Source: Rubripirellula amarantea (lineage in GTDB: Bacteria > Planctomycetota > Planctomycetia > Pirellulales > Pirellulaceae). From it: a DNA stretch of 64,000 nucleotides. This document shows positions 1-64,000 of this stretch, piece by piece. The stretch is taken from positions 1 through 64,000 of the forward strand of contig NZ_SJPI01000004.1 in NCBI RefSeq assembly GCF_007859865.1, given 5' to 3'. The position numbers were made by a program, and so were the translations under genes. A model generated the notes under the pieces. It was given only the letters and a program-made list of their open reading frames with translations, was not told the DNA's origin and did no database searches. The first letter of the stretch is position 1. Each line of letters starts with the position of its first letter.

Positions 1-60
1 GCCATGCACATCATGGCAACGTGCTGGCTCGCTTTCGGACCTGGAGCGAATCAAAGATGT

Positions 61-142
61 GTGTAACAACGAGGGGACGGACGGAAGACTTTCCACTTCA
101 AAAACCGCGCAAGCCGTCCTCCCGTGCATGTCATGGTTCGCC
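61..142 (-). other. attC-like recombination site A
   Basis: On the plus strand, AACAACGAGGGGACGG (66-81 region) faces CCGTCCTCCCGTGCATGTCA (114-133) followed by GGTTCGCC. Read on the minus strand it starts with the R''-like GGCGAAC. The stop codon of the cassette gene at 131-559 lies inside its right arm, as is common in cassettes. Confidence 0.7.
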
Positions 143-559
143 GCCGTCCTGGTTCCTGAGGTACACGTGACGCCGGGATTGAATTTCGTCTTGTGTCAGG
201 TTGCGGAATCCGTTGTTGGCGCAAGGACGCCCGAACGCAAGCATTACCGGTGCAATGCACGCGATCGCTAGCGGTGCCGGCAGCAATCCCACAATCCAGA
301 TGTGGTTAAGGAATCGAATTGGGTCAGCGGACAGCCAGCGATACGCGGCAAACACCAAGGCGAGCATGACAACAACCCAAGACGCGGCGATAGGAAAGGG
401 CAATCGCAGAAAAAGGCGTGTGCTGCAGTGAGGGCATTTGAGTAGCGGAACAGCTAGTCGCAAACGATTGACCGATAATCGGCACACAGGACAGTCGTTG
501 GTAGACCGAGCCGTATCGTCAAATGCTGTATGGGCCGTCGGTTCGTATGGATTCGCCAT
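131..559 (-). CDS. Cassette gene: zinc-ribbon-like small membrane protein
   Basis: A 142-residue protein of unknown family. Near the N-terminus are two CxxC pairs, CPVC (about residues 24-27) and CPHC (about 42-45), which resemble a zinc ribbon. Two hydrophobic segments follow (about 57-75 and 87-110), so it probably sits in the membrane with a cytosolic metal-binding head. The ATG lies about 20 bp after attC site B and the TGA (131-133) lies inside attC site A, so it fills a single cassette. No function can be assigned from sequence alone. Confidence 0.65.
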   Translation of the reverse strand: MANPYEPTAHTAFDDTARSTNDCPVCRLSVNRLRLAVPLLKCPHCSTRLFLRLPFPIAASWVVVMLALVFAAYRWLSADPIRFLNHIWIVGLLPAPLAIACIAPVMLAFGRPCANNGFRNLTQDEIQSRRHVYLRNQDGGEP

Positions 560-578
560 CAGCGATTAGATTTCAGTC

Positions 579-670
579 GGCGAACGGCAGACATCACGGG
601 GGACGGAGAGTTGATCTTCCATTTCAGCAAACGCCGCAAGCCGTCCTCCCGTGCATGTCATGGTTCTGCC
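579..670 (-). other. attC-like recombination site B
   Basis: GGCGAACGGCAGACATCACGG (579-599) pairs imperfectly with the arm at 641-670 that ends TCATGGTTCTGCC. The loop (617-640) shares TTCCATTT and CGCAAG with sites A, C and E. The unpaired bases expected of attC are visible as small asymmetries between the arms. Confidence 0.72.
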
Positions 671-684
671 TTCTTTGTGTACCG

Positions 685-993
685 TTACGGTGTGACGACG
701 ACAAAGTAGTGTACCAAGACAAGGCAGTGGAGTCCGAATGCGAAACCAAGCCTGCGGTACGCGCGGTAGTATGATGAACGTCGTTCGGCGGGAACTAGGG
801 ATGGCCCGAATGACGCAAGTATGCCCTGTCGTATTTGCGGCAGCTTGGCATAGGCGAGATCAATGACACCGCAAGCATAGATGAACGCAACAATCCAAAG
901 GTTGAGCGGCCAAGCAGTTGCGATCGCGATGCCAAAGATGAGAAGAATGGGGAAGTGGATGATGGCGTTCGCAGCAAGTTCGTAGCGTCTCAT
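685..993 (-). CDS. Cassette gene: three-segment small membrane protein
   Basis: A 102-residue hydrophobic protein with predicted membrane segments at about residues 8-25, 30-48 and 83-100. A basic, tyrosine-rich stretch (ERRSSYYRAYRR) lies between the second and third. It starts about 40 bp after attC site C and stops about 15 bp before site B, so it is the sole gene of its cassette. I recognise no family. Small membrane proteins of unknown role are common cassette cargo. Confidence 0.6.
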   Translation of the reverse strand: MRRYELAANAIIHFPILLIFGIAIATAWPLNLWIVAFIYACGVIDLAYAKLPQIRQGILASFGPSLVPAERRSSYYRAYRRLGFAFGLHCLVLVHYFVVVTP

Positions 994-1035
994 ATGCGTT
1001 ACCGTCGACAGTGCGTTGCGAAATTTCGTTCAGTG

Positions 1036-1129
1036 GCAGAACGTCAGGCATCACCGGGTACGGAGAGTAAAGGCAACCATTTGCGAAGACGCGCAAGCCG
1101 TACTCCGGTGAATGCCATGGTTATACGCC
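1036..1129 (-). other. attC-like recombination site C
   Basis: GGCAGAACGTCAGGCATCACCGG (1036-1057 region) pairs with CCGGTGAATGCCATGG (1105-1120), followed by TTATACGCC. The loop at 1071-1097 again carries AACCATTTGCGAAGACGCGC. The R boxes (GGCAGAAC / GTTATAC) deviate from those of the other sites. Confidence 0.68.
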
Positions 1130-1220
1130 GTGGCCCGTAGCCAATGAGTCAGGGGTTGAAGTGTTTCGTGGAATATAGGTCAGGCTGTGCATCGCGGCAA
1201 CGTCGTGGACAAAGGGACAA

Positions 1221-1299
1221 GGAAACGAAGGGTACGTCGCCATCATCTTGCCGCGAAGAAGTGGGCAAAGATGATGATGGCGACGTTCCCTTCGTTTCC
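1221..1299. repeat. Long inverted repeat 1 (about 31-bp arms)
   Basis: Arm 1221-1251 is the reverse complement of arm 1265-1299, with one mismatch and one 3-nt (CAT) bulge. The loop is about 13 nt. The mismatch falls within CGACGT(A/T)CC, exactly as in the neighbouring inverted repeat 2. Confidence 0.85.
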
Positions 1300-1374
1300 G
1301 GCGGGTGACAGCGGAGTGATCGTGGACAGCACGGCAACAGCCGCAAGCGACCGCGCACTTGGCACCGCCTTGGA

Positions 1375-1456
1375 GGTCGCGACGTTCCGAATGGCCGGCG
1401 ATCAATGAACCAACGCGGCCAAAGAAGGATCGCCAGCCATTCGGTACGTCGCGACC
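1375..1456. repeat. Long inverted repeat 2 (29-bp arms)
   Basis: Arm 1375-1403 is the reverse complement of arm 1428-1456 with two mismatches and a 24-nt loop. One mismatch lies in CGACGT(T/A)CC, the element shared with repeat 1. No T-run follows, so a simple terminator is unlikely. Confidence 0.85.
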
Positions 1457-1642
1457 GGAATGACAAGCAGACGCAAAAGCGTTGAAGCGGAGCTCGAGCA
1501 TGGATGATCTGGAACCGCGTAGATCGCGGCAGCGTGCTCGACGTTGCGAAACACGGCACGGCCGAGTTGGCCTTCGGGTCGGCCATTAGTCGTCAGCGTC
1601 TCAAGACCGAGCACATCGTGGCGTCACAAGCCCGCGTTAAGT

Positions 1643-1736
1643 CGGATAACGGTAGCGATATGCGGGCGGCGGCGAATGAATCAACCATTGCGAGAACGGC
1701 TACCACCGCCGCTCCGTATCATCGCATTGTTCGCCG
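1643..1736 (-). other. attC-like recombination site D
   Basis: GGATAACGGTAGCGATATGCGG (1644-1665) pairs imperfectly with the arm CCGCCGCTCCGTATCATCGC (1707-1726), which is followed by ATTGTTCGCC. This is the most diverged of the five sites, but the right-hand R box and overall size match. Confidence 0.6.
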
Positions 1737-1789
1737 CCTCCAAGTGAAGAAAGGATGACCATCGCGTTAGACGTGAGTTGCGAATGAAA

Positions 1790-2035
1790 TTATTCCGCAT
1801 TGTCATCTTTGCTGAGGAGGACGAGACAATAGGCCCGAGCATGATGTCGTAGAATTCCGATGCTCGCGGTGCCAATGGGTGTTTCACGTACGGGCGTCCA
1901 TCCGTCGGCCAGCAGCTCGGGTAGCACGCCTAGCTCATTTGTTGAGTAAGGTTTGTCGCGAGGACGATCCTTATCGCCGTAGAGATGCCAGCTACCACCG
2001 TCTGCAAGGTCAACGACAATGTAGCGGTATTGCAT
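1790..2035 (-). CDS. Cassette gene: small hypothetical protein
   Basis: An 81-residue protein starting MQYRYIVVDLADGG. A longer frame exists up to 2140, but it would begin inside the attC hairpin, so the ATG at 2035, after site E, is preferred. It looks like a small soluble domain (IVVDLADGGSWHLYGDKDR, then a W-containing strand and a hydrophobic C-terminal strand AYCLVLLSK). Its length and a motif GVLPELLADGWTPVRE suggest a compact fold of the kind often annotated only as hypothetical. No function is assigned. Confidence 0.6.
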   Translation of the reverse strand: MQYRYIVVDLADGGSWHLYGDKDRPRDKPYSTNELGVLPELLADGWTPVRETPIGTASIGILRHHARAYCLVLLSKDDNAE

Positions 2036-2080
2036 GGATGCGGGCTCTGGCGCGAGGCTACAAGATGGATGGAGTTCATT

Positions 2081-2170
2081 CGGCGAACGGCGGCGTTGAC
2101 CGAGCACCGCCAATTTGGTTTCCATTTGCAAACGCGCCATGCGGTGCTTCGGTCCAACGCATGGTTCGCC
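2081..2170 (-). other. attC-like recombination site E
   Basis: GGCGAACGGCGGCGTTGACC (2082-2101), continuing to GAGCACCGCC, pairs with GCGGTGCTTCGGTCCAACGC (2141-2160), followed by ATGGTTCGCC. The left end GGCGAAC and right end GTTCGCC are perfect complements. This is the clearest site and the right-most one seen. Confidence 0.78.
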
Positions 2171-2204
2171 GCAACTATTGAGTCGTCGATGACGTCGTTG
2201 CAGT

Positions 2205-2582
2205 TTAGATTTCGCTTCCGTTCGGTTTTAACGTACTCCTGGCATTCGCCGCAAGTTGCTCTGCGGCTGCATGGCCTTTGCTCGTCAGCACAAATACTCC
2301 AACCTTCAATCCATCGTTAGACGAAAACCCGCGTTGCTCCAAACTATTGATCGCGTCCATCCAAGCCTCGGTTGTCATTGGATTTTGATTCGGAACGAGG
2401 TCCGCGCCATTAACGTACACCTCAAGTTTGCCATCGAATCGCGTCCAATAGAACATCGAATCGCTCGGAGCAGCTGCGGTCAGAATCTGGGTTTCCTCAG
2501 TTGAGAGTTGGCGCGACGATGCGTTGCATCCGGTACCAAGGAGCATGACGACACAGATCAAGAAGGTAGTTAAATCTCGCAT
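2205..2582 (-). CDS. Cassette gene: putative lipoprotein
   Basis: Starting at the second Met (2582) gives a 125-residue protein beginning MRDLTTFLICVVMLLGTGC, a signal peptide ending in a lipobox-like LGTGC, so it is probably a lipoprotein. A start at 2615 would put 11 polar residues before the signal. The mature part contains a YVNGADLVPNQ segment and a C-terminal GVFVLTSKGHAAAEQLAANARS helix. Site E follows its stop, making it the first cassette of the visible array. No family is recognised. Confidence 0.6.
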   Translation of the reverse strand: MRDLTTFLICVVMLLGTGCNASSRQLSTEETQILTAAAPSDSMFYWTRFDGKLEVYVNGADLVPNQNPMTTEAWMDAINSLEQRGFSSNDGLKVGVFVLTSKGHAAAEQLAANARSTLKPNGSEI

Positions 2583-2825
2583 TGCTTGTGATCTGTCGAC
2601 GAACTTGTTTCTCACCTGAGGGTGAGGGTGGGAATACTTGGTTTTGACTTGTTCTTACTGGTTGGTGCCACTTGTTCTCACCGGCAAGCGCACCTTCGGT
2701 ACCGTGGGTGGTGGTCCTCATTTTGATACAACCCAACGGCCACGCACTTATTCTCACCGGTTGGCTGATCCCGCGTCAAGCAAAATGCAAGCAATTTGAT
2801 TCCGGTTTGCTGGGTCCTCGCAACA
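2583..2825. other. Boundary between cassette array and cytochrome gene
   Basis: No gene seen. Three loose copies of (A)CTTrTTCTcACcGG occur at about 2648-2662, 2669-2684 and 2746-2761. An attI site would be expected in this position if an integrase had been here, but I could not identify one. Confidence 0.4.
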
Positions 2826-5800
2826 TCACTCTGTAGCCAATGGAGCATGCTGCGGCGGGACCGCGTTGATCGTCCAGTAGATCTCTTCATCAAACGGATT
2901 TCCGTACGCATCTTTCAAATGCAACCTCAGATGCAGTTGGTGGACGGGCGCGATCTTGGGCGTGACTAGGCGGACCCGTGTACCAGTCCCACGTGCACGA
3001 GCCTCCCCTGTAACAGCCTCCCCTGTAACGGCCTCCCCTGTAACAGCCTTCGGTGTATCAGCCCCCCGTGTATCAGACCCACGCGCACCTGGCCCCAGCA
3101 CATCCAGCGATTCGACTACAACGGACTCGATCGCCAGAGGTTCGGTTCCCTGCTCTTGGGTCCCCGGAACATATTGGTCCGATCCATAGTTGCGACTCCA
3201 TTGGTAATCCCACTGGTTGCCAACATACGATGCGATATCCTTCGCCGACGAAGGACTCAGCTTAAAGTTGAAGTCGAGTTCCAAGCCGCCTGGAACAACG
3301 CGAGCATCGACCACCATTGGCGCTGGCTTTCCGGTGTAGCGCAGTCTTTGAATTCCGCCATCGGCTAAGCCGACGCGACCGCCTCCGTTCCAGCCCTGCA
3401 ATCCCGTCGCGTAAACCTGCCCGTCTTTCGGGTTCACGCGTCCACGCATGATGCCCGTTGCGAAGTTGAATGGCAGTTTGACAATTGCCGCTTGCGATAG
3501 CTCACCAACGTCCTGGATCATCAGGTACGACATCCACCCCTTCCCAAAACAGGTATGCAACAAATGTTTTGAAAGTGGTCCGAACCGATGGTCTTCGACG
3601 TAGATCTGACCACCCGATGAATTGTCAAATTCTTGCGGCATCCATACCAGCGGCGGTTCAAACGTCTCAGGTGCCTGCACCTGAGTGATGTCGATCGCTC
3701 CTCCGCCAGGTTCCCACATGCCAGGGATCGAATAAGTGGGTACCCAGCCGTAGAAACCACCGGGTTTAAGCAGATTGATCTTAGAAGCAGGCGTCCACTG
3801 GCCTTGGTTGTCGCTATTGACGATTCTAGCGAGCGTCGACGTATCGCCCGGAAGGACGCCCATTCCATTAGGAGTGCGAAAACCGGTGCTATAGACCTCG
3901 CGATTCTTTCCATCAGGAGAAATTTTGAAGACAACGCCTGGCAAGTCCGAGTCGGCACCGTGACCGCTCTTAGCGTAATAGAAGTTACCTTCGCTATCGG
4001 TTTGCAAGTCAAAGTTAAAGGCGTGAAAATTTACGGACACATCAGTGTCGGCGCTAAAACTTTCATAGAAATCAGCTTCACCGTTTCTATCTCGATCATG
4101 CAAACGCACGATTCGATCCTTGCACGTCACATACACATAGTCGTCGACAATCTTTAGTCCAAGTGGTTCGTATAAGCCAGCGGCGAAACGTTTCCATCGC
4201 AAGTCCATCAGATCCGTGTCAATGCCTGAAACAACCCAGACATCGCCGCCATAAGTACAGATCGCCATACGGCCGTCGGAATAGAAGTCGAGCGCCGACG
4301 TGCGAAACCAAGTGTTGGAATCCGTTGCATCGGGAAGAGTCAGCGTGTCCAAAACGTATCCACCTTCTTCCAAACCCAATGTTCCGACCGTGATGACTTG
4401 CTCAGGCCACAACGCGGGTCCTCCGGCAAGAAGTTTTCCAGGCGAAGAGGACAGAGGTTTGGTAGAGTGCGATTGGAGTTGCCTCTTCAACTTCTCGGAA
4501 GACGAAGCTTGCTCAGATGAATCGATCCACGTCCGCACGATATCAAGATCGCGTACGTTTTGATCGGCGGGAATCCGTAACATCAATCGCTCTTTCTTGT
4601 CGACTTCCCATCGAATCCCCTTGGTGTCTCCCCGAACTGCGAAGCCAGCATTCTTATTAGCCGCAAAGTCAGTTTCCAACTGGCTCTCGGTTCCGAATCC
4701 GTCAGCCAGCCACAGGACCAGTGAGCGTCCAGGTGAAATCTGTAGCGAGTGCGTAATGCTATTATCACCCGAGAATCGCGGCGCTTCTAAAATCGCTCTT
4801 CTGTCGATGGTGTAACTCAGCACCACCGCGTTGCCAGACACGTAATAACCGTGGTAGTCCATCCACTTGATGGGCATCGGCCCGCGGGGCAACAGATCTT
4901 TGCGAGGATAGTCAAGCGTTCCGTCGTGCCCCCATTGCCAACGAGCCATCGCGTTGATCTCGGTTCCCTGGGGGTTGGCTGTGCCTTCGCCGCGATCGCG
5001 AACATGCTGAGTTTGCGTCAAGTCCAGAAACCCACCGTTCCAGATTCCTGCCTGGTTCATTGAATGAAGGTCGTACGAGATCGTCAGTCCACCGAGCGGA
5101 ATCGTCAACACGCTGCTGAATTCGCGTCGCAGTTGCGACCCTAACGCCGGACCCAAATCTCGCGGCACGTCGGCAATTTTGGTTCCGTTTTCAGTTCCCA
5201 GAGGAAGCCCCGCCAAGTACTCACTCGTGACGTCAAAGTATTCAGGATTGGACGGCTTCATGAACGCTTCACGAACGTAGTGAACCACTTGATACCGTTC
5301 CTTGGGCGTCAGGTGCGACATTGGTGCCATCAACCCGTTGCCATGCGAGAGCGTTAGAAACATGCGGTAAGGATCAGAACCAAATCGCAATTTTTGCGTT
5401 CCAAACGCGCGAGCCGTTGGTAGTGAGGGAGTGTTCCCATCGCTGCCGTGGCAGTTGAAACAATAACCATGATAGATACTGTGCCCTTCGTCAAAGTCAT
5501 TGGCCGTCAGTTTGCTGATGATGCCGGCGTGATCCAGGTTGGCGGTATCATCAACCACGGCAAGCTGCTCTTCGGATGGCTTCAAATTCGCAGCACTGTC
5601 TTGGCCGCCCTCGGACACTTGCATGACATACTTCGCAAGGTCCAGAAAGTCTCGCTGGTTGATCAACGACGCAACCAAACCATCGGGCATCAATGACGTT
5701 TCATTGGTACGAATCGCTTCGACGTCGTCCATCGAGACAACTTTGTCGTCAGCCAAGTTTGACGCTAACCGCATCGTGATGGCATCCTCATTTCTTTCCA

Positions 5801-6185
5801 CCATCATTCCGACCAACACTTGACCATCTACGGTCAGCACCGAATATGTCTCGAAGCCATCACGGATTTTCTTAGATGGAAACAACAGCGATTCGATGAC
5901 ATGGCTATCGGGCACTTTACCAATCGTTGCTAGATCGGGCCCAAGCGGTGACGTTGATCCGTCGCCGAGATGGCACGACACGCAAGACGCCGCCGACTTA
6001 TAGAACAAGAGCGCACCGCGCCGAGCATCACCGCGTTGACGAGCCTCGATGGCTATACGCTCAACGCCAGCGTTCTTTAGCTGAGCCTCGAGGGGCAGCG
6101 GATGTCGCAGCGTTTCCGCATGCACTACTGACGTGATCAGAAAAGAGAACGGAATCAGTACGCGAAGAGCTATCGAAAAAATCAC
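2826..6185 (-). CDS. Secreted di-heme PVC-type cytochrome c / DUF6797-like / beta-propeller protein
   Basis: A 1119-residue exported protein with a GTG start (6183-6185) preceded by an AAGGGA ribosome site. The signal peptide covers residues 1-23. Two c-type heme motifs follow: CVSCH (68-72) and CFNCH (242-246). The middle resembles the DUF6797-type domain of planctomycete heme proteins. From about residue 580 there is a propeller-like, sorbosone-dehydrogenase-related region (TFGLKIVDD.., GFRTPNGMG). The family is typical of planctomycetes and is thought to act in periplasmic sugar oxidation with electron transfer through heme; the substrate is unknown. A low-complexity stretch with three AVTGE repeats lies near the C-terminus. 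A Gfo/Idh oxidoreductase lies upstream on the same strand. Confidence 0.85.
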   Translation of the reverse strand: MIFSIALRVLIPFSFLITSVVHAETLRHPLPLEAQLKNAGVERIAIEARQRGDARRGALLFYKSAASCVSCHLGDGSTSPLGPDLATIGKVPDSHVIESLLFPSKKIRDGFETYSVLTVDGQVLVGMMVERNEDAITMRLASNLADDKVVSMDDVEAIRTNETSLMPDGLVASLINQRDFLDLAKYVMQVSEGGQDSAANLKPSEEQLAVVDDTANLDHAGIISKLTANDFDEGHSIYHGYCFNCHGSDGNTPSLPTARAFGTQKLRFGSDPYRMFLTLSHGNGLMAPMSHLTPKERYQVVHYVREAFMKPSNPEYFDVTSEYLAGLPLGTENGTKIADVPRDLGPALGSQLRREFSSVLTIPLGGLTISYDLHSMNQAGIWNGGFLDLTQTQHVRDRGEGTANPQGTEINAMARWQWGHDGTLDYPRKDLLPRGPMPIKWMDYHGYYVSGNAVVLSYTIDRRAILEAPRFSGDNSITHSLQISPGRSLVLWLADGFGTESQLETDFAANKNAGFAVRGDTKGIRWEVDKKERLMLRIPADQNVRDLDIVRTWIDSSEQASSSEKLKRQLQSHSTKPLSSSPGKLLAGGPALWPEQVITVGTLGLEEGGYVLDTLTLPDATDSNTWFRTSALDFYSDGRMAICTYGGDVWVVSGIDTDLMDLRWKRFAAGLYEPLGLKIVDDYVYVTCKDRIVRLHDRDRNGEADFYESFSADTDVSVNFHAFNFDLQTDSEGNFYYAKSGHGADSDLPGVVFKISPDGKNREVYSTGFRTPNGMGVLPGDTSTLARIVNSDNQGQWTPASKINLLKPGGFYGWVPTYSIPGMWEPGGGAIDITQVQAPETFEPPLVWMPQEFDNSSGGQIYVEDHRFGPLSKHLLHTCFGKGWMSYLMIQDVGELSQAAIVKLPFNFATGIMRGRVNPKDGQVYATGLQGWNGGGRVGLADGGIQRLRYTGKPAPMVVDARVVPGGLELDFNFKLSPSSAKDIASYVGNQWDYQWSRNYGSDQYVPGTQEQGTEPLAIESVVVESLDVLGPGARGSDTRGADTPKAVTGEAVTGEAVTGEARARGTGTRVRLVTPKIAPVHQLHLRLHLKDAYGNPFDEEIYWTINAVPPQHAPLATE
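3002..3076 (-). repeat. 15-bp coding minisatellite
   Basis: Three near-identical 15-bp units (CCTCCCCTGTAACAG type) at 3002-3046 are followed by two degenerate units (3047-3061, 3062-3076). The repeat lies inside the cytochrome gene and encodes AVTGE three times, in frame, in a probable linker. Confidence 0.9.
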
Positions 6186-6528
6186 AGGTTCCCTTGTGTC
6201 AACTCATTACGCAGATGAAAGATACCTTCTTCATGCTGCCTACTGTTATGAAAGTAAAACGTACCGGTATTGGCACGATCATTCCTGCCGCAACGAACGA
6301 GGCTACGATTGGCGGTGGTGGAGCGACGTTGTTTCATTCGGAGGATCAGATAGCACTGCGTTTGATTGTTAGCCTGCAGCAATTTTGTGCAGCGAAGGTC
6401 TTAAGCCAGTCGCCAAAGCTGGCAGGCTCGATGCGATCTCGCTACTGAGTAAGACCGGTTGATTAAGACGAACTGATTCAAACCGGGTCGCTGGGTTTGC
6501 GGCCTTGGAAATCGTCACAGCAGGCTCA
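6186..6528. other. Intergenic, nothing identified
   Basis: About 340 bp between two minus-strand genes. Short frames are present on both strands, but none has a ribosome site or a recognisable product. It presumably carries the promoter of the cytochrome gene. Confidence 0.5.
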
Positions 6529-7896
6529 CTACATTTCGATCTCGAAACCTTTGCGATTCTCACGACTCATGAATGAACTCGCTTGATCGTCGCCAATAAT
6601 CTCGCGCTTCGACGGATCCCATTTCAAACTGCGATTCAATCGCATTGCTATGTTCGAGAGGTGACAGATTTCGAGCATTTGGTTGTGCGACCAAACATCT
6701 GATATTGGCTGCTCGCGTGATCTCATACTGTTGATCAAGTTCACCACGTGGTTTGGTGTGTGCGGACCACCATACACCTCTTCGATCGCGCCATCAGGCA
6801 GCGGATTGGATGCAAGGTCTTCGGCTGGCTTACCCGCAAGTTTTCCACGGTTGACGAAGAATCTTCCTTTCGTCCCTTCGAACAAGACCCCACCGTCTCC
6901 TTCGCTCGTGATAATCATCTCGACACCGTCCGCCAAATCAACCTTAACCTCGAACGTGGTCGCGACGTTGTAGCGATCTTGAGGAACCGGATAGCCGTCT
7001 TTGTACTCACATCCCATCTTGAAATCTTGCGGAGTGACTTCGATCGGAGCTGTTTGTTTTTCGCCAATCCCCCAGAAACCGATATCGACAAAGTGGGCTC
7101 CCCAGTCGGTCATCTTGCCGCCTGAATACGCAAACCAGTTGCGGAACGAATAGTGACAATTGCTGTGAAACGGAACACCACCACCGTAACCTTCTCGCAC
7201 CTCGGGGAGAGCGCGGTAATCGACTTTGGGTGCCGGTCCCAACCAGAAGTCCCAATCAAGTCCTTTCGGCACGTCAGCGACGGGGATCGAAGGCGACGGC
7301 TGGAAGTCCTTGAGACCGCAGGTCACGCGCTTCAGATCTCCGATGCGCCCCCCTCGGATCATTGCCATCGCTTTGAGAAAGTTATCCTGCGACCGCTTCA
7401 TGGTACCGACTTGAAAAACACGGCCTGTTTCCTTGACTACCTTTTCAATCAATTTGCCTTCGGCGATTGTTAGCGTCAGAGGTTTTTCGCAGTAGACATC
7501 TTTGCCCGCGTACATCGCTTCGATCGCAATCTTTGCGTGCCAGTGGTCGGGAGTCGCAATCAGCACCGCATCGATGTCGTCTCTTTCCAAAATACTGCGG
7601 TAGTCCTTGTAGGTATCGGGCCGCTTCGTATTCTTCTCGTTGACCATCTTTTCAGCAGTCGCACCGAGAATATTTGCATCAACATCGGCAAGCGCGACCA
7701 CGTCGGTTGCTTCAAGAGCCGATTGAGTGATAACCCAACCCTGGTTACGTAAACCGATTGAAGCAAACACGGGCCGTTCGTTGGGCGAATCTGCAGCGAA
7801 AATGCGATCTGATGACGCTGGTAAAACGGCAGCCGCTCCGGCAGCCGACACAGTTTGCAAGAAACGACGACGATTTGGCTGGCGAGATCTTGGCAT
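6529..7896 (-). CDS. Gfo/Idh/MocA family oxidoreductase, Tat-exported
   Basis: A 455-residue NAD(P)-dependent sugar or cyclitol dehydrogenase-like protein. The N-terminus MPRSRQPNRRRFLQT plus a hydrophobic alanine stretch is a twin-arginine signal. The Rossmann domain follows, with the family signature EKPLT near residue 143 and the YSG-GKMTDWGAHFVDIG segment around 240-255. The ATG at 7896 is chosen over an adjacent TTG; an AGGA lies 9 bp upstream. A close paralogue of the same length lies at 30254-31624. In planctomycetes such proteins oxidise sugars in the periplasm with a tightly held cofactor; the substrate here is not predictable. Confidence 0.88.
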   Translation of the reverse strand: MPRSRQPNRRRFLQTVSAAGAAAVLPASSDRIFAADSPNERPVFASIGLRNQGWVITQSALEATDVVALADVDANILGATAEKMVNEKNTKRPDTYKDYRSILERDDIDAVLIATPDHWHAKIAIEAMYAGKDVYCEKPLTLTIAEGKLIEKVVKETGRVFQVGTMKRSQDNFLKAMAMIRGGRIGDLKRVTCGLKDFQPSPSIPVADVPKGLDWDFWLGPAPKVDYRALPEVREGYGGGVPFHSNCHYSFRNWFAYSGGKMTDWGAHFVDIGFWGIGEKQTAPIEVTPQDFKMGCEYKDGYPVPQDRYNVATTFEVKVDLADGVEMIITSEGDGGVLFEGTKGRFFVNRGKLAGKPAEDLASNPLPDGAIEEVYGGPHTPNHVVNLINSMRSREQPISDVWSHNQMLEICHLSNIAMRLNRSLKWDPSKREIIGDDQASSFMSRENRKGFEIEM

Positions 7897-8384
7897 CAAT
7901 CTATGTCCTAGTTGATTATCAGTGGCGAGTCTTGGAAGTGATAAATTGAGATTCGAAAGACCGACCGCGCCTTCACGGTCTTTGCACTTAATGTATTCAA
8001 TTTCGTTAGCGATCTTAGACTATCGCTGACGCGTCGGGGCGTGTTGGAAACGAATCGTTCGGCACTTCGATGTCATGCCCGCATTCCGAATGAGCAAGCC
8101 GACATCCTGAGCTAGTCGGTATGATCGCCAATCTTAACCGAATTGCATTGACGAGAACGCGATCCAACAGAGCCGGCGACTCGTTTGGCAAATGAACGAG
8201 GTTAGGTCACAAGACTTGCTGGACGCGATCGAGCGATTTCAATCGTCGCTAACGACGCTGTACCCTTGCTTTTCGTAAGCTCGAGTCAGAGTTGCATTCT
8301 AAATTGGATCTTAGAATGCATTGAAAAGCGATTGGTGAGCTGCTCGCGGTACGCACCGACGGTGCGGATGTTGCATAGACTTTT
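7897..8384. other. Intergenic with one hairpin
   Basis: About 490 bp with no supported gene. It holds the inverted repeat at 8293-8320 and, next to 7896, the promoter region of the oxidoreductase. Confidence 0.5.
8293..8320 (-). terminator. Hairpin downstream of the PIG-L gene
   Basis: TGCATTCTAA (8293-8302) and TTAGAATGCA (8311-8320) form a perfect 10-bp stem with an 8-nt loop, about 65 bp beyond the stop codon at 8385. No clear T-run follows on the minus strand, so transcript-end or processing function is only likely. Confidence 0.5.
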
Positions 8385-9398
8385 TTAGCCTGCATTGCGA
8401 TTGAGTTCGCGTTTGGAATTGTCGCTGGAATTCCGGTCGGAAGGTCCATCAAGGCTCGCGTTATCTGCTTCGACTGCCTCGACTGCTTTGTTTGGTTCGT
8501 CAAAGAATGGGAACAACCTTCGAATTTCATCGTCACTTGGCTGGGCACCGTACTCGCATATTTCGAACGTTTCCGCGTACTTGACCGCGTTGCCCCGCTC
8601 TTCGCCGTACCAACGTACGAGTGAATCGCGATAGTTCGCTGCTTCATTCTCAGAACGATTGTTCCATACCTCGCGAACCATTTCTAATCGCAGATCCTTC
8701 ATTCTTGCTGGTGGCGACTTGGCTGCGGTTTCTTCGTTTCCTAGTGCACCGCCGTCGAACACTTGGGATTCGAGTTCTGCGATCGCTGCGACCTTGGTTT
8801 CAAACGCATCGTCAATCGAGACGGCAATATCAGCCTTGAAGGGATACGGATTTTTGAATCGGTCGCTGCTGTATAAGAAGACCGGATTCTTTTTCAACGC
8901 AGGAACATCGGGACAGAAAAACGGCACTGCAACCATGAAGGAAGCGTCCTGTACCAGCACGCCCACATAGCGATGATCGGGGTGATAGTCCCAAGGTCGA
9001 TGAGCGATCACAACGTCCGCTTTCCATTCGCGGATCAGCCGAGTAATGATGCGCCGATTTTCAAGGGTAGGCATCAATTCGCCATCGTGAATGTCCACGA
9101 CTTCCGATGTCGTGTTCATGATTTCAGACGCCTTGCGAACTTCTTCCGTCCGGCGTTTCGCGAGGGCGCCACCTGACATGGACCAATGCCCGATATCGCC
9201 ATTGGTGACTGACACTAATTTCACATGGTGTCCAAGTCGCGACCATTTTACTGCGCATCCGCCGGCTCGATATTCGGCATCGTCAGGGTGAGCCCCAAAA
9301 ACGATAATACGAAGTTTGCCGTCGTCATCCGAGGAAACGTCTGCAAACGCGACGGAAGTAGAAAACGTGATCGTTAGTAGACATATTAGCAAACGCAT
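8385..9398 (-). CDS. Secreted PIG-L family deacetylase
   Basis: A 337-residue protein with a signal peptide (1-19). The zinc-binding signature AHPDD lies at about residues 35-39, and a HRPWDYHPDH segment near 130 supplies further ligands. This is the LmbE/PIG-L fold, which removes N-acetyl groups from amino sugars or their conjugates. Export suggests work on extracellular glycans or breakdown products. Family length is usually 230-290; the extra C-terminus is acidic and Ser/Asn-rich, without a clear domain. It sits alone between intergenic stretches, with a hairpin after its stop. Confidence 0.88.
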   Translation of the reverse strand: MRLLICLLTITFSTSVAFADVSSDDDGKLRIIVFGAHPDDAEYRAGGCAVKWSRLGHHVKLVSVTNGDIGHWSMSGGALAKRRTEEVRKASEIMNTTSEVVDIHDGELMPTLENRRIITRLIREWKADVVIAHRPWDYHPDHRYVGVLVQDASFMVAVPFFCPDVPALKKNPVFLYSSDRFKNPYPFKADIAVSIDDAFETKVAAIAELESQVFDGGALGNEETAAKSPPARMKDLRLEMVREVWNNRSENEAANYRDSLVRWYGEERGNAVKYAETFEICEYGAQPSDDEIRRLFPFFDEPNKAVEAVEADNASLDGPSDRNSSDNSKRELNRNAG

Positions 9399-9953
9399 GG
9401 TCGTTCTTTTCCAGGGTTGTGGTGAGAGTCTTGTTTGGGGGTAGCATGGCTTGCGACCTAGGGGATCAATTTCCCGCAGGTGCTTTGCTCGCAGTGCTTA
9501 GTAGAAATCAGGAAAATCAAAATGTGCGAGCACGTCGGGAAGAAGTATTGTAAGTGGCCAGTCGCATCGCTCGTTCTTTGCGATATCGAAACATGACACC
9601 AGGACGTTTGAGAGCTTAGCAAAGGTGACTCGTTCGTGTGACAGAGTTGCAAGTTGGCGAGGTTTTCTATTTCACTCCGCCTTCGATGCTTTGCCTTGCA
9701 AAATTTCATTGGGGAACGCCGCGGCAATCCATTACAATCCATCTTTGCCGTCCGTGTAAGGCAAACGCCTCGTAAATGTCGCAAGAAGATATCTATTACG
9801 TGCGACGAGTTGTCCTGATTGCGTGCAGGACATCGGCATCACTGCCTCACCGTGCAAATTTGTCACAGTCTTCAAAGCCGTCCATCGCGGTTTGTTTTCG
9901 CCCCTCCCGCTCGGCAAGGTTCCGCTGTGAAGTGTTATCAGAGTTTGAAAGCG
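9399..9953. other. Divergent intergenic region
   Basis: About 555 bp between the divergent PIG-L and hydrolase genes. Minus-strand frames such as 9458-9784 and 9732-10049 have neither ribosome site nor recognisable product. Both promoters are expected here; no confident -35/-10 pair was picked out. Confidence 0.45.
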
Positions 9954-11951
9954 ATGCTGATCTACAAACGTTTGCGTATCGTCGCGATTTTCGCGTCGAC
10001 ACTGATGCTCTGCCTGTCCACTTTCGGCGCCGATCAAGTGTCGGATCAACCTGACATCGACAAGAGCACGGAACTGGGAGACCGTTTGTTAGCGGAGTAC
10101 TTTCAACTTGAGACCGCCGCCCTATCAACGGAGGTCGTGACGCCGGGCATGACTTTACCCAAGTTGAAGACACAACAAAGCATCGATCGACAACGCCTCG
10201 CCGAAATGCTTGGTCTTGATCCAATGCCAAAGCGAACGCCGCTTGAAGCGGTCGTGGTGAGCACCGAAGCACGCGACGGTTTCCGGGTTCAACGATTGCA
10301 TTTCCAACCGTCCCCGGGTTTGTATGTTGCGGCAAATTTCTATTTGCCACTGAAGGTCGATCAAGCGTTACCAACCATCTTGTATGTATGTGGTCACGCC
10401 AACACCGAAGCCAATGGAGTTCGCCCCGGGAACAAGGCGGCCTACCATCACCATGGCGTTTGGTTCGCACGAAATGGCTATGCGTGCTTGATCGTTGATA
10501 CTATCCAGCTAGGTGAATTCGCAGGGCAGCATCATGGCACCTATCGCTGGGAAAAGTGGTGGTGGAACAATCGCGGATACACTCCCGCAGGCGTCGAAGC
10601 GTGGACAGGCATTCGCGCGTTGGATTACCTAGAGACTCGCCAAGAGGTCGACGCCAACCGCTTTGGCATCACCGGGCGATCGGGCGGGGGAGCATACTCG
10701 TGGTGGATCGCAGCACTCGACCAACGTATCAAAGTGGCGGTACCAGTCGCCGGGATCACAACGTTGAGAAATCACGTTGTCGATGGATGCGTCGAAGGTC
10801 ACTGCGATTGCATGTACATGATCAACACCTATCGTTGGGATTACGCTCGAGTGGCAGCATTGATGGCACCACGACCTTTGCTGATTTCCAACAGTGATAA
10901 AGACAGCCTGTTTCCGCTCGATGGCGTGGTAGAGATTCATCGCCAAGTTCGTGACGTTTACGATGTTCATAGCAAGCCCGATCATCTTGGCTTGCAGATC
11001 ACCGAAGGACCACACAAAGACACGCAAGAACTCCGCGTTCATGCTTTCCGATGGTTCAACCGTTTCTTAAAGAACGATGAATCGCTCATTCGTACGCCGG
11101 CGGAGCAGTGCATTGAACTCAGCGACTTGGCCGTTTTCGACCATCCACCCAACGACGAGCAAGTGACCACGGTTGACGAATGGTTTATCCCCCAGGCCCA
11201 TGAACCAATCGAGAACTGGCTCGAATCTCTGCGTGATAAATCATTTGCGGGTTGGCCAAGCGAGGACCAGGTGCGGCCACTTCGCCTAGAACTCGTTGCC
11301 GAAAACGAGAAAGACGGCGTTCGATGCGAGGTTTATGAATTCGACAGTCAACAACCGTACCGCCTTCCGTTGTTCGTTATCAGCATTAACGAGCCTTCGA
11401 CCAAGGTGAATGCGTGGACACTCGAAACTTTGAACCAGGAACAGTGGGGGCGGGTAGCCGGAGGCATCGCATCAATGATGCCTCAATCGCTGCCAAACAC
11501 ACAGGCATCGAGTGAGGACTTTGAGATCCTCGCCGAGCGTGTGAGGCGGAGTCCCGATCGCAAGCTTGTGCTCTTTGCTCCACGTGGAATCGGCCCAACG
11601 GAGTGGACTCGAGATCCAACCGAACGAGTACACATTCGCCGTCGCTTCATGTTGTTAGGCCAGACTCAAGATGCAATGCGGATCTGGGATCTTCGGCGAG
11701 CGATAGCGGCGGTGCGAGCAATGCCTACGTACGACGATGCGTCATTAACGCTTCGCGGCAGCAACCATGCTGCGGCATGGGCGTTGTACGCTAGTTTATT
11801 TGACCAACATGTCAGTGAACTCGAAATGCGAAACCTTCCAACCAGTCATAGAGATGGAATCACGTTGCTGAACGTTGAACGAGTGGTCGATATGGCCACC
11901 GTGGTTCAGCAGGCAGGCAAGCGTTCCAAGCTCAGCATCATTCGTGACTAG
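9954..11951 (+). CDS. Secreted alpha/beta hydrolase (acetyl-xylan-esterase-like)
   Basis: A 665-residue protein when started at the ATG at 9954, which opens directly into a signal peptide (MLIYKRLRIVAIFASTLM..A). The frame extends upstream to 9819, but that part is Arg/His-rich and not signal-like. The nucleophile elbow GRSGGG lies at about residue 240. HVCGHAN..., the WWWNNRGYTPAGVEAWTGIRALDYL stretch and APRPLLISNSDKDSLFP are typical of the planctomycete acetyl xylan esterase/hydrolase family. It likely deacetylates plant or algal polysaccharides. The C-terminal 250 residues form a second, less conserved hydrolase-like region. Confidence 0.82.
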   Translation: MLIYKRLRIVAIFASTLMLCLSTFGADQVSDQPDIDKSTELGDRLLAEYFQLETAALSTEVVTPGMTLPKLKTQQSIDRQRLAEMLGLDPMPKRTPLEAVVVSTEARDGFRVQRLHFQPSPGLYVAANFYLPLKVDQALPTILYVCGHANTEANGVRPGNKAAYHHHGVWFARNGYACLIVDTIQLGEFAGQHHGTYRWEKWWWNNRGYTPAGVEAWTGIRALDYLETRQEVDANRFGITGRSGGGAYSWWIAALDQRIKVAVPVAGITTLRNHVVDGCVEGHCDCMYMINTYRWDYARVAALMAPRPLLISNSDKDSLFPLDGVVEIHRQVRDVYDVHSKPDHLGLQITEGPHKDTQELRVHAFRWFNRFLKNDESLIRTPAEQCIELSDLAVFDHPPNDEQVTTVDEWFIPQAHEPIENWLESLRDKSFAGWPSEDQVRPLRLELVAENEKDGVRCEVYEFDSQQPYRLPLFVISINEPSTKVNAWTLETLNQEQWGRVAGGIASMMPQSLPNTQASSEDFEILAERVRRSPDRKLVLFAPRGIGPTEWTRDPTERVHIRRRFMLLGQTQDAMRIWDLRRAIAAVRAMPTYDDASLTLRGSNHAAAWALYASLFDQHVSELEMRNLPTSHRDGITLLNVERVVDMATVVQQAGKRSKLSIIRD

Positions 11952-11992
11952 TCGAACTTGAAGGAACGTGCGAAACGCAAAATCAGGCACGC

Positions 11993-12829
11993 TCATTTCT
12001 TTACTTCGCTGTAGCGTTCTTGAAGCAGAAATCCGGTTCTTTCGTTGGGCTTTGCTGCACGTGCACCTCCGATGCATCCTGACGCCTTCGTGCAATGTCC
12101 GTTTCCAACCAGCAGTCGCCCATCACCAAGACTTGCAATGCCAAGCGAACAGTTTGTTTCATAGCGTCCCAAGACTTGAAAGTCAGGATCGGTAACCAGA
12201 AGTATTGCCGGACTCCCGTAGCAACCGAACCACCATCGTCCGTGGGCGAAGGCTGCAGTCTGGATTCCCAAGTGTGTGTGTCCACTTTCAATCACATGTT
12301 TCTTGATGAACTGAAAGTTAGCATCGTATTCATAGACGTAGTTTTCGCTCATTTGGTCGGGTAATCCACCGACGACATAGAATCGTCCGTCTCGAAACCC
12401 AACTCCTCCCGCTCCATAAAACACCTCGTCGCATGGATGTTTTTCTAGTTCCACCAGATCATCAGTGTCGTAGACGTAAATCCAAGAATCTGCGTTCCCT
12501 TCGGGATGGTTAAATTCGCCAAGGTTGACTGCGACGAAAAGTTTTCCCTCGTGAACGCAGAGATCGCCGTGATGATTGGCGACCGGAACTTTCTTAATCA
12601 CCTTTCCGTTGAGGTCCGTTTTCACGAGCGTCGTCGTGAAGCTCCAGTAGATCGCGGACGACTCTGCACAGATCCCCTGCAGATGGTGAGAGTACGTGCC
12701 TTCGCATTCTACTTGATACAAGTCATCCAACGATTGGGACGGACTGTTGTGCGGCAGATCTTCGGCAGAGACGTCAAGGTGCACTGCAACCAACCATGTC
12801 AGCATGCAAAGAACGAATCGGTTGTTCAT
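11993..12829 (-). CDS. Secreted beta-propeller-like protein
   Basis: A 278-residue exported protein (signal peptide 1-22) with repeated short strands: GICAESSAIYWSFTTTLVKTD, HGDLCVHEGKLFVAVN, GGVGFRDGRFYVVGG, QTAAFAHGRWWFGCYG. These look like propeller blades without catalytic residues that I can name. Several Cys residues could form disulfides. It converges with the hydrolase at 9954-11951, 41 bp between stops. Function is unknown; similar proteins in planctomycetes are annotated only as hypothetical. Confidence 0.7.
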   Translation of the reverse strand: MNNRFVLCMLTWLVAVHLDVSAEDLPHNSPSQSLDDLYQVECEGTYSHHLQGICAESSAIYWSFTTTLVKTDLNGKVIKKVPVANHHGDLCVHEGKLFVAVNLGEFNHPEGNADSWIYVYDTDDLVELEKHPCDEVFYGAGGVGFRDGRFYVVGGLPDQMSENYVYEYDANFQFIKKHVIESGHTHLGIQTAAFAHGRWWFGCYGSPAILLVTDPDFQVLGRYETNCSLGIASLGDGRLLVGNGHCTKASGCIGGARAAKPNERTGFLLQERYSEVKK

Positions 12830-13247
12830 GGTATTCTCGCCAAAGTCGTATGAAGCAGTATGAAGTCGTGATTGGTGTGCTAGAGCGAACCGTCAACGTC
12901 TGACATCCACCAGTTCTAACTCTGCTGCCTCCTTGAAGCAAACCATGTTATTCCAACCATACCCTACTTTGTTGGTGCAACATAACGCTGCCGAATGCGA
13001 CACAGCGATCGCGCCGTTGGAAACAGTGACGTTCTAGTTCGCGGTACAAACGCCTTGATCCCTGAGCACCACATTCATCGACCAACAAGAACCGTTTCCT
13101 TGGACAACGCGCAATGGTTGCCGATGTTGAACCAAAACGCGTCGCCTCTTAATCGCACGAGCGTTATGCAAAGCCGAACTCAAACACGATTACGGTAGTT
13201 GTACGTTTCAAGCTACCCTCGCGCAAACTCAACATTGCGAGATGAGG
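12830..13247. other. Intergenic, nothing identified
   Basis: About 420 bp. A 67-residue plus-strand frame at 12995-13198 has no ribosome site and a random-looking composition. No repeat or hairpin stands out. Confidence 0.5.
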
Positions 13248-15329
13248 TCAATCAGTTTGTTCGAGTCTCGCGATCGTGGAGTCTCGCCAAGCTTTACGGT
13301 ATTGTGATAGAGCGAGACTAACATGACCTTCAGCCGCCTGCTGTATTTCGGCGAGGTCGACTCCGGACGCTCGCAATTTCGATGCAACCTGATGAGTGAC
13401 GCTGATGTGATGGTCCGTCAAAGCCTTTGTGATCGCTGCGAAATCTTGTCCATGTTGATGAATCAATTGATCGGCGTATTGGGCGGGCGATGAAAACATA
13501 CCATCCCCATCCGCATCGATGCGGATCGCACCGGAGCAACTAAACGCACGAGATTCGAAGTCGGGCGAATCGACGTCGTAGGGCTTCGCCATTGGCCAAT
13601 AAGGGGCCGATACTCCGGGCCCCGTTGCGGTGGCGGTGACCCAGACATCATGTTTAAGTTCACCTGGCGCGATCCGCCAAGTGTGACGAAACTTCTTGCC
13701 AGCACTCCGAGATGACTCACCGGGGACTTTTTCACTAAAGCGACGTTGACCGCAAATGTACAACTCGACAGAGTCAGCTTCCGTCCACTGCGGGCCGTGG
13801 ACTTCGACGACGAGTTCCAACCCATTTTGTCCAAGTGTGACAAGATCTGAATCGTTCGCTTCACGGTTGACGTTCAAGGTTGCCAATAGTCCATAGCTAA
13901 CCACAACACGGCCTGCGAGAAAGGAATCGACGCATTCGTCAATATTGATCGACGCCGGGTCCGTATCGTTGCAACGGATGTAAGTTCTGCCCTGACCAAC
14001 GATGTAACGCGAAACATCGTGCGAATCACTTCCGCCTACAGGGGTGGGCGAAAGTCCACGGTTCATCAGTCCACACCAATCCATAAACAGCAGCTTCACA
14101 TCGTTCTTAATGGCACCCGAATTGATTACTTCCAACGCGTTGTATCGTTGCAATTGGCCATCGAGGTTTTCGCCGGTCAGACTGAGATGATGACGAGGTG
14201 AAAAGGGACGGAATCCATTATGGATGTCACGTGCATGGTTCAAGATCGCGACACGCACGCCGGGAGTTGAATAGATATCCTCAAACAGATCTTCCCAATG
14301 GTGGATGTGAAAGTCGGGAATGGGGCTGTCATCTTCGATCGGAAAAATGCAGAAGTGCCCCTTTTCAGTGGAGACTTCATTGCCAATCACAGGTGTGAAT
14401 TCGGAAACCAATCCGGCAGCAATGAGCGATGGTCGAAAGTCAACATGCTTGTTGTGGTCGGTGGCGATTGCCAATTCAACACCTTCCCCGGCCAATGTGA
14501 CCATTCGTTCCTCGATCGTGCAATCTCCGTGGCCAGAATGTGTCAAAGTATGCATGTGCGTGTCACAGGCAACCCATCCGGCGGTATCGACTTCGCGTCT
14601 AAGCTTCATCGACGCTCGCATGCGCTGACCAGGCATGATCTCGATGTCGGTGCTCGCGATGGAATATTCGAAACCACGTCCAGCATAAAGTTTGTAGACA
14701 CCAGCCTTGACTGCGAAACTTGTCCTTCCCGAGCTCGTGTAAACAACCCCTGCACGCACTGCCGTTTCAACGTCCGGTTCCGCGATTACTGGGACTAGAG
14801 TTCCACGTTCGTCGACAATCGTGATACGGCCTGGCATAAAGCCCCCCCTCTCGTCGAACAAATCTACGTCGATTGTCGCAGCAGACCGAAGCGTCGGTGG
14901 ATCCATTCGATGAATTCGGATCTCACCTACACGAATGTCATCAACGACGTCTTTGTTGTGAGGAAGAACTTCGAGCTTATTTTCCCCCTGCACCAACGCG
15001 CCATGTGGAATTTCAAAATCAGTCACCATGTCGTTTTCATCACGAACGAGCCGACCGAGCGGTTGTTCATTGATCAACACTTGCCACGCTTCCTTCACAT
15101 CCTGTTGGCGAAGTGACAGCGTGTAGGCTTCAGGATTCGGTTCCGAGTGGAACCTGCGTTCAATACGAGCACCAGACGCGACCTCCGGAAACGAGCTCCA
15201 TTCCCGCGTTTCACCACTGCGCAAATGAATCATCGCTTCCTCAAGACTGACCGTATCCTCCGATGGTTCCTGTGCGAATGCTGCTGAAGCAACGTTAACA
15301 AAGAACAATACGCAGATGAAGTTTTTCAT
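13248..15329 (-). CDS. CehA/McbA-type PHP-domain metallohydrolase, secreted
   Basis: A 693-residue protein starting at the ATG at 15329 (MKNFICVLFFVNVASAAFA signal); an in-frame TTG two codons earlier is less likely. After an N-terminal beta-sandwich region comes the PHP metal site: DTHMHTLTHSGHGDC near residues 257-271, ATDHNKHVDF near 290-300 and GSDSHDVSRY near 440. CehA-like enzymes hydrolyse phospho- or carbamate esters using metals; the natural substrate here is unknown. The C-terminus ends with an EF-hand-like DADGDG segment, also common in planctomycete secreted proteins. Confidence 0.85.
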   Translation of the reverse strand: MKNFICVLFFVNVASAAFAQEPSEDTVSLEEAMIHLRSGETREWSSFPEVASGARIERRFHSEPNPEAYTLSLRQQDVKEAWQVLINEQPLGRLVRDENDMVTDFEIPHGALVQGENKLEVLPHNKDVVDDIRVGEIRIHRMDPPTLRSAATIDVDLFDERGGFMPGRITIVDERGTLVPVIAEPDVETAVRAGVVYTSSGRTSFAVKAGVYKLYAGRGFEYSIASTDIEIMPGQRMRASMKLRREVDTAGWVACDTHMHTLTHSGHGDCTIEERMVTLAGEGVELAIATDHNKHVDFRPSLIAAGLVSEFTPVIGNEVSTEKGHFCIFPIEDDSPIPDFHIHHWEDLFEDIYSTPGVRVAILNHARDIHNGFRPFSPRHHLSLTGENLDGQLQRYNALEVINSGAIKNDVKLLFMDWCGLMNRGLSPTPVGGSDSHDVSRYIVGQGRTYIRCNDTDPASINIDECVDSFLAGRVVVSYGLLATLNVNREANDSDLVTLGQNGLELVVEVHGPQWTEADSVELYICGQRRFSEKVPGESSRSAGKKFRHTWRIAPGELKHDVWVTATATGPGVSAPYWPMAKPYDVDSPDFESRAFSCSGAIRIDADGDGMFSSPAQYADQLIHQHGQDFAAITKALTDHHISVTHQVASKLRASGVDLAEIQQAAEGHVSLALSQYRKAWRDSTIARLEQTD

Positions 15330-16056
15330 GATCAATCCAAGGGCAGGGCGCGAGCCTTCGACCGGCTTAAGCGATCAATGATAACGGTTTCGCCCCATCA
15401 AATAACAATGGAAGTCAATTAGTGCTTAACAGCGTTACTCTCCCGGATTTAGAACACGGGAATAAGAGTCCAAATGATAACTAGCTGCGAGCTGGATGCG
15501 ACGAACATTGGTAAATCGCAGGAATCAAACGTGGTGTCACCGAGGATCGTCCAATTCGATGCATCACGAACGGCTGAATTTCCAATCAGGTTCGCTCCTC
15601 GCCTCGGTAGGTGGGGCCGGCTCGAATCAGCGTTCTGCGAAAACAGTTCTTCGTCACTGATCGCGACAAGCAAAAGGAATACAAATCCCATTCCCGTACG
15701 TGTGATGGTGACCTTGGGTGGAGGTTAAGTGATATCCAAACCACCCCATTTCTTTTGAACAGATCGTGCCCGAGTATTCGATTGGAATCAGGCAGCACGA
15801 CTGGCCATGAAGCTACCTAAGCGTGCAGCAGGACAAGACCAGCGTCCATTCTCAACGACTCAATCGCTCTTTCTTTCAAGATACATTACCGCACGGTGAC
15901 AAGGTGGATACACTTCTTTGAACTGCTTGGGGAACCTATTCGTTGAGACTTGCCACACGATTTGTCAGGTCATTCGCGTGAGCGGACCTCCCTGCCGATC
16001 AACATGTCAGCAAACTGCTGTTTCAAGCCTGCAAGTCCCCGCGAGAGCCACAACGA
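15330..16056. other. Long divergent intergenic region
   Basis: About 730 bp between divergent genes. Apart from the possible gene fragment at 15449-15691, I see no supported gene, repeat or RNA. Confidence 0.45.
15449..15691 (-). pseudogene. Possible remnant of a secreted carbohydrate-binding protein
   Basis: An 80-residue frame begins with a short signal-like stretch (MGFVFLLLVAIS). It then has ANLIGNSAVRDASNWTILGD, which resembles the N-terminus of CBM4/9-type secreted proteins, before ending in a stop after an unrelated hydrophobic tail. It could be the decayed 5' end of a larger gene, or chance. Confidence 0.25.
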
Positions 16057-17298
16057 ATGATGAACCAGCTAGAGAGTACGAGCCATCCAAACTCCACAAC
16101 GTTAGCAAAGCTGTCTCGTCACAGCGTTCTGATCACTGTTTTCGCAATCATCGTGAGCGTGATCAATGTCGTTTACTCAGAAACTGCGTCCGGCGATCAA
16201 GGTAGCAAGAATACGATTTGGTTAACCCCCAACGGCGATGACGCCAACTCTGGCAAGTCGGTCACCAATGGAGTTGCGTCTGGAAAACGTGCTGCAGAGC
16301 TAGCGTCGCCAGGAAGCCGTATCGTCGTGGCCGAAGGCCGATATTCGCCTCTTCGATTCGAGGGTCTCAAGGGAAGCGAGAGCGCCCCGATCCTCATCGA
16401 AGCGCAGAACAGAAGCGAAGGCAGCGAATCGGGGACCGTCGTTAGCTCTGGGAATTTCAAAGGTGGCACAGGTCTAACGTTGGTGAAATGCCAGCACGTT
16501 ATTCTAAGCGGCTTTGAAGTAACGAAGACACAAAAGGGAATCGGCGTTCATAGTTGTTCGCATTGCATCATCAAGGACAACTGGCTTCACGACCTGGGTC
16601 AGGAAGCGATCCACGTCGGCCGAGGGCCAACCAATAGCGGAGACAATCCATTCACTGGCCCGGAATCGCACCATGTACGTGTAGCAAATAACAAGATCTC
16701 ATCCACTGGTAAGTCGATTGCGATCTATGGCGAAGGCATCTACATCGGTACGGGGGCCATACGTGGCGACCATTCCCATGACATTGTGGTCGAAGACAAT
16801 GTCTTGACTGACATTTCAGCCGAAGCTATCGAACTAAAGCCGGGAACCTACAACTTGATCGTGCGAGGGAACAAAATTTCCAACACACATCACGAGTACA
16901 ACGCGGCTATCACGGTTTGTGTCGAAGGAACGACGTCCAACAATGGGAACTATTTGATAGAGAACAACGTCATCCGTGACATCAAGAAGGTCCGCTATGG
17001 CGTAGCCGGCATTGCGATCGGTCACGGCAACGCAATTATCCGCAACAATCAAATTTCCGATATCGATGGCGGCATAGGGATACAGGTTTATCGACGCTTT
17101 CAGAATGAAGACGCTTTGAAGGTTGAATTAACCAACAACACCGTACGTGCAAACGGTGTGGGAGACAGCATCACCTTGCACTACGGAAATTGCGGCCTGA
17201 AAGATTCGCCGTTAAAAGCAAACGTGTCGTTGCGTGACAACCAAACGGATGATGCCAGCGCAGGCACCGTCGTGCACACTCAATCAACGCCGAAATAG
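16057..17298 (+). CDS. Secreted right-handed parallel beta-helix protein
   Basis: A 413-residue protein with an N-terminal membrane or signal segment (about 20-41). After TIWLTPNGDDANSGKS it has successive beta-helix turns with the NxI/NxV pattern: GFEVTKTQKGIGVHSCSHCIIKDN, HVRVANNKISS, DIVVEDNVLTDIS, LIVRGNKISN, YLIENNVIRDI, AIIRNNQIS. Such folds occur in polysaccharide lyases, epimerases and surface binding proteins. No catalytic set is obvious, so polysaccharide binding or cleavage is a guess. Two Met codons (16057, 16060) are equally possible starts. Confidence 0.8.
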   Translation: MMNQLESTSHPNSTTLAKLSRHSVLITVFAIIVSVINVVYSETASGDQGSKNTIWLTPNGDDANSGKSVTNGVASGKRAAELASPGSRIVVAEGRYSPLRFEGLKGSESAPILIEAQNRSEGSESGTVVSSGNFKGGTGLTLVKCQHVILSGFEVTKTQKGIGVHSCSHCIIKDNWLHDLGQEAIHVGRGPTNSGDNPFTGPESHHVRVANNKISSTGKSIAIYGEGIYIGTGAIRGDHSHDIVVEDNVLTDISAEAIELKPGTYNLIVRGNKISNTHHEYNAAITVCVEGTTSNNGNYLIENNVIRDIKKVRYGVAGIAIGHGNAIIRNNQISDIDGGIGIQVYRRFQNEDALKVELTNNTVRANGVGDSITLHYGNCGLKDSPLKANVSLRDNQTDDASAGTVVHTQSTPK

Positions 17299-17510
17299 GC
17301 ACTGGAGTGATTCTGGCTGCGATTGCTAGAGCTTGAGATTTGTCCTTCGATCTGATCCACTCTTTCTAAGTTTTCGGCTCAGATCTTAGATCGCTTCTGC
17401 TGCCACTCGTCCGATGCGATGTCGGGAGTCGTCTCGTAGCCCAACTCGAATGATTCAGGGCAGTCGATAGACTATGTTCGAACTAGACTGAATGACTTGC
17501 CGTGTTCTCC

Positions 17511-17552
17511 CTCCTTCGCCCCTTGCCCTCCTTCGCCCCTTGCCCTCGTTCG
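17511..17552 (+). repeat. 17-bp tandem repeat, 2.5 copies
   Basis: CTCCTTCGCCCCTTGCC occurs at 17511-17527 and 17528-17544, with a partial copy to 17552. It lies directly upstream of the ATG at 17556. The unit is not a multiple of three, so it is more likely leader than coding sequence. Confidence 0.9.
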
Positions 17553-17555
17553 ACT

Positions 17556-19313
17556 ATGCCTATCTATCTCGCAAAAACCATTTCGATGGTCGCCTGCTTT
17601 CTCTTCCTAACTTCGTCCGCAATCGTAAACGCTGAAGAGACCTACCCCGTGCACCGCGACGCCAAGCGTACAGAAGGCGTTCCCAAAGGCGTGGTTTCAA
17701 AGCATCGGCTGACACAGAGCAAAGTCTATCCTGGCACCGAGCGTGATTACTATGTTTACGTTCCTGCACAGTATTCGCCAGACGAGCCCGCCGCGTTGAT
17801 GGTTTTTCAAGACGGTAAGAATTATGTCGGCGAAAAAGGCCAATGGCGAGTGCCCGTCGTTTTTGACAACTTGATCCATCAGAAAAAGATCCCGGTCACG
17901 ATCGGGCTGTTCATTGACCCAGGTGTGGTGTCCGCGGGCGACAAAGCACAAGACCGGTTCAATCGTAGTTTTGAATACGACACCCTAAGCGATCGTTACT
18001 CGCAATTCATCGTCAGCGAAATGCTACCGATGTTGCGTGAGAACTACTCGATCACTGACGACCCAAACTTGCATGGAATTGCCGGCAGCAGCAGTGGCGC
18101 GATTGCAGCCTTCGGGGTTGCCTGGCATCGGCCGGACCAGTTCCGTCGAGTGTTCAGTACCGTGGGCACTTATGTGGGACTGCGAGGCGGCAATGAATAC
18201 CCGACCCTTATACGAAAGACCGAGCCGAAACCGCTTCGTGTATTTCTGCAAGACGGCCGCAACGATTTGGACATTTACGCGGGCAGTTGGTGGAATGCGA
18301 ACAACACGATGTTGTCGGCGCTTCAATGGGCAGGCTACCAAGTGAACAACGAATGGGGCGACGGCGGACACAACGGCAAACACGGTGCTGCAATTTTCCC
18401 TGACGCAATGCGATGGCTTTGGAACGATTTTGAAAAGCCTATCGTGGCGGATACGTCTCAGCATCCTGAATTGAAAGACCGTATCGTTGCAGAAGAGCCT
18501 TGGGAACTAGTCAGTGAGGGGCACAAGTACACCGAGGGACCGGCCGTATCGCCCGACGGAAGCGTGTATTTCGTTGACGGACCTCGCGGCGAAATCTGGA
18601 AAGTCAATGAAGAAGGCGTCGGGGCAACTAAGTTCATCGACGACATGCCCGGCGTCAGCGCTTTGATGTTTGACGGTAAAGGTCGCTTGGTTTGTGCGCG
18701 CAATACCGCAAAGACGATTACCCGAATCACTCCCGATGGTACTCGGACGGATCTCGCCAGCGGGATGTCCTGCAACGATCTCGTTGTCTTGGATCATGGC
18801 ATCTATTTCACCGGTCCAGAGGAGAAATGCATTTGGTATTTGGCGGAAGGACAGTCGGAACCTAAGAAGGTTGGCAGCGGACCTGAAAAACCAAATGGAT
18901 TAATCGTTAGTCCCGACCGCCGCTTTCTTCAAGTGGTCGATGCGATGGGTCGTTACGTCTGGAGCTACCAAATCCTTGACGGCGGCAATCTTGATCACGA
19001 ACAACCGTACTTCTATGTGCACAGCCCGCAAGACGAAATGAATACAGGAGCCGATGGTTGCACGATGACCGAGAGTGGCGAATTGGTCGTTGCCACGAAA
19101 CTTGGCGTTCAGATTTTCGACCAGCCCGGTCGGGCTCACGTGATCCTGTCTCGTCCCAAACGCGACGGACGACTTTCCAACGTCGTTTTCGCCGGACCTG
19201 ACATGAAAACAATCTACGCAACTAGCGGCACCAGCGTTTACCGCCGCAAGACGAACATGAAGGGGATAGCCCCGTGGCAGGACGCTGTGAAGCCGGAAAA
19301 ACCACGGCTGTAG
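17556..19313 (+). CDS. Secreted esterase fused to SMP-30/gluconolactonase-like propeller
   Basis: A 585-residue protein with a signal peptide (MPIYLAKTISMVACFLFLTSS). The start at 17556 avoids translating the pyrimidine-rich repeat that a 17502 start would include. Residues about 50-300 are an alpha/beta hydrolase of the Fes/esterase-D type, with GSSSGAIAAFGVAWH as nucleophile elbow and GDGGHNGKHG carrying the His. Residues about 320-585 match the SMP-30/gluconolactonase propeller (EGPAVSPDGSVYFVDGP, KPNGLIVSPDRRFL, GADGCTM). It probably hydrolyses sugar esters and lactones. The next gene starts 153 bp downstream. Confidence 0.86.
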   Translation: MPIYLAKTISMVACFLFLTSSAIVNAEETYPVHRDAKRTEGVPKGVVSKHRLTQSKVYPGTERDYYVYVPAQYSPDEPAALMVFQDGKNYVGEKGQWRVPVVFDNLIHQKKIPVTIGLFIDPGVVSAGDKAQDRFNRSFEYDTLSDRYSQFIVSEMLPMLRENYSITDDPNLHGIAGSSSGAIAAFGVAWHRPDQFRRVFSTVGTYVGLRGGNEYPTLIRKTEPKPLRVFLQDGRNDLDIYAGSWWNANNTMLSALQWAGYQVNNEWGDGGHNGKHGAAIFPDAMRWLWNDFEKPIVADTSQHPELKDRIVAEEPWELVSEGHKYTEGPAVSPDGSVYFVDGPRGEIWKVNEEGVGATKFIDDMPGVSALMFDGKGRLVCARNTAKTITRITPDGTRTDLASGMSCNDLVVLDHGIYFTGPEEKCIWYLAEGQSEPKKVGSGPEKPNGLIVSPDRRFLQVVDAMGRYVWSYQILDGGNLDHEQPYFYVHSPQDEMNTGADGCTMTESGELVVATKLGVQIFDQPGRAHVILSRPKRDGRLSNVVFAGPDMKTIYATSGTSVYRRKTNMKGIAPWQDAVKPEKPRL

Positions 19314-19466
19314 CCCAACTGACGAAAACCTGTCTCGGCGGTTATCGGCGAATTGCCGCGAGAAGAGCTAAATAGTGACTTCCTGATTTGTCGACGGCTC
19401 CAACAACTTTCGATAGCATCGCTACAATAGCTTCTCGTCTATTACACGACTACGGAAACTATCAAT

Positions 19467-20990
19467 ATGCCTCAGCGCGAACAGCAAGTCAGTACTGGCA
19501 TCGACACACTCGATGAGATCATGCGAGGCGGATTTACGGCGGACCGTCTGTACTTGATCGAAGGCTACCCCGGTACGGGAAAGACCACGCTTGCAATGCA
19601 GTTCTTGCTCGATGGCGTATCCAAGGGCGAGCGAGGTTTGTACGTCAGCCTGTCCGAAACACGAGAAGAGCTTGAGGGCGTCGCCGCGTCGCATGGATGG
19701 TCTCTCGACGGCATTGATATCCATGAACTAGTGGACCAGGAAAAGCTGTCTCAGGAGCAAGCTCAGTACACGATGTTCGAACCATCGGAGATCGAACTTG
19801 GTGCTACGATTGATGGAGTATTAAAGAAGATTGACGCGATCAAACCCAAACGGATCGCTTTGGACTCGCTATCGGAAATGAGACTGTTGGCGCAAGGCCC
19901 CTTGCGGTACCGACGGCAAATCTTGGCGCTGAAGCAGTTCTTCGTCGGTCGCGGCTGCACGACGTTGATGCTCGATGACAAATCAGGCGGAGACCTTGCC
20001 AACGATCTTAACGACCAACAACTACAAAGCATTGCCCATGGTGTCGTTCGTCTTGAGCAGTCGTTGAACCACTACGGTGCCGAACGCAGGTACTTGCGAG
20101 TCATCAAGCATCGGGGTCGAGACTTTATCGGCGGAACTCATGATGTGTTGATCAAGCGAGGTGGCATGCAGGTGTATCCTCGCAAAACGCTCGAAGATGC
20201 CCAGTGGCAGTCCGAAGGGATCAACGTCAGCAGTGGAAACCCGGAATTAGACAATCTTCTCGGAGGCGGACTAATGGAAGGAACAAGCACGCTTCTTCTT
20301 GGCCCCGCCGGAGTCGGTAAGTCATCGACCGCAACTCAATTTGCCACTGCGGCTGCCGAGCGAGGCGAGCGATCCGTCTTCTTTCAATTTGAGGAAAGTC
20401 GGCATGCCTTTTTGCAGCGTAGTCGTGGGCTCGGTTTCGACATCGATCGGTACATCGAAAACGGCTTGATTGAGTTGCATCAGTACTCAGCTGGTGAAAC
20501 GACGCCCGCAAAGTTTGCATCCCAAGTCCGTGAAGCGATTCAACCGGACGATCAGGGACGCAAGGTTTCCGTCGTCACCATCGACAGTCTCAACGGATAC
20601 TTGAACTCGATGCCGCACGAGCAATTTTTGCTCATTCAACTCAATGACATTCTGCAAATGCTTGGTCGTCACGGCATCGTCTCGTTCCTCATCACCGCCC
20701 AACATGGAATGCTAGGGACCGCGATGAAGACTCCGCTGGACGCTAGTTATATGGCGGACAATGTGTTGCTGTTTCGATACTTTGAAACGTCAGGCGAAAT
20801 TCGCCAAGCGATTTCGATGGTTAAAAAACGCACTGGCAAGCATGAGCGGACCATTCGCGAGTTCAATCTCACGGAACAGGGACTGCAGATCGGCCGTCCA
20901 CTCGTTGATTTCCATGGCGTATTAAATGGAACTCCATCGTATCAAGGTAAGCGTGAAGACTTGATTAGTCGGAACGAAACGAGCCAATGA
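19467..20990 (+). CDS. KaiC-like double-domain RecA-family ATPase
   Basis: A 507-residue protein with two RecA/KaiC domains. Walker A motifs are GYPGTGKTT (33-41) and GPAGVGKSS (279-287). The second domain keeps the paired glutamates (FQFEES); the first has only SLSET. Near the end, DASYMADNVLLFRYFE aligns by eye with the KaiC autophosphorylation segment: a Ser (427) sits at the KaiC S431 position, but Tyr (428) replaces T432. No KaiA or KaiB is present. It overlaps the next gene by 4 bp (ATGA), so it is co-translated with the hybrid kinases and probably acts in their signalling as an ATP-dependent switch. Confidence 0.88.
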   Translation: MPQREQQVSTGIDTLDEIMRGGFTADRLYLIEGYPGTGKTTLAMQFLLDGVSKGERGLYVSLSETREELEGVAASHGWSLDGIDIHELVDQEKLSQEQAQYTMFEPSEIELGATIDGVLKKIDAIKPKRIALDSLSEMRLLAQGPLRYRRQILALKQFFVGRGCTTLMLDDKSGGDLANDLNDQQLQSIAHGVVRLEQSLNHYGAERRYLRVIKHRGRDFIGGTHDVLIKRGGMQVYPRKTLEDAQWQSEGINVSSGNPELDNLLGGGLMEGTSTLLLGPAGVGKSSTATQFATAAAERGERSVFFQFEESRHAFLQRSRGLGFDIDRYIENGLIELHQYSAGETTPAKFASQVREAIQPDDQGRKVSVVTIDSLNGYLNSMPHEQFLLIQLNDILQMLGRHGIVSFLITAQHGMLGTAMKTPLDASYMADNVLLFRYFETSGEIRQAISMVKKRTGKHERTIREFNLTEQGLQIGRPLVDFHGVLNGTPSYQGKREDLISRNETSQ

Positions 20991-22654
20991 TTGAGCCATC
21001 CAATAGCCCACTCCCTTCGCGTCACATCGACAATCAGACCGTCACGGTGCTCGCACCGACACCTCAGGATGCAAAGTATTGTCAACAGATCTTGCACGAG
21101 CACGGCATTCCCGTCGAGTTAGTGAATTCGGTCTATGAAGTGACGAATCGAATTGCTGATGGCGCGGGCGTCATCCTAATCGCGCAGGAATTCCTGACTG
21201 CGGAAGCGAGGGACAATTTGCGGCAAGCCGTTGCCGAACAACCATCTTGGTCCGACGTGCCAATCATGGTCCTACTGTCGCAACGGGAAACCACTCCCAG
21301 AGTCCTCACGGAACTCTTGACGATTGGCCACGTGACGTTGATCGAGCGTCCTCTGCGAATCGCGCTACTGGTCAGTACGCTGCGGGCCAAACTTCGTGAT
21401 CGCGCCCGTCAATACAAGGTCCGCGACCTGCTACACAAAGCGCAGTTGGCAAACGCATCGAAAAGCGAATTTCTAGCGAACATGTCTCATGAAATCCGCA
21501 CTCCGATGACTTCGATCCTCGGCTATGCGGAACTGATGGCAGACTTGGTGGAAAACAAGGAAGCGCTGGACTACCTATCAACGATCCGTCGCAATGGCGA
21601 CTTTCTATTGGGAATTATCAACGACATTCTTGACCTGTCGAAAATCGAAGCTGGCAAGCTTGATATCGACATCGAGCGTTTCGATCCGGCTCGCGTGATC
21701 GAAGATGTACGCAGCATCATGGATGTGCGAGCCAATGAAAATGGCTTGAGTCTTGACGTGGACTATTCCAGCAGTGTTCCTCGTCTTATCGAAAGTGATG
21801 CAAAGCGATTAAGGCAGATATTGATTAACCTTGTCGGTAACGCGATCAAGTTCACCAAACAAGGTGGCGTGAAAATCAAAGTGGATTTTGCGAAGCGTCC
21901 TTCTGAGCGAGAGCCTTCCTTGAAGTCGGCGGCGGGCGAACTAAGGATTAGCATCATCGATTCCGGAATCGGCATTTCGCTCGAACAACGCAAACGTCTT
22001 TTCCAACCCTTTTCGCAAGGCGATTCGTTTATCACTCAGCAGTTCGGGGGAACAGGCCTCGGACTCGCCATCAGTCAACGTCTCGCACTCATGCTTGGCG
22101 GAGAAATTGCGGTATCGAGCAAGGTCGATGAAGGCAGCACATTCACGTTATCGATCGCGACCGGAGACGTTAGCGATAAGTCCTCATCCAAGCCCCAAGT
22201 TAGCCACGAGTCATCGACCGAAATCGAAACTCAGGGAGACCTAAGAATTGACGCAAACGTGTTGATCGTTGACGACCGCCGTGACATCCGTTTCCTTAGC
22301 AAACACATCGTCACCCAGGCTGGTGGGAAAGTCACCGAAGCTGAAGACGGCGTGCTCGCTGTAGCAACGGTCAAGGACGCGATCGCGAAGGGCGATAAGT
22401 TCGACTTGATTTTGCTCGACATGCAAATGCCTAATATGGATGGCTACCAGACGGCTCGAATCTTGCGAAAACTGGGGTATCTTGGTCCGATTATTGCTCT
22501 CACTGCCGACGCGATGCAGGGGGACATGAATAAATGTTTAGAAGCAGGATGCAACGACTATCTGTCCAAGCCAATCGACAAGTCAAAAATGATAGAAATG
22601 GTTGCTTCGTTAGTGAAGTCTCGGAGGAACGATGAATCACATTTCCAGCGATGA
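20987..22654 (+). CDS. Hybrid histidine kinase with C-terminal receiver
   Basis: A 555-residue cytosolic kinase. Residues 15-130 resemble a degenerate receiver (TVLAPTPQDAKYCQQIL..), without an obvious phospho-Asp. A short coiled linker leads to the HisKA box FLANMSHEIRTPM with phospho-His 168. The ATPase domain follows (NAIKF, DSGIGI, GGTGLGLAIS), then a true receiver with VDDRRD and phospho-acceptor D478 in LLDMQMPNMDGY. It has no membrane segment. It is joined by a 4-bp overlap to the KaiC-like gene upstream and a 23-bp overlap to the next kinase, a typical tight operon. Confidence 0.93.
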   Translation: MIEPSNSPLPSRHIDNQTVTVLAPTPQDAKYCQQILHEHGIPVELVNSVYEVTNRIADGAGVILIAQEFLTAEARDNLRQAVAEQPSWSDVPIMVLLSQRETTPRVLTELLTIGHVTLIERPLRIALLVSTLRAKLRDRARQYKVRDLLHKAQLANASKSEFLANMSHEIRTPMTSILGYAELMADLVENKEALDYLSTIRRNGDFLLGIINDILDLSKIEAGKLDIDIERFDPARVIEDVRSIMDVRANENGLSLDVDYSSSVPRLIESDAKRLRQILINLVGNAIKFTKQGGVKIKVDFAKRPSEREPSLKSAAGELRISIIDSGIGISLEQRKRLFQPFSQGDSFITQQFGGTGLGLAISQRLALMLGGEIAVSSKVDEGSTFTLSIATGDVSDKSSSKPQVSHESSTEIETQGDLRIDANVLIVDDRRDIRFLSKHIVTQAGGKVTEAEDGVLAVATVKDAIAKGDKFDLILLDMQMPNMDGYQTARILRKLGYLGPIIALTADAMQGDMNKCLEAGCNDYLSKPIDKSKMIEMVASLVKSRRNDESHFQR

Positions 22655-25600
22655 ACAACTTCAGCAGTCGCACGAGATATTTCGACAAGTGGTTGAAGGG
22701 AATCCATTTGGCGTCTACGTGGTCGATCAAGAGTTCAAGATTCGATACATCAGCGAAGGCGCGAAAGAAACTTTTTCTGATCAAATGCCGGTCGTGGGGC
22801 GTGATTTTCCCGAAGTCATGCGAACGATATGGCCGCAGGCGTTTGCCACTGAAGCGATTAAGCGTTTTCGCCATACATTGGAAACCGGTGAACCGTACAC
22901 GGCGCCGCTGCTGATCGAGCGTCGTGCCGATCGACAAACGATCGAGTCTTATGATTGGAAGATTAAGCGAATTCGCCTGCCAGGTAATCAATACGGGGTA
23001 GCGTGCTACTACTACGATGCCTCCGAGCGTCAGAGGTGGGAACAGTCGCTCCAGGATAGCAACGAACTTGTTCGAACCATCGGGGAAAATTCCACGGAAG
23101 CGTTGATCATGATGGACGCTTCGGGGTACCTGATCTATTGCAACCAGGCTTGGTTGGACATGTGTGGTTACACTCGCGAGGAACTGGAATCAAAACCGCT
23201 GCATGACTTAGTCCATCACCACTACGCAGACGGTCGCCCGTTTCCCATATCCGAATGCCCGATCGACAGGGCGCTTCCTCAAGGTAGCCAAATTCGTTTC
23301 CACGAAGACTTGTTCTTCCGGAAAGATGGAACCTCGTTTGATGTTCTGTGTTCGGCTCGACCAATCTACCGGGATGGTCAACCGCACTCCACGATCATCG
23401 AAGTTCGAGACGTCAGCGAGCAGAATGCCGCCAAGAGGGAGCTGATCGAGTCACAACAATTCCTGCAGGCAGCGTTGTCCGCAACCGGTTTGGCAGTTTG
23501 GTCGTGGGACTTGAAGACAGGCGAAGTTCGTTCGCCTCAGGATTTGCGATCACTCTTCGGGATGTCACCACAGACGCCCATGATGACGCGAGAGTTTGCC
23601 AATTGTGTTGATCCGCAAGACCGTAAACGGGTGGAAACGGCGATGCGATCGGCCATCAAAACGGGTGATGTTTGCAACGAGGAATTTCGCGTGCTGCATC
23701 CCGACGGCACAACCCGTTGGCTGCACATTCTAGGTCGATTCGTCCGAGATGAATCAGCCAATTTCGACTCGTTCTTAGGTGTCGTTGCCGACGCAACACA
23801 ACGTAAGACGATCGAAATCAAGATCCGCGAAAGCGAGAAATACTTCCGCACGATGGCGGATGCTTCGCCCGCAATGTTGTGGATTACTGATCGCAATCAC
23901 ATGTGTACCTACCTGTCACGCTCTTGGCACGAATTCACTGGCCAGACTAAAGCGGAAGGGATGGGGCTAGGCTGGACCGACGCCACTCATCCCGATGACA
24001 AGCAACGTGCCGGTGAAGAGTTTATATCTGCGGCGAACGAGCGAAAGAATTTTATGTCGGAATACCGTTTGCGAACCGCGAACGGAGACTATCGGTACGC
24101 AGTTGATTTGGGTCGCCCACGTTTCAACGAAGCCGGTGAGTTCGAAGGTTACATCGGGTCGGTGATCGATGTCCACGAGCGGCGAGTGGCTGAAAACACG
24201 ATGCGGGCCAGTGAAAGCCGACTGCGTTTGGCTGCGGAAGCGACGGGCTTTGGAACTCACGATTACGATGCAATCAGTGATTCATTGGTTTGGTCGCCCG
24301 AGCTGTATGCGATTTGCGGCATCCCATCGGAACAAGTTCCAACGCTTGATACGGTTCGACAATTGATTTCGCCCGAAGACCAAGAGACCTTCGACGAAAT
24401 CATCGCCGATGCGTTCGATCCTGATGGCCCTGAACGATACGAGGCCGAATACCGAATCATTCACCGCGACGGCGAACTGCGATGGGTGGTCGACACGGGT
24501 AGGGCGATTCGTGAAGGCAAGGGCGGTGAACGGCGTTTGGTGCGAATCATTGGCACGATTCAAGATATCACCGACCGAAAGTCGTTCGAACACTCACTGC
24601 AACAGGCAAGACGGACGGCAGAGGCAGCCAACCGATCCCGCGGCGAATTCTTGGCGAACATGTCTCACGAGATCCGCACTCCGATGGCCGCAATCTTAGG
24701 TCACGCTGATATCTTAAAAGACCACCTGGTAGACCCCGACAATCTGTTGACCGTCGAAACGATCCGGCGCAACGGGAATTTCCTTCTGAACATTGTCAAC
24801 GACATATTGGACTTGTCGAAAATTGACGCGGGCAAAATGGAAATCGACACCCAGCCCATTCGGCCCGATGCAATTGTCGGCGAGGTTCGTTCGTTGATGG
24901 ACGTGCGAGCGGCCGAGAAGAAATTGCCTCTGATGATCGTCTTCAACGGCCACATCCCCGAGACCATAGAAACCGATGCTGTACGGCTACGACAAATCTT
25001 GTTGAATCTGGTTGGTAACGCGATCAAGTTCACCGACACGGGCGAAGTTCGGCTGGAAATCGACTATGACGCGTCTAGTCAGCGGCTCCACTTTCATGTG
25101 GTCGACACGGGGATTGGAATTCCGTCGGATAAACTTGACACGCTGTTCAAACCGTTCGTACAGGTCGACAACACGTCGACGCGATCGTATGGAGGTACCG
25201 GTTTGGGATTAGCCATTTGTAGCCGACTAGCCGAAGCCCTTGACGGTTCAGTCGCCGTTGAAAGTGAAGTTGGCAAGGGTAGTCGTTTTACGCTTTCGTT
25301 GCGAGTCGTTCGTCCAGGGCAACTGATCGAACCTAGCGTTTCCATAGGCGAGTCAAAGGAGCAACCTCATCAAGAAGTTCGTCTAACCGCCAACGTACTT
25401 GTGGTGGACGATCGTCGCGACATTCGCTATCTCGCGCAGCATTTTATTGAAAAAGCGGGTGGCAAGGTATTTACCGCCACCAACGGCCTCGAAGCGGTTG
25501 AGTTCATTACCTCGCACGAATCGCCCAAGGTCGACGTCATCGTTATGGACATGCAGATGCCAGTATTGGACGGTTACGAGGCATCCAAATTGCTGCGCAG

Positions 25601-25778
25601 TCGCGGATGCACACTGCCTATTCTCGCGTTGACCGCTAACGCGATGAAAAGCGACCGCCAAGCCTGCCTGGCTGCTGGATGCACCGACTATACGACCAAG
25701 CCCCTTGATCCGCGAAAATTGACCGAGACGATCGCGAGACTTCACCAAGGGATCGCCAACGAAGTGTCTGGAAACTAA
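22632..25778 (+). CDS. Multi-PAS hybrid histidine kinase
   Basis: A 1048-residue cytosolic kinase with five consecutive PAS/PAC units (about 12-130, 140-265, 270-400, 405-525, 530-655). These are followed by HisKA (phospho-His 679 in NMSHEIRTPM), HATPase (NAIKF, DTGIGI, GGTGLGLAI) and a receiver (VDDRRD; D973 in VMDMQMPVLDGY). The ATG at 22632 has a strong GGAGGAAC site inside the end of the previous gene. The kinase-receiver half is closely similar to the upstream kinase, suggesting a duplication in which one copy gained PAS sensors. The signal is unknown; PAS domains often sense redox, oxygen or light. Confidence 0.93.
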   Translation: MNHISSDEQLQQSHEIFRQVVEGNPFGVYVVDQEFKIRYISEGAKETFSDQMPVVGRDFPEVMRTIWPQAFATEAIKRFRHTLETGEPYTAPLLIERRADRQTIESYDWKIKRIRLPGNQYGVACYYYDASERQRWEQSLQDSNELVRTIGENSTEALIMMDASGYLIYCNQAWLDMCGYTREELESKPLHDLVHHHYADGRPFPISECPIDRALPQGSQIRFHEDLFFRKDGTSFDVLCSARPIYRDGQPHSTIIEVRDVSEQNAAKRELIESQQFLQAALSATGLAVWSWDLKTGEVRSPQDLRSLFGMSPQTPMMTREFANCVDPQDRKRVETAMRSAIKTGDVCNEEFRVLHPDGTTRWLHILGRFVRDESANFDSFLGVVADATQRKTIEIKIRESEKYFRTMADASPAMLWITDRNHMCTYLSRSWHEFTGQTKAEGMGLGWTDATHPDDKQRAGEEFISAANERKNFMSEYRLRTANGDYRYAVDLGRPRFNEAGEFEGYIGSVIDVHERRVAENTMRASESRLRLAAEATGFGTHDYDAISDSLVWSPELYAICGIPSEQVPTLDTVRQLISPEDQETFDEIIADAFDPDGPERYEAEYRIIHRDGELRWVVDTGRAIREGKGGERRLVRIIGTIQDITDRKSFEHSLQQARRTAEAANRSRGEFLANMSHEIRTPMAAILGHADILKDHLVDPDNLLTVETIRRNGNFLLNIVNDILDLSKIDAGKMEIDTQPIRPDAIVGEVRSLMDVRAAEKKLPLMIVFNGHIPETIETDAVRLRQILLNLVGNAIKFTDTGEVRLEIDYDASSQRLHFHVVDTGIGIPSDKLDTLFKPFVQVDNTSTRSYGGTGLGLAICSRLAEALDGSVAVESEVGKGSRFTLSLRVVRPGQLIEPSVSIGESKEQPHQEVRLTANVLVVDDRRDIRYLAQHFIEKAGGKVFTATNGLEAVEFITSHESPKVDVIVMDMQMPVLDGYEASKLLRSRGCTLPILALTANAMKSDRQACLAAGCTDYTTKPLDPRKLTETIARLHQGIANEVSGN

Positions 25779-25815
25779 TGCCAATGGCCATATCCCAGCG
25801 GATCAAGGACGCCCC

Positions 25816-26325
25816 ATGTTTCAACCGAGTGACATAGACAGCCTGGTAACGATGGCAATTGCTGCCGCCTGCGGCGGGGCACTGGGCATCGAACGAGAGA
25901 TTGCCGGTAAACCAGCGGGCGTGCGCACACACATCTTTGTGTGCGCGGGGTCGGCATTGATGATGATTTTGGGCCAAGAGATCGTCGATCAATTTCAAGA
26001 GAAAGAAATCAATTCTTTGCTAAGCGTCGACCCGATTCGAATTCTACAAGCGATCGTTGTCGGGATAAGCTTTCTAGGTGCGGGAACGATCATGCACCAG
26101 AAAGATGAAAGTGTGGAAGGATTAACCACCGCCGCAACCATTTACCTGACCGCCGGGATCGGCGTCTCCGCCGCGGTCGGTCGAGTCGCCCTAGCGGTAT
26201 CAGTCACACTTTTTGCGATCATCGCGCTGGTTTCGATTGGCTTCTTAGAAACTCGCATTTCGAAATTTCATCATCGCCGTCGCAGCGAGCGAAAAGTGGG
26301 TACCGACGATTCGCACAGTCCATAA
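25816..26325 (+). CDS. MgtC/SapB family membrane protein
   Basis: A 169-residue protein with four or five membrane segments and the family motifs GIEREIAGKPAGVRTHIFVCAGSALMM and FLGAGTIM. A typical GLTTAATIYLTAGIGVSAAVG segment follows. MgtC-like proteins aid survival at low magnesium and modulate ATP synthase in some bacteria; bacterial SapB-type members are less studied. An AAGGA site precedes the ATG by 6 bp. It is 37 bp after the kinase operon on the same strand and might be read through from it. Confidence 0.9.
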   Translation: MFQPSDIDSLVTMAIAAACGGALGIEREIAGKPAGVRTHIFVCAGSALMMILGQEIVDQFQEKEINSLLSVDPIRILQAIVVGISFLGAGTIMHQKDESVEGLTTAATIYLTAGIGVSAAVGRVALAVSVTLFAIIALVSIGFLETRISKFHHRRRSERKVGTDDSHSP

Positions 26326-26393
26326 CTTAGGTGACGGTTATGCAATCAACGGATTGCCCTTGGTAGAACTTCATCGCAACTTGTTGCTGTTCA

Positions 26394-27488
26394 TCATTCT
26401 TCCGGGTTTTCAGCAGTGGGCACCTTCAGGCCCTGCCGTGCAGCCCGATGCGACCATCGTTCACGAGCAACCGTTTGCATATCCACCGCCTCATCCTGTT
26501 CGTCGACAATTTCCATACCCAACAGAGTTTCCACGACGTCTTCCAGTGTTACGACACCTTCCATCCCGCCATAATCATCAACGACGAGAGCGATGTGTGC
26601 CCGGTTGTCGAGAAGCTGATCAAAGGTCTCAGCTATCGAAGTGTCTTCTTTGACGGTTTCCAGTTCTCTGACGAAGTCGGTAAGCGGACGATCAAACTCA
26701 CCGGCCGCAATCGCACTAAGCAAATCAATCTTTAGCACGAACCCCGTCACATGATCGCGGCGGTCGGCGTACAGCGGTATTCTTGATACCGGAATCGTTT
26801 TAATTTCTTCCGCTACTTCACGAATCGTCTTTGCCTCTTGAAGTGCAATCACCACGATGCGAGGCGTCATGACGTCGGCTACGGTGATCGAATCGAGTTG
26901 CAACAAGTTTCGCAAAATTTTTGATTCGCGCACCTTCAGCAGACCCTCCTTGCTGCCGAGTTCCGCGATTGCTGAGATCTCAGCACGAGTGACAAGTTTT
27001 TGTTTCTCGTTTCCTGAGATCATTTTGGTCAAGAATTCTGATAGCCAAACCAATGGGAACATCAGCCAGATCAAACCCAGAACGAACAGCGAGACCGTTC
27101 CGGCAAGTTTTCGCCAGTGCAACGCTCCGATGGTCTTAGGAATGATCTCACTAAGAACCAAGATCAGGAGCGTCAATACTGCACTTGTAAGTCCGACATA
27201 GGAATCGCCGTAGACTTTTGCCGCCTGCGCGCCCACTCCCGCCGCACCGACAGTATGAGCGATCGTATTGAGGCTAAGAATTGCAGAGAGTGGTCGGTCG
27301 ATGTTGGTTTTCAGTTCAATGATACGCTGCGCGGACTTGGATGGGTCTTGTCTGCGCTCGGCAATGAAGCTGGGCGTGATCGACAGAAGCACTGCCTCCG
27401 CAATGGAACAAAGAAACGAGAAGCCGATCGCGATCAGCAAATAAACAATAAGTAGGGCAAGGTCCACAACAAATTTCCTTCGAGACAC
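26394..27488 (-). CDS. CNNM/CorC-like membrane protein with CBS pair
   Basis: A 364-residue protein with a GTG start (27486-27488); no ATG lies in a suitable place. Residues 1-150 are a DUF21/CNNM transmembrane domain (FLCSIAEAVLLSITPSFI, LSEIIPKTIGALHW). Residues about 205-335 form a CBS pair (VADVMTPRIVVIAL, HIALVVDDYGGMEGVVTLEDVVETLLGMEIVDE). The family includes Mg2+/Co2+ efflux and 'hemolysin' proteins. It converges on the MgtC-like gene, which could point to magnesium homeostasis. The transporter-associated C-terminal domain is absent, so it is shorter than CorC/HlyC. Confidence 0.9.
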   Translation of the reverse strand: MSRRKFVVDLALLIVYLLIAIGFSFLCSIAEAVLLSITPSFIAERRQDPSKSAQRIIELKTNIDRPLSAILSLNTIAHTVGAAGVGAQAAKVYGDSYVGLTSAVLTLLILVLSEIIPKTIGALHWRKLAGTVSLFVLGLIWLMFPLVWLSEFLTKMISGNEKQKLVTRAEISAIAELGSKEGLLKVRESKILRNLLQLDSITVADVMTPRIVVIALQEAKTIREVAEEIKTIPVSRIPLYADRRDHVTGFVLKIDLLSAIAAGEFDRPLTDFVRELETVKEDTSIAETFDQLLDNRAHIALVVDDYGGMEGVVTLEDVVETLLGMEIVDEQDEAVDMQTVARERWSHRAARQGLKVPTAENPEE

Positions 27489-27550
27489 GGCACCGTAGAC
27501 ACGTCGATTCGGCGTTCAGACCGCCATTGTAGCCGGATCGTTGAATTCCA

Positions 27551-28381
27551 TCATGCCGTCGAAACTGCTGGATTTTTCTGCGATGCCTGCCCACCGTCGG
27601 ATAGCTTCGCCCAAACCTTCTTGTCGGACAAAGTTGCACTCCCCGTGAGCGTTGAGAACGCGACATCAGCCGCATCTCGACCGACGCCAATGCGCACCAA
27701 ACCAAGCGTGGACGCTAATCGTGTTGGATCGAACAAGTACCACTGACCATCCAAGAACGCCTCCATGAATCCGTGATAGTCGGGTGGTTGTAAGTCAACG
27801 GCGTACCCCGAAACATATCGCGAGGGGATTCCAATGCCTCGACATAGGCTTATCGCAAGGTGAGCATAGTCGCGGCAAACGCCCGTCCGCTGCAGCAACA
27901 CGTCCGACGCGGTGGTCGTAACGACGGTGCTCCCCGGAGTGTAGTCGAGATGCTCGTACACCCAGTCACAGATAGCCTGAACACGGTCGAAACCAGGTCT
28001 GAGTTCGCCAAACTCTTCGAATGCAAATCGGGCCAGCATGTCGCTTTCGCAGTAGCGACTCGGATTCATGTACGTCAACACTTCGGGCGGCATCTGAGCC
28101 GCTTTCGACTCGCCAACGTCTCGAGGACGGTCCACCTCGGGGGTTAACTTAGCAATCGCTTCATAGGCGATGGTTAGCTCACATGGCTCGACAATGATTC
28201 GATGAAGCCGATTTCCTTCCATCCCAATCTGGCACTGCTCGACATCGACATCCGGCTCGACGCGAAGGCTTTCATCGCTGATGGACTGCCGTGACGTTGT
28301 TGCCGCAGCAATCTTTAGTAAGAACACCGTTGGCGCGTTCACTTGATAAACGAGCTTACTGCCGATCTCTATCTTGGTCAT
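27551..28381 (-). CDS. Transglutaminase-like cysteine protease family protein
   Basis: A 276-residue cytosolic protein. The start at 28381 is chosen because an AAAGGA site lies 7 bp upstream; the longer frame to 28444 adds a Cys-rich tail. An N-terminal beta domain is followed by the transglutaminase core: catalytic Cys in RTGVCRDYAHLAISLCR, His in YHGFMEAF and Asp in WYLFDPTR. Such proteins are regular neighbours of Anbu proteasome-like peptidases, and the Anbu gene lies immediately upstream (70 bp), so they probably act together. The usual ATP-grasp and alpha-E partners of that cluster are not here. Confidence 0.9.
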   Translation of the reverse strand: MTKIEIGSKLVYQVNAPTVFLLKIAAATTSRQSISDESLRVEPDVDVEQCQIGMEGNRLHRIIVEPCELTIAYEAIAKLTPEVDRPRDVGESKAAQMPPEVLTYMNPSRYCESDMLARFAFEEFGELRPGFDRVQAICDWVYEHLDYTPGSTVVTTTASDVLLQRTGVCRDYAHLAISLCRGIGIPSRYVSGYAVDLQPPDYHGFMEAFLDGQWYLFDPTRLASTLGLVRIGVGRDAADVAFSTLTGSATLSDKKVWAKLSDGGQASQKNPAVSTA

Positions 28382-28451
28382 GGGTAGTCCTTTGACTTCG
28401 CGTGAGCGTTCCCTGCACATGAAACAATGCAGTTGCTCGCGCATGCCGTGG

Positions 28452-29183
28452 TTAGTAAGTGCTGTTGTTATTTAGAAGCGGTAGTGCCCAATCCATTGGC
28501 AATGCATGCACCGAATCCGCAAGTGCTCTTGTCCAATGGGATATGGTTCCGGCTAGATCGGCTTCCGAGAATCGTTGAAAACGCGGAGACATGTCGTTGT
28601 TCCCAAGCACCGCCAAATCAATCGGATAGTCCACATCGGTCACACTGGTACACGTGGCGTCAAAGGCTAAGAGAGCCAAAGCGATGGCTTCCAAGAGTGG
28701 TGTCTGGCTGGTAAGCAAACGGTCGAGGATGGGTTTGCCGTAATACGTACGGCCAATGACAAAGTAGGGCGAATCCACTGCGACCTCGACCCAGTTGCCC
28801 TCGGGATAGACGTAGAACAGTTGAGGACTTTCATCCGCCGTTAGTCTTCCACCAATGATTGCGTGCATGTTGAAGGTATGGTTCGTCGCAGCGAGCGAGG
28901 GCCCGTCCTCTTCCTTCACACGTCGCAATTGGTCGCCGAAAAGGTTAGCGAATTGGTAAAGACGATCGCGAACGACATCCTCGCCACGGAGGGTCTCATC
29001 AACATAGGTCAGAGTTTTGTCGCGAACCGATCGCAAGCCACTTGTCATCGTGAACAACGCTTGACCGGCGTGTTGAAATTCTGCCAGCTTCTTTTTGTTC
29101 ACCTGTTCGCTGCCACGCACAATGCGTGTGTCGGCAAGCGCCACAATTCCTTCGTTGACCTTAATCCCGACACAGAACGTCAT
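28452..29183 (-). CDS. Anbu-type (ancestral beta-subunit) proteasome-like peptidase
   Basis: A 243-residue protein beginning MTFCVGIKVNEGIVALADTR, the form expected of Anbu, in which Thr2 becomes the N-terminal nucleophile after Met removal. D (in ALADTR) and K (in NKKKLAEF) fit the other active-site positions. SGLRSVRD, SFNMHAIIGG-like and GKPILDRLL segments support the family. Anbu assembles into open helical rings; its proteolytic activity and substrates are still debated. It is followed by the transglutaminase gene on the same strand, the classic partner, so the two are likely an operon. Confidence 0.88.
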   Translation of the reverse strand: MTFCVGIKVNEGIVALADTRIVRGSEQVNKKKLAEFQHAGQALFTMTSGLRSVRDKTLTYVDETLRGEDVVRDRLYQFANLFGDQLRRVKEEDGPSLAATNHTFNMHAIIGGRLTADESPQLFYVYPEGNWVEVAVDSPYFVIGRTYYGKPILDRLLTSQTPLLEAIALALLAFDATCTSVTDVDYPIDLAVLGNNDMSPRFQRFSEADLAGTISHWTRALADSVHALPMDWALPLLNNNSTY

Positions 29184-29303
29184 AGTTGAACTCTACAATT
29201 TGAGAATTGCTTGACTGCAGCAAGCATGAATTTGGCACCGCTTCATCCCAATCGAATGTCGTCGATCGGTTTGATGAGTGTCGAAAAAATAGGCACCAAT
29301 AAA

Positions 29304-29357
29304 AGGTTTGAACGAAGCACAAGGCTTGGACGAAGCACAAGGTTCTAACGAAGCACA
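29304..29357. repeat. 18-bp tandem repeat, 3 copies
   Basis: Units AGGyTtGrACGAAGCACA at 29304-29321, 29322-29339 and 29340-29357; each copy differs at a few positions. Confidence 0.9.
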
Positions 29358-30109
29358 TACCGGGCCAAACTACGGGGCAAGCAAATTTCTTAGCATCAGA
29401 CCGTCCTGCGTGAACTCTCAGTCGTTAGTTCACTCCATTGTCCGATGTTGACGCGTCCGTTGGCTGAGCCCTCTTCTGGGCCTGTTCCGTCCTCTGGATT
29501 GCGGCCGTTATGTGGTTGTCCACATCACCGAGATTCGGTTGACGATCCGTTAGCGTGCCGCCAACATGGGATCGTGACGAAGCCAAAAACTAGGGCGGGG
29601 ACCTTTCGTTGGTGTCGATAAGGACCCCCGATTGCAGGTTTGGAAGCAGAACCCTTGCTGCTAATCAATGCTCACTTCGCATGCTTTTTGAGCGATTCAA
29701 CTAGCCACCATGGCCACGACGGAGCCACTTAGGGAGGCAAAATCGGGGGGCAAAATTAGGGGCAGAACAAGAATTGCAATGTCGAGCTCAGCCAAACGTC
29801 GCGTTGATAGTTCATCTGATATAATACTAGTCAGCCCGAAAGTTTGCTTAGCCCGGCCTAGTCGTCCCCATTCTCGGTCGACAAGAGTCTGTAGTCGACG
29901 ACGAATCGCAGATGCAGATGAAGAACAGTCCGACAGTTTCAGCGAGCTTGGCGAACCTAAATATCCAACGGGTAAAACCAACTATGCGACAGACGCGATT
30001 CACGCGTGGATACAATTTTGTGTCGACGAGCTAGCGCGGTTTCCAACGTATCAACATGAAGCTTCCCAGCAGATCAGCTTGCCAAGATAATCATTGCTGT
30101 GACGCGAAG

Positions 30110-30157
30110 CCTGTTGAGGCAACGACTTGTTGAGTTGACGATCTGTTGAGTTAATAA
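30110..30157. repeat. 16-bp tandem repeat, 3 copies
   Basis: Units of the type CTTGTTGAGTTGACGA at 30110-30125, 30126-30141 and 30142-30157, about 100 bp upstream of the oxidoreductase start. Confidence 0.85.
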
Positions 30158-30253
30158 TTTCATCATCGTGATAGCTAGACCGACTAGCATCAGCGTTTCT
30201 CCTTCAATCAAAACCTCCTTACACGTTCCCCGACTTTCCCCGAGAGGATTTAT

Positions 30254-31624
30254 ATGACTTCTAAACGTACATTCAGCCGACGCGATTTCCTTCAGACGAC
30301 GAGTGCGGCGACAGCGGCTGGCGTTTTCATGGGCACGAGTGCCATCACTCGCGGGCAAGATTCGCCGAATGAGCGTCCTGTCTTCGCAACGATCGGTCTA
30401 CGCAATCAGGGCTGGACGATCACAAACAAGTCGACCCAGTTTGCTGACTTCGCCGCCTTCGCGGACGTAGACGCGACCGTTCTTGAAGAGAACCTTAAGA
30501 AGCTGGAAGAAAAGACCGGCAAGAAGGCTGACGGGTACAAAGACTATCGTGAAGTCCTCGATCGCGATGATATCGATGCCGTCATGATTGCGGCACCCGA
30601 TCACTGGCACACGAAAATTTCGGTCGAAGCGATGTTGGCCGGCAAGGACGTCTACTGCGAAAAACCGTTGACGTTAACGATTGACGAAGGCAAATTGATC
30701 GAAAAGGTGGTGAAACAAACCGGACGCGTCTTCCAAGTAGGAACGATGCAGCGAACCGAATGCGAGCACCGATTCTTGAAAGCGATCGCGTTGATTCGCG
30801 ACGGCAGGATCGGAGACATCCGCAAGGTTACTTGTGGCATTAACGGAGCCACGGGATCGCCGGTCATCCCGGCCATCGATGTCCCGGAAGGACTTGATTG
30901 GGACATGTGGCTCGGCCCTGCACCTAAGGTTCCTTATCGAGCCTTGCCAGAAATGCGTGAAGGCTACGGCGGCGGCGTGCCACTTTACACCAACTGTCAC
31001 TACGCTTGGCGGAACTGGTACGAGTACTCTGGCGGACAAATGAACGACTGGGGTGCTCACCACGTTGACATCGCAACCTGGGCGTTGGGTGCTACCGACA
31101 CAGGTCCTAACACGATCACGCCCGTGAGCTACTCGCTGCCCGTGGACTACAAAGATGGCTATCCGACCGTCAGCGATCAGTACAATTCGCCGACCAAGTT
31201 TGAAATCCGAGCCAACATGCCCGGTGACATTCCGATGATCATCACCAGCGAAGGCGACAATGGAATCCTCTTTGAAGGAACGAAGGGCCGCTTCTTTGTC
31301 AATCGCGGCAAGCTAGCCGGCAAACCGGTTGAGGACTTGGAAAACAATCCGTTGCCCGAAGGCGCCGTGGAAGAAGTCTACGGCGGTCCAGTTAGCCAGA
31401 ACCACACGGAAAACTTCATCGATGCAATGGCTTCGCGAAAGCAGCCGATTTCCGATGTGTGGACTCACAACCGTATGCTTGAAACTTGCCACCTTGCCAA
31501 TATCGCAATTCGGCTCGGTCGTGAACTGAAGTGGGATCCCACCAAGCGCGAGATCATTGGCGACGACGAAGCCAACGCGTTCCTTTCGCGTGAAAGTCGT
31601 GACGGTTACGAAATCAACATGTAA
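30254..31624 (+). CDS. Gfo/Idh/MocA family oxidoreductase, Tat-exported (paralogue 2)
   Basis: A 456-residue protein with the Tat signal FSRRDFLQTTSAATAAGVFMG and a good ribosome site (AGAGGA, about 8 bp upstream). It has the same layout as the protein at 6529-7896: ERPVFATIGLRNQGW, ATPDHWH-like AAPDHWH, EKPLTLTIDEGKLIEKVVK, GYGGGVPLYTNCHYAWRNWYEYSGGQMNDWGAHH and the ending KWDPTKREIIGDDEANAF. The two are clearly recent paralogues. Cofactor binding and sugar oxidation are inferred from the family. Two hairpins follow the stop codon. Confidence 0.9.
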   Translation: MTSKRTFSRRDFLQTTSAATAAGVFMGTSAITRGQDSPNERPVFATIGLRNQGWTITNKSTQFADFAAFADVDATVLEENLKKLEEKTGKKADGYKDYREVLDRDDIDAVMIAAPDHWHTKISVEAMLAGKDVYCEKPLTLTIDEGKLIEKVVKQTGRVFQVGTMQRTECEHRFLKAIALIRDGRIGDIRKVTCGINGATGSPVIPAIDVPEGLDWDMWLGPAPKVPYRALPEMREGYGGGVPLYTNCHYAWRNWYEYSGGQMNDWGAHHVDIATWALGATDTGPNTITPVSYSLPVDYKDGYPTVSDQYNSPTKFEIRANMPGDIPMIITSEGDNGILFEGTKGRFFVNRGKLAGKPVEDLENNPLPEGAVEEVYGGPVSQNHTENFIDAMASRKQPISDVWTHNRMLETCHLANIAIRLGRELKWDPTKREIIGDDEANAFLSRESRDGYEINM

Positions 31625-31656
31625 TCGTCCTTCGATCGTTTGAAGCCAACCTACAT

Positions 31657-31678
31657 GCACGTTGCAATGTCAACGTGC
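31657..31678 (+). repeat. Inverted repeat after the oxidoreductase
   Basis: GCACGTT (31657-31663) and AACGTGC (31672-31678) are perfect complements with an 8-nt loop. It lies 11 bp before the stronger terminator hairpin. Confidence 0.6.
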
Positions 31679-31688
31679 TAGAATTTAC

Positions 31689-31712
31689 AGCAGGGCCTTA
31701 TGGCCCTGCTTT
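31689..31712 (+). terminator. Intrinsic terminator-like hairpin
   Basis: AGCAGGGCC (31689-31697), loop TTAT, GGCCCTGCT (31702-31710), followed by TTCGTT. The strong GC stem 65 bp after the oxidoreductase stop fits a rho-independent terminator with a short T tract. Confidence 0.8.
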
Positions 31713-31858
31713 CGTTGACATCGGCGATCCCATTCGCCGAGCGATGACGTGAGTGCCAGGACGCGTTTGTTCGTCACTTGTTCGAACGTCTGACACCATC
31801 GCAGGAAAGGATCACGCGTCCGGCAGCGAGTTACACCCGCCACAGGGGTCCACAAGCA

Positions 31859-32851
31859 TCACTTGTGTCGAGCCACCAAGTCTGCGATTAAAGGCTTCGA
31901 TTTGCCGTAAGAAACCAGGGCAATGTCGAGATTATGATCGTGATATTTTTCGATTGCCCGCTCGATCGCCGCGATAATCCATTCGTCGCGATTGCCAAAG
32001 ACGCCACCACCGACCAGGGTCAAGAAGACCTTGTTCACACCACTTTGTGACGCGTTCAAAACGGCGCTGCAGATCGTAGCTTCATACGTTGCATCGAGCA
32101 CCAATTTGGCGAAATGGGTCCAGTTTTCTGTGGGTTGCTTTCCGTAAGCGACGGGCAGGCCCGAACAGTAGATTTGCGACACGTGATGCCCCGCGCCGGC
32201 GAGCGTGACCTCGGCATTCCACTGCAAACCAATTCGCAGTTCACCTCGCAATGCCTCTAGTTCTGTTTCACTGGCCGAAGACAATCGATCAGTGATTTGC
32301 TCGAGCCCCATGTCCGTGGGAAAGAGATAGCCGTTCTTCATCGACCAGAGTTGATCGTTTGTATTGGCCAAACGCTCACCCAAGTCCGCGGAACAATCAA
32401 TCTGTCGTTCCGCGGTTTGCCCGATCGTATCGCCAACGCGTGCAAAGTAGTTCCGGTAGATCGTGCCGGCGCCGCACGCAATCGCGCAAGCGGGCCCCTG
32501 AGTATGATCGTTCTCGTAAATTCCTACACCCTGCTCGGGCGTCACTGAAGGACTGCTCATCTCAAGCAAGTTGAATTGCGACGCGACTTGAAACAACGCA
32601 CCCGCGTTTTCAGCGTTGCGATGCAAGTGCCGAACATCGCCAATGACTTCACAAAATGTCGTACGGCCAGGCACCCAGTTTGACTCAGCGACTCGGGACC
32701 GAAGTTCGTCAAGTTTTGGCGTTTCCAAACGACCATACGCAATGCGGTTTCCATTGGGGCAAACGATACGATCACCATCAACCGACAGTTCACTTTGAAC
32801 CTGTTGCGGGGAAATTTCCTTGATCCCAGTAATGTCTTCAAACCAAGTCAT
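31859..32851 (-). CDS. Conserved uncharacterised protein, possible macrodomain-like fold
   Basis: A 330-residue cytosolic protein beginning MTWFEDITGIKE. The frame extends to 32902, but the Met at 32851 gives the natural start. I recall similar proteins as a widely spread unknown family with NAGALFQVASQFNLLEM, YENDHTQGPACAIACGAGTIYRNYF and a C-terminal VFLTLVGGGVFGN...WIIAAIERAI. The Gly-rich loops GAGTIYRN and GGGVFGN recall the ADP-ribose-binding loops of macrodomains, but that is inference from pattern only. There are no export signals and no operon partner; it converges on the oxidoreductase at 30254-31624. Confidence 0.7.
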   Translation of the reverse strand: MTWFEDITGIKEISPQQVQSELSVDGDRIVCPNGNRIAYGRLETPKLDELRSRVAESNWVPGRTTFCEVIGDVRHLHRNAENAGALFQVASQFNLLEMSSPSVTPEQGVGIYENDHTQGPACAIACGAGTIYRNYFARVGDTIGQTAERQIDCSADLGERLANTNDQLWSMKNGYLFPTDMGLEQITDRLSSASETELEALRGELRIGLQWNAEVTLAGAGHHVSQIYCSGLPVAYGKQPTENWTHFAKLVLDATYEATICSAVLNASQSGVNKVFLTLVGGGVFGNRDEWIIAAIERAIEKYHDHNLDIALVSYGKSKPLIADLVARHK

Positions 32852-33040
32852 GTCGTTCCGTCGGAATTCCAGGGTGTGACAGTATGCAAAGTGAGATCGC
32901 ACAGTACGATCAAATTATTAGAACGATACGAGAGGACGTCGACCGCCCAACGCGACCTACTAAACCGAATTCCTAGTCGCGAACTCACGGGTTCGACACG
33001 GATGAAGCTTCTAAGGTTCGACGTGTGATGCCTAACTCAA

Positions 33041-34468
33041 CTACTTTGCGGCAGCTTTCAATTCAGCAAATCGTCCACGCATCTCAGCTAACTTGGTTTG
33101 ATATTGGGCGTTCGCAGCAAGATCATTCTCTTCCATGGGATCGGCACTCAGATCAAAGAGTTGCTCGCGATCAAATTCAGGCCAGTAAAAGTACTTCCAG
33201 TTCTTTCGCACCAGGGCTTCGGATGCGGGAATAAAATCCGTACTGTTCAGCATCGGATGTTCGTAGAAAAACTCCGTCCGCCACTCCGGTTTGTCCTTCA
33301 ACAAGTACAGTGGGCTCAGGTCTTGCCCTTGCATGTTCTCGGGAGCGTCGATACCGGTGGCTGCCAAAATGGTGGGGGCAAGATCCACATTCAACGTGAA
33401 TTCATCGTTGGTTTGCCCAGCGGTATTCTTTGACATGCGCGGGTCGCGAACGATCAGCGGCACTCGAATGCTTTCTTGATGCGGGTACCATTTGTCCGCG
33501 AGTCCGTGTTCAGCATGGTAGTAGCCGTTATCGGTGGTGAAAATCACTAATGTATTTTGATCCAATCCCTGCTTCTTGAGCTCGGCAAGAATGTTTCCAC
33601 AAGTCGTGTCGACTTCCGTTGCCAAGCGATAGTAGTTCTTCATCATCGATTGATACTTCTCCGGCGTATCGAATCGCCAGTGCCAGCGATTGCGACCTTC
33701 ATTCTTCTCGTTCCCGACAAAATCAGGTAGCCGTTCAAAAGATGCTTGGGTTGCATTTTCTGCAACCGGAATCGTGATGTCTTCGTAGAGTTGCATGCTT
33801 TCGGGCTGAGGCAGAAACTGAAGCGGACTGGAATCCTCGGCATGAGTAGCGAAGAATGCAACAGTCAGACAGAACGGTTTGTCACGAGGTCGTTCACGCA
33901 AGAAGTCCATCGCATCAACTTCATTCTTGCGGGTCACATGGATTTTGGTCCCATCGGGTTGGTTGATCCAATGCCTACCATAATACGACCGGCTAAAATC
34001 GAACTCGTTCGCTGGAATCGAACCGTTGTGCCACTTGCCAACATGGCCTACGTAATAGCCATTTTGTCGTAACAGACCCGGAAACGATTCCTCCCAGGGA
34101 GTTTGCCATGGTTTGAATGAGCGATTTCCGTGTCGTGACATCCATTGCCCCGTGAACAAACTCGCCCGACTGATCCCGCAAATCGATGTTGTGACACAGT
34201 TATGAGTGAACCGAACACCTTGATGGGCAAGCGCATCCAAAGTCGGTGTTTTCACAACGGGGTTTCCGGCAACTCCTAACGTGTCATGTCGCCAATCGTC
34301 AGCGTACAAGAGCAAAACGTTCATTGCTTCGTCGTTGGCGTGGGGAGACTCTTCCGCATTGGAGTCTTTGAGGTTTGATAGCGAAATCCCGACGAGCACG
34401 AGAGCAACCAACGCGGAAAACTTGCGACCGGCATTCATGGTTTTAATAAAGTTAGGCATGAAGATCAT
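33041..34468 (-). CDS. Secreted sulfatase
   Basis: A 475-residue protein of the alkaline-phosphatase superfamily. A signal region lies in the first 38 residues; Met codons at 34468, 34459 and 34438 are all possible starts and none has a clear ribosome site. The metal site YADDWRHD and the formylglycine motif [11 protein letters not shown] are present. The third motif position is Ile, not the usual Pro/Ala, which is a pattern I also associate with some planctomycete sulfatases. GKWHNG and [16 protein letters not shown] are also conserved. It likely removes sulfate from algal polysaccharides. It stands alone, 189 bp from the conserved unknown gene. Confidence 0.9.
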
Positions 34469-35110
34469 TTTGTGGACTTGGTGGAGGCTCGCATCGCCTA
34501 TTGGTGGATCAATCTACAACATGACATCACTGGGGAAGATCGATTCCAATTCGGTGTGATTCAATTGAAGGACGCCATTCTAAACGAACCGCAATGACAC
34601 GTGACGCCGTTTGAGCACCGGCATGGCACAACCTTTCTCCATTTCAGCCGTCATCGCGTGACGTTGCCCCGTCCTGATGATTGCGTTTCGATCCTACGTT
34701 TGACACGTCCGTGCGTTGAATAATCATGCTCATCCCAGGACGGACGTCTTGTGTGGCTTCCGTGCAATACGCACGCCAGCACGATGGTCGTGGCCTCCTT
34801 TTCCGGAATACTCAGAATTCGATACTCGCGAGCTTCAAAAAATTACACCAACGACCTGATCTTCGATGCGGCTATGTTCGCATGAACGGAGCAAGAGCTA
34901 GATCATCAAGATTCGACTTTTACATAGAGTTTGCCGATTGAAAGGAATTCGGCGATTAGAGAGAGCGATTGGCAAGCCAGGCCAAAAAATCAGATGCTGC
35001 GTGCATATCAGAAATACCTACTCCACCGTCAAGCTGTTTTATCGCCATGATCGCTCAATCACGTCGATAGCCAAAAAGTGAGGAGCGGCTATCGGTCATC
35101 ATTTTACAGA
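34469..35110. other. Intergenic, nothing identified
   Basis: About 640 bp between divergent genes. The plus-strand frame 34726-34941 has no ribosome site or known product, and no repeat stands out. Confidence 0.45.
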
Positions 35111-36166
35111 ATGGATTTTAGAATGAAGTTACGGATGCCAATTAGACTAGCTGCGCTGATAGTGCTGGCGCTTAATGTCGCCAGCCAAGCCGACGACCAT
35201 ATGCGTTCGCGCGCTGACAAACATGCTCCGGCCGCGCTGATGGGCGACCACATCCATGATCCCGGTGAATGGATGGTTGAATACAAGTACATGAACATGT
35301 ACATGGACGGGAATCGTGCTGGTTCGCATCGTCTAAGTGACGCCGAATCGGTCGCATTCGGTGCGTCCAGCGATCCGGTTACCAACCGAGGTGCGTCACC
35401 CACCGCGATGACACATGAAATGCACATGCTTCATCTCATGCGAGGAATAACCGAAGACATCACTTTGTACACGATGATCATGATGCCTAGCATTACCATG
35501 GATCACATACGCGGTCCAATGAATCCGGCGGGTCCTGGCACATCGTTTACAACGCACAATAGTGGGTTTGGAGACTTAACGATCGGTGCGCTACTTCGAC
35601 TCTACACGGACGTTGACGATGACGTGATCTTTAATCTCGGTGCATCACTACCCACTGGTGACATCTTTAGAACCACGTCTGAACCAACCGGTGGTGCTGT
35701 TGAACAGCCGTTGCCGTACCCGATGCGTTTGGGCTCGGGAACATTCAATGCTCGTCCTGGAATCACCTGGAAGCACTACTATCAGTTTGGCTCGTTTGGC
35801 ACCCAGTTTCAAACGAACTTGCCGGTCGGTCGCAACTATCGCGACTATTCCATTGGCGACGAATTTCGACTGAATGCTTGGTACAGCCATCTGATCACAC
35901 ACAATCTCTCCACAAGCGTTCGACTAGAAAATCTCTGGCTTACCAACTATGACGGCGAAGACCCACAATCGACTGATGCACTCATTAGCACGAACGTCGA
36001 GAGCTTTCGGGGTGGATACTCACTGAATCTTGGATTGGGCATCGCAGCACTAGTCAGTGGACATCTGCTTAACGTCGAATTTGTGCCGACTTTGTATCAG
36101 GACCTTGACGGCATTCAGCTTGAAACGGATTGGTCCATTGCAGCAAGTTGGTCAAAGAGCTTTTAG
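35111..36166 (+). CDS. Met/His-rich outer-membrane transporter-like protein
   Basis: A 351-residue protein; starts at 35111 and 35123 (MKLRMPIRLAALIVLALNVASQA, a signal peptide) are both possible. The GTG at 35078 adds an unlikely prefix. The mature part is an amphipathic beta-strand barrel (GDLTIGALLRLYTDVDDDVIFNLGASLPTGDI, FGTQFQTNLPVGRNYRDYSIGDEFRLNAWYSH) ending in aromatic W-S-KSF, as outer-membrane proteins do. The N-terminal half is full of Met and His (MTHEMHMLHLMRG, YTMIMMPSITMDHIRG), suggesting copper or other soft-metal handling. It resembles the 'transporter' family annotated near metal-efflux genes. Confidence 0.72.
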   Translation: MDFRMKLRMPIRLAALIVLALNVASQADDHMRSRADKHAPAALMGDHIHDPGEWMVEYKYMNMYMDGNRAGSHRLSDAESVAFGASSDPVTNRGASPTAMTHEMHMLHLMRGITEDITLYTMIMMPSITMDHIRGPMNPAGPGTSFTTHNSGFGDLTIGALLRLYTDVDDDVIFNLGASLPTGDIFRTTSEPTGGAVEQPLPYPMRLGSGTFNARPGITWKHYYQFGSFGTQFQTNLPVGRNYRDYSIGDEFRLNAWYSHLITHNLSTSVRLENLWLTNYDGEDPQSTDALISTNVESFRGGYSLNLGLGIAALVSGHLLNVEFVPTLYQDLDGIQLETDWSIAASWSKSF

Positions 36167-36197
36167 ACAAATCGAGTCATTACGTACATTGTCTCAC

Positions 36198-36225
36198 GAT
36201 CGTGCTCGCCCAAGCAAGCACGATC
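36198..36225 (+). terminator. Hairpin after the transporter gene
   Basis: GATCGTGCT (36198-36206) and AGCACGATC (36217-36225) form a perfect 9-bp stem with a 10-nt loop, 32 bp after the stop codon. No T-run follows. Confidence 0.55.
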
Positions 36226-36360
36226 ATGGCTCGATCACAGGATGGTAGCGCCTAGCGTTGTTCATTCGACGCTATGGCTAGCCATTCATGGGCATTCATT
36301 CACGCCATGTAATTGCCGTCTCTTGGCATAAGCATATCGAGGCCGCTAAACGATCTGCCT

Positions 36361-36405
36361 GAGCCTCATTCACTTGAGGCTCATTCACACGAGTCTCATT
36401 CGCTC
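36361..36405. repeat. 15-bp tandem repeat, 3 copies
   Basis: Units GAGCCTCATTCACTT, GAGGCTCATTCACAC and GAGTCTCATTCGCTC. The last unit overlaps the nhaA stop codon (36396-36398), so the array lies at the 3' end of that gene. Confidence 0.9.
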
Positions 36406-37751
36406 ACTTGCACTCGCGGCAGCGTCCAAATCAGCAACCCCATGCCAAGCAGACCGCTGGCAGCGGAACCTACTAAGACTCCGGTTTTCGCCGTATCAAG
36501 ACCATCTGCACCGAAGGCAAGCCCATCAATGAACAACGCCATCGTGAATCCAATCCCCGCGAGGCAACTGCCGCCCACAAGAATTGGCCAGCCGATGGAA
36601 TCCGGAAGTTTCGCCCAACCCAGTCGCACCACTATCCAACTGAACAACAAGATTCCCAGCGGTTTGCCAATCACAAGGCCTAGTACGACCGCAATCGCAA
36701 CGGAATCACCCAAATTCGACAGCTCGATCACTACTCCCGCATTGGCCAGAGCGAACAACGGCATGATGACAAAAGCCGTCCAAGGATGGAGTGTAATTTC
36801 GAGGTATTCAAGCGGTGACACCAGTTCGCGTGTAAGCCGTTGAACTTCATGGACTGCACCAATGCGATGGCGATGCAACGCCCATCGCTTGTCCTCGAAG
36901 TCCTCCTTCTTTCGATTGAGATACTCGCGAAATCGTTCAGGCAACAAAACTGCACGAGCAGGTGTCTGCAGACCAAGAATGACACCGATCAATGTCGCGT
37001 GAATCCCGGACTCATGCAGCATCAGCCAAGCGACCGCGCCAACAATCACATACGGCGGAAAACTCCGAACACCAATTCGGGATAGCACCTGTACGGTCAC
37101 GATGCACAGAACTGCTAAGAGTAAGTACCCATAGTCGAGCGAACTGGTGTACCCGATCGCGATGACTAGAATTGCCCCGATGTCGTCAACAATCGCCAGT
37201 GACAAGAGCAACACTCGCAGGGAATGGGGGACGCGTGGCCCCAATAGCGCCAAGCATCCGATTACGAATGCGATATCGGTCGCCATTGGGATGCCCCAGC
37301 CACGCATTCCAGGTTGGCCATACTGCAACGTCAAATAGATTGCCGCCGGTACGACCATGCCACCGATTGCCGCTGCGATCGGCAGCGAAGCTAGCTTCCA
37401 ACTTGAAAGCGACCCATGAGCCAGTTCGCGTTTCACTTCTAATCCGATAACGAAAAAGAAGATAGCCATCAATCCATCGTTGATGACGTGATGCAATGAA
37501 TGATGAAAGACAAAGCTTCCAAATCCAAGCGTAATGTCAGTGTGCCAAAATGCGAGATAGCTAGCTGCGTGAGAAGAGTTCGCAGCGAACAAAGCCACAA
37601 GCGTGCACGCAACCAACACCAAACCGCTGGCTGCTTCGATATGCAGGAACCGCGCTAAGGGGCGAAGAATGCGATCAACGGGCTGCTCGGGCAGCGGAAA
37701 ATCAACGTCATCTTGGGTATCAGGTGAAGTAGATTCGTTGATTGTTTGCAT
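36396..37751 (-). CDS. nhaA: Na+/H+ antiporter NhaA
   Basis: A 451-residue inner-membrane antiporter with about 11-12 membrane segments. The NhaA hallmarks are visible: FFFVIGLEVKRELAHGSL, GGMVVPAAIY and the paired aspartates in MATDIAFVIGCLALLG and LSLAIVDDIGAILVIA. The N-terminal cytosolic extension (about 30 residues) and the loop GVILGLQTPARAVLLPERFREYLNRKKEDFE are longer than in E. coli NhaA. A -24/-12 promoter lies 50 bp upstream of the ATG, placing it in the proposed sigma-54 regulon. It would export Na+ and balance cytosolic pH. Confidence 0.95.
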   Translation of the reverse strand: MQTINESTSPDTQDDVDFPLPEQPVDRILRPLARFLHIEAASGLVLVACTLVALFAANSSHAASYLAFWHTDITLGFGSFVFHHSLHHVINDGLMAIFFFVIGLEVKRELAHGSLSSWKLASLPIAAAIGGMVVPAAIYLTLQYGQPGMRGWGIPMATDIAFVIGCLALLGPRVPHSLRVLLLSLAIVDDIGAILVIAIGYTSSLDYGYLLLAVLCIVTVQVLSRIGVRSFPPYVIVGAVAWLMLHESGIHATLIGVILGLQTPARAVLLPERFREYLNRKKEDFEDKRWALHRHRIGAVHEVQRLTRELVSPLEYLEITLHPWTAFVIMPLFALANAGVVIELSNLGDSVAIAVVLGLVIGKPLGILLFSWIVVRLGWAKLPDSIGWPILVGGSCLAGIGFTMALFIDGLAFGADGLDTAKTGVLVGSAASGLLGMGLLIWTLPRVQVSE

Positions 37752-37800
37752 TATTCATTGGCTTGGTGTTCCGTGGCTCAACCATGTCAAACATCCACAT

Positions 37801-37816
37801 TGCAAATCTGGTGCCG
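37801..37816 (-). promoter_or_regulatory. Sigma-54 promoter of nhaA
   Basis: Minus strand CGGCAC-CAGAT-TTGCA matches TGGCAC-N5-TTGCA at 10 of 11 defined positions. It lies 50 bp upstream of the nhaA ATG. Confidence 0.8.
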
Positions 37817-37996
37817 ATACCGTTCATTTTCAAATTGCTGCAGATTCGCAACCAAGAAAGGAAACCTGCGTTGACGGTGTCTACCACAGGTGACGCTATT
37901 GAGCCGATCCGCAAGAAGACGAGCGAGACGGAAATGAGGAACGCCACGCTGCCGTTTCATTCTTCGAATTGGAAATTAAGCAACTCTCGTTGACCC

Positions 37997-39019
37997 TCAT
38001 TTGCATTCGGAAAGCTGGTGAATCGTCGCGACTGCTTCACTGACAATTCTATCCACCACGTCACTCGCGGTCGCGACGTCTTTCACCTGTCCGGTCACCT
38101 GACCGGCATACATGGCCAACTTGTGGAGTTCGCCGGTCATGGACTTTAGCGGTGAGTCGGTGCTTCTGAAATACACGGGACGACCTTCCTCTTCCGCAAT
38201 CTGTTCACGCGGCTCAATCCTTTCGCCATGCCCAAAGGGCTCAGACTCAATTCCTTGCGTCGCCTCGCTCTTCAAAACCCTTACGGGTGAATGAGGCGGC
38301 CAGTTAATGGTGAATGCATCCGTATGAATGGTATCGCCGGCGTTTGCGTCCAAAACTCTACGCTTGTGGATGTCGTGAGCAAAGGATTCCACGGTGGCAA
38401 GAAAGGCGGTTCCACAGTGGATGCCTTGTGCACCTAAAGCAAGCGCGGCGACCAAGCTACGACCACTTGCAAAACCTCCCGAACCAACCACTGGTACTGA
38501 AACAGCGTCCACTATCTCAGGCACTAACACCAGAGACGATACGACGCCATGCACGTGCCCGCCTGCTTCGACTCCCTGTGCGACAATCACGTCCGCGCCA
38601 CTGGCTTCGGCAAGGACCGCTTGCTCGACGCTTCCGACTTGATGGATGACACAGCATCCCGCATCCTTGGCTCGTCGAACCGCGCCGGGCACCACATCCC
38701 AAAAGAACACCAAATTTGGCACTTGAAGCCGTATGCACTCGTCGAGTTCTGCATCGAAAAGTTCACTCTGGGTTGCTGCCGGAATCAGATTCACGGCAAA
38801 CGGCTGGTCTGTCAGGGAGCGAACCTGGTGAACTTGTTGTCGAATCTTCTCGGGTGACTCTCGCACCATCCCTAAGCAGCCAAAGGCACCCGCCTGCGAA
38901 ACTGCTGCTGCCAACTCGGCTCGCGCCACGCCACCCATCCCCGCTTGAAGAATCGGGAAACGGCACCCCAACCGTTCGCAGAGCGGTGTAAAGAGATCAG
39001 AGAACTTCGCCACGATCAT
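37997..39019 (-). CDS. Nitronate monooxygenase-family flavoprotein
   Basis: A 340-residue FMN-dependent TIM-barrel protein. QAGMGGVARAELAAAVSQAGAFGCLG (about 24-49), GVEAGGHVHG (about 150) and VVGSGGFASGRSLVAALALGAQGIHCGTAFLATVES carry the FMN-phosphate and catalytic-His region of the NMO (2-nitropropane dioxygenase) family. It probably oxidises alkyl nitronates or reduces an enoyl-type substrate; class I versus FabK-like cannot be settled by eye. Divergent from the small DUF542 gene, with 21 bp between them. Confidence 0.88.
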   Translation of the reverse strand: MIVAKFSDLFTPLCERLGCRFPILQAGMGGVARAELAAAVSQAGAFGCLGMVRESPEKIRQQVHQVRSLTDQPFAVNLIPAATQSELFDAELDECIRLQVPNLVFFWDVVPGAVRRAKDAGCCVIHQVGSVEQAVLAEASGADVIVAQGVEAGGHVHGVVSSLVLVPEIVDAVSVPVVGSGGFASGRSLVAALALGAQGIHCGTAFLATVESFAHDIHKRRVLDANAGDTIHTDAFTINWPPHSPVRVLKSEATQGIESEPFGHGERIEPREQIAEEEGRPVYFRSTDSPLKSMTGELHKLAMYAGQVTGQVKDVATASDVVDRIVSEAVATIHQLSECK

Positions 39020-39040
39020 TCACTCAGCTAACATGAAGGG

Positions 39041-39307
39041 ATGAATTGCGACTTAGACACCAGCATTCCTGATTGGATCATCGAACACCCTGAAACGTCT
39101 CGCATTTTTCTCGAATTGGAACTTGATACCAGTTGCGGAGGAAAGTCGCTTTCGTATCTATGTATTCACAAGGACTTAGATCCCACCGTCGTTCTACGCC
39201 ACCTGCGACAAGTGATCGCTGTCAGTGAGAACGGCAAACGTAGCCTTGATGGAAGCGCTAAGCGAAATTTCAACGCAACTAAAGACGACAGCTCGGATCG
39301 GTTCTAA
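39041..39307 (+). CDS. Stand-alone DUF542 (ScdA/RIC N-terminal-like) protein
   Basis: An 88-residue protein whose first 60 residues, IPDWIIEHPETSRIFLELELDTSCGGKSLSYLCIHKDLDP, match the N-terminal domain of iron-sulfur repair proteins (RIC/ScdA/YtfE). The usual CCGG is reduced to SCGG. The hemerythrin-like di-iron half is absent. The stand-alone form is known in other bacteria; the role could be redox or metal sensing. GAAGGG touches the ATG directly, an unusually short ribosome-site spacing. A 14-bp repeat array follows downstream. Confidence 0.7.
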   Translation: MNCDLDTSIPDWIIEHPETSRIFLELELDTSCGGKSLSYLCIHKDLDPTVVLRHLRQVIAVSENGKRSLDGSAKRNFNATKDDSSDRF

Positions 39308-39331
39308 GCCGAAACAGTTCTACTCTTGCAA

Positions 39332-39394
39332 CACTACATCGTGATCACTACATCGTGGTCACTTAGTCGTGATCACTTAGTTGTGATCACTAAG
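39332..39394. repeat. 14-bp tandem repeat, 4.5 copies, each with a GTGRTCAC core
   Basis: CACTACATCGTGAT (39332-39345), CACTACATCGTGGT, CACTTAGTCGTGAT, CACTTAGTTGTGAT (to 39387) and a partial CACTAAG (to 39394). The junctions create GTGATCAC, or GTGGTCAC once. The palindromic core recurs every 14 bp. Confidence 0.95.
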
Positions 39395-39566
39395 AATGTC
39401 GTTGCCTATGACGATCATACCGTCGAAACGGATCACGACCTAGATCCTCGATGGCGACAACCGGGGTTACCGTATCGCACCTTGAGTTGTCACTTCTTAG
39501 GGTAATCCTCAACTCCTAGCACCAAAACAACCCACTCTACGCGTCTGAGCATGAATTCCAGGCCCG

Positions 39567-39582
39567 CGGCACACTTGTTGCA
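39567..39582 (+). promoter_or_regulatory. Sigma-54 promoter of small membrane protein gene
   Basis: CGGCAC-ACTTG-TTGCA matches the -24/-12 consensus at 10 of 11 defined positions. It ends 57 bp upstream of the ATG at 39640. Confidence 0.85.
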
Positions 39583-39639
39583 TCTCTTCGTTATGCACCG
39601 CAGGGGTACAAACCAAAGTCGTCCAAAGGAGCCATTAAC

Positions 39640-39837
39640 ATGCTAATGCGAAATCCCGATTACGCCGCCGATGCGAGCGTGTCTATCGACAAACTGCACG
39701 AGACCACTGCGGATGCGCCCACCGGCACCGGAGCTTCGCAAGACAAGAATGAATATTCATCTCGCGAGATTCTCTTCGGGCAAATTGTCTTGGCGTTGCT
39801 ATTTGTAATCGCAATCTTGCTGCGATGGTCGACTTAA
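39640..39837 (+). CDS. Small single-pass membrane protein (stress regulon member)
   Basis: A 65-residue protein: about 42 polar residues, then one C-terminal membrane helix (ILFGQIVLALLFVIAILL) ending RWST. AAAGGA lies 9 bp upstream of the ATG, and a -24/-12 promoter lies 57 bp upstream, so it is a real gene. No family is recognised. The polar-N, hydrophobic-C layout resembles the small protein at 44286, which has the same kind of promoter and ribosome site. The next two frames lie on the same strand and may be co-transcribed. Confidence 0.75.
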   Translation: MLMRNPDYAADASVSIDKLHETTADAPTGTGASQDKNEYSSREILFGQIVLALLFVIAILLRWST

Positions 39838-39864
39838 TCAGGTTCGATCACGGATGCTCGATGA

Positions 39865-40296
39865 GTGCGTGACATTGATCGATCGGCGAATGCATGGATG
39901 GAAGCGATGCACTACTACAGATGCGACCTACAAAAGCAGTGGATCAACGACTATCGCGTCGCGTTCACTCGCGGCACTCATCATTTGATTCGAAACATCT
40001 CGATCGACTTCAATGCGAACGAGATTTTCGTTCGCGGCGATGCTCGAACTTACTATGCCGCACAGTTCGCAATACACACGGCCAAGACGCTCGGCTCGCG
40101 ACACCATCGTTTCCCTGACACCGCCCTCTTGCTTCGCGTTCAAGACCAGTTGCTCGACGTATGCGTTCGACAACGCGTTGACCGCGATACATCGCTTTGC
40201 GTTGTTCGATTGGTGAAGTTGAACCTTCGCGACACGACTGTGGCGGCATTCCGTTCGTTTAACAATTCTATCAGTCAAATTCATCAAACCAATTGA
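39865..40296 (+). CDS. Uncertain BON-domain-like protein
   Basis: A 143-residue frame starting with GTG, with Met options near 39898. The segment RNISIDFNANEIFVRGDARTYYAAQFAIHTAKTLG resembles one BON-type repeat as found in short planctomycete BON proteins (strand, G, then helix). A minus-strand frame (39928-40407) competes and also has a membrane-like start, so the call is tentative. If real, it sits between the sigma-54-driven small protein and the Rnk-like gene in one operon. Confidence 0.4.
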   Translation: MRDIDRSANAWMEAMHYYRCDLQKQWINDYRVAFTRGTHHLIRNISIDFNANEIFVRGDARTYYAAQFAIHTAKTLGSRHHRFPDTALLLRVQDQLLDVCVRQRVDRDTSLCVVRLVKLNLRDTTVAAFRSFNNSISQIHQTN

Positions 40297-40312
40297 GGCG
40301 TAGGTCACTCCC

Positions 40313-40729
40313 ATGACAAAAAAGAAGACGATTACTGTTACGAGCGAAGATCGTGAGCGTCTCGAACGACTTTTCGTCAGTTCGCTTGCTGCTGCTTTCT
40401 TGGACAAACCTTACCTGAATGATTTGAGGCAGGAACTAGAACAAGCCAACGTAGTGGGTCGAGGGGAAGTTCCTGCTGATGTTGTCACGATGAATTCGAC
40501 GGTTGTCATCAAAGACATGAAAAGCAAAGAAACGGAGACGTTCACGCTGGTGTATCCAGATGAAGCAAACATCGCTGACGGAAGATTGTCGATCTTGGCT
40601 CCCTTGGGAATCGCGATTCTCGGCTATCGCGTTGGGGACACGATTCGTTGGAAGATTCCCAACGGTGAAGGTCGTTGGCGAGTTGAACGAATTGTCTATC
40701 AGCCTGAACGAGAAGGGATTCCCGCCTAG
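40313..40729 (+). CDS. rnk: Rnk/GreA-C-terminal-like regulator of RNA polymerase
   Basis: A 138-residue protein with an N-terminal helix pair (ERLERLFVSSLAAAFLDKPYLNDLRQELEQANVV) and a GreA/GreB C-terminal-like beta domain (VTMNSTVVIKDMKSKETETFTLVYPDEANIADGRLSILAPLGIAILGYRVGDTIRW). This is the Rnk family, which binds RNA polymerase and competes with Gre factors. It probably adjusts transcription under stress. The ribosome site is weak. It precedes the hibernation-factor-like gene by 109 bp on the same strand, which fits a growth-arrest role. Confidence 0.9.
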   Translation: MTKKKTITVTSEDRERLERLFVSSLAAAFLDKPYLNDLRQELEQANVVGRGEVPADVVTMNSTVVIKDMKSKETETFTLVYPDEANIADGRLSILAPLGIAILGYRVGDTIRWKIPNGEGRWRVERIVYQPEREGIPA

Positions 40730-40838
40730 AATTCCCGAATCATTGGTCACGAAAAACAACGCCAACATTGTCATTAAGACGTAGAATAGTAAGTATCCGT
40801 TTCTGGTTTGGTCCCACCTCTTTTTTGGAGAGTGTTTG

Positions 40839-41195
40839 ATGAAGATTTCAGTCACAACGTCGATGAACCAACTCAGTTCGCAAGCTCGTGATTCCGCGGA
40901 ACGAATGCTAAGGAGCACGCTTGCTAGATTCACTGAAAAGATTGCTCAGGTATCGGTTCTCATAGATGACGAGAATGGACCTCGCGGCGGCGTCGACAAG
41001 CATTGTCGCGTTAACGTGTTGATGCCAGGCGTCGGCGTTGTCACCACATCGGCGCGACACGAAAAAGTTCTGGCTGCGGTCAGCGAGGCGGCACGTCGCG
41101 CACGGCGGATAGTCGTTTCGAAAACGAAGCGTCCACAATCGCTGCGAATGCGTCGCCGCTCACATCACAATCAACATGCTCCTCAAGTTGATTGA
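40839..41195 (+). CDS. HPF/RaiA-type ribosome hibernation factor-like protein
   Basis: A 118-residue protein starting at the ATG at 40839 (GGAGAG, 6 bp upstream; a TTG three bases earlier is not needed). MKISVTTSMNQLSSQARDSAERMLRSTLARFTEKIAQVSVLIDDENGPRGGVDKHCRVNV fits the beta-alpha-beta HPF fold that binds the ribosome A and P sites. The conserved basic C-terminal tail (RARRIVVSKTKRPQSLRMRRRSHH) is unusually long. It likely inactivates ribosomes during energy shortage. No sigma-54 site was seen just upstream. Confidence 0.88.
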   Translation: MKISVTTSMNQLSSQARDSAERMLRSTLARFTEKIAQVSVLIDDENGPRGGVDKHCRVNVLMPGVGVVTTSARHEKVLAAVSEAARRARRIVVSKTKRPQSLRMRRRSHHNQHAPQVD

Positions 41196-41209
41196 GCGTT
41201 GATGAACGC

Positions 41210-42643
41210 TTAGCGAAAGTCGCTGGCATTGATATCGTGGCGTTTCAGTAATTTGTTTAGCCCCTGACGCGACAGTCCGGCTTGACGTGCAGCGCTCGCG
41301 ATGACGCCGCCATGTTTCTTCAATAGCGCCGTGAGATAGGTTCGATCGGCGCTGTCGAGTGCCTCGTCTCTAGAGATCTCTGAAATGTCCAACTCAGCAT
41401 GTGATCGACGGTCATAATTACGCAGTTGCGAAGGCAAATCTCCCACTTCGATCTCGGCTCCGCGTGCCAGCGTAAGCGTTCGCTCGATTACATTTCGCAG
41501 CTCACGAATGTTTCCGGGCCAGTGGTATCGCCGAAAGCAATCCAAGGTTTCCTCTGAAAATCCAATGACGGGCGAGTCCTTGGGACGCAGTCGTTGAAGA
41601 AAGTGATTCGCCAATAACAACACGTCGTCACCTCGTTCGCGCAGCGGTGCGAGCTCGATGTGAATCACCGCCAAGCGGTAAAACAAGTCCTGGCGAAAGC
41701 GTCCGGCATCTACTTCCGCCTGCAGGTCGCGATTCGTTGCGCAAATGAAGCGAGTGTCTACCTTGACGGCTTTGCTGTCCCCCAACGGTGTGAAAGTTTG
41801 CTCCTGGACCGCACGCAATAGCTTTGCTTGGGACGTAGCTGGCAATTCACCCAATTCGTCTAGGAAAGCGGTGCCGTGATCACAATAACGCAGCAGACCT
41901 TGTTGATCACTCGCCGCACCGGTAAAGGATCCCTTCACATGCCCAAACAGCACAGACTCAAATAGTGATTCAGGAATCGCGGTGCAATCGATAACCTGAA
42001 ATGCATTATTAGATCTTGGCCCATTGTCATGAATGACCTTGGCAATCACTTCCTTTCCGGTACCGCTTTCTCCGGTGAGCAGAACGTTGGTGTTGCTTGC
42101 GGCTACCCGATCGACAATGTCCATCAACCGAAGCATGGGATCACTTTGCCCAATGATCTCGGGAAACCGATTCTGAGATTGGCTAGGCTTGGCCGCCGTC
42201 GTAGCCTCTGTAGATGCCGCCACAGGTCTTTCGATGGCGCGCTCGATCGCCGTGAGTAGTTCGTCAAACTTGACGGGCTTAAGCAAGTAGTCAGCAATTC
42301 CAAGCCGAACGCTTTCGATCGCACTGGGGATGGACGGAACCCCGGTGACCACGATCATCGGAATGTGCGAATACTTCGTACGGCCTTCCTTTAACAGTTC
42401 GAGCTTCAAGTTCCCGGGCATGTTCAAGTCGGTAAGAATCAGATCGAACGAGTGGCCGCGAAGCACTTCAACGGCATCGGAAGCATCCTCAACACAAACG
42501 CAATCAAACCCCTCATCGCGAAGTAGTTCAGCAGTTGTGTTTCGATACAGAGGCTCGTCATCTGCAATGAGAATGCGATGAGGACGAGCGTTGTCGGATA
42601 GCTTGTTCATTGTTCGATCTATGCCTGAAGGTTTCGATGACAT
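41210..42643 (-). CDS. NtrC-family sigma-54-dependent response regulator
   Basis: A 477-residue activator. Residues about 20-140 form a receiver (ADDEPLYRN; phospho-Asp in [10 protein letters not shown]). The AAA+ domain has GESGTGKE (Walker A), GSFTGA in place of GAFTGA (the sigma-54 contact loop, Ala to Ser), LDELGELP (Walker B) and the GNIRELRN sensor II. A Fis-type helix-turn-helix ends the protein ([20 protein letters not shown]). It follows the PAS kinase gene by 36 bp on the same strand. It is the only sigma-54 activator in the window and lies among the genes with -24/-12 promoters. Confidence 0.95.
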
Positions 42644-42679
42644 CCTACGAGGGTCTATTTAGAGACGACAATCCATAGC

Positions 42680-43927
42680 TCACGCTAATCGTCTCGGCAG
42701 TGTCACTGTGAACCGGGTGCCTTTTCCAACTTCACTTGTCACCTTCACCGATCCGCTCATCGCCTCGATGATGCTGCGTGATACAGACAGCCCTAACCCC
42801 ATGCCCTGACCCACTGTTTCAGTCTTGGTGCTAAAGAAGGGATCGAAAATCTGGTCTAAATGTTCGGCGGCAATCCCGTGCCCTTCGTCAGAAACGTCGA
42901 CGAGGACATGATTCTTTCTTGTCTCGATTGCGACGCTCACCAGTTGCCCTGGCTTGGACGCCTGCATCGCATTGTGAATCAAGTTCAACAAAACTTGCTT
43001 TAACTCGCCCTCTCTCAATACTACTTCGCTTCCGCTCAAATCCTGGTCCGCTTTTAACTTCTCAAACGCCGTTATCACTTTTACCCCCGTTTTGCGAGAT
43101 AGAGGTTGGGAAAGGGCGATGACCTCTTCAATCGTTTGACAAATCGAAAATCGCGTCGCAGTCTGCTGGCTGGGCCGATAGAGCTGGTACATCTGGTGAG
43201 TGATTCCACTGATACGATCAATTTCACGATCGATGAGTTCGAATTTTTCGAAATGCCGTACTTCAGCAGGCAGGTGACGCCTAATCAACAGCAATGCGTT
43301 GCGAATTCCAGCCAAGGGATTATTGATTTCGTGGGCGACACCGGCCGCCAATTCACCGAGCGCCGCAAGCTGTTGCATCTTTGACCGATGCTTCTCTAAT
43401 TCGGCGACACGTGCCGTTCGTTCCTGAACCAACTGTTCCAAGTGTTCATTGTGCAATCGCAATTGCTCACGTAATGCGCGACGATCGGCGATGTCGCGAA
43501 CGCTAGTCCGATAACCTAGCGAACGGCCGTTCGCGTCCGTCATCGGACGCCAGGAAACCGCGACCCATCGATGTGATCCATCGCGATGCAATACTTTAAA
43601 CTCGATATTGTTCCCGGAGCTGCCGCTAGCCATTTGCTCCACATACTCAGCCATCCGTGCATGGTCCGATTCATCTATCACCCGGTACGGGTAATCTTCC
43701 ATCTTCAAGCACTCTTCTGCTGTGTAGCCAGTGAACCGTTCGACCGCCGAGTTCACCCAAAGTAGTTTGCCGTTGCTTCCGTGCCAGCTTTCCCAGTCGT
43801 AAGTACACTCCGCGATCGCACGAAAGTACTCGGGGTCGATCTCTTCGGATTTCATGGACTCCTGCTTTGGCATCGGCTCGGAATTGTTCAAAGGGTTCGC
43901 ACAGTCGGTGGATTGGGTCTGTTTCAT
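42680..43927 (-). CDS. PAS-domain sensor histidine kinase
   Basis: A 415-residue soluble kinase. One PAS/PAC domain (about 30-155) is followed by a coiled coil, then a HisKA-like box ELAAGVAHEINNPLAGI (phospho-His at about residue 193) and an ATPase domain (LIHNAMQA, DEGHGI, GMGLGLSVS). The NtrB-like HisKA form (AAGVAHEINNPL) fits pairing with an NtrC-type partner, encoded immediately downstream. With no membrane segments, it senses something internal, perhaps redox or oxygen via PAS, although no heme-binding His can be assigned. Confidence 0.95.
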   Translation of the reverse strand: MKQTQSTDCANPLNNSEPMPKQESMKSEEIDPEYFRAIAECTYDWESWHGSNGKLLWVNSAVERFTGYTAEECLKMEDYPYRVIDESDHARMAEYVEQMASGSSGNNIEFKVLHRDGSHRWVAVSWRPMTDANGRSLGYRTSVRDIADRRALREQLRLHNEHLEQLVQERTARVAELEKHRSKMQQLAALGELAAGVAHEINNPLAGIRNALLLIRRHLPAEVRHFEKFELIDREIDRISGITHQMYQLYRPSQQTATRFSICQTIEEVIALSQPLSRKTGVKVITAFEKLKADQDLSGSEVVLREGELKQVLLNLIHNAMQASKPGQLVSVAIETRKNHVLVDVSDEGHGIAAEHLDQIFDPFFSTKTETVGQGMGLGLSVSRSIIEAMSGSVKVTSEVGKGTRFTVTLPRRLA

Positions 43928-44285
43928 CCTTTCATTCTATTGGCACAGCGGCACTGGCCATAAGCCGATCCACGTACTTTCGATCGTCCATGGGCGGAAA
44001 CTTTGCCAAGGTTCTACGCATTCAATATGCCTTGCAGCGAACGACAACGCCCGTTTACGCAGCGGAAACCCTGGTTGACGCGAAGCAACGCGATGTACCG
44101 CGAGAATGATCAAAATCGCCGGAAATCCTCCGTATTATTGCATTTGAATGGAGTTGATACCATTCCGGCCCAATGGTTGCACCGCTTGTGGTTCAGTCGA
44201 AGCGAGATGGCAAACGCGTTAAGCAGTACACAACGAAATTGAACACGTTTCCTTTCGCGATCCGCTCAATGCAAAGGAGCACCCG
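43928..44285. promoter_or_regulatory. Divergent regulatory region
   Basis: About 360 bp between the kinase operon and the small membrane protein gene. It holds the sigma-54 promoter at 44166-44181. Plus-strand frames (43867-44109, 44003-44242) lack ribosome sites and are rejected. Confidence 0.5.
44166..44181 (+). promoter_or_regulatory. Sigma-54 promoter of small membrane protein gene (44286)
   Basis: CGGCCC-AATGG-TTGCA; the -12 element is perfect and the -24 element keeps the GG. It ends 104 bp upstream of the ATG at 44286. Confidence 0.7.
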
Positions 44286-44591
44286 ATGATTTCGTTGCTG
44301 ATCGTTCCACCCTACTGCGATTCACTCGATCGAGATACGAAGGCTCACGAAAATCAGCCGCCGCGTCGAGATCATGTGCTTGCTTCCAGTTCTCGTTTTG
44401 CTAATCAAACTGCAAAGCAAGACAACGGTAACTCAAATCGAGACGAAGAACGCTACCTTCTTCGGATTCTAATTCCGCTCTTTTTGTTGTCCGTCATTCC
44501 GTTGTTGGTGGTGTCCGCTATTCTCTGGCTGAACCCTGACGCGTTCATGTATCAGTTTGGTCCCGAAAGCCATCCTGATCTTGGTAAGTGA
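44286..44591 (+). CDS. Small single-pass membrane protein
   Basis: A 101-residue protein. About 55 charged and polar residues (ENQPPRRDHVLASSSRF..) precede one membrane helix (ILIPLFLLSVIPLLVVSAILWL) and a short tail. AAAGGAG lies 7 bp before the ATG, and a sigma-54 promoter lies upstream. It shares its layout with the protein at 39640 but little sequence. No known family. It is probably a regulon member acting at the inner membrane. Confidence 0.72.
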   Translation: MISLLIVPPYCDSLDRDTKAHENQPPRRDHVLASSSRFANQTAKQDNGNSNRDEERYLLRILIPLFLLSVIPLLVVSAILWLNPDAFMYQFGPESHPDLGK

Positions 44592-44664
44592 TAGATGGAC
44601 AACGTGCCGCCGACAATGCAGCGTGTCGTTTGCCGGACGGACCAGTTTTGGTCAATAGCTCAGC

Positions 44665-46017
44665 CTACAACATTCGCCGAACATCCGACGCGAATGTAGG
44701 GAAAGCGAACAATGTTGATTTCATATCCGTTGCGGTAAGTCCGTGTTTCATTGCCAGTGCAAACAGGTTGATCGTCTCCTGCGACGCAGGCCCAAGTAAA
44801 TGTGCTCCGACAATGAGATCACTTTCTTTGTCGATGATCACTTTGTACCCCGCGACCATCGTCCCCAGTTTGCGGACGGATCCCCAGGTCGATGTATCGT
44901 CAAAGCGTACATTGACATCGGCCGAGCTTTTCTCGGCTTGTTCTTCCGACAACCCAACGGATGCAATCGAAGGTGTGGTAAAGGCAACCTTGGCAACCGG
45001 GCCGTAATCGGGAATCGCTTGCAGATTACCTGATTGCAGATTCTTCGATACGATGCGAGCTTCTTCGTTGGCCACCGGAGTCAACCGCGGCATGTCGCTG
45101 GCGGCGCAATCGCCAGTAGCAAACACATTCGGGTTAGACGTGCTGCGCATGTACTTGTCTACCTTGATCCCGTCCCGGTCATGATCAATATCGGCGCGCC
45201 CTAGATTCAGACTTGAAATGTTTGGCACCCGACCAGCACCGTGAACAACAAGCCCCACGTCCATAACATCGCCATTGTCTAAAGAAACACGAAACGCCCC
45301 GTCGGAAAGCTTATCGATCTGGTTCACTTCACAATCTGTGTGAAATTCAAGACCTTGCGATTTGGAGTACTCCACAAGCATAGCGACGAGGTCGGGGTCG
45401 AAACCGGAAAGAACAGATTTACCGCGTTCCACCACGATGACTCGGCGGCCGGTGCGAGCGACAACGTGCGCGAACTCCATGGACACGTATCCTCCTCCAA
45501 TGAAGAGCAGTTCGCCCGGAAGCTCGGACAGATCCAAAAATTCGTCGCTAAGAATGGCATGTTCGCTACCTGAAAATTCCAGCGGTGCCGGCATCGCTCC
45601 AGTTGCAATTAGGATGCGATCTGCAGTCAGCTTTTCTTGACCCACCTCTAAATGGGTAGATCCTGTGAACTTTGCTGCGCCATGAAACGTCGCTATACCC
45701 GCTTCACGAAATGAAGCTTCGCTTTCTTTGACGACAGGTTCGGTAAAGGTACGCTTGAATGACTGCAGCAATGACCAGTCAATTTCAACGTTCGCTTCCG
45801 CGATCAACTTCCCACTCGCGCTTCGGACTCCATTGACGAGTGATCCGGCATTTGTAAATACCTTTTTGGGATTGCAACCTCGCAATGCGCACGTGCCACC
45901 AAACTCACGTGCTTCAACGATAGCCACGCGATGTCCAGCCTTGGCACTTTTTTTGGCAACCGTTCCGCCGGATGGCCCCGTACCTAGGACTACTACATCG
46001 AAATGTTGTACAGCCAT
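44665..46017 (-). CDS. Glutathione/mercuric reductase-like NAD(P)-flavoprotein
   Basis: A 450-residue FAD-dependent disulfide-reductase-family protein. GTGPSGGTVA (FAD loop), the redox pair CALRGC (43-48) in EFGGTCALRGCNPKKVF, GGGYVSMEFA (NAD(P) loop) and VFATGDCAAS are present. The C-terminal interface segment reads TLFAFPTFASD, whereas true glutathione or mercuric reductases have HPT with the active-site His; that His seems to be missing. It may accept a different partner or act as an NADPH oxidase. It lies in the stress island, 113 bp from the AhpD-like gene. Confidence 0.85.
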   Translation of the reverse strand: MAVQHFDVVVLGTGPSGGTVAKKSAKAGHRVAIVEAREFGGTCALRGCNPKKVFTNAGSLVNGVRSASGKLIAEANVEIDWSLLQSFKRTFTEPVVKESEASFREAGIATFHGAAKFTGSTHLEVGQEKLTADRILIATGAMPAPLEFSGSEHAILSDEFLDLSELPGELLFIGGGYVSMEFAHVVARTGRRVIVVERGKSVLSGFDPDLVAMLVEYSKSQGLEFHTDCEVNQIDKLSDGAFRVSLDNGDVMDVGLVVHGAGRVPNISSLNLGRADIDHDRDGIKVDKYMRSTSNPNVFATGDCAASDMPRLTPVANEEARIVSKNLQSGNLQAIPDYGPVAKVAFTTPSIASVGLSEEQAEKSSADVNVRFDDTSTWGSVRKLGTMVAGYKVIIDKESDLIVGAHLLGPASQETINLFALAMKHGLTATDMKSTLFAFPTFASDVRRML

Positions 46018-46130
46018 GATGGACTTCTAGTAGCTTTCGCTAAATGACGTTGATCGAGTTCTCTCGACGAATAGAAATGCAATGATGCTTCAGGGGTTCA
46101 AGCGATGACGACTAGCATAGAAACCTTGCC

Positions 46131-46643
46131 TTAGGGCAGCTCGATCGCTAAACCGTGATTCACGCGATTGGTGAAGTTCGCAAGCGCTACCGCCGCCGCG
46201 AGTGTGACGAGTTGTCGATCATCGAGAAACGTTTTGACTTTTTCCACGACGTTCGAATCGACATTTGCAGTCTGAGTTAATTGATCAGCGTACTGCAGGA
46301 CAGCCCGTTCTTGTTCATCGAACAGGTCGAGCGCGTCCGCGTTCATCGAGTCCAACTGTTCTTCCGATAAGCCGGCTTTCAAAGCAGCTTGACGGTGATA
46401 GTGCGAGCAATAGTCACACGAATTCAGTTGAGACGCTTTGTAGTAGGCGAGCTCTCTAAACTTTGCAGGCAGGTCGTTTTGCAACCCATCGTTGATCTGA
46501 GTTACACCGCCAAGTACATCCGGTTGATGAGCCAAGGTGCTGAATAAATTGAGTGACTGGCCGAACTTCTTTTCGATGGACTTGAGCAACGGTTTTGAGT
46601 CTTCGGGAGCTTCATCGAGTTGAAGCGGATCTACGTATGACAT
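46131..46643 (-). CDS. AhpD/carboxymuconolactone-decarboxylase-like protein
   Basis: A 170-residue protein with the family motif CDYCSHYH (about residues 76-83), a CxxC plus His used in alkylhydroperoxidase-type thiol chemistry, in the segment AYYKASQLNSCDYC. It starts with an AGGA ribosome site 8 bp before the ATG. It overlaps the end of the AI-2E permease gene by 13 bp, so the two are an operon. A peroxide-detoxifying or thiol-reducing role is likely; the electron donor is not obvious, although the neighbouring flavoprotein is a candidate. Confidence 0.87.
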   Translation of the reverse strand: MSYVDPLQLDEAPEDSKPLLKSIEKKFGQSLNLFSTLAHQPDVLGGVTQINDGLQNDLPAKFRELAYYKASQLNSCDYCSHYHRQAALKAGLSEEQLDSMNADALDLFDEQERAVLQYADQLTQTANVDSNVVEKVKTFLDDRQLVTLAAAVALANFTNRVNHGLAIELP

Positions 46644-47863
46644 GGTGAACTTTCCTTAGTAGCGAAATGAGGCGAAGGTACAGTTTGGTTCTTTCCCGCC
46701 GAAGTCTCATCGTCAGTCGCGTCAGTGGTTGGTTCCTCGTTGTCAGGGGTTGGCTCAGGCACTTCCGCGCCGAGGATGTAGGCCAGCGGCTGAAGTCCGT
46801 CATAACCTTCGCAAGCCATTCGTGTGGCGATCAATATTGGCACCGACAAGAAGACTCCCATGATGCCCCACATCCAACCCCAAAGAACGATTGATAGGAA
46901 TACAATCACAGGGCTCATACTCATCGTCCGTCCAAGGATAGCCGGCGTAATGAACTGACCTTCAAGCGATGTCAAAGCAAGAAACGCTGTTGTGACCAAG
47001 AACGCGTAATAGACATGTTCAAAGTTGACGAGCGCCACAACAAACACAATTGCAGCACCCGTGATGGCTCCGAGAAACGGAATGAAGTTAAAGGCGAACG
47101 CCATTACTCCCCAAAGGATTGGCGAAGGCATCCCTAACAGCCACATTGTAATGCCCACACAAACACCAAGGCAAACGTTGATGGTAGCGATCCGTGCGAG
47201 ATAGTTTCCCAAACCTTCTTGCACGTTCTGGATCACCTCCACAAGCTTTCGCCGAGCCGTGAAGTCAGGCAGAGCATGCATCACGCTCCTGAGAAGGTTG
47301 TCGCCGGTTGCAAGAAGAAAGTAGAGCAATACGATGCACACGGTTAGAAACGAAACGAAGTTCCCAGTACCGCTTAGATAGGTCCAACCACTCGTCCAAC
47401 CCGGTTGCTTAATTTCGACTGGCACTGGTTCTTCCTCACCCGGTTCCTGTGCGGTTTCTCCTTCTGCTTCAGCCAGAGTTTCGGTTGCCTCGTCAACATC
47501 TTTCAGCCGTTCCGTGACAAACGACAGCTTGTCTTTCACGATCGCCAGATGCTGCGGGGCATTCGCGATTGTCTGCTTTGCTGGCTCAAGCACCACGTAG
47601 GTTCCAAGTCCTAGCATTAACGCGATTCCGGCAATAATTCCCGCAGCGGTCACGAATGGGGGAACACCGACGCGGCGAGCCCGTCGAACGATGGGACGTA
47701 ATGTCAGATAGAGCACCAACGCCATCACGACTGGTATGAATAAGGTACGAGCAAAGTACAAGGCGTAGATCACAAGCATCACCGCGCAAATGCGGGCTGA
47801 AACAACACCGGATTTTTGGAGCGTGGGATGAGTATCGGCCTGTGTACTAAGCTGATCGGTCAT
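46631..47863 (-). CDS. AI-2E family (PerM/TqsA-like) transporter
   Basis: A 410-residue inner-membrane protein with about seven or eight membrane segments. Features typical of the AI-2E family are the long loop after segment three (TERLKDVDEATETLAEAEGETAQEPGEEEPVPVEI, very acidic) and the conserved GLGNYLARIATINVCLGVCVGI, LPSPILWGVMAFAFNFIPFLGAI and LEGQFITPAILGRTMSMSPVIVFLSIVLWGWMWGI. Substrates vary within the family (autoinducer, Na+/H+ and others). The acidic N- and C-termini are unusual. It is co-directional with the AhpD-like gene. Confidence 0.9.
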   Translation of the reverse strand: MTDQLSTQADTHPTLQKSGVVSARICAVMLVIYALYFARTLFIPVVMALVLYLTLRPIVRRARRVGVPPFVTAAGIIAGIALMLGLGTYVVLEPAKQTIANAPQHLAIVKDKLSFVTERLKDVDEATETLAEAEGETAQEPGEEEPVPVEIKQPGWTSGWTYLSGTGNFVSFLTVCIVLLYFLLATGDNLLRSVMHALPDFTARRKLVEVIQNVQEGLGNYLARIATINVCLGVCVGITMWLLGMPSPILWGVMAFAFNFIPFLGAITGAAIVFVVALVNFEHVYYAFLVTTAFLALTSLEGQFITPAILGRTMSMSPVIVFLSIVLWGWMWGIMGVFLSVPILIATRMACEGYDGLQPLAYILGAEVPEPTPDNEEPTTDATDDETSAGKNQTVPSPHFATKESSPCHT

Positions 47864-48117
47864 TGCACCACCGAACCCCGCCTAGCATTCATCAACCCAG
47901 TCCGTCTGTATTCCGCCGATGATTCCACCGGAATAATAACCAAAGCAGATAAAGGAAGCTCTGCTCGATGACCCGACTGGCACCATGCATTATTTTCCAA
48001 CGCCAGAAGAAGAAAACGAGCACCTCGTACGACCAGTTGATCACTTTGTCTGAAAACCGACGCCAGGAAATCTTTGGCTGCAGACGACGCTTTCTGTCGG
48101 GGTGATATTTTAAGCAT
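47860..48117 (-). CDS. Possible small protein
   Basis: An 85-residue frame, MLKISPRQKASSAAKDFLASVFRQSDQLVVRGARFLLLALENNAW. AAGGA lies 6 bp before the ATG, which favours translation, and its stop overlaps the AI-2E start codon. The composition is not clearly coding and I recognise no family, so it may be a leader peptide or noncoding. Confidence 0.35.
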   Translation of the reverse strand: MLKISPRQKASSAAKDFLASVFRQSDQLVVRGARFLLLALENNAWCQSGHRAELPLSALVIIPVESSAEYRRTGLMNARRGSVVQ

Positions 48118-48166
48118 GAGAAATCCTTGACGCTTTAGCGAGTATGGTCGTTGTTACGGTAGATAT

Positions 48167-48346
48167 TCAAAGACGCTTTAGACCGGGTCGATCAGCGGCC
48201 ATTACATAGATGGCATGAAGTACACCAGGCACAAATCCTAAGACCGTTAGAACACAGTTGATCCAAAAGTGTTTGCTGAGTCCAAACTGCATGTACACGG
48301 AGACGGGTGGTACAAGAAAGGCGATCAACAGTCGTATGAAGTCCAT
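48167..48346 (-). CDS. YqaE/Pmp3-family membrane protein
   Basis: A 59-residue protein: MDFIRLLIAFLVPPVSVYMQ, a short loop with a W, then NCVLTVLGFVPGVLHAIYVM and a basic tail. The PPVxVY and GxxPGxxHAxY motifs are the Pmp3/YqaE (UPF0057) signature. Family members are stress-induced two-helix membrane peptides linked to membrane potential and cation balance. It falls below a 60-residue gene-calling limit and is easily missed. A -24/-12 promoter lies 72 bp upstream of its ATG, between mscS and this gene, so it has its own control. Confidence 0.92.
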   Translation of the reverse strand: MDFIRLLIAFLVPPVSVYMQFGLSKHFWINCVLTVLGFVPGVLHAIYVMAADRPGLKRL

Positions 48347-48417
48347 GGTTGGTGCCTCGTGGTTTGAGAGGAGAGGAAGCCGACCCTAAGCCTGGCGATA
48401 CCCATCGCAACATCCAT

Positions 48418-48433
48418 CGCAATTGGCATACCA
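48418..48433 (-). promoter_or_regulatory. Sigma-54 promoter of the YqaE-like gene
   Basis: Minus strand TGGTAT-GCCAA-TTGCG; both GG and GC dinucleotides are correctly spaced. It is 72 bp upstream of the ATG at 48346. Confidence 0.72.
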
Positions 48434-48465
48434 AAGCCTTGACTAAACGTAGGATTGAATGTTGC

Positions 48466-49674
48466 TCATAGTTGCAGTTTTTCTGCAACGCTAGCGTCCT
48501 TGAACGTGAGCGTGCGATAGGGAAATGGAATCTCAATATTCGCATCATCAAGTGCTCGCTTGATAGCCGCGACAACCACATCGCGACTGCGGCGAACTTC
48601 GGTAGGCTTCGATCCAGTCCACCAAGCGACCTCGAAATTAACACTCGAATCAGCGAACTCTTTAGCGAACACTTCGACCGTTCGGACTCCTTGGACCGAG
48701 TCGCAACTTTGAACGGCTTCACGAATCACGTCACGAGCCTCGTCAACGTCCACGTCATAGGCCACACCGCAGGTAATGCGGACTCGTCGTTGGGGCTGAT
48801 CAGTCAAGACATCCACGTTGTTTTTGAACAAAGTAGCGTTCGGGATGACCGCCAACTCACCATCGAGACGTCGAATCATTGTGTTACGAATCGAGATCTG
48901 TTCCACCTTCCCGGTGATTCCGTCACATGCAATGAAGTCCCCGCGGTCGAACGGGTAACCCCATAGAATCAGGATTCCGGCAAAGAAGTTTTCGAAGATG
49001 TCCTTGAACGCAAAACCGATCGCGACCGACCCTAATCCAAGCACGGTTAACGCCTTTGATGGCGTCATGCCTGGAAAGGCGACCACCACCGCCGTTAACA
49101 ACCCAAGTATCCATACTGCGATGGAGGCCAGCTGATAAATCAGGTCCTTTAAGCTGGAACGAAGCCCGCGATTGCCTAGCATTTTGACAAGAGTCCAGCC
49201 AACGACTTTGGCGAGCAACGCGGTAAATGCCAAGACAATTATGGCAGCGATCAGCAGCGGTGACCGAACCAAAAAGTCTCGCCATAGCGAGTCCAGGGAC
49301 AATGCGATGACTTCTTTGCTCGAACTTAAGTCAACGGTAGCATCAACCTCTAACTTGTTGATCACTGCGATAACGTCTTGAGTTCGACTCGCGGTAGCAG
49401 CGGCCCATTCACGGTGCTCGTTGTTATCGGCTACGCCCGACAAGGTCACGATGCCATTGTCGGAACCAACATCAAGCGATGAATACCAGCCCGAAGATTC
49501 AAATATTCGGCGAAGACGTTGCGCGATATCAGAGTCGGCAGCAACGTCGTCGACCTCCACCATGTTGGTCGGCCCAGATTCCGACTCCGATTTGTCCGCC
49601 GGGTTGTCTTGCGCATTGACGGAAAGCGTGAGGGCGAGAACAACCGCACCAATGAGCGTGGTGTGTCGGAACAT
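48466..49674 (-). CDS. MscS-family mechanosensitive channel with N-terminal BON domain
   Basis: A 402-residue protein. Signal-like residues 1-21 precede a periplasmic BON domain (about 48-112; SSLDVGSDNGIVTLSGVADNNEHREWA). Three or four membrane helices follow, then the MscS pore and beta domain: LGLGSVAIGFAFKDIFENFFAGILILWGYPFDRGDFI and VIPNATLFKNNVDVLT. The channel releases solutes on osmotic down-shock; the BON domain may couple it to the envelope. A weak sigma-54-like site (49764-49779) lies 90 bp upstream. A 7-bp hairpin (GTTGCAG..CTGCAAC, 48471-48489) overlaps the stop region. Confidence 0.9.
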   Translation of the reverse strand: MFRHTTLIGAVVLALTLSVNAQDNPADKSESESGPTNMVEVDDVAADSDIAQRLRRIFESSGWYSSLDVGSDNGIVTLSGVADNNEHREWAAATASRTQDVIAVINKLEVDATVDLSSSKEVIALSLDSLWRDFLVRSPLLIAAIIVLAFTALLAKVVGWTLVKMLGNRGLRSSLKDLIYQLASIAVWILGLLTAVVVAFPGMTPSKALTVLGLGSVAIGFAFKDIFENFFAGILILWGYPFDRGDFIACDGITGKVEQISIRNTMIRRLDGELAVIPNATLFKNNVDVLTDQPQRRVRITCGVAYDVDVDEARDVIREAVQSCDSVQGVRTVEVFAKEFADSSVNFEVAWWTGSKPTEVRRSRDVVVAAIKRALDDANIEIPFPYRTLTFKDASVAEKLQL

Positions 49675-50004
49675 AAAAGACCTGACATGTCGTGATGGAC
49701 GGAGTGACTTGGCAGAACTCCGTTATGCATTAGCATGCTGGACTTCTGTCAACACGCGTCTATCGCGAATGGCATGCCGCTGAAAGATGGCGTCTACGCA
49801 GGCCGCCATTAGCCCATCCACTGAACGGCAGTCAGCCAACGTGGAGGATCTTAGGCCAGTTCCTCACTTTAACACGCGAGCGGGGTGCATCCTGGTTGGA
49901 CGCTAACATTCGCCCGAGTGATGGTCGCCGACGAGAAATCCTTGATCCCTTGAGGGGTAAGGTGATTGAGTTAGCTCGATCTCGCTACATCAATTGTCAC
50001 GCAT
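49675..50004. other. Intergenic, with a weak sigma-54-like site
   Basis: About 330 bp. Minus strand CGGCAT-GCCAT-TCGCG at 49764-49779 has GG and GC spaced correctly, but the -12 box is TCGC rather than TTGC. No gene seen. Confidence 0.4.
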
Positions 50005-50361
50005 CTATTTAGGTGACGTCGCAGGTGGGGGCGACTGATCTGAGTCATCGACGGGAACAGGCTCAACCACTCGTTTCTCACTTAGCTCGTCCAACTTTTC
50101 GGTCAGTTCTTCCTGAGCATCCGCGACGATGACATTGGCATCCCTTTTCGCGTCTAGGATTCGCTCCTCAGCGGCATCTCTAGCATCAGCAACGATCTCC
50201 ACAGCGTCCGCTTCAGATTCAGCAACCAACTCTGCCGCTCGCTGTCGTGCGTCGTCAAGATTTTCCTGAGCAAGTTCAGCCTCTTCACGAAGCGTCGTGG
50301 GCTCACCTTGGCAGCCGGCGATGGCTAGACAAGACAGCAACGTAATGCTGAGCAGTCTCAT
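50005..50361 (-). CDS. Coiled-coil lipoprotein
   Basis: A 118-residue protein starting MRLLSITLLSCLAIAGC with a clear lipobox (IAGC, Cys17), so it is lipid-anchored. The mature part is one long charged helix rich in Ala, Glu and Asp with heptads (EEAELAQENLDDARQRAAELVAESEADAVEIVADARDAAEER..) and a Pro-rich tail (SPPPATSPK). The frame extends to 50463, but the upstream part is Cys/Arg-rich and unlikely. It resembles Lpp-like or YtxH-like envelope spacers; function is unknown. Confidence 0.8.
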   Translation of the reverse strand: MRLLSITLLSCLAIAGCQGEPTTLREEAELAQENLDDARQRAAELVAESEADAVEIVADARDAAEERILDAKRDANVIVADAQEELTEKLDELSEKRVVEPVPVDDSDQSPPPATSPK

Positions 50362-50453
50362 AAGATTGGACCTATAGAATTGGATGTAGCGTAAAGATCG
50401 GTTTGGCGACTTGTTTATGTGGAGACAACACGAGTGACGAAACGTGCACATAC

Positions 50454-50487
50454 GGGCCGCCACGCGAACCTAAGATGATTCAGCGGC
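50454..50487 (-). terminator. Possible transcript-end hairpin after the baeRF3 gene
   Basis: GGGCCGC and GCGGCCC form a 7-bp perfect stem with a 20-nt loop, about 35-65 bp beyond the stop at 50518. No T-run follows. Confidence 0.4.
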
Positions 50488-50517
50488 CCTTACGAATAGC
50501 AATAAAAGAAACGCCAC

Positions 50518-51615
50518 TCAGAACCTGAATATGGCAGCGACCTTCTCTTCACGTTGATTGCCATCGAATCGCCGTACTTCGCCCCCGCGACGCAGCGTTT
50601 CTCGCAGTACTGTGTTGAGATCGTTCGAGTTTTCAGGCGACCCGCAAATCATCAACAACTCGATGCGTCCTTTCTGACCTGCGTCACGAATTTCCGCCAT
50701 ATCTCGTGACCCTTTGGAGTTCGCAATTGCGGCACCGAGTCTCTCAAATAGTTTCGCATCGTCCGACCCGATTTGATTCTTTACCGCCTCGATGACGCGT
50801 TGATGGAGCGTATCGTCAGACCAGTGCGACGGACTTCCTTCGACCTTTGCGTCGATTGACAATCCAGTCGTCGATTCGAAATGCCCTGATACCTCCTTCG
50901 TAGCAACCACAACTAGCGGAGCCCCGGTGTTGTAGATCGCGCCGGCAACTTGGTCACCTACCAGCGACAGATATTGGTCTCGGTCGGCTTCGATCTTATC
51001 TTCGCCCTCACCGTGGCCATGGAACATCGCAGTGGACGTTCCAGCAGTGTTGCCAACGCTGCGATGACTCGTGTTCTGTAAACTTTCTTCCGGATCACGA
51101 GGCAGTACGAGATCGTGAAATTTCGCGGGAAGTGCTTCCGTCTCCACCATCTCAATTGTTTCACCATCACTGGCAAACAATTTTGCTTCATCCCACGTTA
51201 AGGTAAGCACGAAGAAACCACCGTCTGATGATCCAGATCGGAGAAGCGGCAGCAGGAAAAATGAGTCATCAACGACCACACGTTCGTCAACTTGGTGTTT
51301 CAGTTCGATAAAACGGACATCGTCCTTGGTCAACAACACCGCCAAACCTTCTCCTTGATGCTGCCAAAAACTCGAGTTGGTTGATAACGACTCAATGGGG
51401 TCAAGAATCGAACGGTCATGCCCAGAGTCCTTCAACTTCTGGCCTGCTTTGCCAACGAGGTTCTTAAATCGAATGATATCCTGTTGAGTTTCAGGTCCTG
51501 AACGATGCGTGGGCATGAGTATTGTGACACAGGGATCGCCAGAGATCTCGGCGAGTTGCTTCAATTCATCTCGCATCAATGGACGTAGGGAAAAGTCTTG
51601 GCTAGCTGTGGACAT
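50518..51615 (-). CDS. baeRF3-like (bacterial release-factor-1-related) protein
   Basis: A 365-residue soluble protein. The N-terminal CVTILMPTHRSGPETQQDIIRFKNLV is the baeRF family 3 start. The C-terminal part has the eRF1/pelota-like fold (FERLGAAIANSKGSRDMAEIRDAGQKGRIELLMICG). These proteins are relatives of archaeo-eukaryotic release factors and are predicted to act on stalled or hibernating ribosomes. A sigma-54 promoter lies 48 bp upstream. With HPF-like and Rnk-like genes near by, a role in translation arrest under stress is a reasonable inference. Confidence 0.85.
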   Translation of the reverse strand: MSTASQDFSLRPLMRDELKQLAEISGDPCVTILMPTHRSGPETQQDIIRFKNLVGKAGQKLKDSGHDRSILDPIESLSTNSSFWQHQGEGLAVLLTKDDVRFIELKHQVDERVVVDDSFFLLPLLRSGSSDGGFFVLTLTWDEAKLFASDGETIEMVETEALPAKFHDLVLPRDPEESLQNTSHRSVGNTAGTSTAMFHGHGEGEDKIEADRDQYLSLVGDQVAGAIYNTGAPLVVVATKEVSGHFESTTGLSIDAKVEGSPSHWSDDTLHQRVIEAVKNQIGSDDAKLFERLGAAIANSKGSRDMAEIRDAGQKGRIELLMICGSPENSNDLNTVLRETLRRGGEVRRFDGNQREEKVAAIFRF

Positions 51616-51662
51616 CTGAATCTCGCTTGAAAGAGGAAGCGTGTTGTTTCCAAACCGTTCAA

Positions 51663-51678
51663 CGCAAATTGGATGCCG
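51663..51678 (-). promoter_or_regulatory. Sigma-54 promoter of the baeRF3 gene
   Basis: Minus strand CGGCAT-CCAAT-TTGCG, 48 bp upstream of the ATG at 51615. GG and GC are correctly spaced. Confidence 0.75.
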
Positions 51679-51748
51679 ATAATCGAGTCAATCGAACTGC
51701 CCAGCATTCATCTGCGGCACAAGAAATTTGCTCGCAGGACAAGAACGC

Positions 51749-52666
51749 CTACATAAAGTTGAAGTGGCTCAGCCGATCCTTGCACACAGGATCCAATCGA
51801 GGCACACGTAAGAATCGAAATTCGGAGGGTTGACCACTCTCGGGAATTTCAACCGCTGTTAAATGCCCCGCATCAAGAAACACACCGCTATCCAAATTAA
51901 GCGTGCCATCGTGGATGACGGATTTGAAAACCAACTCGTCGTCTCGCCAAGGAGTCGTGTCAGCAACAAATGAATAGAGATAGCACAGCGGTGTATGCCC
52001 GTGAATCACAAGTTCTGAAAAACCTGGAGTATGGCCCAGCCAATCGCGATTCCAACACAGATCACTCGCATCCATATTCAGTTGAGATTCGATCGCTTGT
52101 CGAACGTCACTCATCGCAATGTGTTCCGGACGCATTCCTGAATGCACAAACAAACAATTCCGCGCGATATGGTGAGTCCTGCACCGGCTAAGCAAATCAA
52201 GATGACGTTGCGGAAGTCGCCACTCTTTATCATCCAGCTTTGATGAAACCGTTTCGAAGTGCTTGATGGGATGGTCATTTCGGAACGCCCAAAATTCGCG
52301 AATATCCGCAACCTCTCGACCGTAGGATTTCAAGGTCGCCCAAACCTCATTGCTCCGCAACAAACAACTGATTGCGGCACCGCTGAAGATCGACTCGGGC
52401 ATGTTGCTAAGATCAACATTCGCACCGGCCAATTGCTGCAGTGCTAACAACATCACCTCGTGATTCCCCAACAATACAATAAGATTGATGCCACGATCTT
52501 CCAGCTCAACCAACTGAGCGTGAACGCCTTGAGAATCCTCGCCCTTGGAAGAAAGATCTCCCGTGGACAAGAACGTGTCGCCGGGGGCGAGGTCCAAAAT
52601 CTCCAACATTTTTGCCAGCGTTTGACTGCATCCGTGAATATCCCCCACTGCTACAAAACGGCTCAT
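51749..52666 (-). CDS. Calcineurin-like metallophosphoesterase (Ser/Thr phosphatase type)
   Basis: A 305-residue protein with the metal-binding series GDIHG (8-12), GDLSSKG (36-42), GNHE (about 66-69) and GHTP (about 213). This is the PPP/ApaH-like superfamily; bacterial members dephosphorylate proteins or split Ap4A. The ATG at 52666 overlaps the stop codon of a 21-codon upstream ORF (ATGA), so translation is probably coupled to it. No -24/-12 site was found upstream, unlike many neighbours. Confidence 0.9.
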   Translation of the reverse strand: MSRFVAVGDIHGCSQTLAKMLEILDLAPGDTFLSTGDLSSKGEDSQGVHAQLVELEDRGINLIVLLGNHEVMLLALQQLAGANVDLSNMPESIFSGAAISCLLRSNEVWATLKSYGREVADIREFWAFRNDHPIKHFETVSSKLDDKEWRLPQRHLDLLSRCRTHHIARNCLFVHSGMRPEHIAMSDVRQAIESQLNMDASDLCWNRDWLGHTPGFSELVIHGHTPLCYLYSFVADTTPWRDDELVFKSVIHDGTLNLDSGVFLDAGHLTAVEIPESGQPSEFRFLRVPRLDPVCKDRLSHFNFM

Positions 52667-52728
52667 CGTGCGGACACCTCATCACAAGTGACCTGTCCAC
52701 CTCTGCGTGCTTCAATTACCGTCGTCAT
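52663..52728 (-). CDS. 21-codon leader ORF coupled to the phosphatase
   Basis: MTTVIEARRGGQVTCDEVSAR, then TGA overlapping the phosphatase ATG. AGGA lies 6 bp before its ATG, a better ribosome site than any near the phosphatase start. A real translated leader that couples ribosomes to the phosphatase is plausible; whether the peptide itself matters is unknown. Confidence 0.5.
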   Translation of the reverse strand: MTTVIEARRGGQVTCDEVSAR

Positions 52729-53034
52729 CGTATTCCTGATCTAGCGTGATTGGGTTATCGCAGCAGTATACCGCGTGGAAGTCTCGGGCGAAGAGATGCC
52801 ATGGTCACTCTTTGAGCCCGGGATGCGACGGCACGTGACTTCCCCGATAGTTAATGCCTCATCCGCGAGCCAACAAGCCACGCCAATCAATCGCACCGAG
52901 CGAATTCTAAAGCGAAGCACGGAAGCAACCGCAACCATTGCCGTCGACGAACCGCCTCGATCCCCCCACCACTTCATGATTCAAGACGGTTTCGAACTGA
53001 AGCAGTTCCCATGCGGCCAAGATACCGTACGCAA
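52729..53034. other. Intergenic, nothing else identified
   Basis: About 300 bp between the leader ORF and the stop of the glutaredoxin-CcdA gene. No -24/-12 site was found. The plus-strand frame at 52775-53038 has no ribosome site or product I recognise. Confidence 0.4.
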
Positions 53035-54600
53035 CTAGTGGCCCCACGTCAGCGATGACGGAAAAAAGATCATCGCAATGCCGAGAGCAAGAATCACGAC
53101 TCCGCTAATCAGTTTTAGCCAACGTCCTTCGCGTTCTTGCAACTTGCGATGAGAAAGAGTTGCCACGACGATGGTCAACAAGAACGCGTCGTCGAGCATG
53201 TAGGCAGCGATGTACAACGCGAGATACGCGTAGTTCTGCCACGCGGGCAAACCATGCAGGGTTAAAATTTGAGTGTAAAGCGCGGGAAGTCCCGCCGTGC
53301 ACAGCAACTCCACCGTATTGACGACAACGGCTAGCACCACAGCACCTCCGACCGCCACGCTTAGGTACTTAGCCTCCACGATCTTCCTGACTCGCCGGTA
53401 TAGCCCCGGCTTTTGACTTTCAGGTATCGAAAAAGAAATCCCTTTTTTGAAGGCGAAGAAATCTTTTACATTCACGATTCCGATCAGCAAAGCAAAAACG
53501 CCAAGTATGACCTGGACAGGACGAGCAATCCCGATCAACAAAAAGACGTTCAACCATGTTGCCATGAACGCGTAGTAAGCCAACCCGCTGACGACGACAA
53601 ACGTGCCGGCAATAAGAATGATTTTGCGACGGTCTTTAATGTTGACTAAGACCGATAGCAGGAACACCAACACCCACATCGCGCAAGGGTTAAATCCGTC
53701 AACGATTCCCACCGCGAAGGTAAACAGGGGCAATCCCAAGTCATCCACGCGCAATCGACCCAATACGGGAACATCAATCACTTCTTCCGGCATCGCCTCC
53801 TGCTGTGTCACTGATTCCACAGATGCGATGCCTATATCATCCTCGTTCGCTTCATCGGGCAATTCGAAATCGAACTCAGGTTCATCGTCCTGCATGGGAA
53901 GGTTGGCAAAATGCAACATCGTCGACGAAGCTGTCGATTCCCCGTCTGGTTGAACATTGCTCCGTTGGATCAACTGTTCGATCTGAATCCCCGTAATGTC
54001 GTCACCTTGGAAACCGACGATCACGTGCCCGGCTAGATCAAAGGTAGGCAATCCCGGAACACTACCACCGGCATGGCACAAGGCTTGCCAACGAGCACGA
54101 GCTAAATCATCACTTCCGACATCCGATATCCGAAAACGAATGGCTGGCCAACGCGGTTGCAGCCGCGAAAGAAATTGCTTTGCGTCTGCACATCGCGGGC
54201 ACGTATTTCGTGTGTAGACGTCGGCGGTAAATAGTCCTTCGATCGCAGGCCCACTTTCGGCCGCACTTTGAAATCCGAAGTAGACGCGGTCCAAGCAGTA
54301 AAAAGCTGGAACGCTGGGTTTGTCGCGTCCAGCCTTCTTACTAATTTTGTAAAGCCGGGCGAGTTGCGGGCGTTCCTTGACAACATCATGAACAACAACG
54401 TCCAACCCGGGAACACGGCGGGCGAGATCCTCAACATACCGTTCGACGGTTCGCGTCGATGGAAGATCACCACGAACGAATACCTCCATGAATACCACGT
54501 TGACATCCGGATTCGCGACGGGCGGATCCTGAGCAAGAACGCCCGGACCCCACACCATCATCATTAGGATACTTGCGAGCGGGATTAGCTTTGGAAACAT
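53035..54600 (-). CDS. Thioredoxin-fold/CcdA-like membrane fusion protein
   Basis: A 521-residue protein starting at 54600 (MFPKLIPLASILMMMVWGPGVLA signal). Residues about 30-230 are periplasmic, with a glutaredoxin-like CPRC motif (TADVYTRNTCPRCADAKQFL). An acidic linker follows (DDEPEFDFELPDEANEDD). The C-terminal half has about seven membrane segments of the CcdA/DsbD type, with DGFNPCAMWVLVFLLSVLV and VVNTVELLCTAGLPALY holding the paired transmembrane Cys. It likely carries electrons from the cytosol across the membrane to periplasmic thiols. The P-type ATPase is divergent, and both carry sigma-54 promoters. Confidence 0.85.
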   Translation of the reverse strand: MFPKLIPLASILMMMVWGPGVLAQDPPVANPDVNVVFMEVFVRGDLPSTRTVERYVEDLARRVPGLDVVVHDVVKERPQLARLYKISKKAGRDKPSVPAFYCLDRVYFGFQSAAESGPAIEGLFTADVYTRNTCPRCADAKQFLSRLQPRWPAIRFRISDVGSDDLARARWQALCHAGGSVPGLPTFDLAGHVIVGFQGDDITGIQIEQLIQRSNVQPDGESTASSTMLHFANLPMQDDEPEFDFELPDEANEDDIGIASVESVTQQEAMPEEVIDVPVLGRLRVDDLGLPLFTFAVGIVDGFNPCAMWVLVFLLSVLVNIKDRRKIILIAGTFVVVSGLAYYAFMATWLNVFLLIGIARPVQVILGVFALLIGIVNVKDFFAFKKGISFSIPESQKPGLYRRVRKIVEAKYLSVAVGGAVVLAVVVNTVELLCTAGLPALYTQILTLHGLPAWQNYAYLALYIAAYMLDDAFLLTIVVATLSHRKLQEREGRWLKLISGVVILALGIAMIFFPSSLTWGH

Positions 54601-54661
54601 GTCGTTGACGATGATCAGGTGGATGCGGAACACGGACCGATGTCCAATGTGGGGTGACTTT

Positions 54662-54677
54662 CGCAACCGGTATGCCA
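54662..54677 (-). promoter_or_regulatory. Sigma-54 promoter of the CcdA-fusion gene
   Basis: Minus strand TGGCAT-ACCGG-TTGCG, 62 bp upstream of the ATG at 54600; one mismatch in the -24 box. Confidence 0.8.
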
Positions 54678-54801
54678 GTCGATGCATTGCCAGTAGGGTT
54701 AAACAGTCGCAGTCTCATGCGAATGCGGGTCTGGTTGATTTACCTGATGATGATGCAGTTCGAATTTTCAAAACTGCGGTTCGTACAGAGTCCTGCTGTT
54801 T

Positions 54802-54818
54802 GTGCAAATGATTGGCAC
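54802..54818. promoter_or_regulatory. Palindrome between divergent sigma-54 promoters
   Basis: GTGC (54802-54805), nine bases, GCAC (54815-54818). It is about 125 bp from the -24 box of each promoter, a usual distance for a sigma-54 activator site. Candidate only. Confidence 0.4.
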
Positions 54819-54930
54819 GTTGATCGGACTGAGCCAATCCGCTCGCTTTACTGTGCGAACGATGCAAGACTTTGGGGCGAACTATGTCTCGGCTTCGCGA
54901 TAGGGCGACTCCGACAAGCCACAGCTTGCT

Positions 54931-54946
54931 TGGCATTGCAATTGCA
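54931..54946 (+). promoter_or_regulatory. Sigma-54 promoter of the P-type ATPase gene
   Basis: TGGCAT-TGCAA-TTGCA, one mismatch to consensus, ending 87 bp upstream of the ATG at 55034. Confidence 0.82.
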
Positions 54947-55033
54947 TCGCACACCCATGCGACAGCACCTTTGAAACGCATCCCTGATCCGGTGAGCTGC
55001 ACCGCAGACTTCCATCAATCTGATTCGCTGGCA

Positions 55034-57721
55034 ATGAATAACGAAACTGCTCCGTCGAAAGCTGTCTACGCATCCACTTCCGAAACCGTGCTTGACTCAC
55101 TTGGCACCAATGTTTCTCTGGGGCTAACATCCGACGAGGCAAAGGCTCGATTGCAGCAGTTTGGACCTAACGCACTGCAATCCGCGGCGGTCGTACGGTG
55201 GTATCACGTTCTCGGTCGACAATTTACCGACGTTTTGATTGTGATCTTGGCGATTGCGGCAGTTGTCTCGTTTGCGGTGGGAGAGGTTGCGGACGCTTTG
55301 ACGATCGTCGCAATCGTCTTGCTCAATGGTGTCCTGGGCTTTGTCCAAGAGTGGAAGGCAGAACGCGCGATAGAAGCGTTGCAGAAAATGCTGAGCCCAC
55401 AATGCACCGTGGTTCGCGATGGAGACGAGAAGAAAATTGACGCGGTGGAACTGGTGCCCGGCGACATCGTTCAGTTGGAAACAGGCGATTCCGTTCCCGC
55501 AGACTTGCGCTTCATTCAAGCACGCAATGTACGTGTCGATGAATCTGCCTTGACGGGCGAATCCGATTCGATTCCCAAGCAGACTCAGGCCGTTGATGCT
55601 GGTGCCCCTTTAGCGGAACGTGCCTGCATGGCATGGATGGGTACTGCCGTAACGGCGGGTCGCGCCGCGTGTGTCGTCACCGCGACCGGCCCGCAAACTC
55701 AATTCGGTCAAATTGCCAAGATGACCGAATCGCTCGGTCACGAAACAACTCCTTTGCAGATTCAACTAAGCCGACTTGGGAAACAACTTGGTGCGTTTGC
55801 AGTTTTCGTTTCTATCGCAGTCGCGGTTGCCGGTTGGTGGATGGGGCAACCCGTTTTCGACATGTTCCTCACTGGAATCTCCCTGGCGGTTGCGGTCGTT
55901 CCCGAGGGATTGCCAGCGGTTGTCACCCTTACCCTTGCACTTGGGGTGCGAGAGATGGTGAGGCGCAAAGCTCTGCTTCGACGACTCAGAGCAGCGGAAA
56001 CACTTGGTGCCGCCACGATTGTTTGCACTGACAAAACAGGAACGCTCACTCAGAACCAAATGACCGTCCGCAAGATCTGGCTTGCCGCCGGAGAGGTCGA
56101 TGTGACTGGAATCGGATATGACCCAGCGGGTCATTTCGTTTCGCAAGGTGAAAAACTTGACTACCGATCAAGAAGCGATTTGATCGCCATGCTGGAATCC
56201 GGACTACGATGCAACCACGCCAAGCTTCGTCACGATAGCGATGGTTGGCACGAAAGCGGCGAACCCACCGAAGCTGCAATCGTGGTAGCTGCCCACAAAG
56301 CTTGGTTGGACCCAGTCAACGAGCACGAAACGATCGAAGAGTTCTCGTTCACATCGTCGCGCAAACGAATGACAATTGTTCAATGCGAAACGCAGAATGC
56401 CACTGCCCATAGCAAGGGGGCTCCCGAGGTGCTGTTGCCTTTGTGCTCACGAATTCGTGATGGCGACCAAGTTCGTGACTTCAACCAAACGGACCGCGAC
56501 GCAGTCGAAACTGCAATCACAACCATGGCTGAGCTCGGTCTACGTACGCTGGCAATCGCTCGTCGCGAATTCTCCCGAGAACACGTGAACGTATGCGACG
56601 AGAATGAGATCGAACAAGACTTCACGCTGCTAGGAATCGTTGGAATGCTTGATCCGCCAAGATCGGAAGTTTCTGAAGCAATCTCGTTAGCTGTATCCGC
56701 TGGCATTCGTGTGCTGATGATCACCGGCGATTCGCCTCAGACCGCTACAGCGATTGCTCAAAAGATAGGACTGCCGGTCGAACGTTCGGTTACGGGCGGT
56801 GAGATTGATCAGTTCGATTCCGACCAACTGAGTCGTTTACTGGAAAAAGATGTTGTCTTCGCTCGAACCACGCCCGAACACAAACTGCGGATTGTTGAAT
56901 CCTTGCAAGCGGCCGGTCACGTCGTAGGCATGACCGGTGACGGTGTCAACGACGCGCCGGCCTTAAAGCGTGCGGACATCGGCATCGCGATGGGGCGACG
57001 AGGCACAGATGTCGCGAAGGGAGCATCGGACATGATCCTAACCGACGATAACTTCAGCAGTATTATCAGCGCGATCGAAGAAGGACGTCGCCAGTATGCT
57101 AACATCCAAAAGTTTGTTCGCTATCTTTTGTCGTCCAACACTGGCGAGGTGGTGCTGATCTTCGTGAACATTCTGATCGGTGGTCCGCTGGTCTTGTTGC
57201 CTGTCCAGATTCTATGGATGAACTTGGTAACAGACGGGCTAAGCGCTGTGGCGTTGGGATTGGAACCTGCCGACAAATCAATGATGCAACGGCCTCCGCG
57301 GCGTCCTGATTCGCCAGTCATTGATGGCTACGGATTTGCATTGATTGCTGCGCTGGGAACCTACATCGGCTTGGCGACGCTGTGGCTTTTCCACAATTAC
57401 CTGATCAGCGATGATGCGAGGAAAATTGCGGTTGCTCAAACAGTTGCGTTCACTTGCATTGTGATGATTGAGAAAGCGAATGTGTTCAACTTCCGATCGT
57501 TGACCAATCCACTGCATCGACTTGGATTGCTGACCAATCCTTGGGTGTTGATCGCTGTCGCCTTCACCATCGCATTGCAGGTCGCGGCGGTGTATGTACC
57601 GTTTCTTCAGGACGCTCTTCACACCGTTCCTTTGAACCTAGGCGACTGGGCACGAATCGCAGCTCTTTCGCTTCCGATCCTGTTGGTTACCGAGAGCGTC
57701 AAGTGGTGGCGTGCGACCTAG
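55034..57721 (+). CDS. Cation-transporting P-type ATPase (P2, Ca2+-type)
   Basis: An 895-residue inner-membrane pump. The start at 55034 (MNNETAPSKAVYA) fits the family; the frame upstream to 54872 crosses the promoter and is rejected. Visible are the actuator loop (ALTGESDSIPK), the PEGLPA membrane motif, the phosphorylated D333 in DKTGTLT, KGAPE and the hinge MTGDGVNDAPALKRADIGIAMG. The closest groups are SERCA/PMR1-like Ca2+ or Na+/K+-type bacterial ATPases. It would export cations and, with NhaA and YqaE, points to ion homeostasis in the regulon. Confidence 0.93.
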   Translation: MNNETAPSKAVYASTSETVLDSLGTNVSLGLTSDEAKARLQQFGPNALQSAAVVRWYHVLGRQFTDVLIVILAIAAVVSFAVGEVADALTIVAIVLLNGVLGFVQEWKAERAIEALQKMLSPQCTVVRDGDEKKIDAVELVPGDIVQLETGDSVPADLRFIQARNVRVDESALTGESDSIPKQTQAVDAGAPLAERACMAWMGTAVTAGRAACVVTATGPQTQFGQIAKMTESLGHETTPLQIQLSRLGKQLGAFAVFVSIAVAVAGWWMGQPVFDMFLTGISLAVAVVPEGLPAVVTLTLALGVREMVRRKALLRRLRAAETLGAATIVCTDKTGTLTQNQMTVRKIWLAAGEVDVTGIGYDPAGHFVSQGEKLDYRSRSDLIAMLESGLRCNHAKLRHDSDGWHESGEPTEAAIVVAAHKAWLDPVNEHETIEEFSFTSSRKRMTIVQCETQNATAHSKGAPEVLLPLCSRIRDGDQVRDFNQTDRDAVETAITTMAELGLRTLAIARREFSREHVNVCDENEIEQDFTLLGIVGMLDPPRSEVSEAISLAVSAGIRVLMITGDSPQTATAIAQKIGLPVERSVTGGEIDQFDSDQLSRLLEKDVVFARTTPEHKLRIVESLQAAGHVVGMTGDGVNDAPALKRADIGIAMGRRGTDVAKGASDMILTDDNFSSIISAIEEGRRQYANIQKFVRYLLSSNTGEVVLIFVNILIGGPLVLLPVQILWMNLVTDGLSAVALGLEPADKSMMQRPPRRPDSPVIDGYGFALIAALGTYIGLATLWLFHNYLISDDARKIAVAQTVAFTCIVMIEKANVFNFRSLTNPLHRLGLLTNPWVLIAVAFTIALQVAAVYVPFLQDALHTVPLNLGDWARIAALSLPILLVTESVKWWRAT

Positions 57722-57782
57722 CGATTCAAGCTTGCAGTGGGGAAATCACCGCAAAGAGTTTGCAATCGAGCCGGTGCGGTGA

Positions 57783-58829
57783 CTAAGTCTTTAGATGTCC
57801 AAACGAGTCCCCTCGATTGATGTCCGCGACGGGAGTCGGATCGAAATAGTGATTCGAGCGAGATAGCGGATCGACGTATTCCAACCGCATCAAACGCTCG
57901 GGACCAAGTTCGACCTTTGGCCTAGCTTTCAAGAAACTTTGAAGCGAATCGAAACGGCTGGTGTCGAGGAAGCGGGCAATTGCGGTCGAGATCTTTCGGA
58001 TAGCGTCAGGTCCCTCTCGGTAGATCTCCGAAGTCACCATCACAACGTCCGCGCCAGCAATCATGCTCTTGATCGCGTCTTCTCCGGTCCGCACACCACC
58101 ACTGGCGGCAATCGACATGCCCAGTCCATTGGTTCGGGCACGAACAATGCCTTCCAGGATGCTGCCCAACGAATCAGTCGGTGAAAGCTCCCAACGAATC
58201 GTCCAGTGCATGCGATCAATACTAACGTCCCAGTGAGGCACGTGGGTGAACAGCACCAACCCTTTCGCACCACAAGTTTTCATTTGATGAGCGATCGCCG
58301 CTAGGTTTGTAAACCGTTGATTCAACTTAACGGCGACCGGAATCGTCACACTTGCGCATAACTTGTGCACAATATCGCACAACTTTGATTCAACCTCAGC
58401 AGCAGGTTCGTCAGGATTCGTGATGATGGGTTGCCAGTTCAGTTCCAAAGCATCCGCACCGCTCGATTCTATTTGCTTTGCAAAGTCCAGCCACTTTCCA
58501 GACGCACCTCCGTTGATACTTGCGATGATGGGAACAGATTCACGTTGCTTCAATAGCTCAAGGGTCTTGAGATAGCAATCAACGCCACCATTGTACTTAT
58601 CCTGCTGAGGCTGATATCCGCTTTGCTCAATTGCAGCCATCGGATCGCTCGCTTGAAGCTGCTGGTGAACGATCTGCTCTTGCAGTATCGAGGGCAAGAC
58701 GATTGCACCAGCTCCGGCGAGAACGAATTGGCGAACCGATTCAGGAGACATCGTGAGCGGACAGGATCCGACGATCACAGGTGAATCCAATTGAAGACCC
58801 AGGTAATTGGCCGATAGTTCAGAGGACAT
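57783..58829 (-). CDS. Dihydroorotate-dehydrogenase-like flavoprotein
   Basis: A 348-residue TIM barrel started at the ATG at 58829; the longer frame to 58889 crosses the sigma-54 promoter. NYLGLQLDSPVIVGSCPLTMSPESVRQFVLAGAGAIVLPSILQEQI is typical of 'dihydroorotate dehydrogenase-like' proteins, which cluster with PEP synthase and fermentative enzymes rather than with pyrimidine genes. IASINGG, NWQPI, IPVAVKLNQRFTN and AASGGVRTGEDAIKSMIAGADVVMVTSEIYREG supply the FMN site. Its exact reaction is unknown. It lies beside ppsA with its own promoter and may be linked to anaerobic metabolism. Confidence 0.87.
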   Translation of the reverse strand: MSSELSANYLGLQLDSPVIVGSCPLTMSPESVRQFVLAGAGAIVLPSILQEQIVHQQLQASDPMAAIEQSGYQPQQDKYNGGVDCYLKTLELLKQRESVPIIASINGGASGKWLDFAKQIESSGADALELNWQPIITNPDEPAAEVESKLCDIVHKLCASVTIPVAVKLNQRFTNLAAIAHQMKTCGAKGLVLFTHVPHWDVSIDRMHWTIRWELSPTDSLGSILEGIVRARTNGLGMSIAASGGVRTGEDAIKSMIAGADVVMVTSEIYREGPDAIRKISTAIARFLDTSRFDSLQSFLKARPKVELGPERLMRLEYVDPLSRSNHYFDPTPVADINRGDSFGHLKT

Positions 58830-58870
58830 GACAACACCGCTTGTAAAAGATTCGTACAAACACCGACAGA

Positions 58871-58886
58871 TGCAATCGCCGTTCCG
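58871..58886 (-). promoter_or_regulatory. Sigma-54 promoter of the DHOD-like gene
   Basis: Minus strand CGGAAC-GGCGA-TTGCA. The -12 box is perfect and the -24 box keeps GG. It is 42 bp upstream of the ATG at 58829. Confidence 0.75.
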
Positions 58887-59001
58887 CAAAGCCTCGTCTG
58901 TTCAATTTGATGAAAACCGACGTCCATTGGTGTCAGTCCCACCGCGCTCAATCGACTGCATCCAAAATTGCGAAGACGTGCTTTCGAGACTAAACCGCGA
59001 A

Positions 59002-61425
59002 CTAAACGGCACTGCGTTCCACGTCCAAAACCTGCAGTGTGGTTTTAAGAATCGCGTCCGGTGTAAGCGAAATGCTGTCGATGCCCTGCTGGACCAGAAA
59101 CTCTGCAAAGTCGGGATAGTCGCTCGGCGCTTGTCCGCAAATGCCAATTTTGACATTGTGAATCTTGGCGGTTTGGATGACTGATGCGATCAAGCGTTTG
59201 ACTGCGTCGTTGCGCTCATCGAAAACGTGTGCAACAATGGCGGAGTCGCGGTCCACGCCGAGAGTAAGTTGTGTCAGGTCATTAGAACCGATCGAAAATC
59301 CGTCGAATATCTCAGCAAACTGATCCGCCAAGATCACGTTGCTGGGAATTTCGCACATGACATAAAATTCTAAGCCGTCTTGTCCGCGGACCAGATCGTA
59401 CTTGGCCATCTCTTCCTGGACTTTGCGGCCTTCTTCAACCGTACGACAAAATGGAATCATCAGCTTAACGTTCTTCAACCCCATCTGGTTGCGAACCTTG
59501 TGCATGGCCTTGCATTCGAGGCCGAACGCATCTCGAAATGATTCATCGTAGTATCGAGACGCGCCACGAAAACCAAGCATAGGATTCTCTTCGTGCGGTT
59601 CGTACGCTGCACCGCCGATCAGGTTCGCATACTCGTTCGTCTTAAAATCACTGAGCCGTACAATTACATCGTTGGGTGCAAACGCCGCAGCAATCAACCC
59701 AACGCCTTCGGCAAGACGGTCAATGTAGAATTGTGGTTTGTTGTCGTAGCCCAGCGTTGCCTCGTCGACTTGCCGGCGAGTTGCCCCGTCCAATTTGTCG
59801 TAGTCAAGCAAGGCTTGGGGGTGGACCTTCACGTACGTGCTGATGATGAACTCTTCACGAGCAAGCCCCACGCCGTCGTTGGGAATGGCGGCTAGCGAGA
59901 ACGCTTCGTCGGGCGAACCGACGTTCATCATCATCTTGGTTCTTGGTCGCTGCATTCCGGTTGCGTCGATTGTTTCGACATCAAATGCTAATTCACCTTC
60001 GTAGACGACACCTTCGTCCCCCTCGGCGCAGTTGATCGTGACGATCTGACCGTCTTGCAAACGATCTGTCGCATGAATGGTTCCCACGATCGCCGGTAAA
60101 TTCAGTTCACGACTGACGATGGCAGCGTGACAGGTTCGACCACCGCGATTGGTGATGATGCCTGCAGCGCGCTTCATCACGGGTTCCCAGTCGGGGTCAG
60201 TTTTGTCCGTGACCAGGATTTCCCCTTCTTGGAAATCAGCCAACCGTCCCACGTCGTGGACCAAACGCACCGGTCCCGATGCGATGCGTTCACCGACGCT
60301 GCGACCAGTCAAGATTTTCGCCGACGTCTCTTTCAGGTGGTAACGCTCAATCGCCGTCACCTGCTTCCGCGACTGTACCGTTTCCGGTCGAGCTTGCACG
60401 ATAAACAGCTCGCCGGTTTGTCCGTCTTTGGCCCATTCCATATCCATCGGGCAAATGTCACCGCGAAGTTGGCTGTAATGGTCTTCGATTTCGCAGGCCC
60501 ATCGAGCAAGCTGCAGAATATCATCGTCACTCAAAGCAAAACGATTCGCTTGTTCAGGGTCGACCGGCACGTTCTTGGTCATCTTGCTGCCGCCGCAGTC
60601 ATAGATCATTTTCAGTTCTTTGCGACCAATTGCTTTCTTAAGAATCGGACGAAATCCCTGACGAAGCGTCGGCTTGTAAACGTAGTATTCGTCCGGATTC
60701 ACGCTCCCTTGGACGACGTTTTCGCCCAACCCGTATGCAGCGTTGATCAGGACAACGTCGCTGAATCCACTTTCCGTGTCGATAGAAAACATCACGCCTG
60801 AAGTTGCCAAATCTGACCGGACCATCTTTTGAATGCCAATCGACAATGCCACTTGCATTGAATCATAGCCATGACGAGCCCGGTACGAGATTGCGCGATC
60901 GGTAAACAACGAAGCGAAGCAACGTCGACAGGCATCTAGCACCGACGCTTGCCCACGCACGTTCAAGTACGTTTCTTGCTGACCGGCAAAACTGGCATCG
61001 GGCAGATCCTCGGCTGTCGCACTGCTGCGAACCGCCACGTCCGCTAGATGATCTTGTCCTTTGCAAAGGTGGTGATAGGCGTCCGTGATCGCGTGGGACA
61101 GTTCAGCGGGAAGCGGTGTATCGAGAATCATGTGCCGCACAATTTGTCCGTGGTGCTGCAAGCTTCCCACATCGCTGACGTTCATCCCACTAAGAACTTG
61201 TGCGATTTTTTCGTCAAGCCCGGAATCATGCAAGAACGTGCGGTACGCGTCCGCGGTGGTGGCGAAACCGTTGGGGATGCGAACACCGCGGGGCGTCAGT
61301 TGGCGACACATTTCACCAAGTGATGCGTTCTTTCCGCCGACGGTCGAAACGTCAGCCATCGAGATTTGGTCAAACCAGCGAACCAAGTCGGTCGCAGAGG
61401 TGGATGGAACACTAGCAACGCTCAT
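59002..61425 (-). CDS. ppsA: Phosphoenolpyruvate synthase
   Basis: An 807-residue enzyme of normal family length (about 790-870). The N-terminal ATP-grasp (KNASLGEMCRQL, VRSSATAEDLPDASFAGQQETYLNVRG) is followed by the central phospho-His domain with H433 in NRGGRTCHAAIVSRE. The C-terminal TIM barrel (GIGICGQAPSDYPDFAEFLVQQGIDSISLTPDA, catalytic Cys in ICGQ) completes it. It converts pyruvate, ATP and water into PEP, AMP and phosphate; in anaerobic gene sets it may also work in carbon recycling. It has the best sigma-54 promoter of the window, 62 bp upstream. Confidence 0.96.
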   Translation of the reverse strand: MSVASVPSTSATDLVRWFDQISMADVSTVGGKNASLGEMCRQLTPRGVRIPNGFATTADAYRTFLHDSGLDEKIAQVLSGMNVSDVGSLQHHGQIVRHMILDTPLPAELSHAITDAYHHLCKGQDHLADVAVRSSATAEDLPDASFAGQQETYLNVRGQASVLDACRRCFASLFTDRAISYRARHGYDSMQVALSIGIQKMVRSDLATSGVMFSIDTESGFSDVVLINAAYGLGENVVQGSVNPDEYYVYKPTLRQGFRPILKKAIGRKELKMIYDCGGSKMTKNVPVDPEQANRFALSDDDILQLARWACEIEDHYSQLRGDICPMDMEWAKDGQTGELFIVQARPETVQSRKQVTAIERYHLKETSAKILTGRSVGERIASGPVRLVHDVGRLADFQEGEILVTDKTDPDWEPVMKRAAGIITNRGGRTCHAAIVSRELNLPAIVGTIHATDRLQDGQIVTINCAEGDEGVVYEGELAFDVETIDATGMQRPRTKMMMNVGSPDEAFSLAAIPNDGVGLAREEFIISTYVKVHPQALLDYDKLDGATRRQVDEATLGYDNKPQFYIDRLAEGVGLIAAAFAPNDVIVRLSDFKTNEYANLIGGAAYEPHEENPMLGFRGASRYYDESFRDAFGLECKAMHKVRNQMGLKNVKLMIPFCRTVEEGRKVQEEMAKYDLVRGQDGLEFYVMCEIPSNVILADQFAEIFDGFSIGSNDLTQLTLGVDRDSAIVAHVFDERNDAVKRLIASVIQTAKIHNVKIGICGQAPSDYPDFAEFLVQQGIDSISLTPDAILKTTLQVLDVERSAV

Positions 61426-61486
61426 GACTGGTAACTCGCTAAAGAGGAAGACTTGTTATTGGTCGGCTTACTCAAGCGATTTGCAA

Positions 61487-61502
61487 TGCAACCAACGTGC
61501 CA
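61487..61502 (-). promoter_or_regulatory. Sigma-54 promoter of ppsA (consensus)
   Basis: Minus strand TGGCAC-GTTGG-TTGCA, a perfect match at all defined positions, 62 bp upstream of the ppsA ATG. Confidence 0.92.
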
Positions 61503-61540
61503 GCGATCGGAACGATAAGATGGGACCTCTGGCGACGCAA

Positions 61541-61560
61541 TTCGTGCTCATCCGCACGAA
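61541..61560. promoter_or_regulatory. Perfect palindrome, candidate activator site
   Basis: TTCGTGC (61541-61547), six bases, GCACGAA (61554-61560). It lies 39 bp beyond the ppsA -24 box and 50 bp before the 61610 site, so it could serve both directions. Confidence 0.45.
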
Positions 61561-61609
61561 ACCATGAGCCCTGACGCTCATTCATAACTCACATTGCGGG
61601 TATTTTTTG

Positions 61610-61625
61610 ACGGTACACGAAGTGC
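61610..61625 (+). promoter_or_regulatory. Weak sigma-54-like promoter of the CNB/hydrogenase operon
   Basis: CGGTAC-ACGAA-GTGCA has GG and GC 10 bp apart, as required, but three mismatches to consensus. It ends 125 bp upstream of the ATG at 61751. Confidence 0.45.
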
Positions 61626-61750
61626 ATCCTTAGGTGTGCAATGCTAAGGGTGCATGAGCAAAAGTGCTTCGGCGAAAAAGCACCAGTGGACGTTCCTTGG
61701 CTTGGCCTGATTTAAGCGCGATATCAACACGTGAAGGACGAACTTCAACA

Positions 61751-62260
61751 ATGGACACGCATCAACTTAAGTTCATCCTTGAAGAACTGCGTTTTTCCGC
61801 TGCACTACCGGATGAGATGTTACAACAGATTGCCTGCATTTCGTCGCTTCAAACCTTTGCCATTGGTTCATTAGTGTTTCGTGAAAGTGCGATCGTCCGT
61901 GATCTGTTTTTAGTTCGACGTGGGCGTTTGGCCTTGGAGATGCTTGTTCCTCAACGCGGGGCAGTGCGCATCGTAACGATCGGCCCCGGCGAGATGGCGG
62001 GCTGGTCGGCGTTGTTGAGCGAGGGACGTATGACGGCAAGCGCAATCGCGATCGAAGAGGTGGAGGCTGTGGTTGCTCCGGCCAAGCAACTTCACGACCT
62101 ATGCGAAGCGAATCATGAGTTCGGCTATCGGTTGATGCATCAAATGGCAGATGCGCTTTCCAAACGCTTGGTTGCGACAAGGTTGCAAATGCTTGACCTG
62201 TTCGCGGACCACACCAGCACGAGCAATGCAACCTCCGGCAAACCGATGAGCGACGCATGA
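61751..62260 (+). CDS. Cyclic-nucleotide-binding-domain protein lacking a DNA-binding domain
   Basis: A 169-residue protein starting at the Met at 61751 (MDTHQLKFILEEL). Residues about 10-135 form the Crp-type effector domain (FRESAIVRDLFLVRRGRLALEM, GPGEMAGWSALLSEGR), followed by the dimerisation helix. No helix-turn-helix follows; it ends LDLFADHTST...SDA. Such short Crp-like genes commonly precede group 3b hydrogenase operons. The Arg and Glu of the phosphate-binding cassette are not clearly conserved, so cAMP binding is uncertain. It overlaps the next gene by 4 bp. Confidence 0.85.
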   Translation: MDTHQLKFILEELRFSAALPDEMLQQIACISSLQTFAIGSLVFRESAIVRDLFLVRRGRLALEMLVPQRGAVRIVTIGPGEMAGWSALLSEGRMTASAIAIEEVEAVVAPAKQLHDLCEANHEFGYRLMHQMADALSKRLVATRLQMLDLFADHTSTSNATSGKPMSDA

Positions 62261-63378
62261 CGACGCAGAACGACCGACGACATGACCGGCGGTTTTTGAG
62301 CAAAGCGAGCTTCGGTGATCTCTTCGCGCTGCTGCGGCAGCAAGGTTACACCGTGATCGGCCCCACGATCGATCAACAAGCCATCGTCTACGCTGAAATA
62401 CAATCCGCTGATGACCTACCACGTGGATGGACCGACGATCAATCGCCGGGACAGTATCGCTTGAAACAGCGCGACGATGACGCTCTTTTCGGCTACGTCG
62501 TGGGACCACACTCGTGGAAACAGTTTTTATTCCCACCCCGAGCTGTGCTATCGGAAGCTGACAAAACCGACGAAGGCTGGCAGTTTTCTAGCATAGAGGA
62601 CGATCCGCCAAAGTACGCCTTCTTAGGAGTGCGTGCCTGTGAACTGGCCGCGATGCGAGTGCAAGATCGGGTCTTTCTTTCGGGAGCCTACGTCGATCCC
62701 ATCTACCAAGGGCGTCGCAATAACACATTGATCGTTGCGGTAAATTGCACACAGGCCGCTTCGACATGCTTCTGTACCTCGATGAACACGGGTCCCGAAT
62801 GCACTAGCGGTTTCGATCTAGCGCTAACTGAATTGCCCGACGGTTTCGTCGTTGAATCGGCCACCACGGATGGCGCCGAGATCGCTGCTGCTCTAAGAAC
62901 CCACGAAGTGACAATCGAGCAACTGCGATCGGCTCAAACCGCTCGGCAACAAGCCGTCGTTCAGATCACTCGCAAACTAGACACAACCAACATTTGCGAC
63001 ACATTGATGTCGAACCTGGACCACCCTCGATGGGACGAAGTCGCCGAGCGATGCCTTTCCTGTACTAATTGCACCATGGTTTGCCCGACATGCTTTTGCA
63101 GTAGTGTCACTGAGGTCAGCGACCTCGCCGGTGAACATGTGCAGCGTGAGCGAACGTGGGATTCGTGTTTCAATGTCGACTTTAGCTACATGAACGGTGG
63201 CAATGTTCGCGACAATGTTCGATCGCGATACCGTCAATGGTTGACCCACAAACTGGCTTCATGGATCGACCAATTCGACACATCGGGCTGTGTTGGTTGC
63301 GGTCGCTGCATCACGTGGTGTCCCGTCGGCATCGACCTGACTGAAGAAGTAGCCGCCATTCGCGGAGAAACCTCGTGA
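62257..63378 (+). CDS. 4Fe-4S protein, hydrogenase beta-subunit (HydB/AsrA)-like
   Basis: A 373-residue cytosolic iron-sulfur protein. Two clusters are marked by [16 protein letters not shown] (about 266-281) and [14 protein letters not shown] (about 345-358). The N-terminal part ([49 protein letters not shown]) matches the beta subunit of sulfhydrogenase or group 3b NiFe hydrogenase and anaerobic sulfite reductase A. It transfers electrons between the flavin subunit and the small subunit. The ATG overlaps the preceding stop, and its own stop overlaps the next GTG start, so the genes are tightly co-translated. Confidence 0.9.
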
Positions 63379-64000
63379 GCCTTCAATCAACTCATCTACC
63401 GAACATCAATTCGGGTGCCAATCCTTGGCAAACTCACACGGTTTCGATCCGGAGCATTCGGCAAGAGATCGACGGTGTAGCGACGTACGATCTGACGTTT
63501 CGAGATGCAGCATTGCAGGAATCGTATCGGTTTGCACCCGGGCAATTCAACATGCTGTACTTGCCTAGCGCGGGGGAGATAGCGATTTCGATAAGCGACG
63601 ATCCGAAACGCACCGACAGCCTTGCGCACACGATCCGCGTCGCTGGAAATGTGACGCGATCGTTGGCGGGCATGAGCGTCGGTCAGACACTTGGATTAAG
63701 AGGACCATTTGGAACAAGCTGGCCAATGGCCCAAAGCGTTGGACGAGATGTTGTGATTGTCGCCGGAGGAATCGGACTGGCACCACTACGTCCTGTTATC
63801 CACACTCTGCTAAACGAAAGACGTCAGTTCGGTCGTTTAAACCTACTGTATGGAGCCCGCTCGCCTGACACGATTCTGTACCATGATCAGTACGATGATT
63901 GGACGCGCCGCGGACTGATTATCCATACCACGGTCGACCGATCGCAGGCGGGATGGTTAGGAAATGTTGGCGTGGTGACGACATTGCTGGAACAATTGCG
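63375..64000 (+). CDS. FAD/NAD(P)-binding hydrogenase gamma-subunit (HydG/AsrB)-like, cut by window end
   Basis: A partial gene of at least 208 codons with a GTG start at 63375 that overlaps the previous stop (GTGA). It is incomplete at 64000. A flavin-binding beta barrel ([24 protein letters not shown]) is followed by the NAD-binding motif [21 protein letters not shown] and [22 protein letters not shown]. This ferredoxin-NADP-reductase-like fold matches the gamma subunit of group 3b hydrogenases and sulfite reductase B. The delta and alpha (NiFe) subunits are expected beyond the window. Confidence 0.88.

Follow-up and report, generated by a model that had tools for sequence, protein, structure and literature searches.

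The sigma-54 promoters crowded into one part of a 64,000-nucleotide stretch of Rubripirellula amarantea (GCF_007859865.1, NZ_SJPI01000004.1, forward strand 1-64,000; hereafter the window) probably belong to two layers: the regulon of a locally encoded NtrC-type activator, and a larger sigma-54 set that responds to a different, trans-acting activator. We focused on 36.3-64 kb, where a first-pass annotation had proposed a single regulon under the local activator. The study is computational throughout, so that promoters, enhancers and regulon members are all predicted. Two points of that proposal are supported, namely that sigma-54 controls the region and that the local two-component system takes part, but the tandem enhancer described below was found at only 3 of the 11 promoters. 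Since only these three carry predicted sites of the local system, we propose a small regulon for salt or energy stress beside a larger set of stress and low-oxygen genes.

The sigma-54 -24/-12 consensus is TGGCACG-N4-TTGCW, from which we built a 16-position matrix (the consensus matrix) without fitting it to window sequences. A match was counted when it scored at least 12 and lay 10-180 bp upstream of a gene on the coding strand. As the first-pass annotation had expected, the region is dense in such matches, which precede 7 of its 24 genes compared with 2 of 280 background genes from 20 evenly spaced 20-kb stretches (400 kb) of the same genome (Fisher 2.5e-7). On the opposite strand, the control gave 0/24 and 1/280, respectively, and in the remainder of the window a match precedes 1 of 25 genes. 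Pairs of GG and GC spaced 10 bp, as in a -24/-12 element, thus lie before genes more often than in the background, and all nine listed sites were recovered in place. We also re-trained the matrix on 33 sigma-54-like promoters outside the region in the same genome (own-trained matrix). With it, these nine sites and two others that had been called weak score 8.8-18.1 and account for 8 of the 12 best window matches, the top three being the ppsA, CcdA-type and yqaE sites. The lowest scores fall at 44166 (8.8) and 61611 (11.8); the mscS site, one of the two called weak, scores 14.6. A strict pattern, YGGCAYNNNNNTTGCR, which was picked only after the sites had been seen, has 67 matches genome-wide, against 40 for the reversed pattern used as a control; 6 of the 67 lie inside the 24-kb stretch. 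The sites at 54662, 54931 and 58871 lie inside the longest open reading frames, yet upstream of the starts preferred by the gene caller; with that start, the CcdA-type gene begins only 29 bp from its own -24/-12 site. A strong match at 54074 is intragenic. A denser cluster exists at C1:1.845-1.925 Mb (21/66 genes with a match of at least 11), a stretch chosen for its pattern matches and scanned with a wider distance window than the focus region. RpoN itself is encoded in the genome (PF04552, 213.6 bits, C2:1667420).

The local activator had been described as the only one of NtrC type, which holds within this stretch but not for the genome, where we found 17 strong sigma-54 activator matches. 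Its receiver, AAA+ sigma-54 domain and Fis-type helix-turn-helix (HTH_8, 21.7 bits, just below the cut-off of 22) are those of an NtrC-type enhancer-binding protein, and it carries a GSFTGA variant of the GAFTGA loop together with the DLNMP Asp motif. Across 31 relative regions the loop reads GSFTGA in 21 and GAFTGA in 7, and was not found in 3. Orthologues occur in 26 of 100 family genomes, its own counted, and their recognition helix is well conserved. The PAS kinase, its presumed partner, adjoins the activator or stands close by in 14/14 relative regions.

Upstream of sigma-54 promoters beside activator orthologues, we found a palindrome, GTCAAC-N4-GTTGAC, mostly in tandem. It was derived from relatives alone, 16 promoter regions in all and none from the window, and its log-likelihood was 60.6 compared with 20.2-24.7 in eight shuffled sets. 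The tandem consists of two 16-bp palindromes whose starts are 19-22 bp apart, with 3-6 bp between copies, and lies 43-161 bp upstream of the -24/-12 promoter. Such a putative dyad enhancer precedes three held-out window promoters, those of nhaA, the 65-aa operon and the 101-aa gene (Table 1). The 33 other sigma-54-like promoters of the genome score at most 16.2, and none of its 261 upstream regions of 500 bp has a tandem of at least 15. Searched with the relative-trained model, the 6.95-Mb genome has its best two places at the 101-aa gene (E 0.047) and nhaA (E 0.082) enhancers; the 65-aa operon enhancer is not among the places listed by that search. Among the 31 activator-orthologue regions, 17 combine a tandem with a suitably placed sigma-54 site, and 11 show no tandem.

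Table 1. Predicted features of the focus region. Promoter scores are from the consensus and own-trained matrices; tandem scores are from the palindrome model learnt in relatives.
Feature	Coordinates	Strand	Consensus	Own-trained	Tandem	Remarks
nhaA, Na+/H+ antiporter	36396..37751	-				TIGR00773 391.7 bits, cut-off 254
nhaA -24/-12 promoter	37801..37816	-	14.5	13.2		
nhaA tandem enhancer	37860..37894	-			26.2	43 bp upstream of -24 box
65-aa operon tandem enhancer	39456..39491	+			19.6	75 bp upstream of -24 box
65-aa operon -24/-12 promoter	39567..39582	+	15.9			
65-aa protein	39640..39837	+				N-terminal MLMRNP, C-terminal hydrophobic segment
143-aa protein, family unknown	39865..40296	+				27-bp gap; operon with 65-aa gene presumed
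Rnk-type (GreA C-terminal) protein	40313..40729	+				16-bp gap, same operon presumed; NF004396 126.7 bits, cut-off 109
HPF/S30AE-like protein (weakly)	40839..41195	+				gap ~106 bp; possibly in 65-aa operon
NtrC-type activator	41210..42643	-				Pfam Response_reg, Sigma54_activat, AAA_lid_14
PAS sensor histidine kinase	42680..43927	-				Pfam PAS, HisKA, HATPase_c
101-aa gene tandem enhancer	44043..44079	+			30.2	86 bp upstream of -24 box
101-aa gene -24/-12 promoter	44166..44181	+	12.6	8.8		
101-aa protein	44286..44591	+				C-terminal hydrophobic segment
yqaE, Pmp3 family	48167-48346	-				Pmp3 73.4 bits
yqaE promoter	48418..48433	-	10.9	16.7	2.4	without local enhancer
MscS-type gene promoter	49764..49779	-	7.2	14.6	1.2	without local enhancer
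baeRF3 gene promoter	51663..51678	-	9.3	12.9	2.8	without local enhancer
CcdA-type gene promoter	54662..54677	-	13.3	17.9	0.3	without local enhancer
P-type ATPase promoter	54931..54946	+	15.3	15.1	0.3	without local enhancer
DHOD-like gene promoter	58871..58886	-	12.5	12.6	4.1	without local enhancer
ppsA promoter	61487..61502	-	19.6	18.1	2.8	without local enhancer
cNMP/hydrogenase-type operon, weak -24/-12-like site	61611..61626	+	9.9	11.8	1.1	without local enhancer

nhaA is an inconstant target, with a tandem above 15 at 2 of 15 nhaA loci, its own counted. Orthologues of the 65-aa protein occur in 6 of 14 relative regions, and a sigma-54 site of 13.8-15.9 precedes the gene in 6/6 relatives where an orthologue was found. 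Homologues of the 143-aa protein were found in 3/14 regions and the Rnk-type gene in 11/14. For the 143-aa protein, the gene caller picked 39928-40314 (-) instead of 39865-40296 (+), and the homologues support the plus frame. Pfam searches gave no match for the 65-aa and 143-aa proteins and no confident match for the 101-aa protein. A 101-aa-type gene lies near the activator in SM50, with a weak promoter (9.4), and in Stieleria, where no promoter was found. The product of 40839..41195 scores 20.5 bits against PF02482, below the cut-off of 23.7 for the S30AE/HPF family.

The right half, from yqaE to ppsA, is probably under the control of another activator acting in trans. In 14 relative regions, none of the ppsA, yqaE, baeRF3, CcdA-type and hydrogenase-type genes lies near the activator. 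Among genomes that lack the activator, one (G087) retains the ppsA sigma-54 site at the same distance, and another (G036) has sites at 11 of 39 genes around ppsA, DHOD and hydrogenase-type genes. These observations also bear on the single regulon of the first-pass annotation, in which the local activator, made nearby, would drive all 9-11 promoters and reach the poor sites from solution. The sites do crowd near its gene, and sigma-54 activators can work without enhancers when their concentration is high. We nevertheless consider such a regulon quite improbable, given that tandem scores split clearly (19.6-30.2 versus 0.3-4.1 at the other eight window promoters), that the right-half genes stand away from the activator in the 14 relative regions, and that activator-free genomes have sigma-54 sites on ppsA and around ppsA/DHOD. 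The hydrogenase-type operon had been counted as a member; its site at 61611 is present but among the two weakest.

It could also be argued that most right-half sites arose by chance or have decayed, so that only the three enhancer-bearing promoters work, as 61611 is weak, a ppsA site at like distance occurs in only 4 of 8 ppsA loci, and three ppsA regions (G018 and two of G097) lack any gene whose site reaches 11.5. This is highly improbable in the face of the enrichment, to which the right half contributes 5 of the 7 matched genes, of the three top own-trained matches of the window, all in the right half, and of similar site-rich islands in several relatives. We consider the two-layer reading likely, in which yqaE, MscS, baeRF3, CcdA-type, P-ATPase, DHOD-like and ppsA genes, perhaps with the hydrogenase-type operon, would form part of a larger group of sigma-54-dependent stress and low-oxygen genes distributed among several islands. 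The baeRF3 protein (131.5 bits against NF052287, the ribosome hibernation factor AOC03_06830 family; cut-off 330, E 5e-38) is, as judged from its sequence, a relative of that family rather than a member. No consistent enhancer motif emerged for the right half in sets of 33, 39, 44 and 53 promoters; a candidate, TGAGC-N6-GCTCA, was dropped because two divergent intergenic regions had been counted twice. In a comparison that took in 6 of the 17 activators of the genome, G000:C2:1492566-1493984 proved to be a relative of activators located in such islands in three relatives (56-60%), making it a tentative candidate for the right half; the candidate considered first, C3:312346-313683, reached 52-54% and was set aside.

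For the local layer, we propose that the PAS kinase phosphorylates the activator, which would bind the paired 16-bp palindromes that precede a -24/-12 promoter and, by analogy with its family, drive open-complex formation by the RpoN-polymerase. Its targets in this genome would be nhaA, the 65-aa - 143-aa - Rnk operon (perhaps with the HPF-like gene) and the 101-aa gene. In relatives, an activator of the local type would also serve NADP-glutamate dehydrogenase: the tandem element precedes one subfamily of this enzyme in 6/6 cases, compared with 0/10 other glutamate dehydrogenases, and two of the six have the tandem without a sigma-54 site of at least 9. This element, together with the PAS kinase and the NtrC architecture, would also suit a nitrogen (ammonium/glutamate) regulator analogous to NtrB/NtrC, with nhaA as a side target. 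Such a role is unlikely, as in the window the predicted targets comprise nhaA, the small membrane proteins and the Rnk operon, the glutamate dehydrogenase of the window genome lacks the element, and the activator falls below the NtrC model (TIGR01818, NR(I)) with 354.3 bits for a cut-off of 558.6. The response of the local regulon would rather comprise sodium export, glutamate supply, and transcription and ribosome adjustment. The likeliest signal would be sodium or osmotic stress, or a related energy stress, because of the published salt response of R. baltica: after a salt shift, glutamate accumulates, and glutamate dehydrogenase and a Na+/H+ antiporter rise (PMC2754498). In the same species rpoN falls under salt, which counts against this reading (PMC2754498).

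If this model is right, a phylum that has received little study gains an NtrC-type activator with a predicted binding site and with targets open to experiment, and a tempting single regulon is divided in two. It would also strengthen the case that sigma-54 acts broadly as a stress sigma factor in planctomycetes. More speculatively, and with somewhat less than even confidence, RpoN may do much of the work of RpoS/SigB in Pirellulaceae, with several stress, dormancy and low-oxygen islands, each branch having its own NtrC-type activator and enhancer. The local module would be one such branch, in which sodium export, glutamate synthesis and RNA-polymerase and ribosome factors are linked with two small membrane proteins. 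Studholme and Dixon (2004), cited in PMC12316311, reportedly predicted activators and likely targets in silico in Pirellula species strain 1, which may overlap with ours. For Planctomycetia, a study of sigma-54 regulons predicts sigma-54 control of MscS, UspA, CsrA and ZraR-type genes, names glutamate dehydrogenase for Bacillota, and by its own statement does not assign promoters to activators; in its main text we found no mention of PEP synthase, an antiporter, a P-type ATPase or an upstream activating sequence (PMC12316311).

Compared with NtrC/NtrB, the local system shares the domain order, the PAS kinase partner and, in relatives, a glutamate dehydrogenase target, but the activator scores far under the NtrC model cut-off and the palindrome appears to differ from the NtrC consensus. 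The local system also resembles NmpRSTU of Myxococcus xanthus, whose NtrC-like response regulator governs an oxygen-utilisation regulon and likewise has doubled dyads upstream of sigma-54 promoters (PMC11841059). The NmpRSTU consensus is GCGCA-N5-TGCGC, with most sites 14-15 bp apart, whereas here it is GTCAAC-N4-GTTGAC with 3-6 bp between copies; as here, the regulon described in that source spans several operons, in its case with a universal stress protein included (PMC11841059).

The genome of Rubripirellula amarantea (6.95 Mb, 9 contigs), in which the window is C4:1-64000, encodes RpoN. The sigma-54 activation domain is matched by 19 loci, and 17 of these matches reach at least 216 bits. 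The nine -24/-12 promoters listed in the first-pass annotation are all present. With a matrix built from the sigma-54 consensus and gene calls from a simple codon model, sites scoring at least 12 at 36.3-64 kb lie 10-180 bp upstream of 7/24 genes on the gene's own strand (opposite strand, 0/24). The background, 20 stretches of 20 kb spaced evenly along this genome, has such sites at 2/280 genes, and at 1 on the opposite strand (Fisher 2.5e-7). A second matrix, re-trained on 33 sigma-54-like promoters found elsewhere in the genome with the first, placed 8 of the 11 window sites (those nine plus two weaker ones) among its 12 best window matches; the weakest of the 11 are those of the 101-aa gene (8.8) and the hydrogenase side (11.8). 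Together, the enrichment and this ranking confirm the observed cluster of predicted sigma-54 sites.

The cluster is not unique in this genome. The table gives other stretches, chosen for pattern matches except for the 60 kb after the window, with sites of at least 11 counted from -60 to 250 bp. One stretch of contig C1 (loci L035-L038) is denser than the window's cluster and has its own response-regulator activator, itself with a strong site (18.8). Several proteins of these sigma-54-rich stretches we take, judging from their starts, to be of CsbD, ferritin-like, Hsp20, Dps and YqaE type.

Coordinates of features and, for stretches of the genome, genes with sites
Feature	Location	Genes with sites or E value
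Local NtrC-type activator	41210-42643 (-)	
PAS kinase	42680-43927 (-)	
Pair model, best place	44043-44079	E 0.047
Pair model, second place	37863-37894	E 0.082
Head-to-tail palindromes	39341-39390	
Denser cluster	C1:1845001-1925000	21/66
Its activator	L037:8084-9523	
Own stretch	C1:3.278-3.318 Mb	6/32
Own stretch	C3:310-370 kb	9/43
Own stretch	C2:965-1025 kb	4/49
Own stretch	C2:1280-1340 kb	5/37
Own stretch	C1:2.990-3.010 Mb	3/20
Own stretch	C4:225-245 kb	1/14
Own stretch	60 kb after window	4/50
Candidate island-type activator	C2:1492566-1493984	
Second-ranked activator	C3:312346-313683	
83-aa protein, G013	L247:2261-2509	

The local activator is 81% identical to its counterpart in Rhodopirellula sp. 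SM50, 75% in Stieleria sedimenti, 73% in Aporhodopirellula aestuarii and 65% in Roseiconus nitratireducens. Among 100 family genomes, 26 (own counted) have an orthologue (at least 46% identity; next matches at about 41%), but neither of the two same-genus genomes does. We compared the activator's surroundings in 14 relative regions, of which ten span 40 kb, three 21 kb and one 8 kb. The PAS kinase is nearby in all 14, an Rnk/GreA-type gene in 11, the 65-aa protein in 6, nhaA in 5, the 143-aa protein in 3 and a 101-aa-type protein in 1 (a looser cut-off adds SM50, G075 and G011). None of the 14 contains ppsA, yqaE, baeRF3, CcdA-type or hydrogenase-type genes; P-ATPase, DHOD and MscS gave single matches each, at 29-31%. 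In its sigma-54 contact loop the activator has GSFTGA, not GAFTGA, as do 21/31 relative regions. The genome G013 also encodes an 83-aa protein that by eye resembles the activator's HTH alone, adjoining a second copy of the 65-aa gene, which has a separate tandem and sigma-54 site.

A sigma-54 site scoring 13.8-15.9 precedes the 65-aa gene in all six relatives where the gene was found. A repeat spotted by eye in relatives and the window was then modeled by expectation maximization on 16 relative promoter regions, window excluded, yielding the predicted palindrome GTCAAC-N4-GTTGAC (log-likelihood 60.6, vs. 20.2-24.7 in 8 sets shuffled in 60-base blocks). It is mostly doubled, with starts 19-22 bp apart. 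Around activator orthologues, 20 of 31 regions contain the pair and 11 do not; 17 combine it with a placed sigma-54 site. The distance from pair to -24 box (n=26; 23 relatives, 3 window) is 43-44, 53-55, 62-66, 75-76 or 86-91 bp in 19 cases and is spread over 114-161 bp in the remaining 7. A Rayleigh test gives P of 0.0002-0.01 at periods of 10-12 bp and of 0.14 at 9.5 bp, but the sequences are related and not independent. The 101-aa-type gene of SM50 has the pair and a weak sigma-54 site (9.4); for that of Stieleria no sigma-54 site was found. Upstream of the 65-aa operon, four GTGATCAC-like palindromes, seen by eye, repeat head to tail every 14 bp; they are unrelated to the tandem enhancer.

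With the window held out of training, the best tandem within 260 bp scored 26.2 at the nhaA promoter, 19.6 at the 65-aa operon and 30.2 at the 101-aa gene, compared with 0.3-4.1 at the other eight window promoters and at most 16.2 at 33 other sigma-54-like promoters of the genome. Of 261 upstream regions of 500 bp taken from this genome, none has a tandem of at least 15. A sequence-only pair model trained on relatives was run on the whole genome; among the 150 of 2952 first-look candidates scored, its two best places lie in the window, and the best outside has E 2.2. The 65-aa operon pair is absent from the matches listed, with E up to 10.

In G006 and G091 the pair model led to NADP-GDH genes. 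This GDH subfamily (at least 85% identity) occurs in 6/15 activator-bearing and 0/13 other genomes searched; each of the six carries a tandem scoring 18.6-30.3 in the 500 bp upstream, together with a sigma-54 site in four cases, and none of 10 other GDHs, own counted, has a tandem above 13.8. The matrix used had none of these sites in its training set; the later model includes that of G037. nhaA is a less constant target, with a tandem above 15 at 2/15 loci, own counted. Across 100 family genomes, tandem matches (E up to 0.5) occur in 17/26 activator-bearing vs. 7/74 other genomes, or 8/15 vs. 7/74 without 11 training genomes (Fisher 3e-4); a smaller search at the same cut-off gave 9/13 vs. 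0/13, eight of the nine being training genomes. Inspection weakened this co-occurrence: of the eight non-training matches, those in G000 (own), G011, G024 and G072 have a usable sigma-54 site, and those in G003, G023, G038 and G088 have none and look like chance. Four of the seven activator-free matches were inspected: no site accompanies three of them, and the fourth, from the fragmented genome G063, has one at a distance of 56 bp.

At the right-half promoters, the enhancer motif search yielded none. Measured from the match start, a site lies at -95 to -117 at 4/8 ppsA loci (G055, G037, G077 and activator-free G087), only farther away in G036 and both G097 loci, and G018 ppsA has no sigma-54 match. 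Around ppsA or DHOD, genes with sites of at least 11.5 number 11/39 in G036 and 4/28 in G087 (both activator-free), 9/27 and 6/21 in G037, 8/31 in both G077 and G013, 5/35 and 8/20 in G055, and 2/13 and 1/15 in G083. The ppsA and hydrogenase-type islands of G018 (L210-L211; 0/28) and G097 (L213; 0/17 and 0/17) contain no such site, so this gene set occurs without the promoter type. Islands in G055, G013 and G036 contain activators of another family, 63-80% identical. Among 6/17 own activators compared, the nearest, on C2, is 56-60% identical to them, ahead of one on C3 (52-54%); since many genomes hold two or three members of the group, it is a candidate only. The labels "CcdA" and "hydrogenase" come from the first-pass annotation; the former gene's only match is a sub-threshold glutaredoxin, and the latter scores below the cut-offs of the sulfhydrogenase beta subunits to which it is related.

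NhaA is a sodium exporter, NADP-GDH serves glutamate synthesis, and proteins of the Rnk/GreA and HPF types have RNA polymerase and ribosomes as their targets. According to a salt-stress study in R. baltica, glutamate builds up, the GDH RB6930 is up after 10 min and an Na+/H+ antiporter after 300 min, although rpoN is down (PMC2754498). We favor salt or a related energy stress as the signal of the local system, with nitrogen status a real rival.

No paper among the top literature matches describes the enhancer or its regulon. A 2004 study of Pirellula activators may overlap with this prediction. For Planctomycetia, one report predicts sigma-54 control of MscS, UspA, CsrA and ZraR-type genes (PMC12316311). 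NtrC-type control through doubled dyads is of a well-known kind: the known NmpR system has doubled sites GCGCA-N5-TGCGC (PMC11841059).
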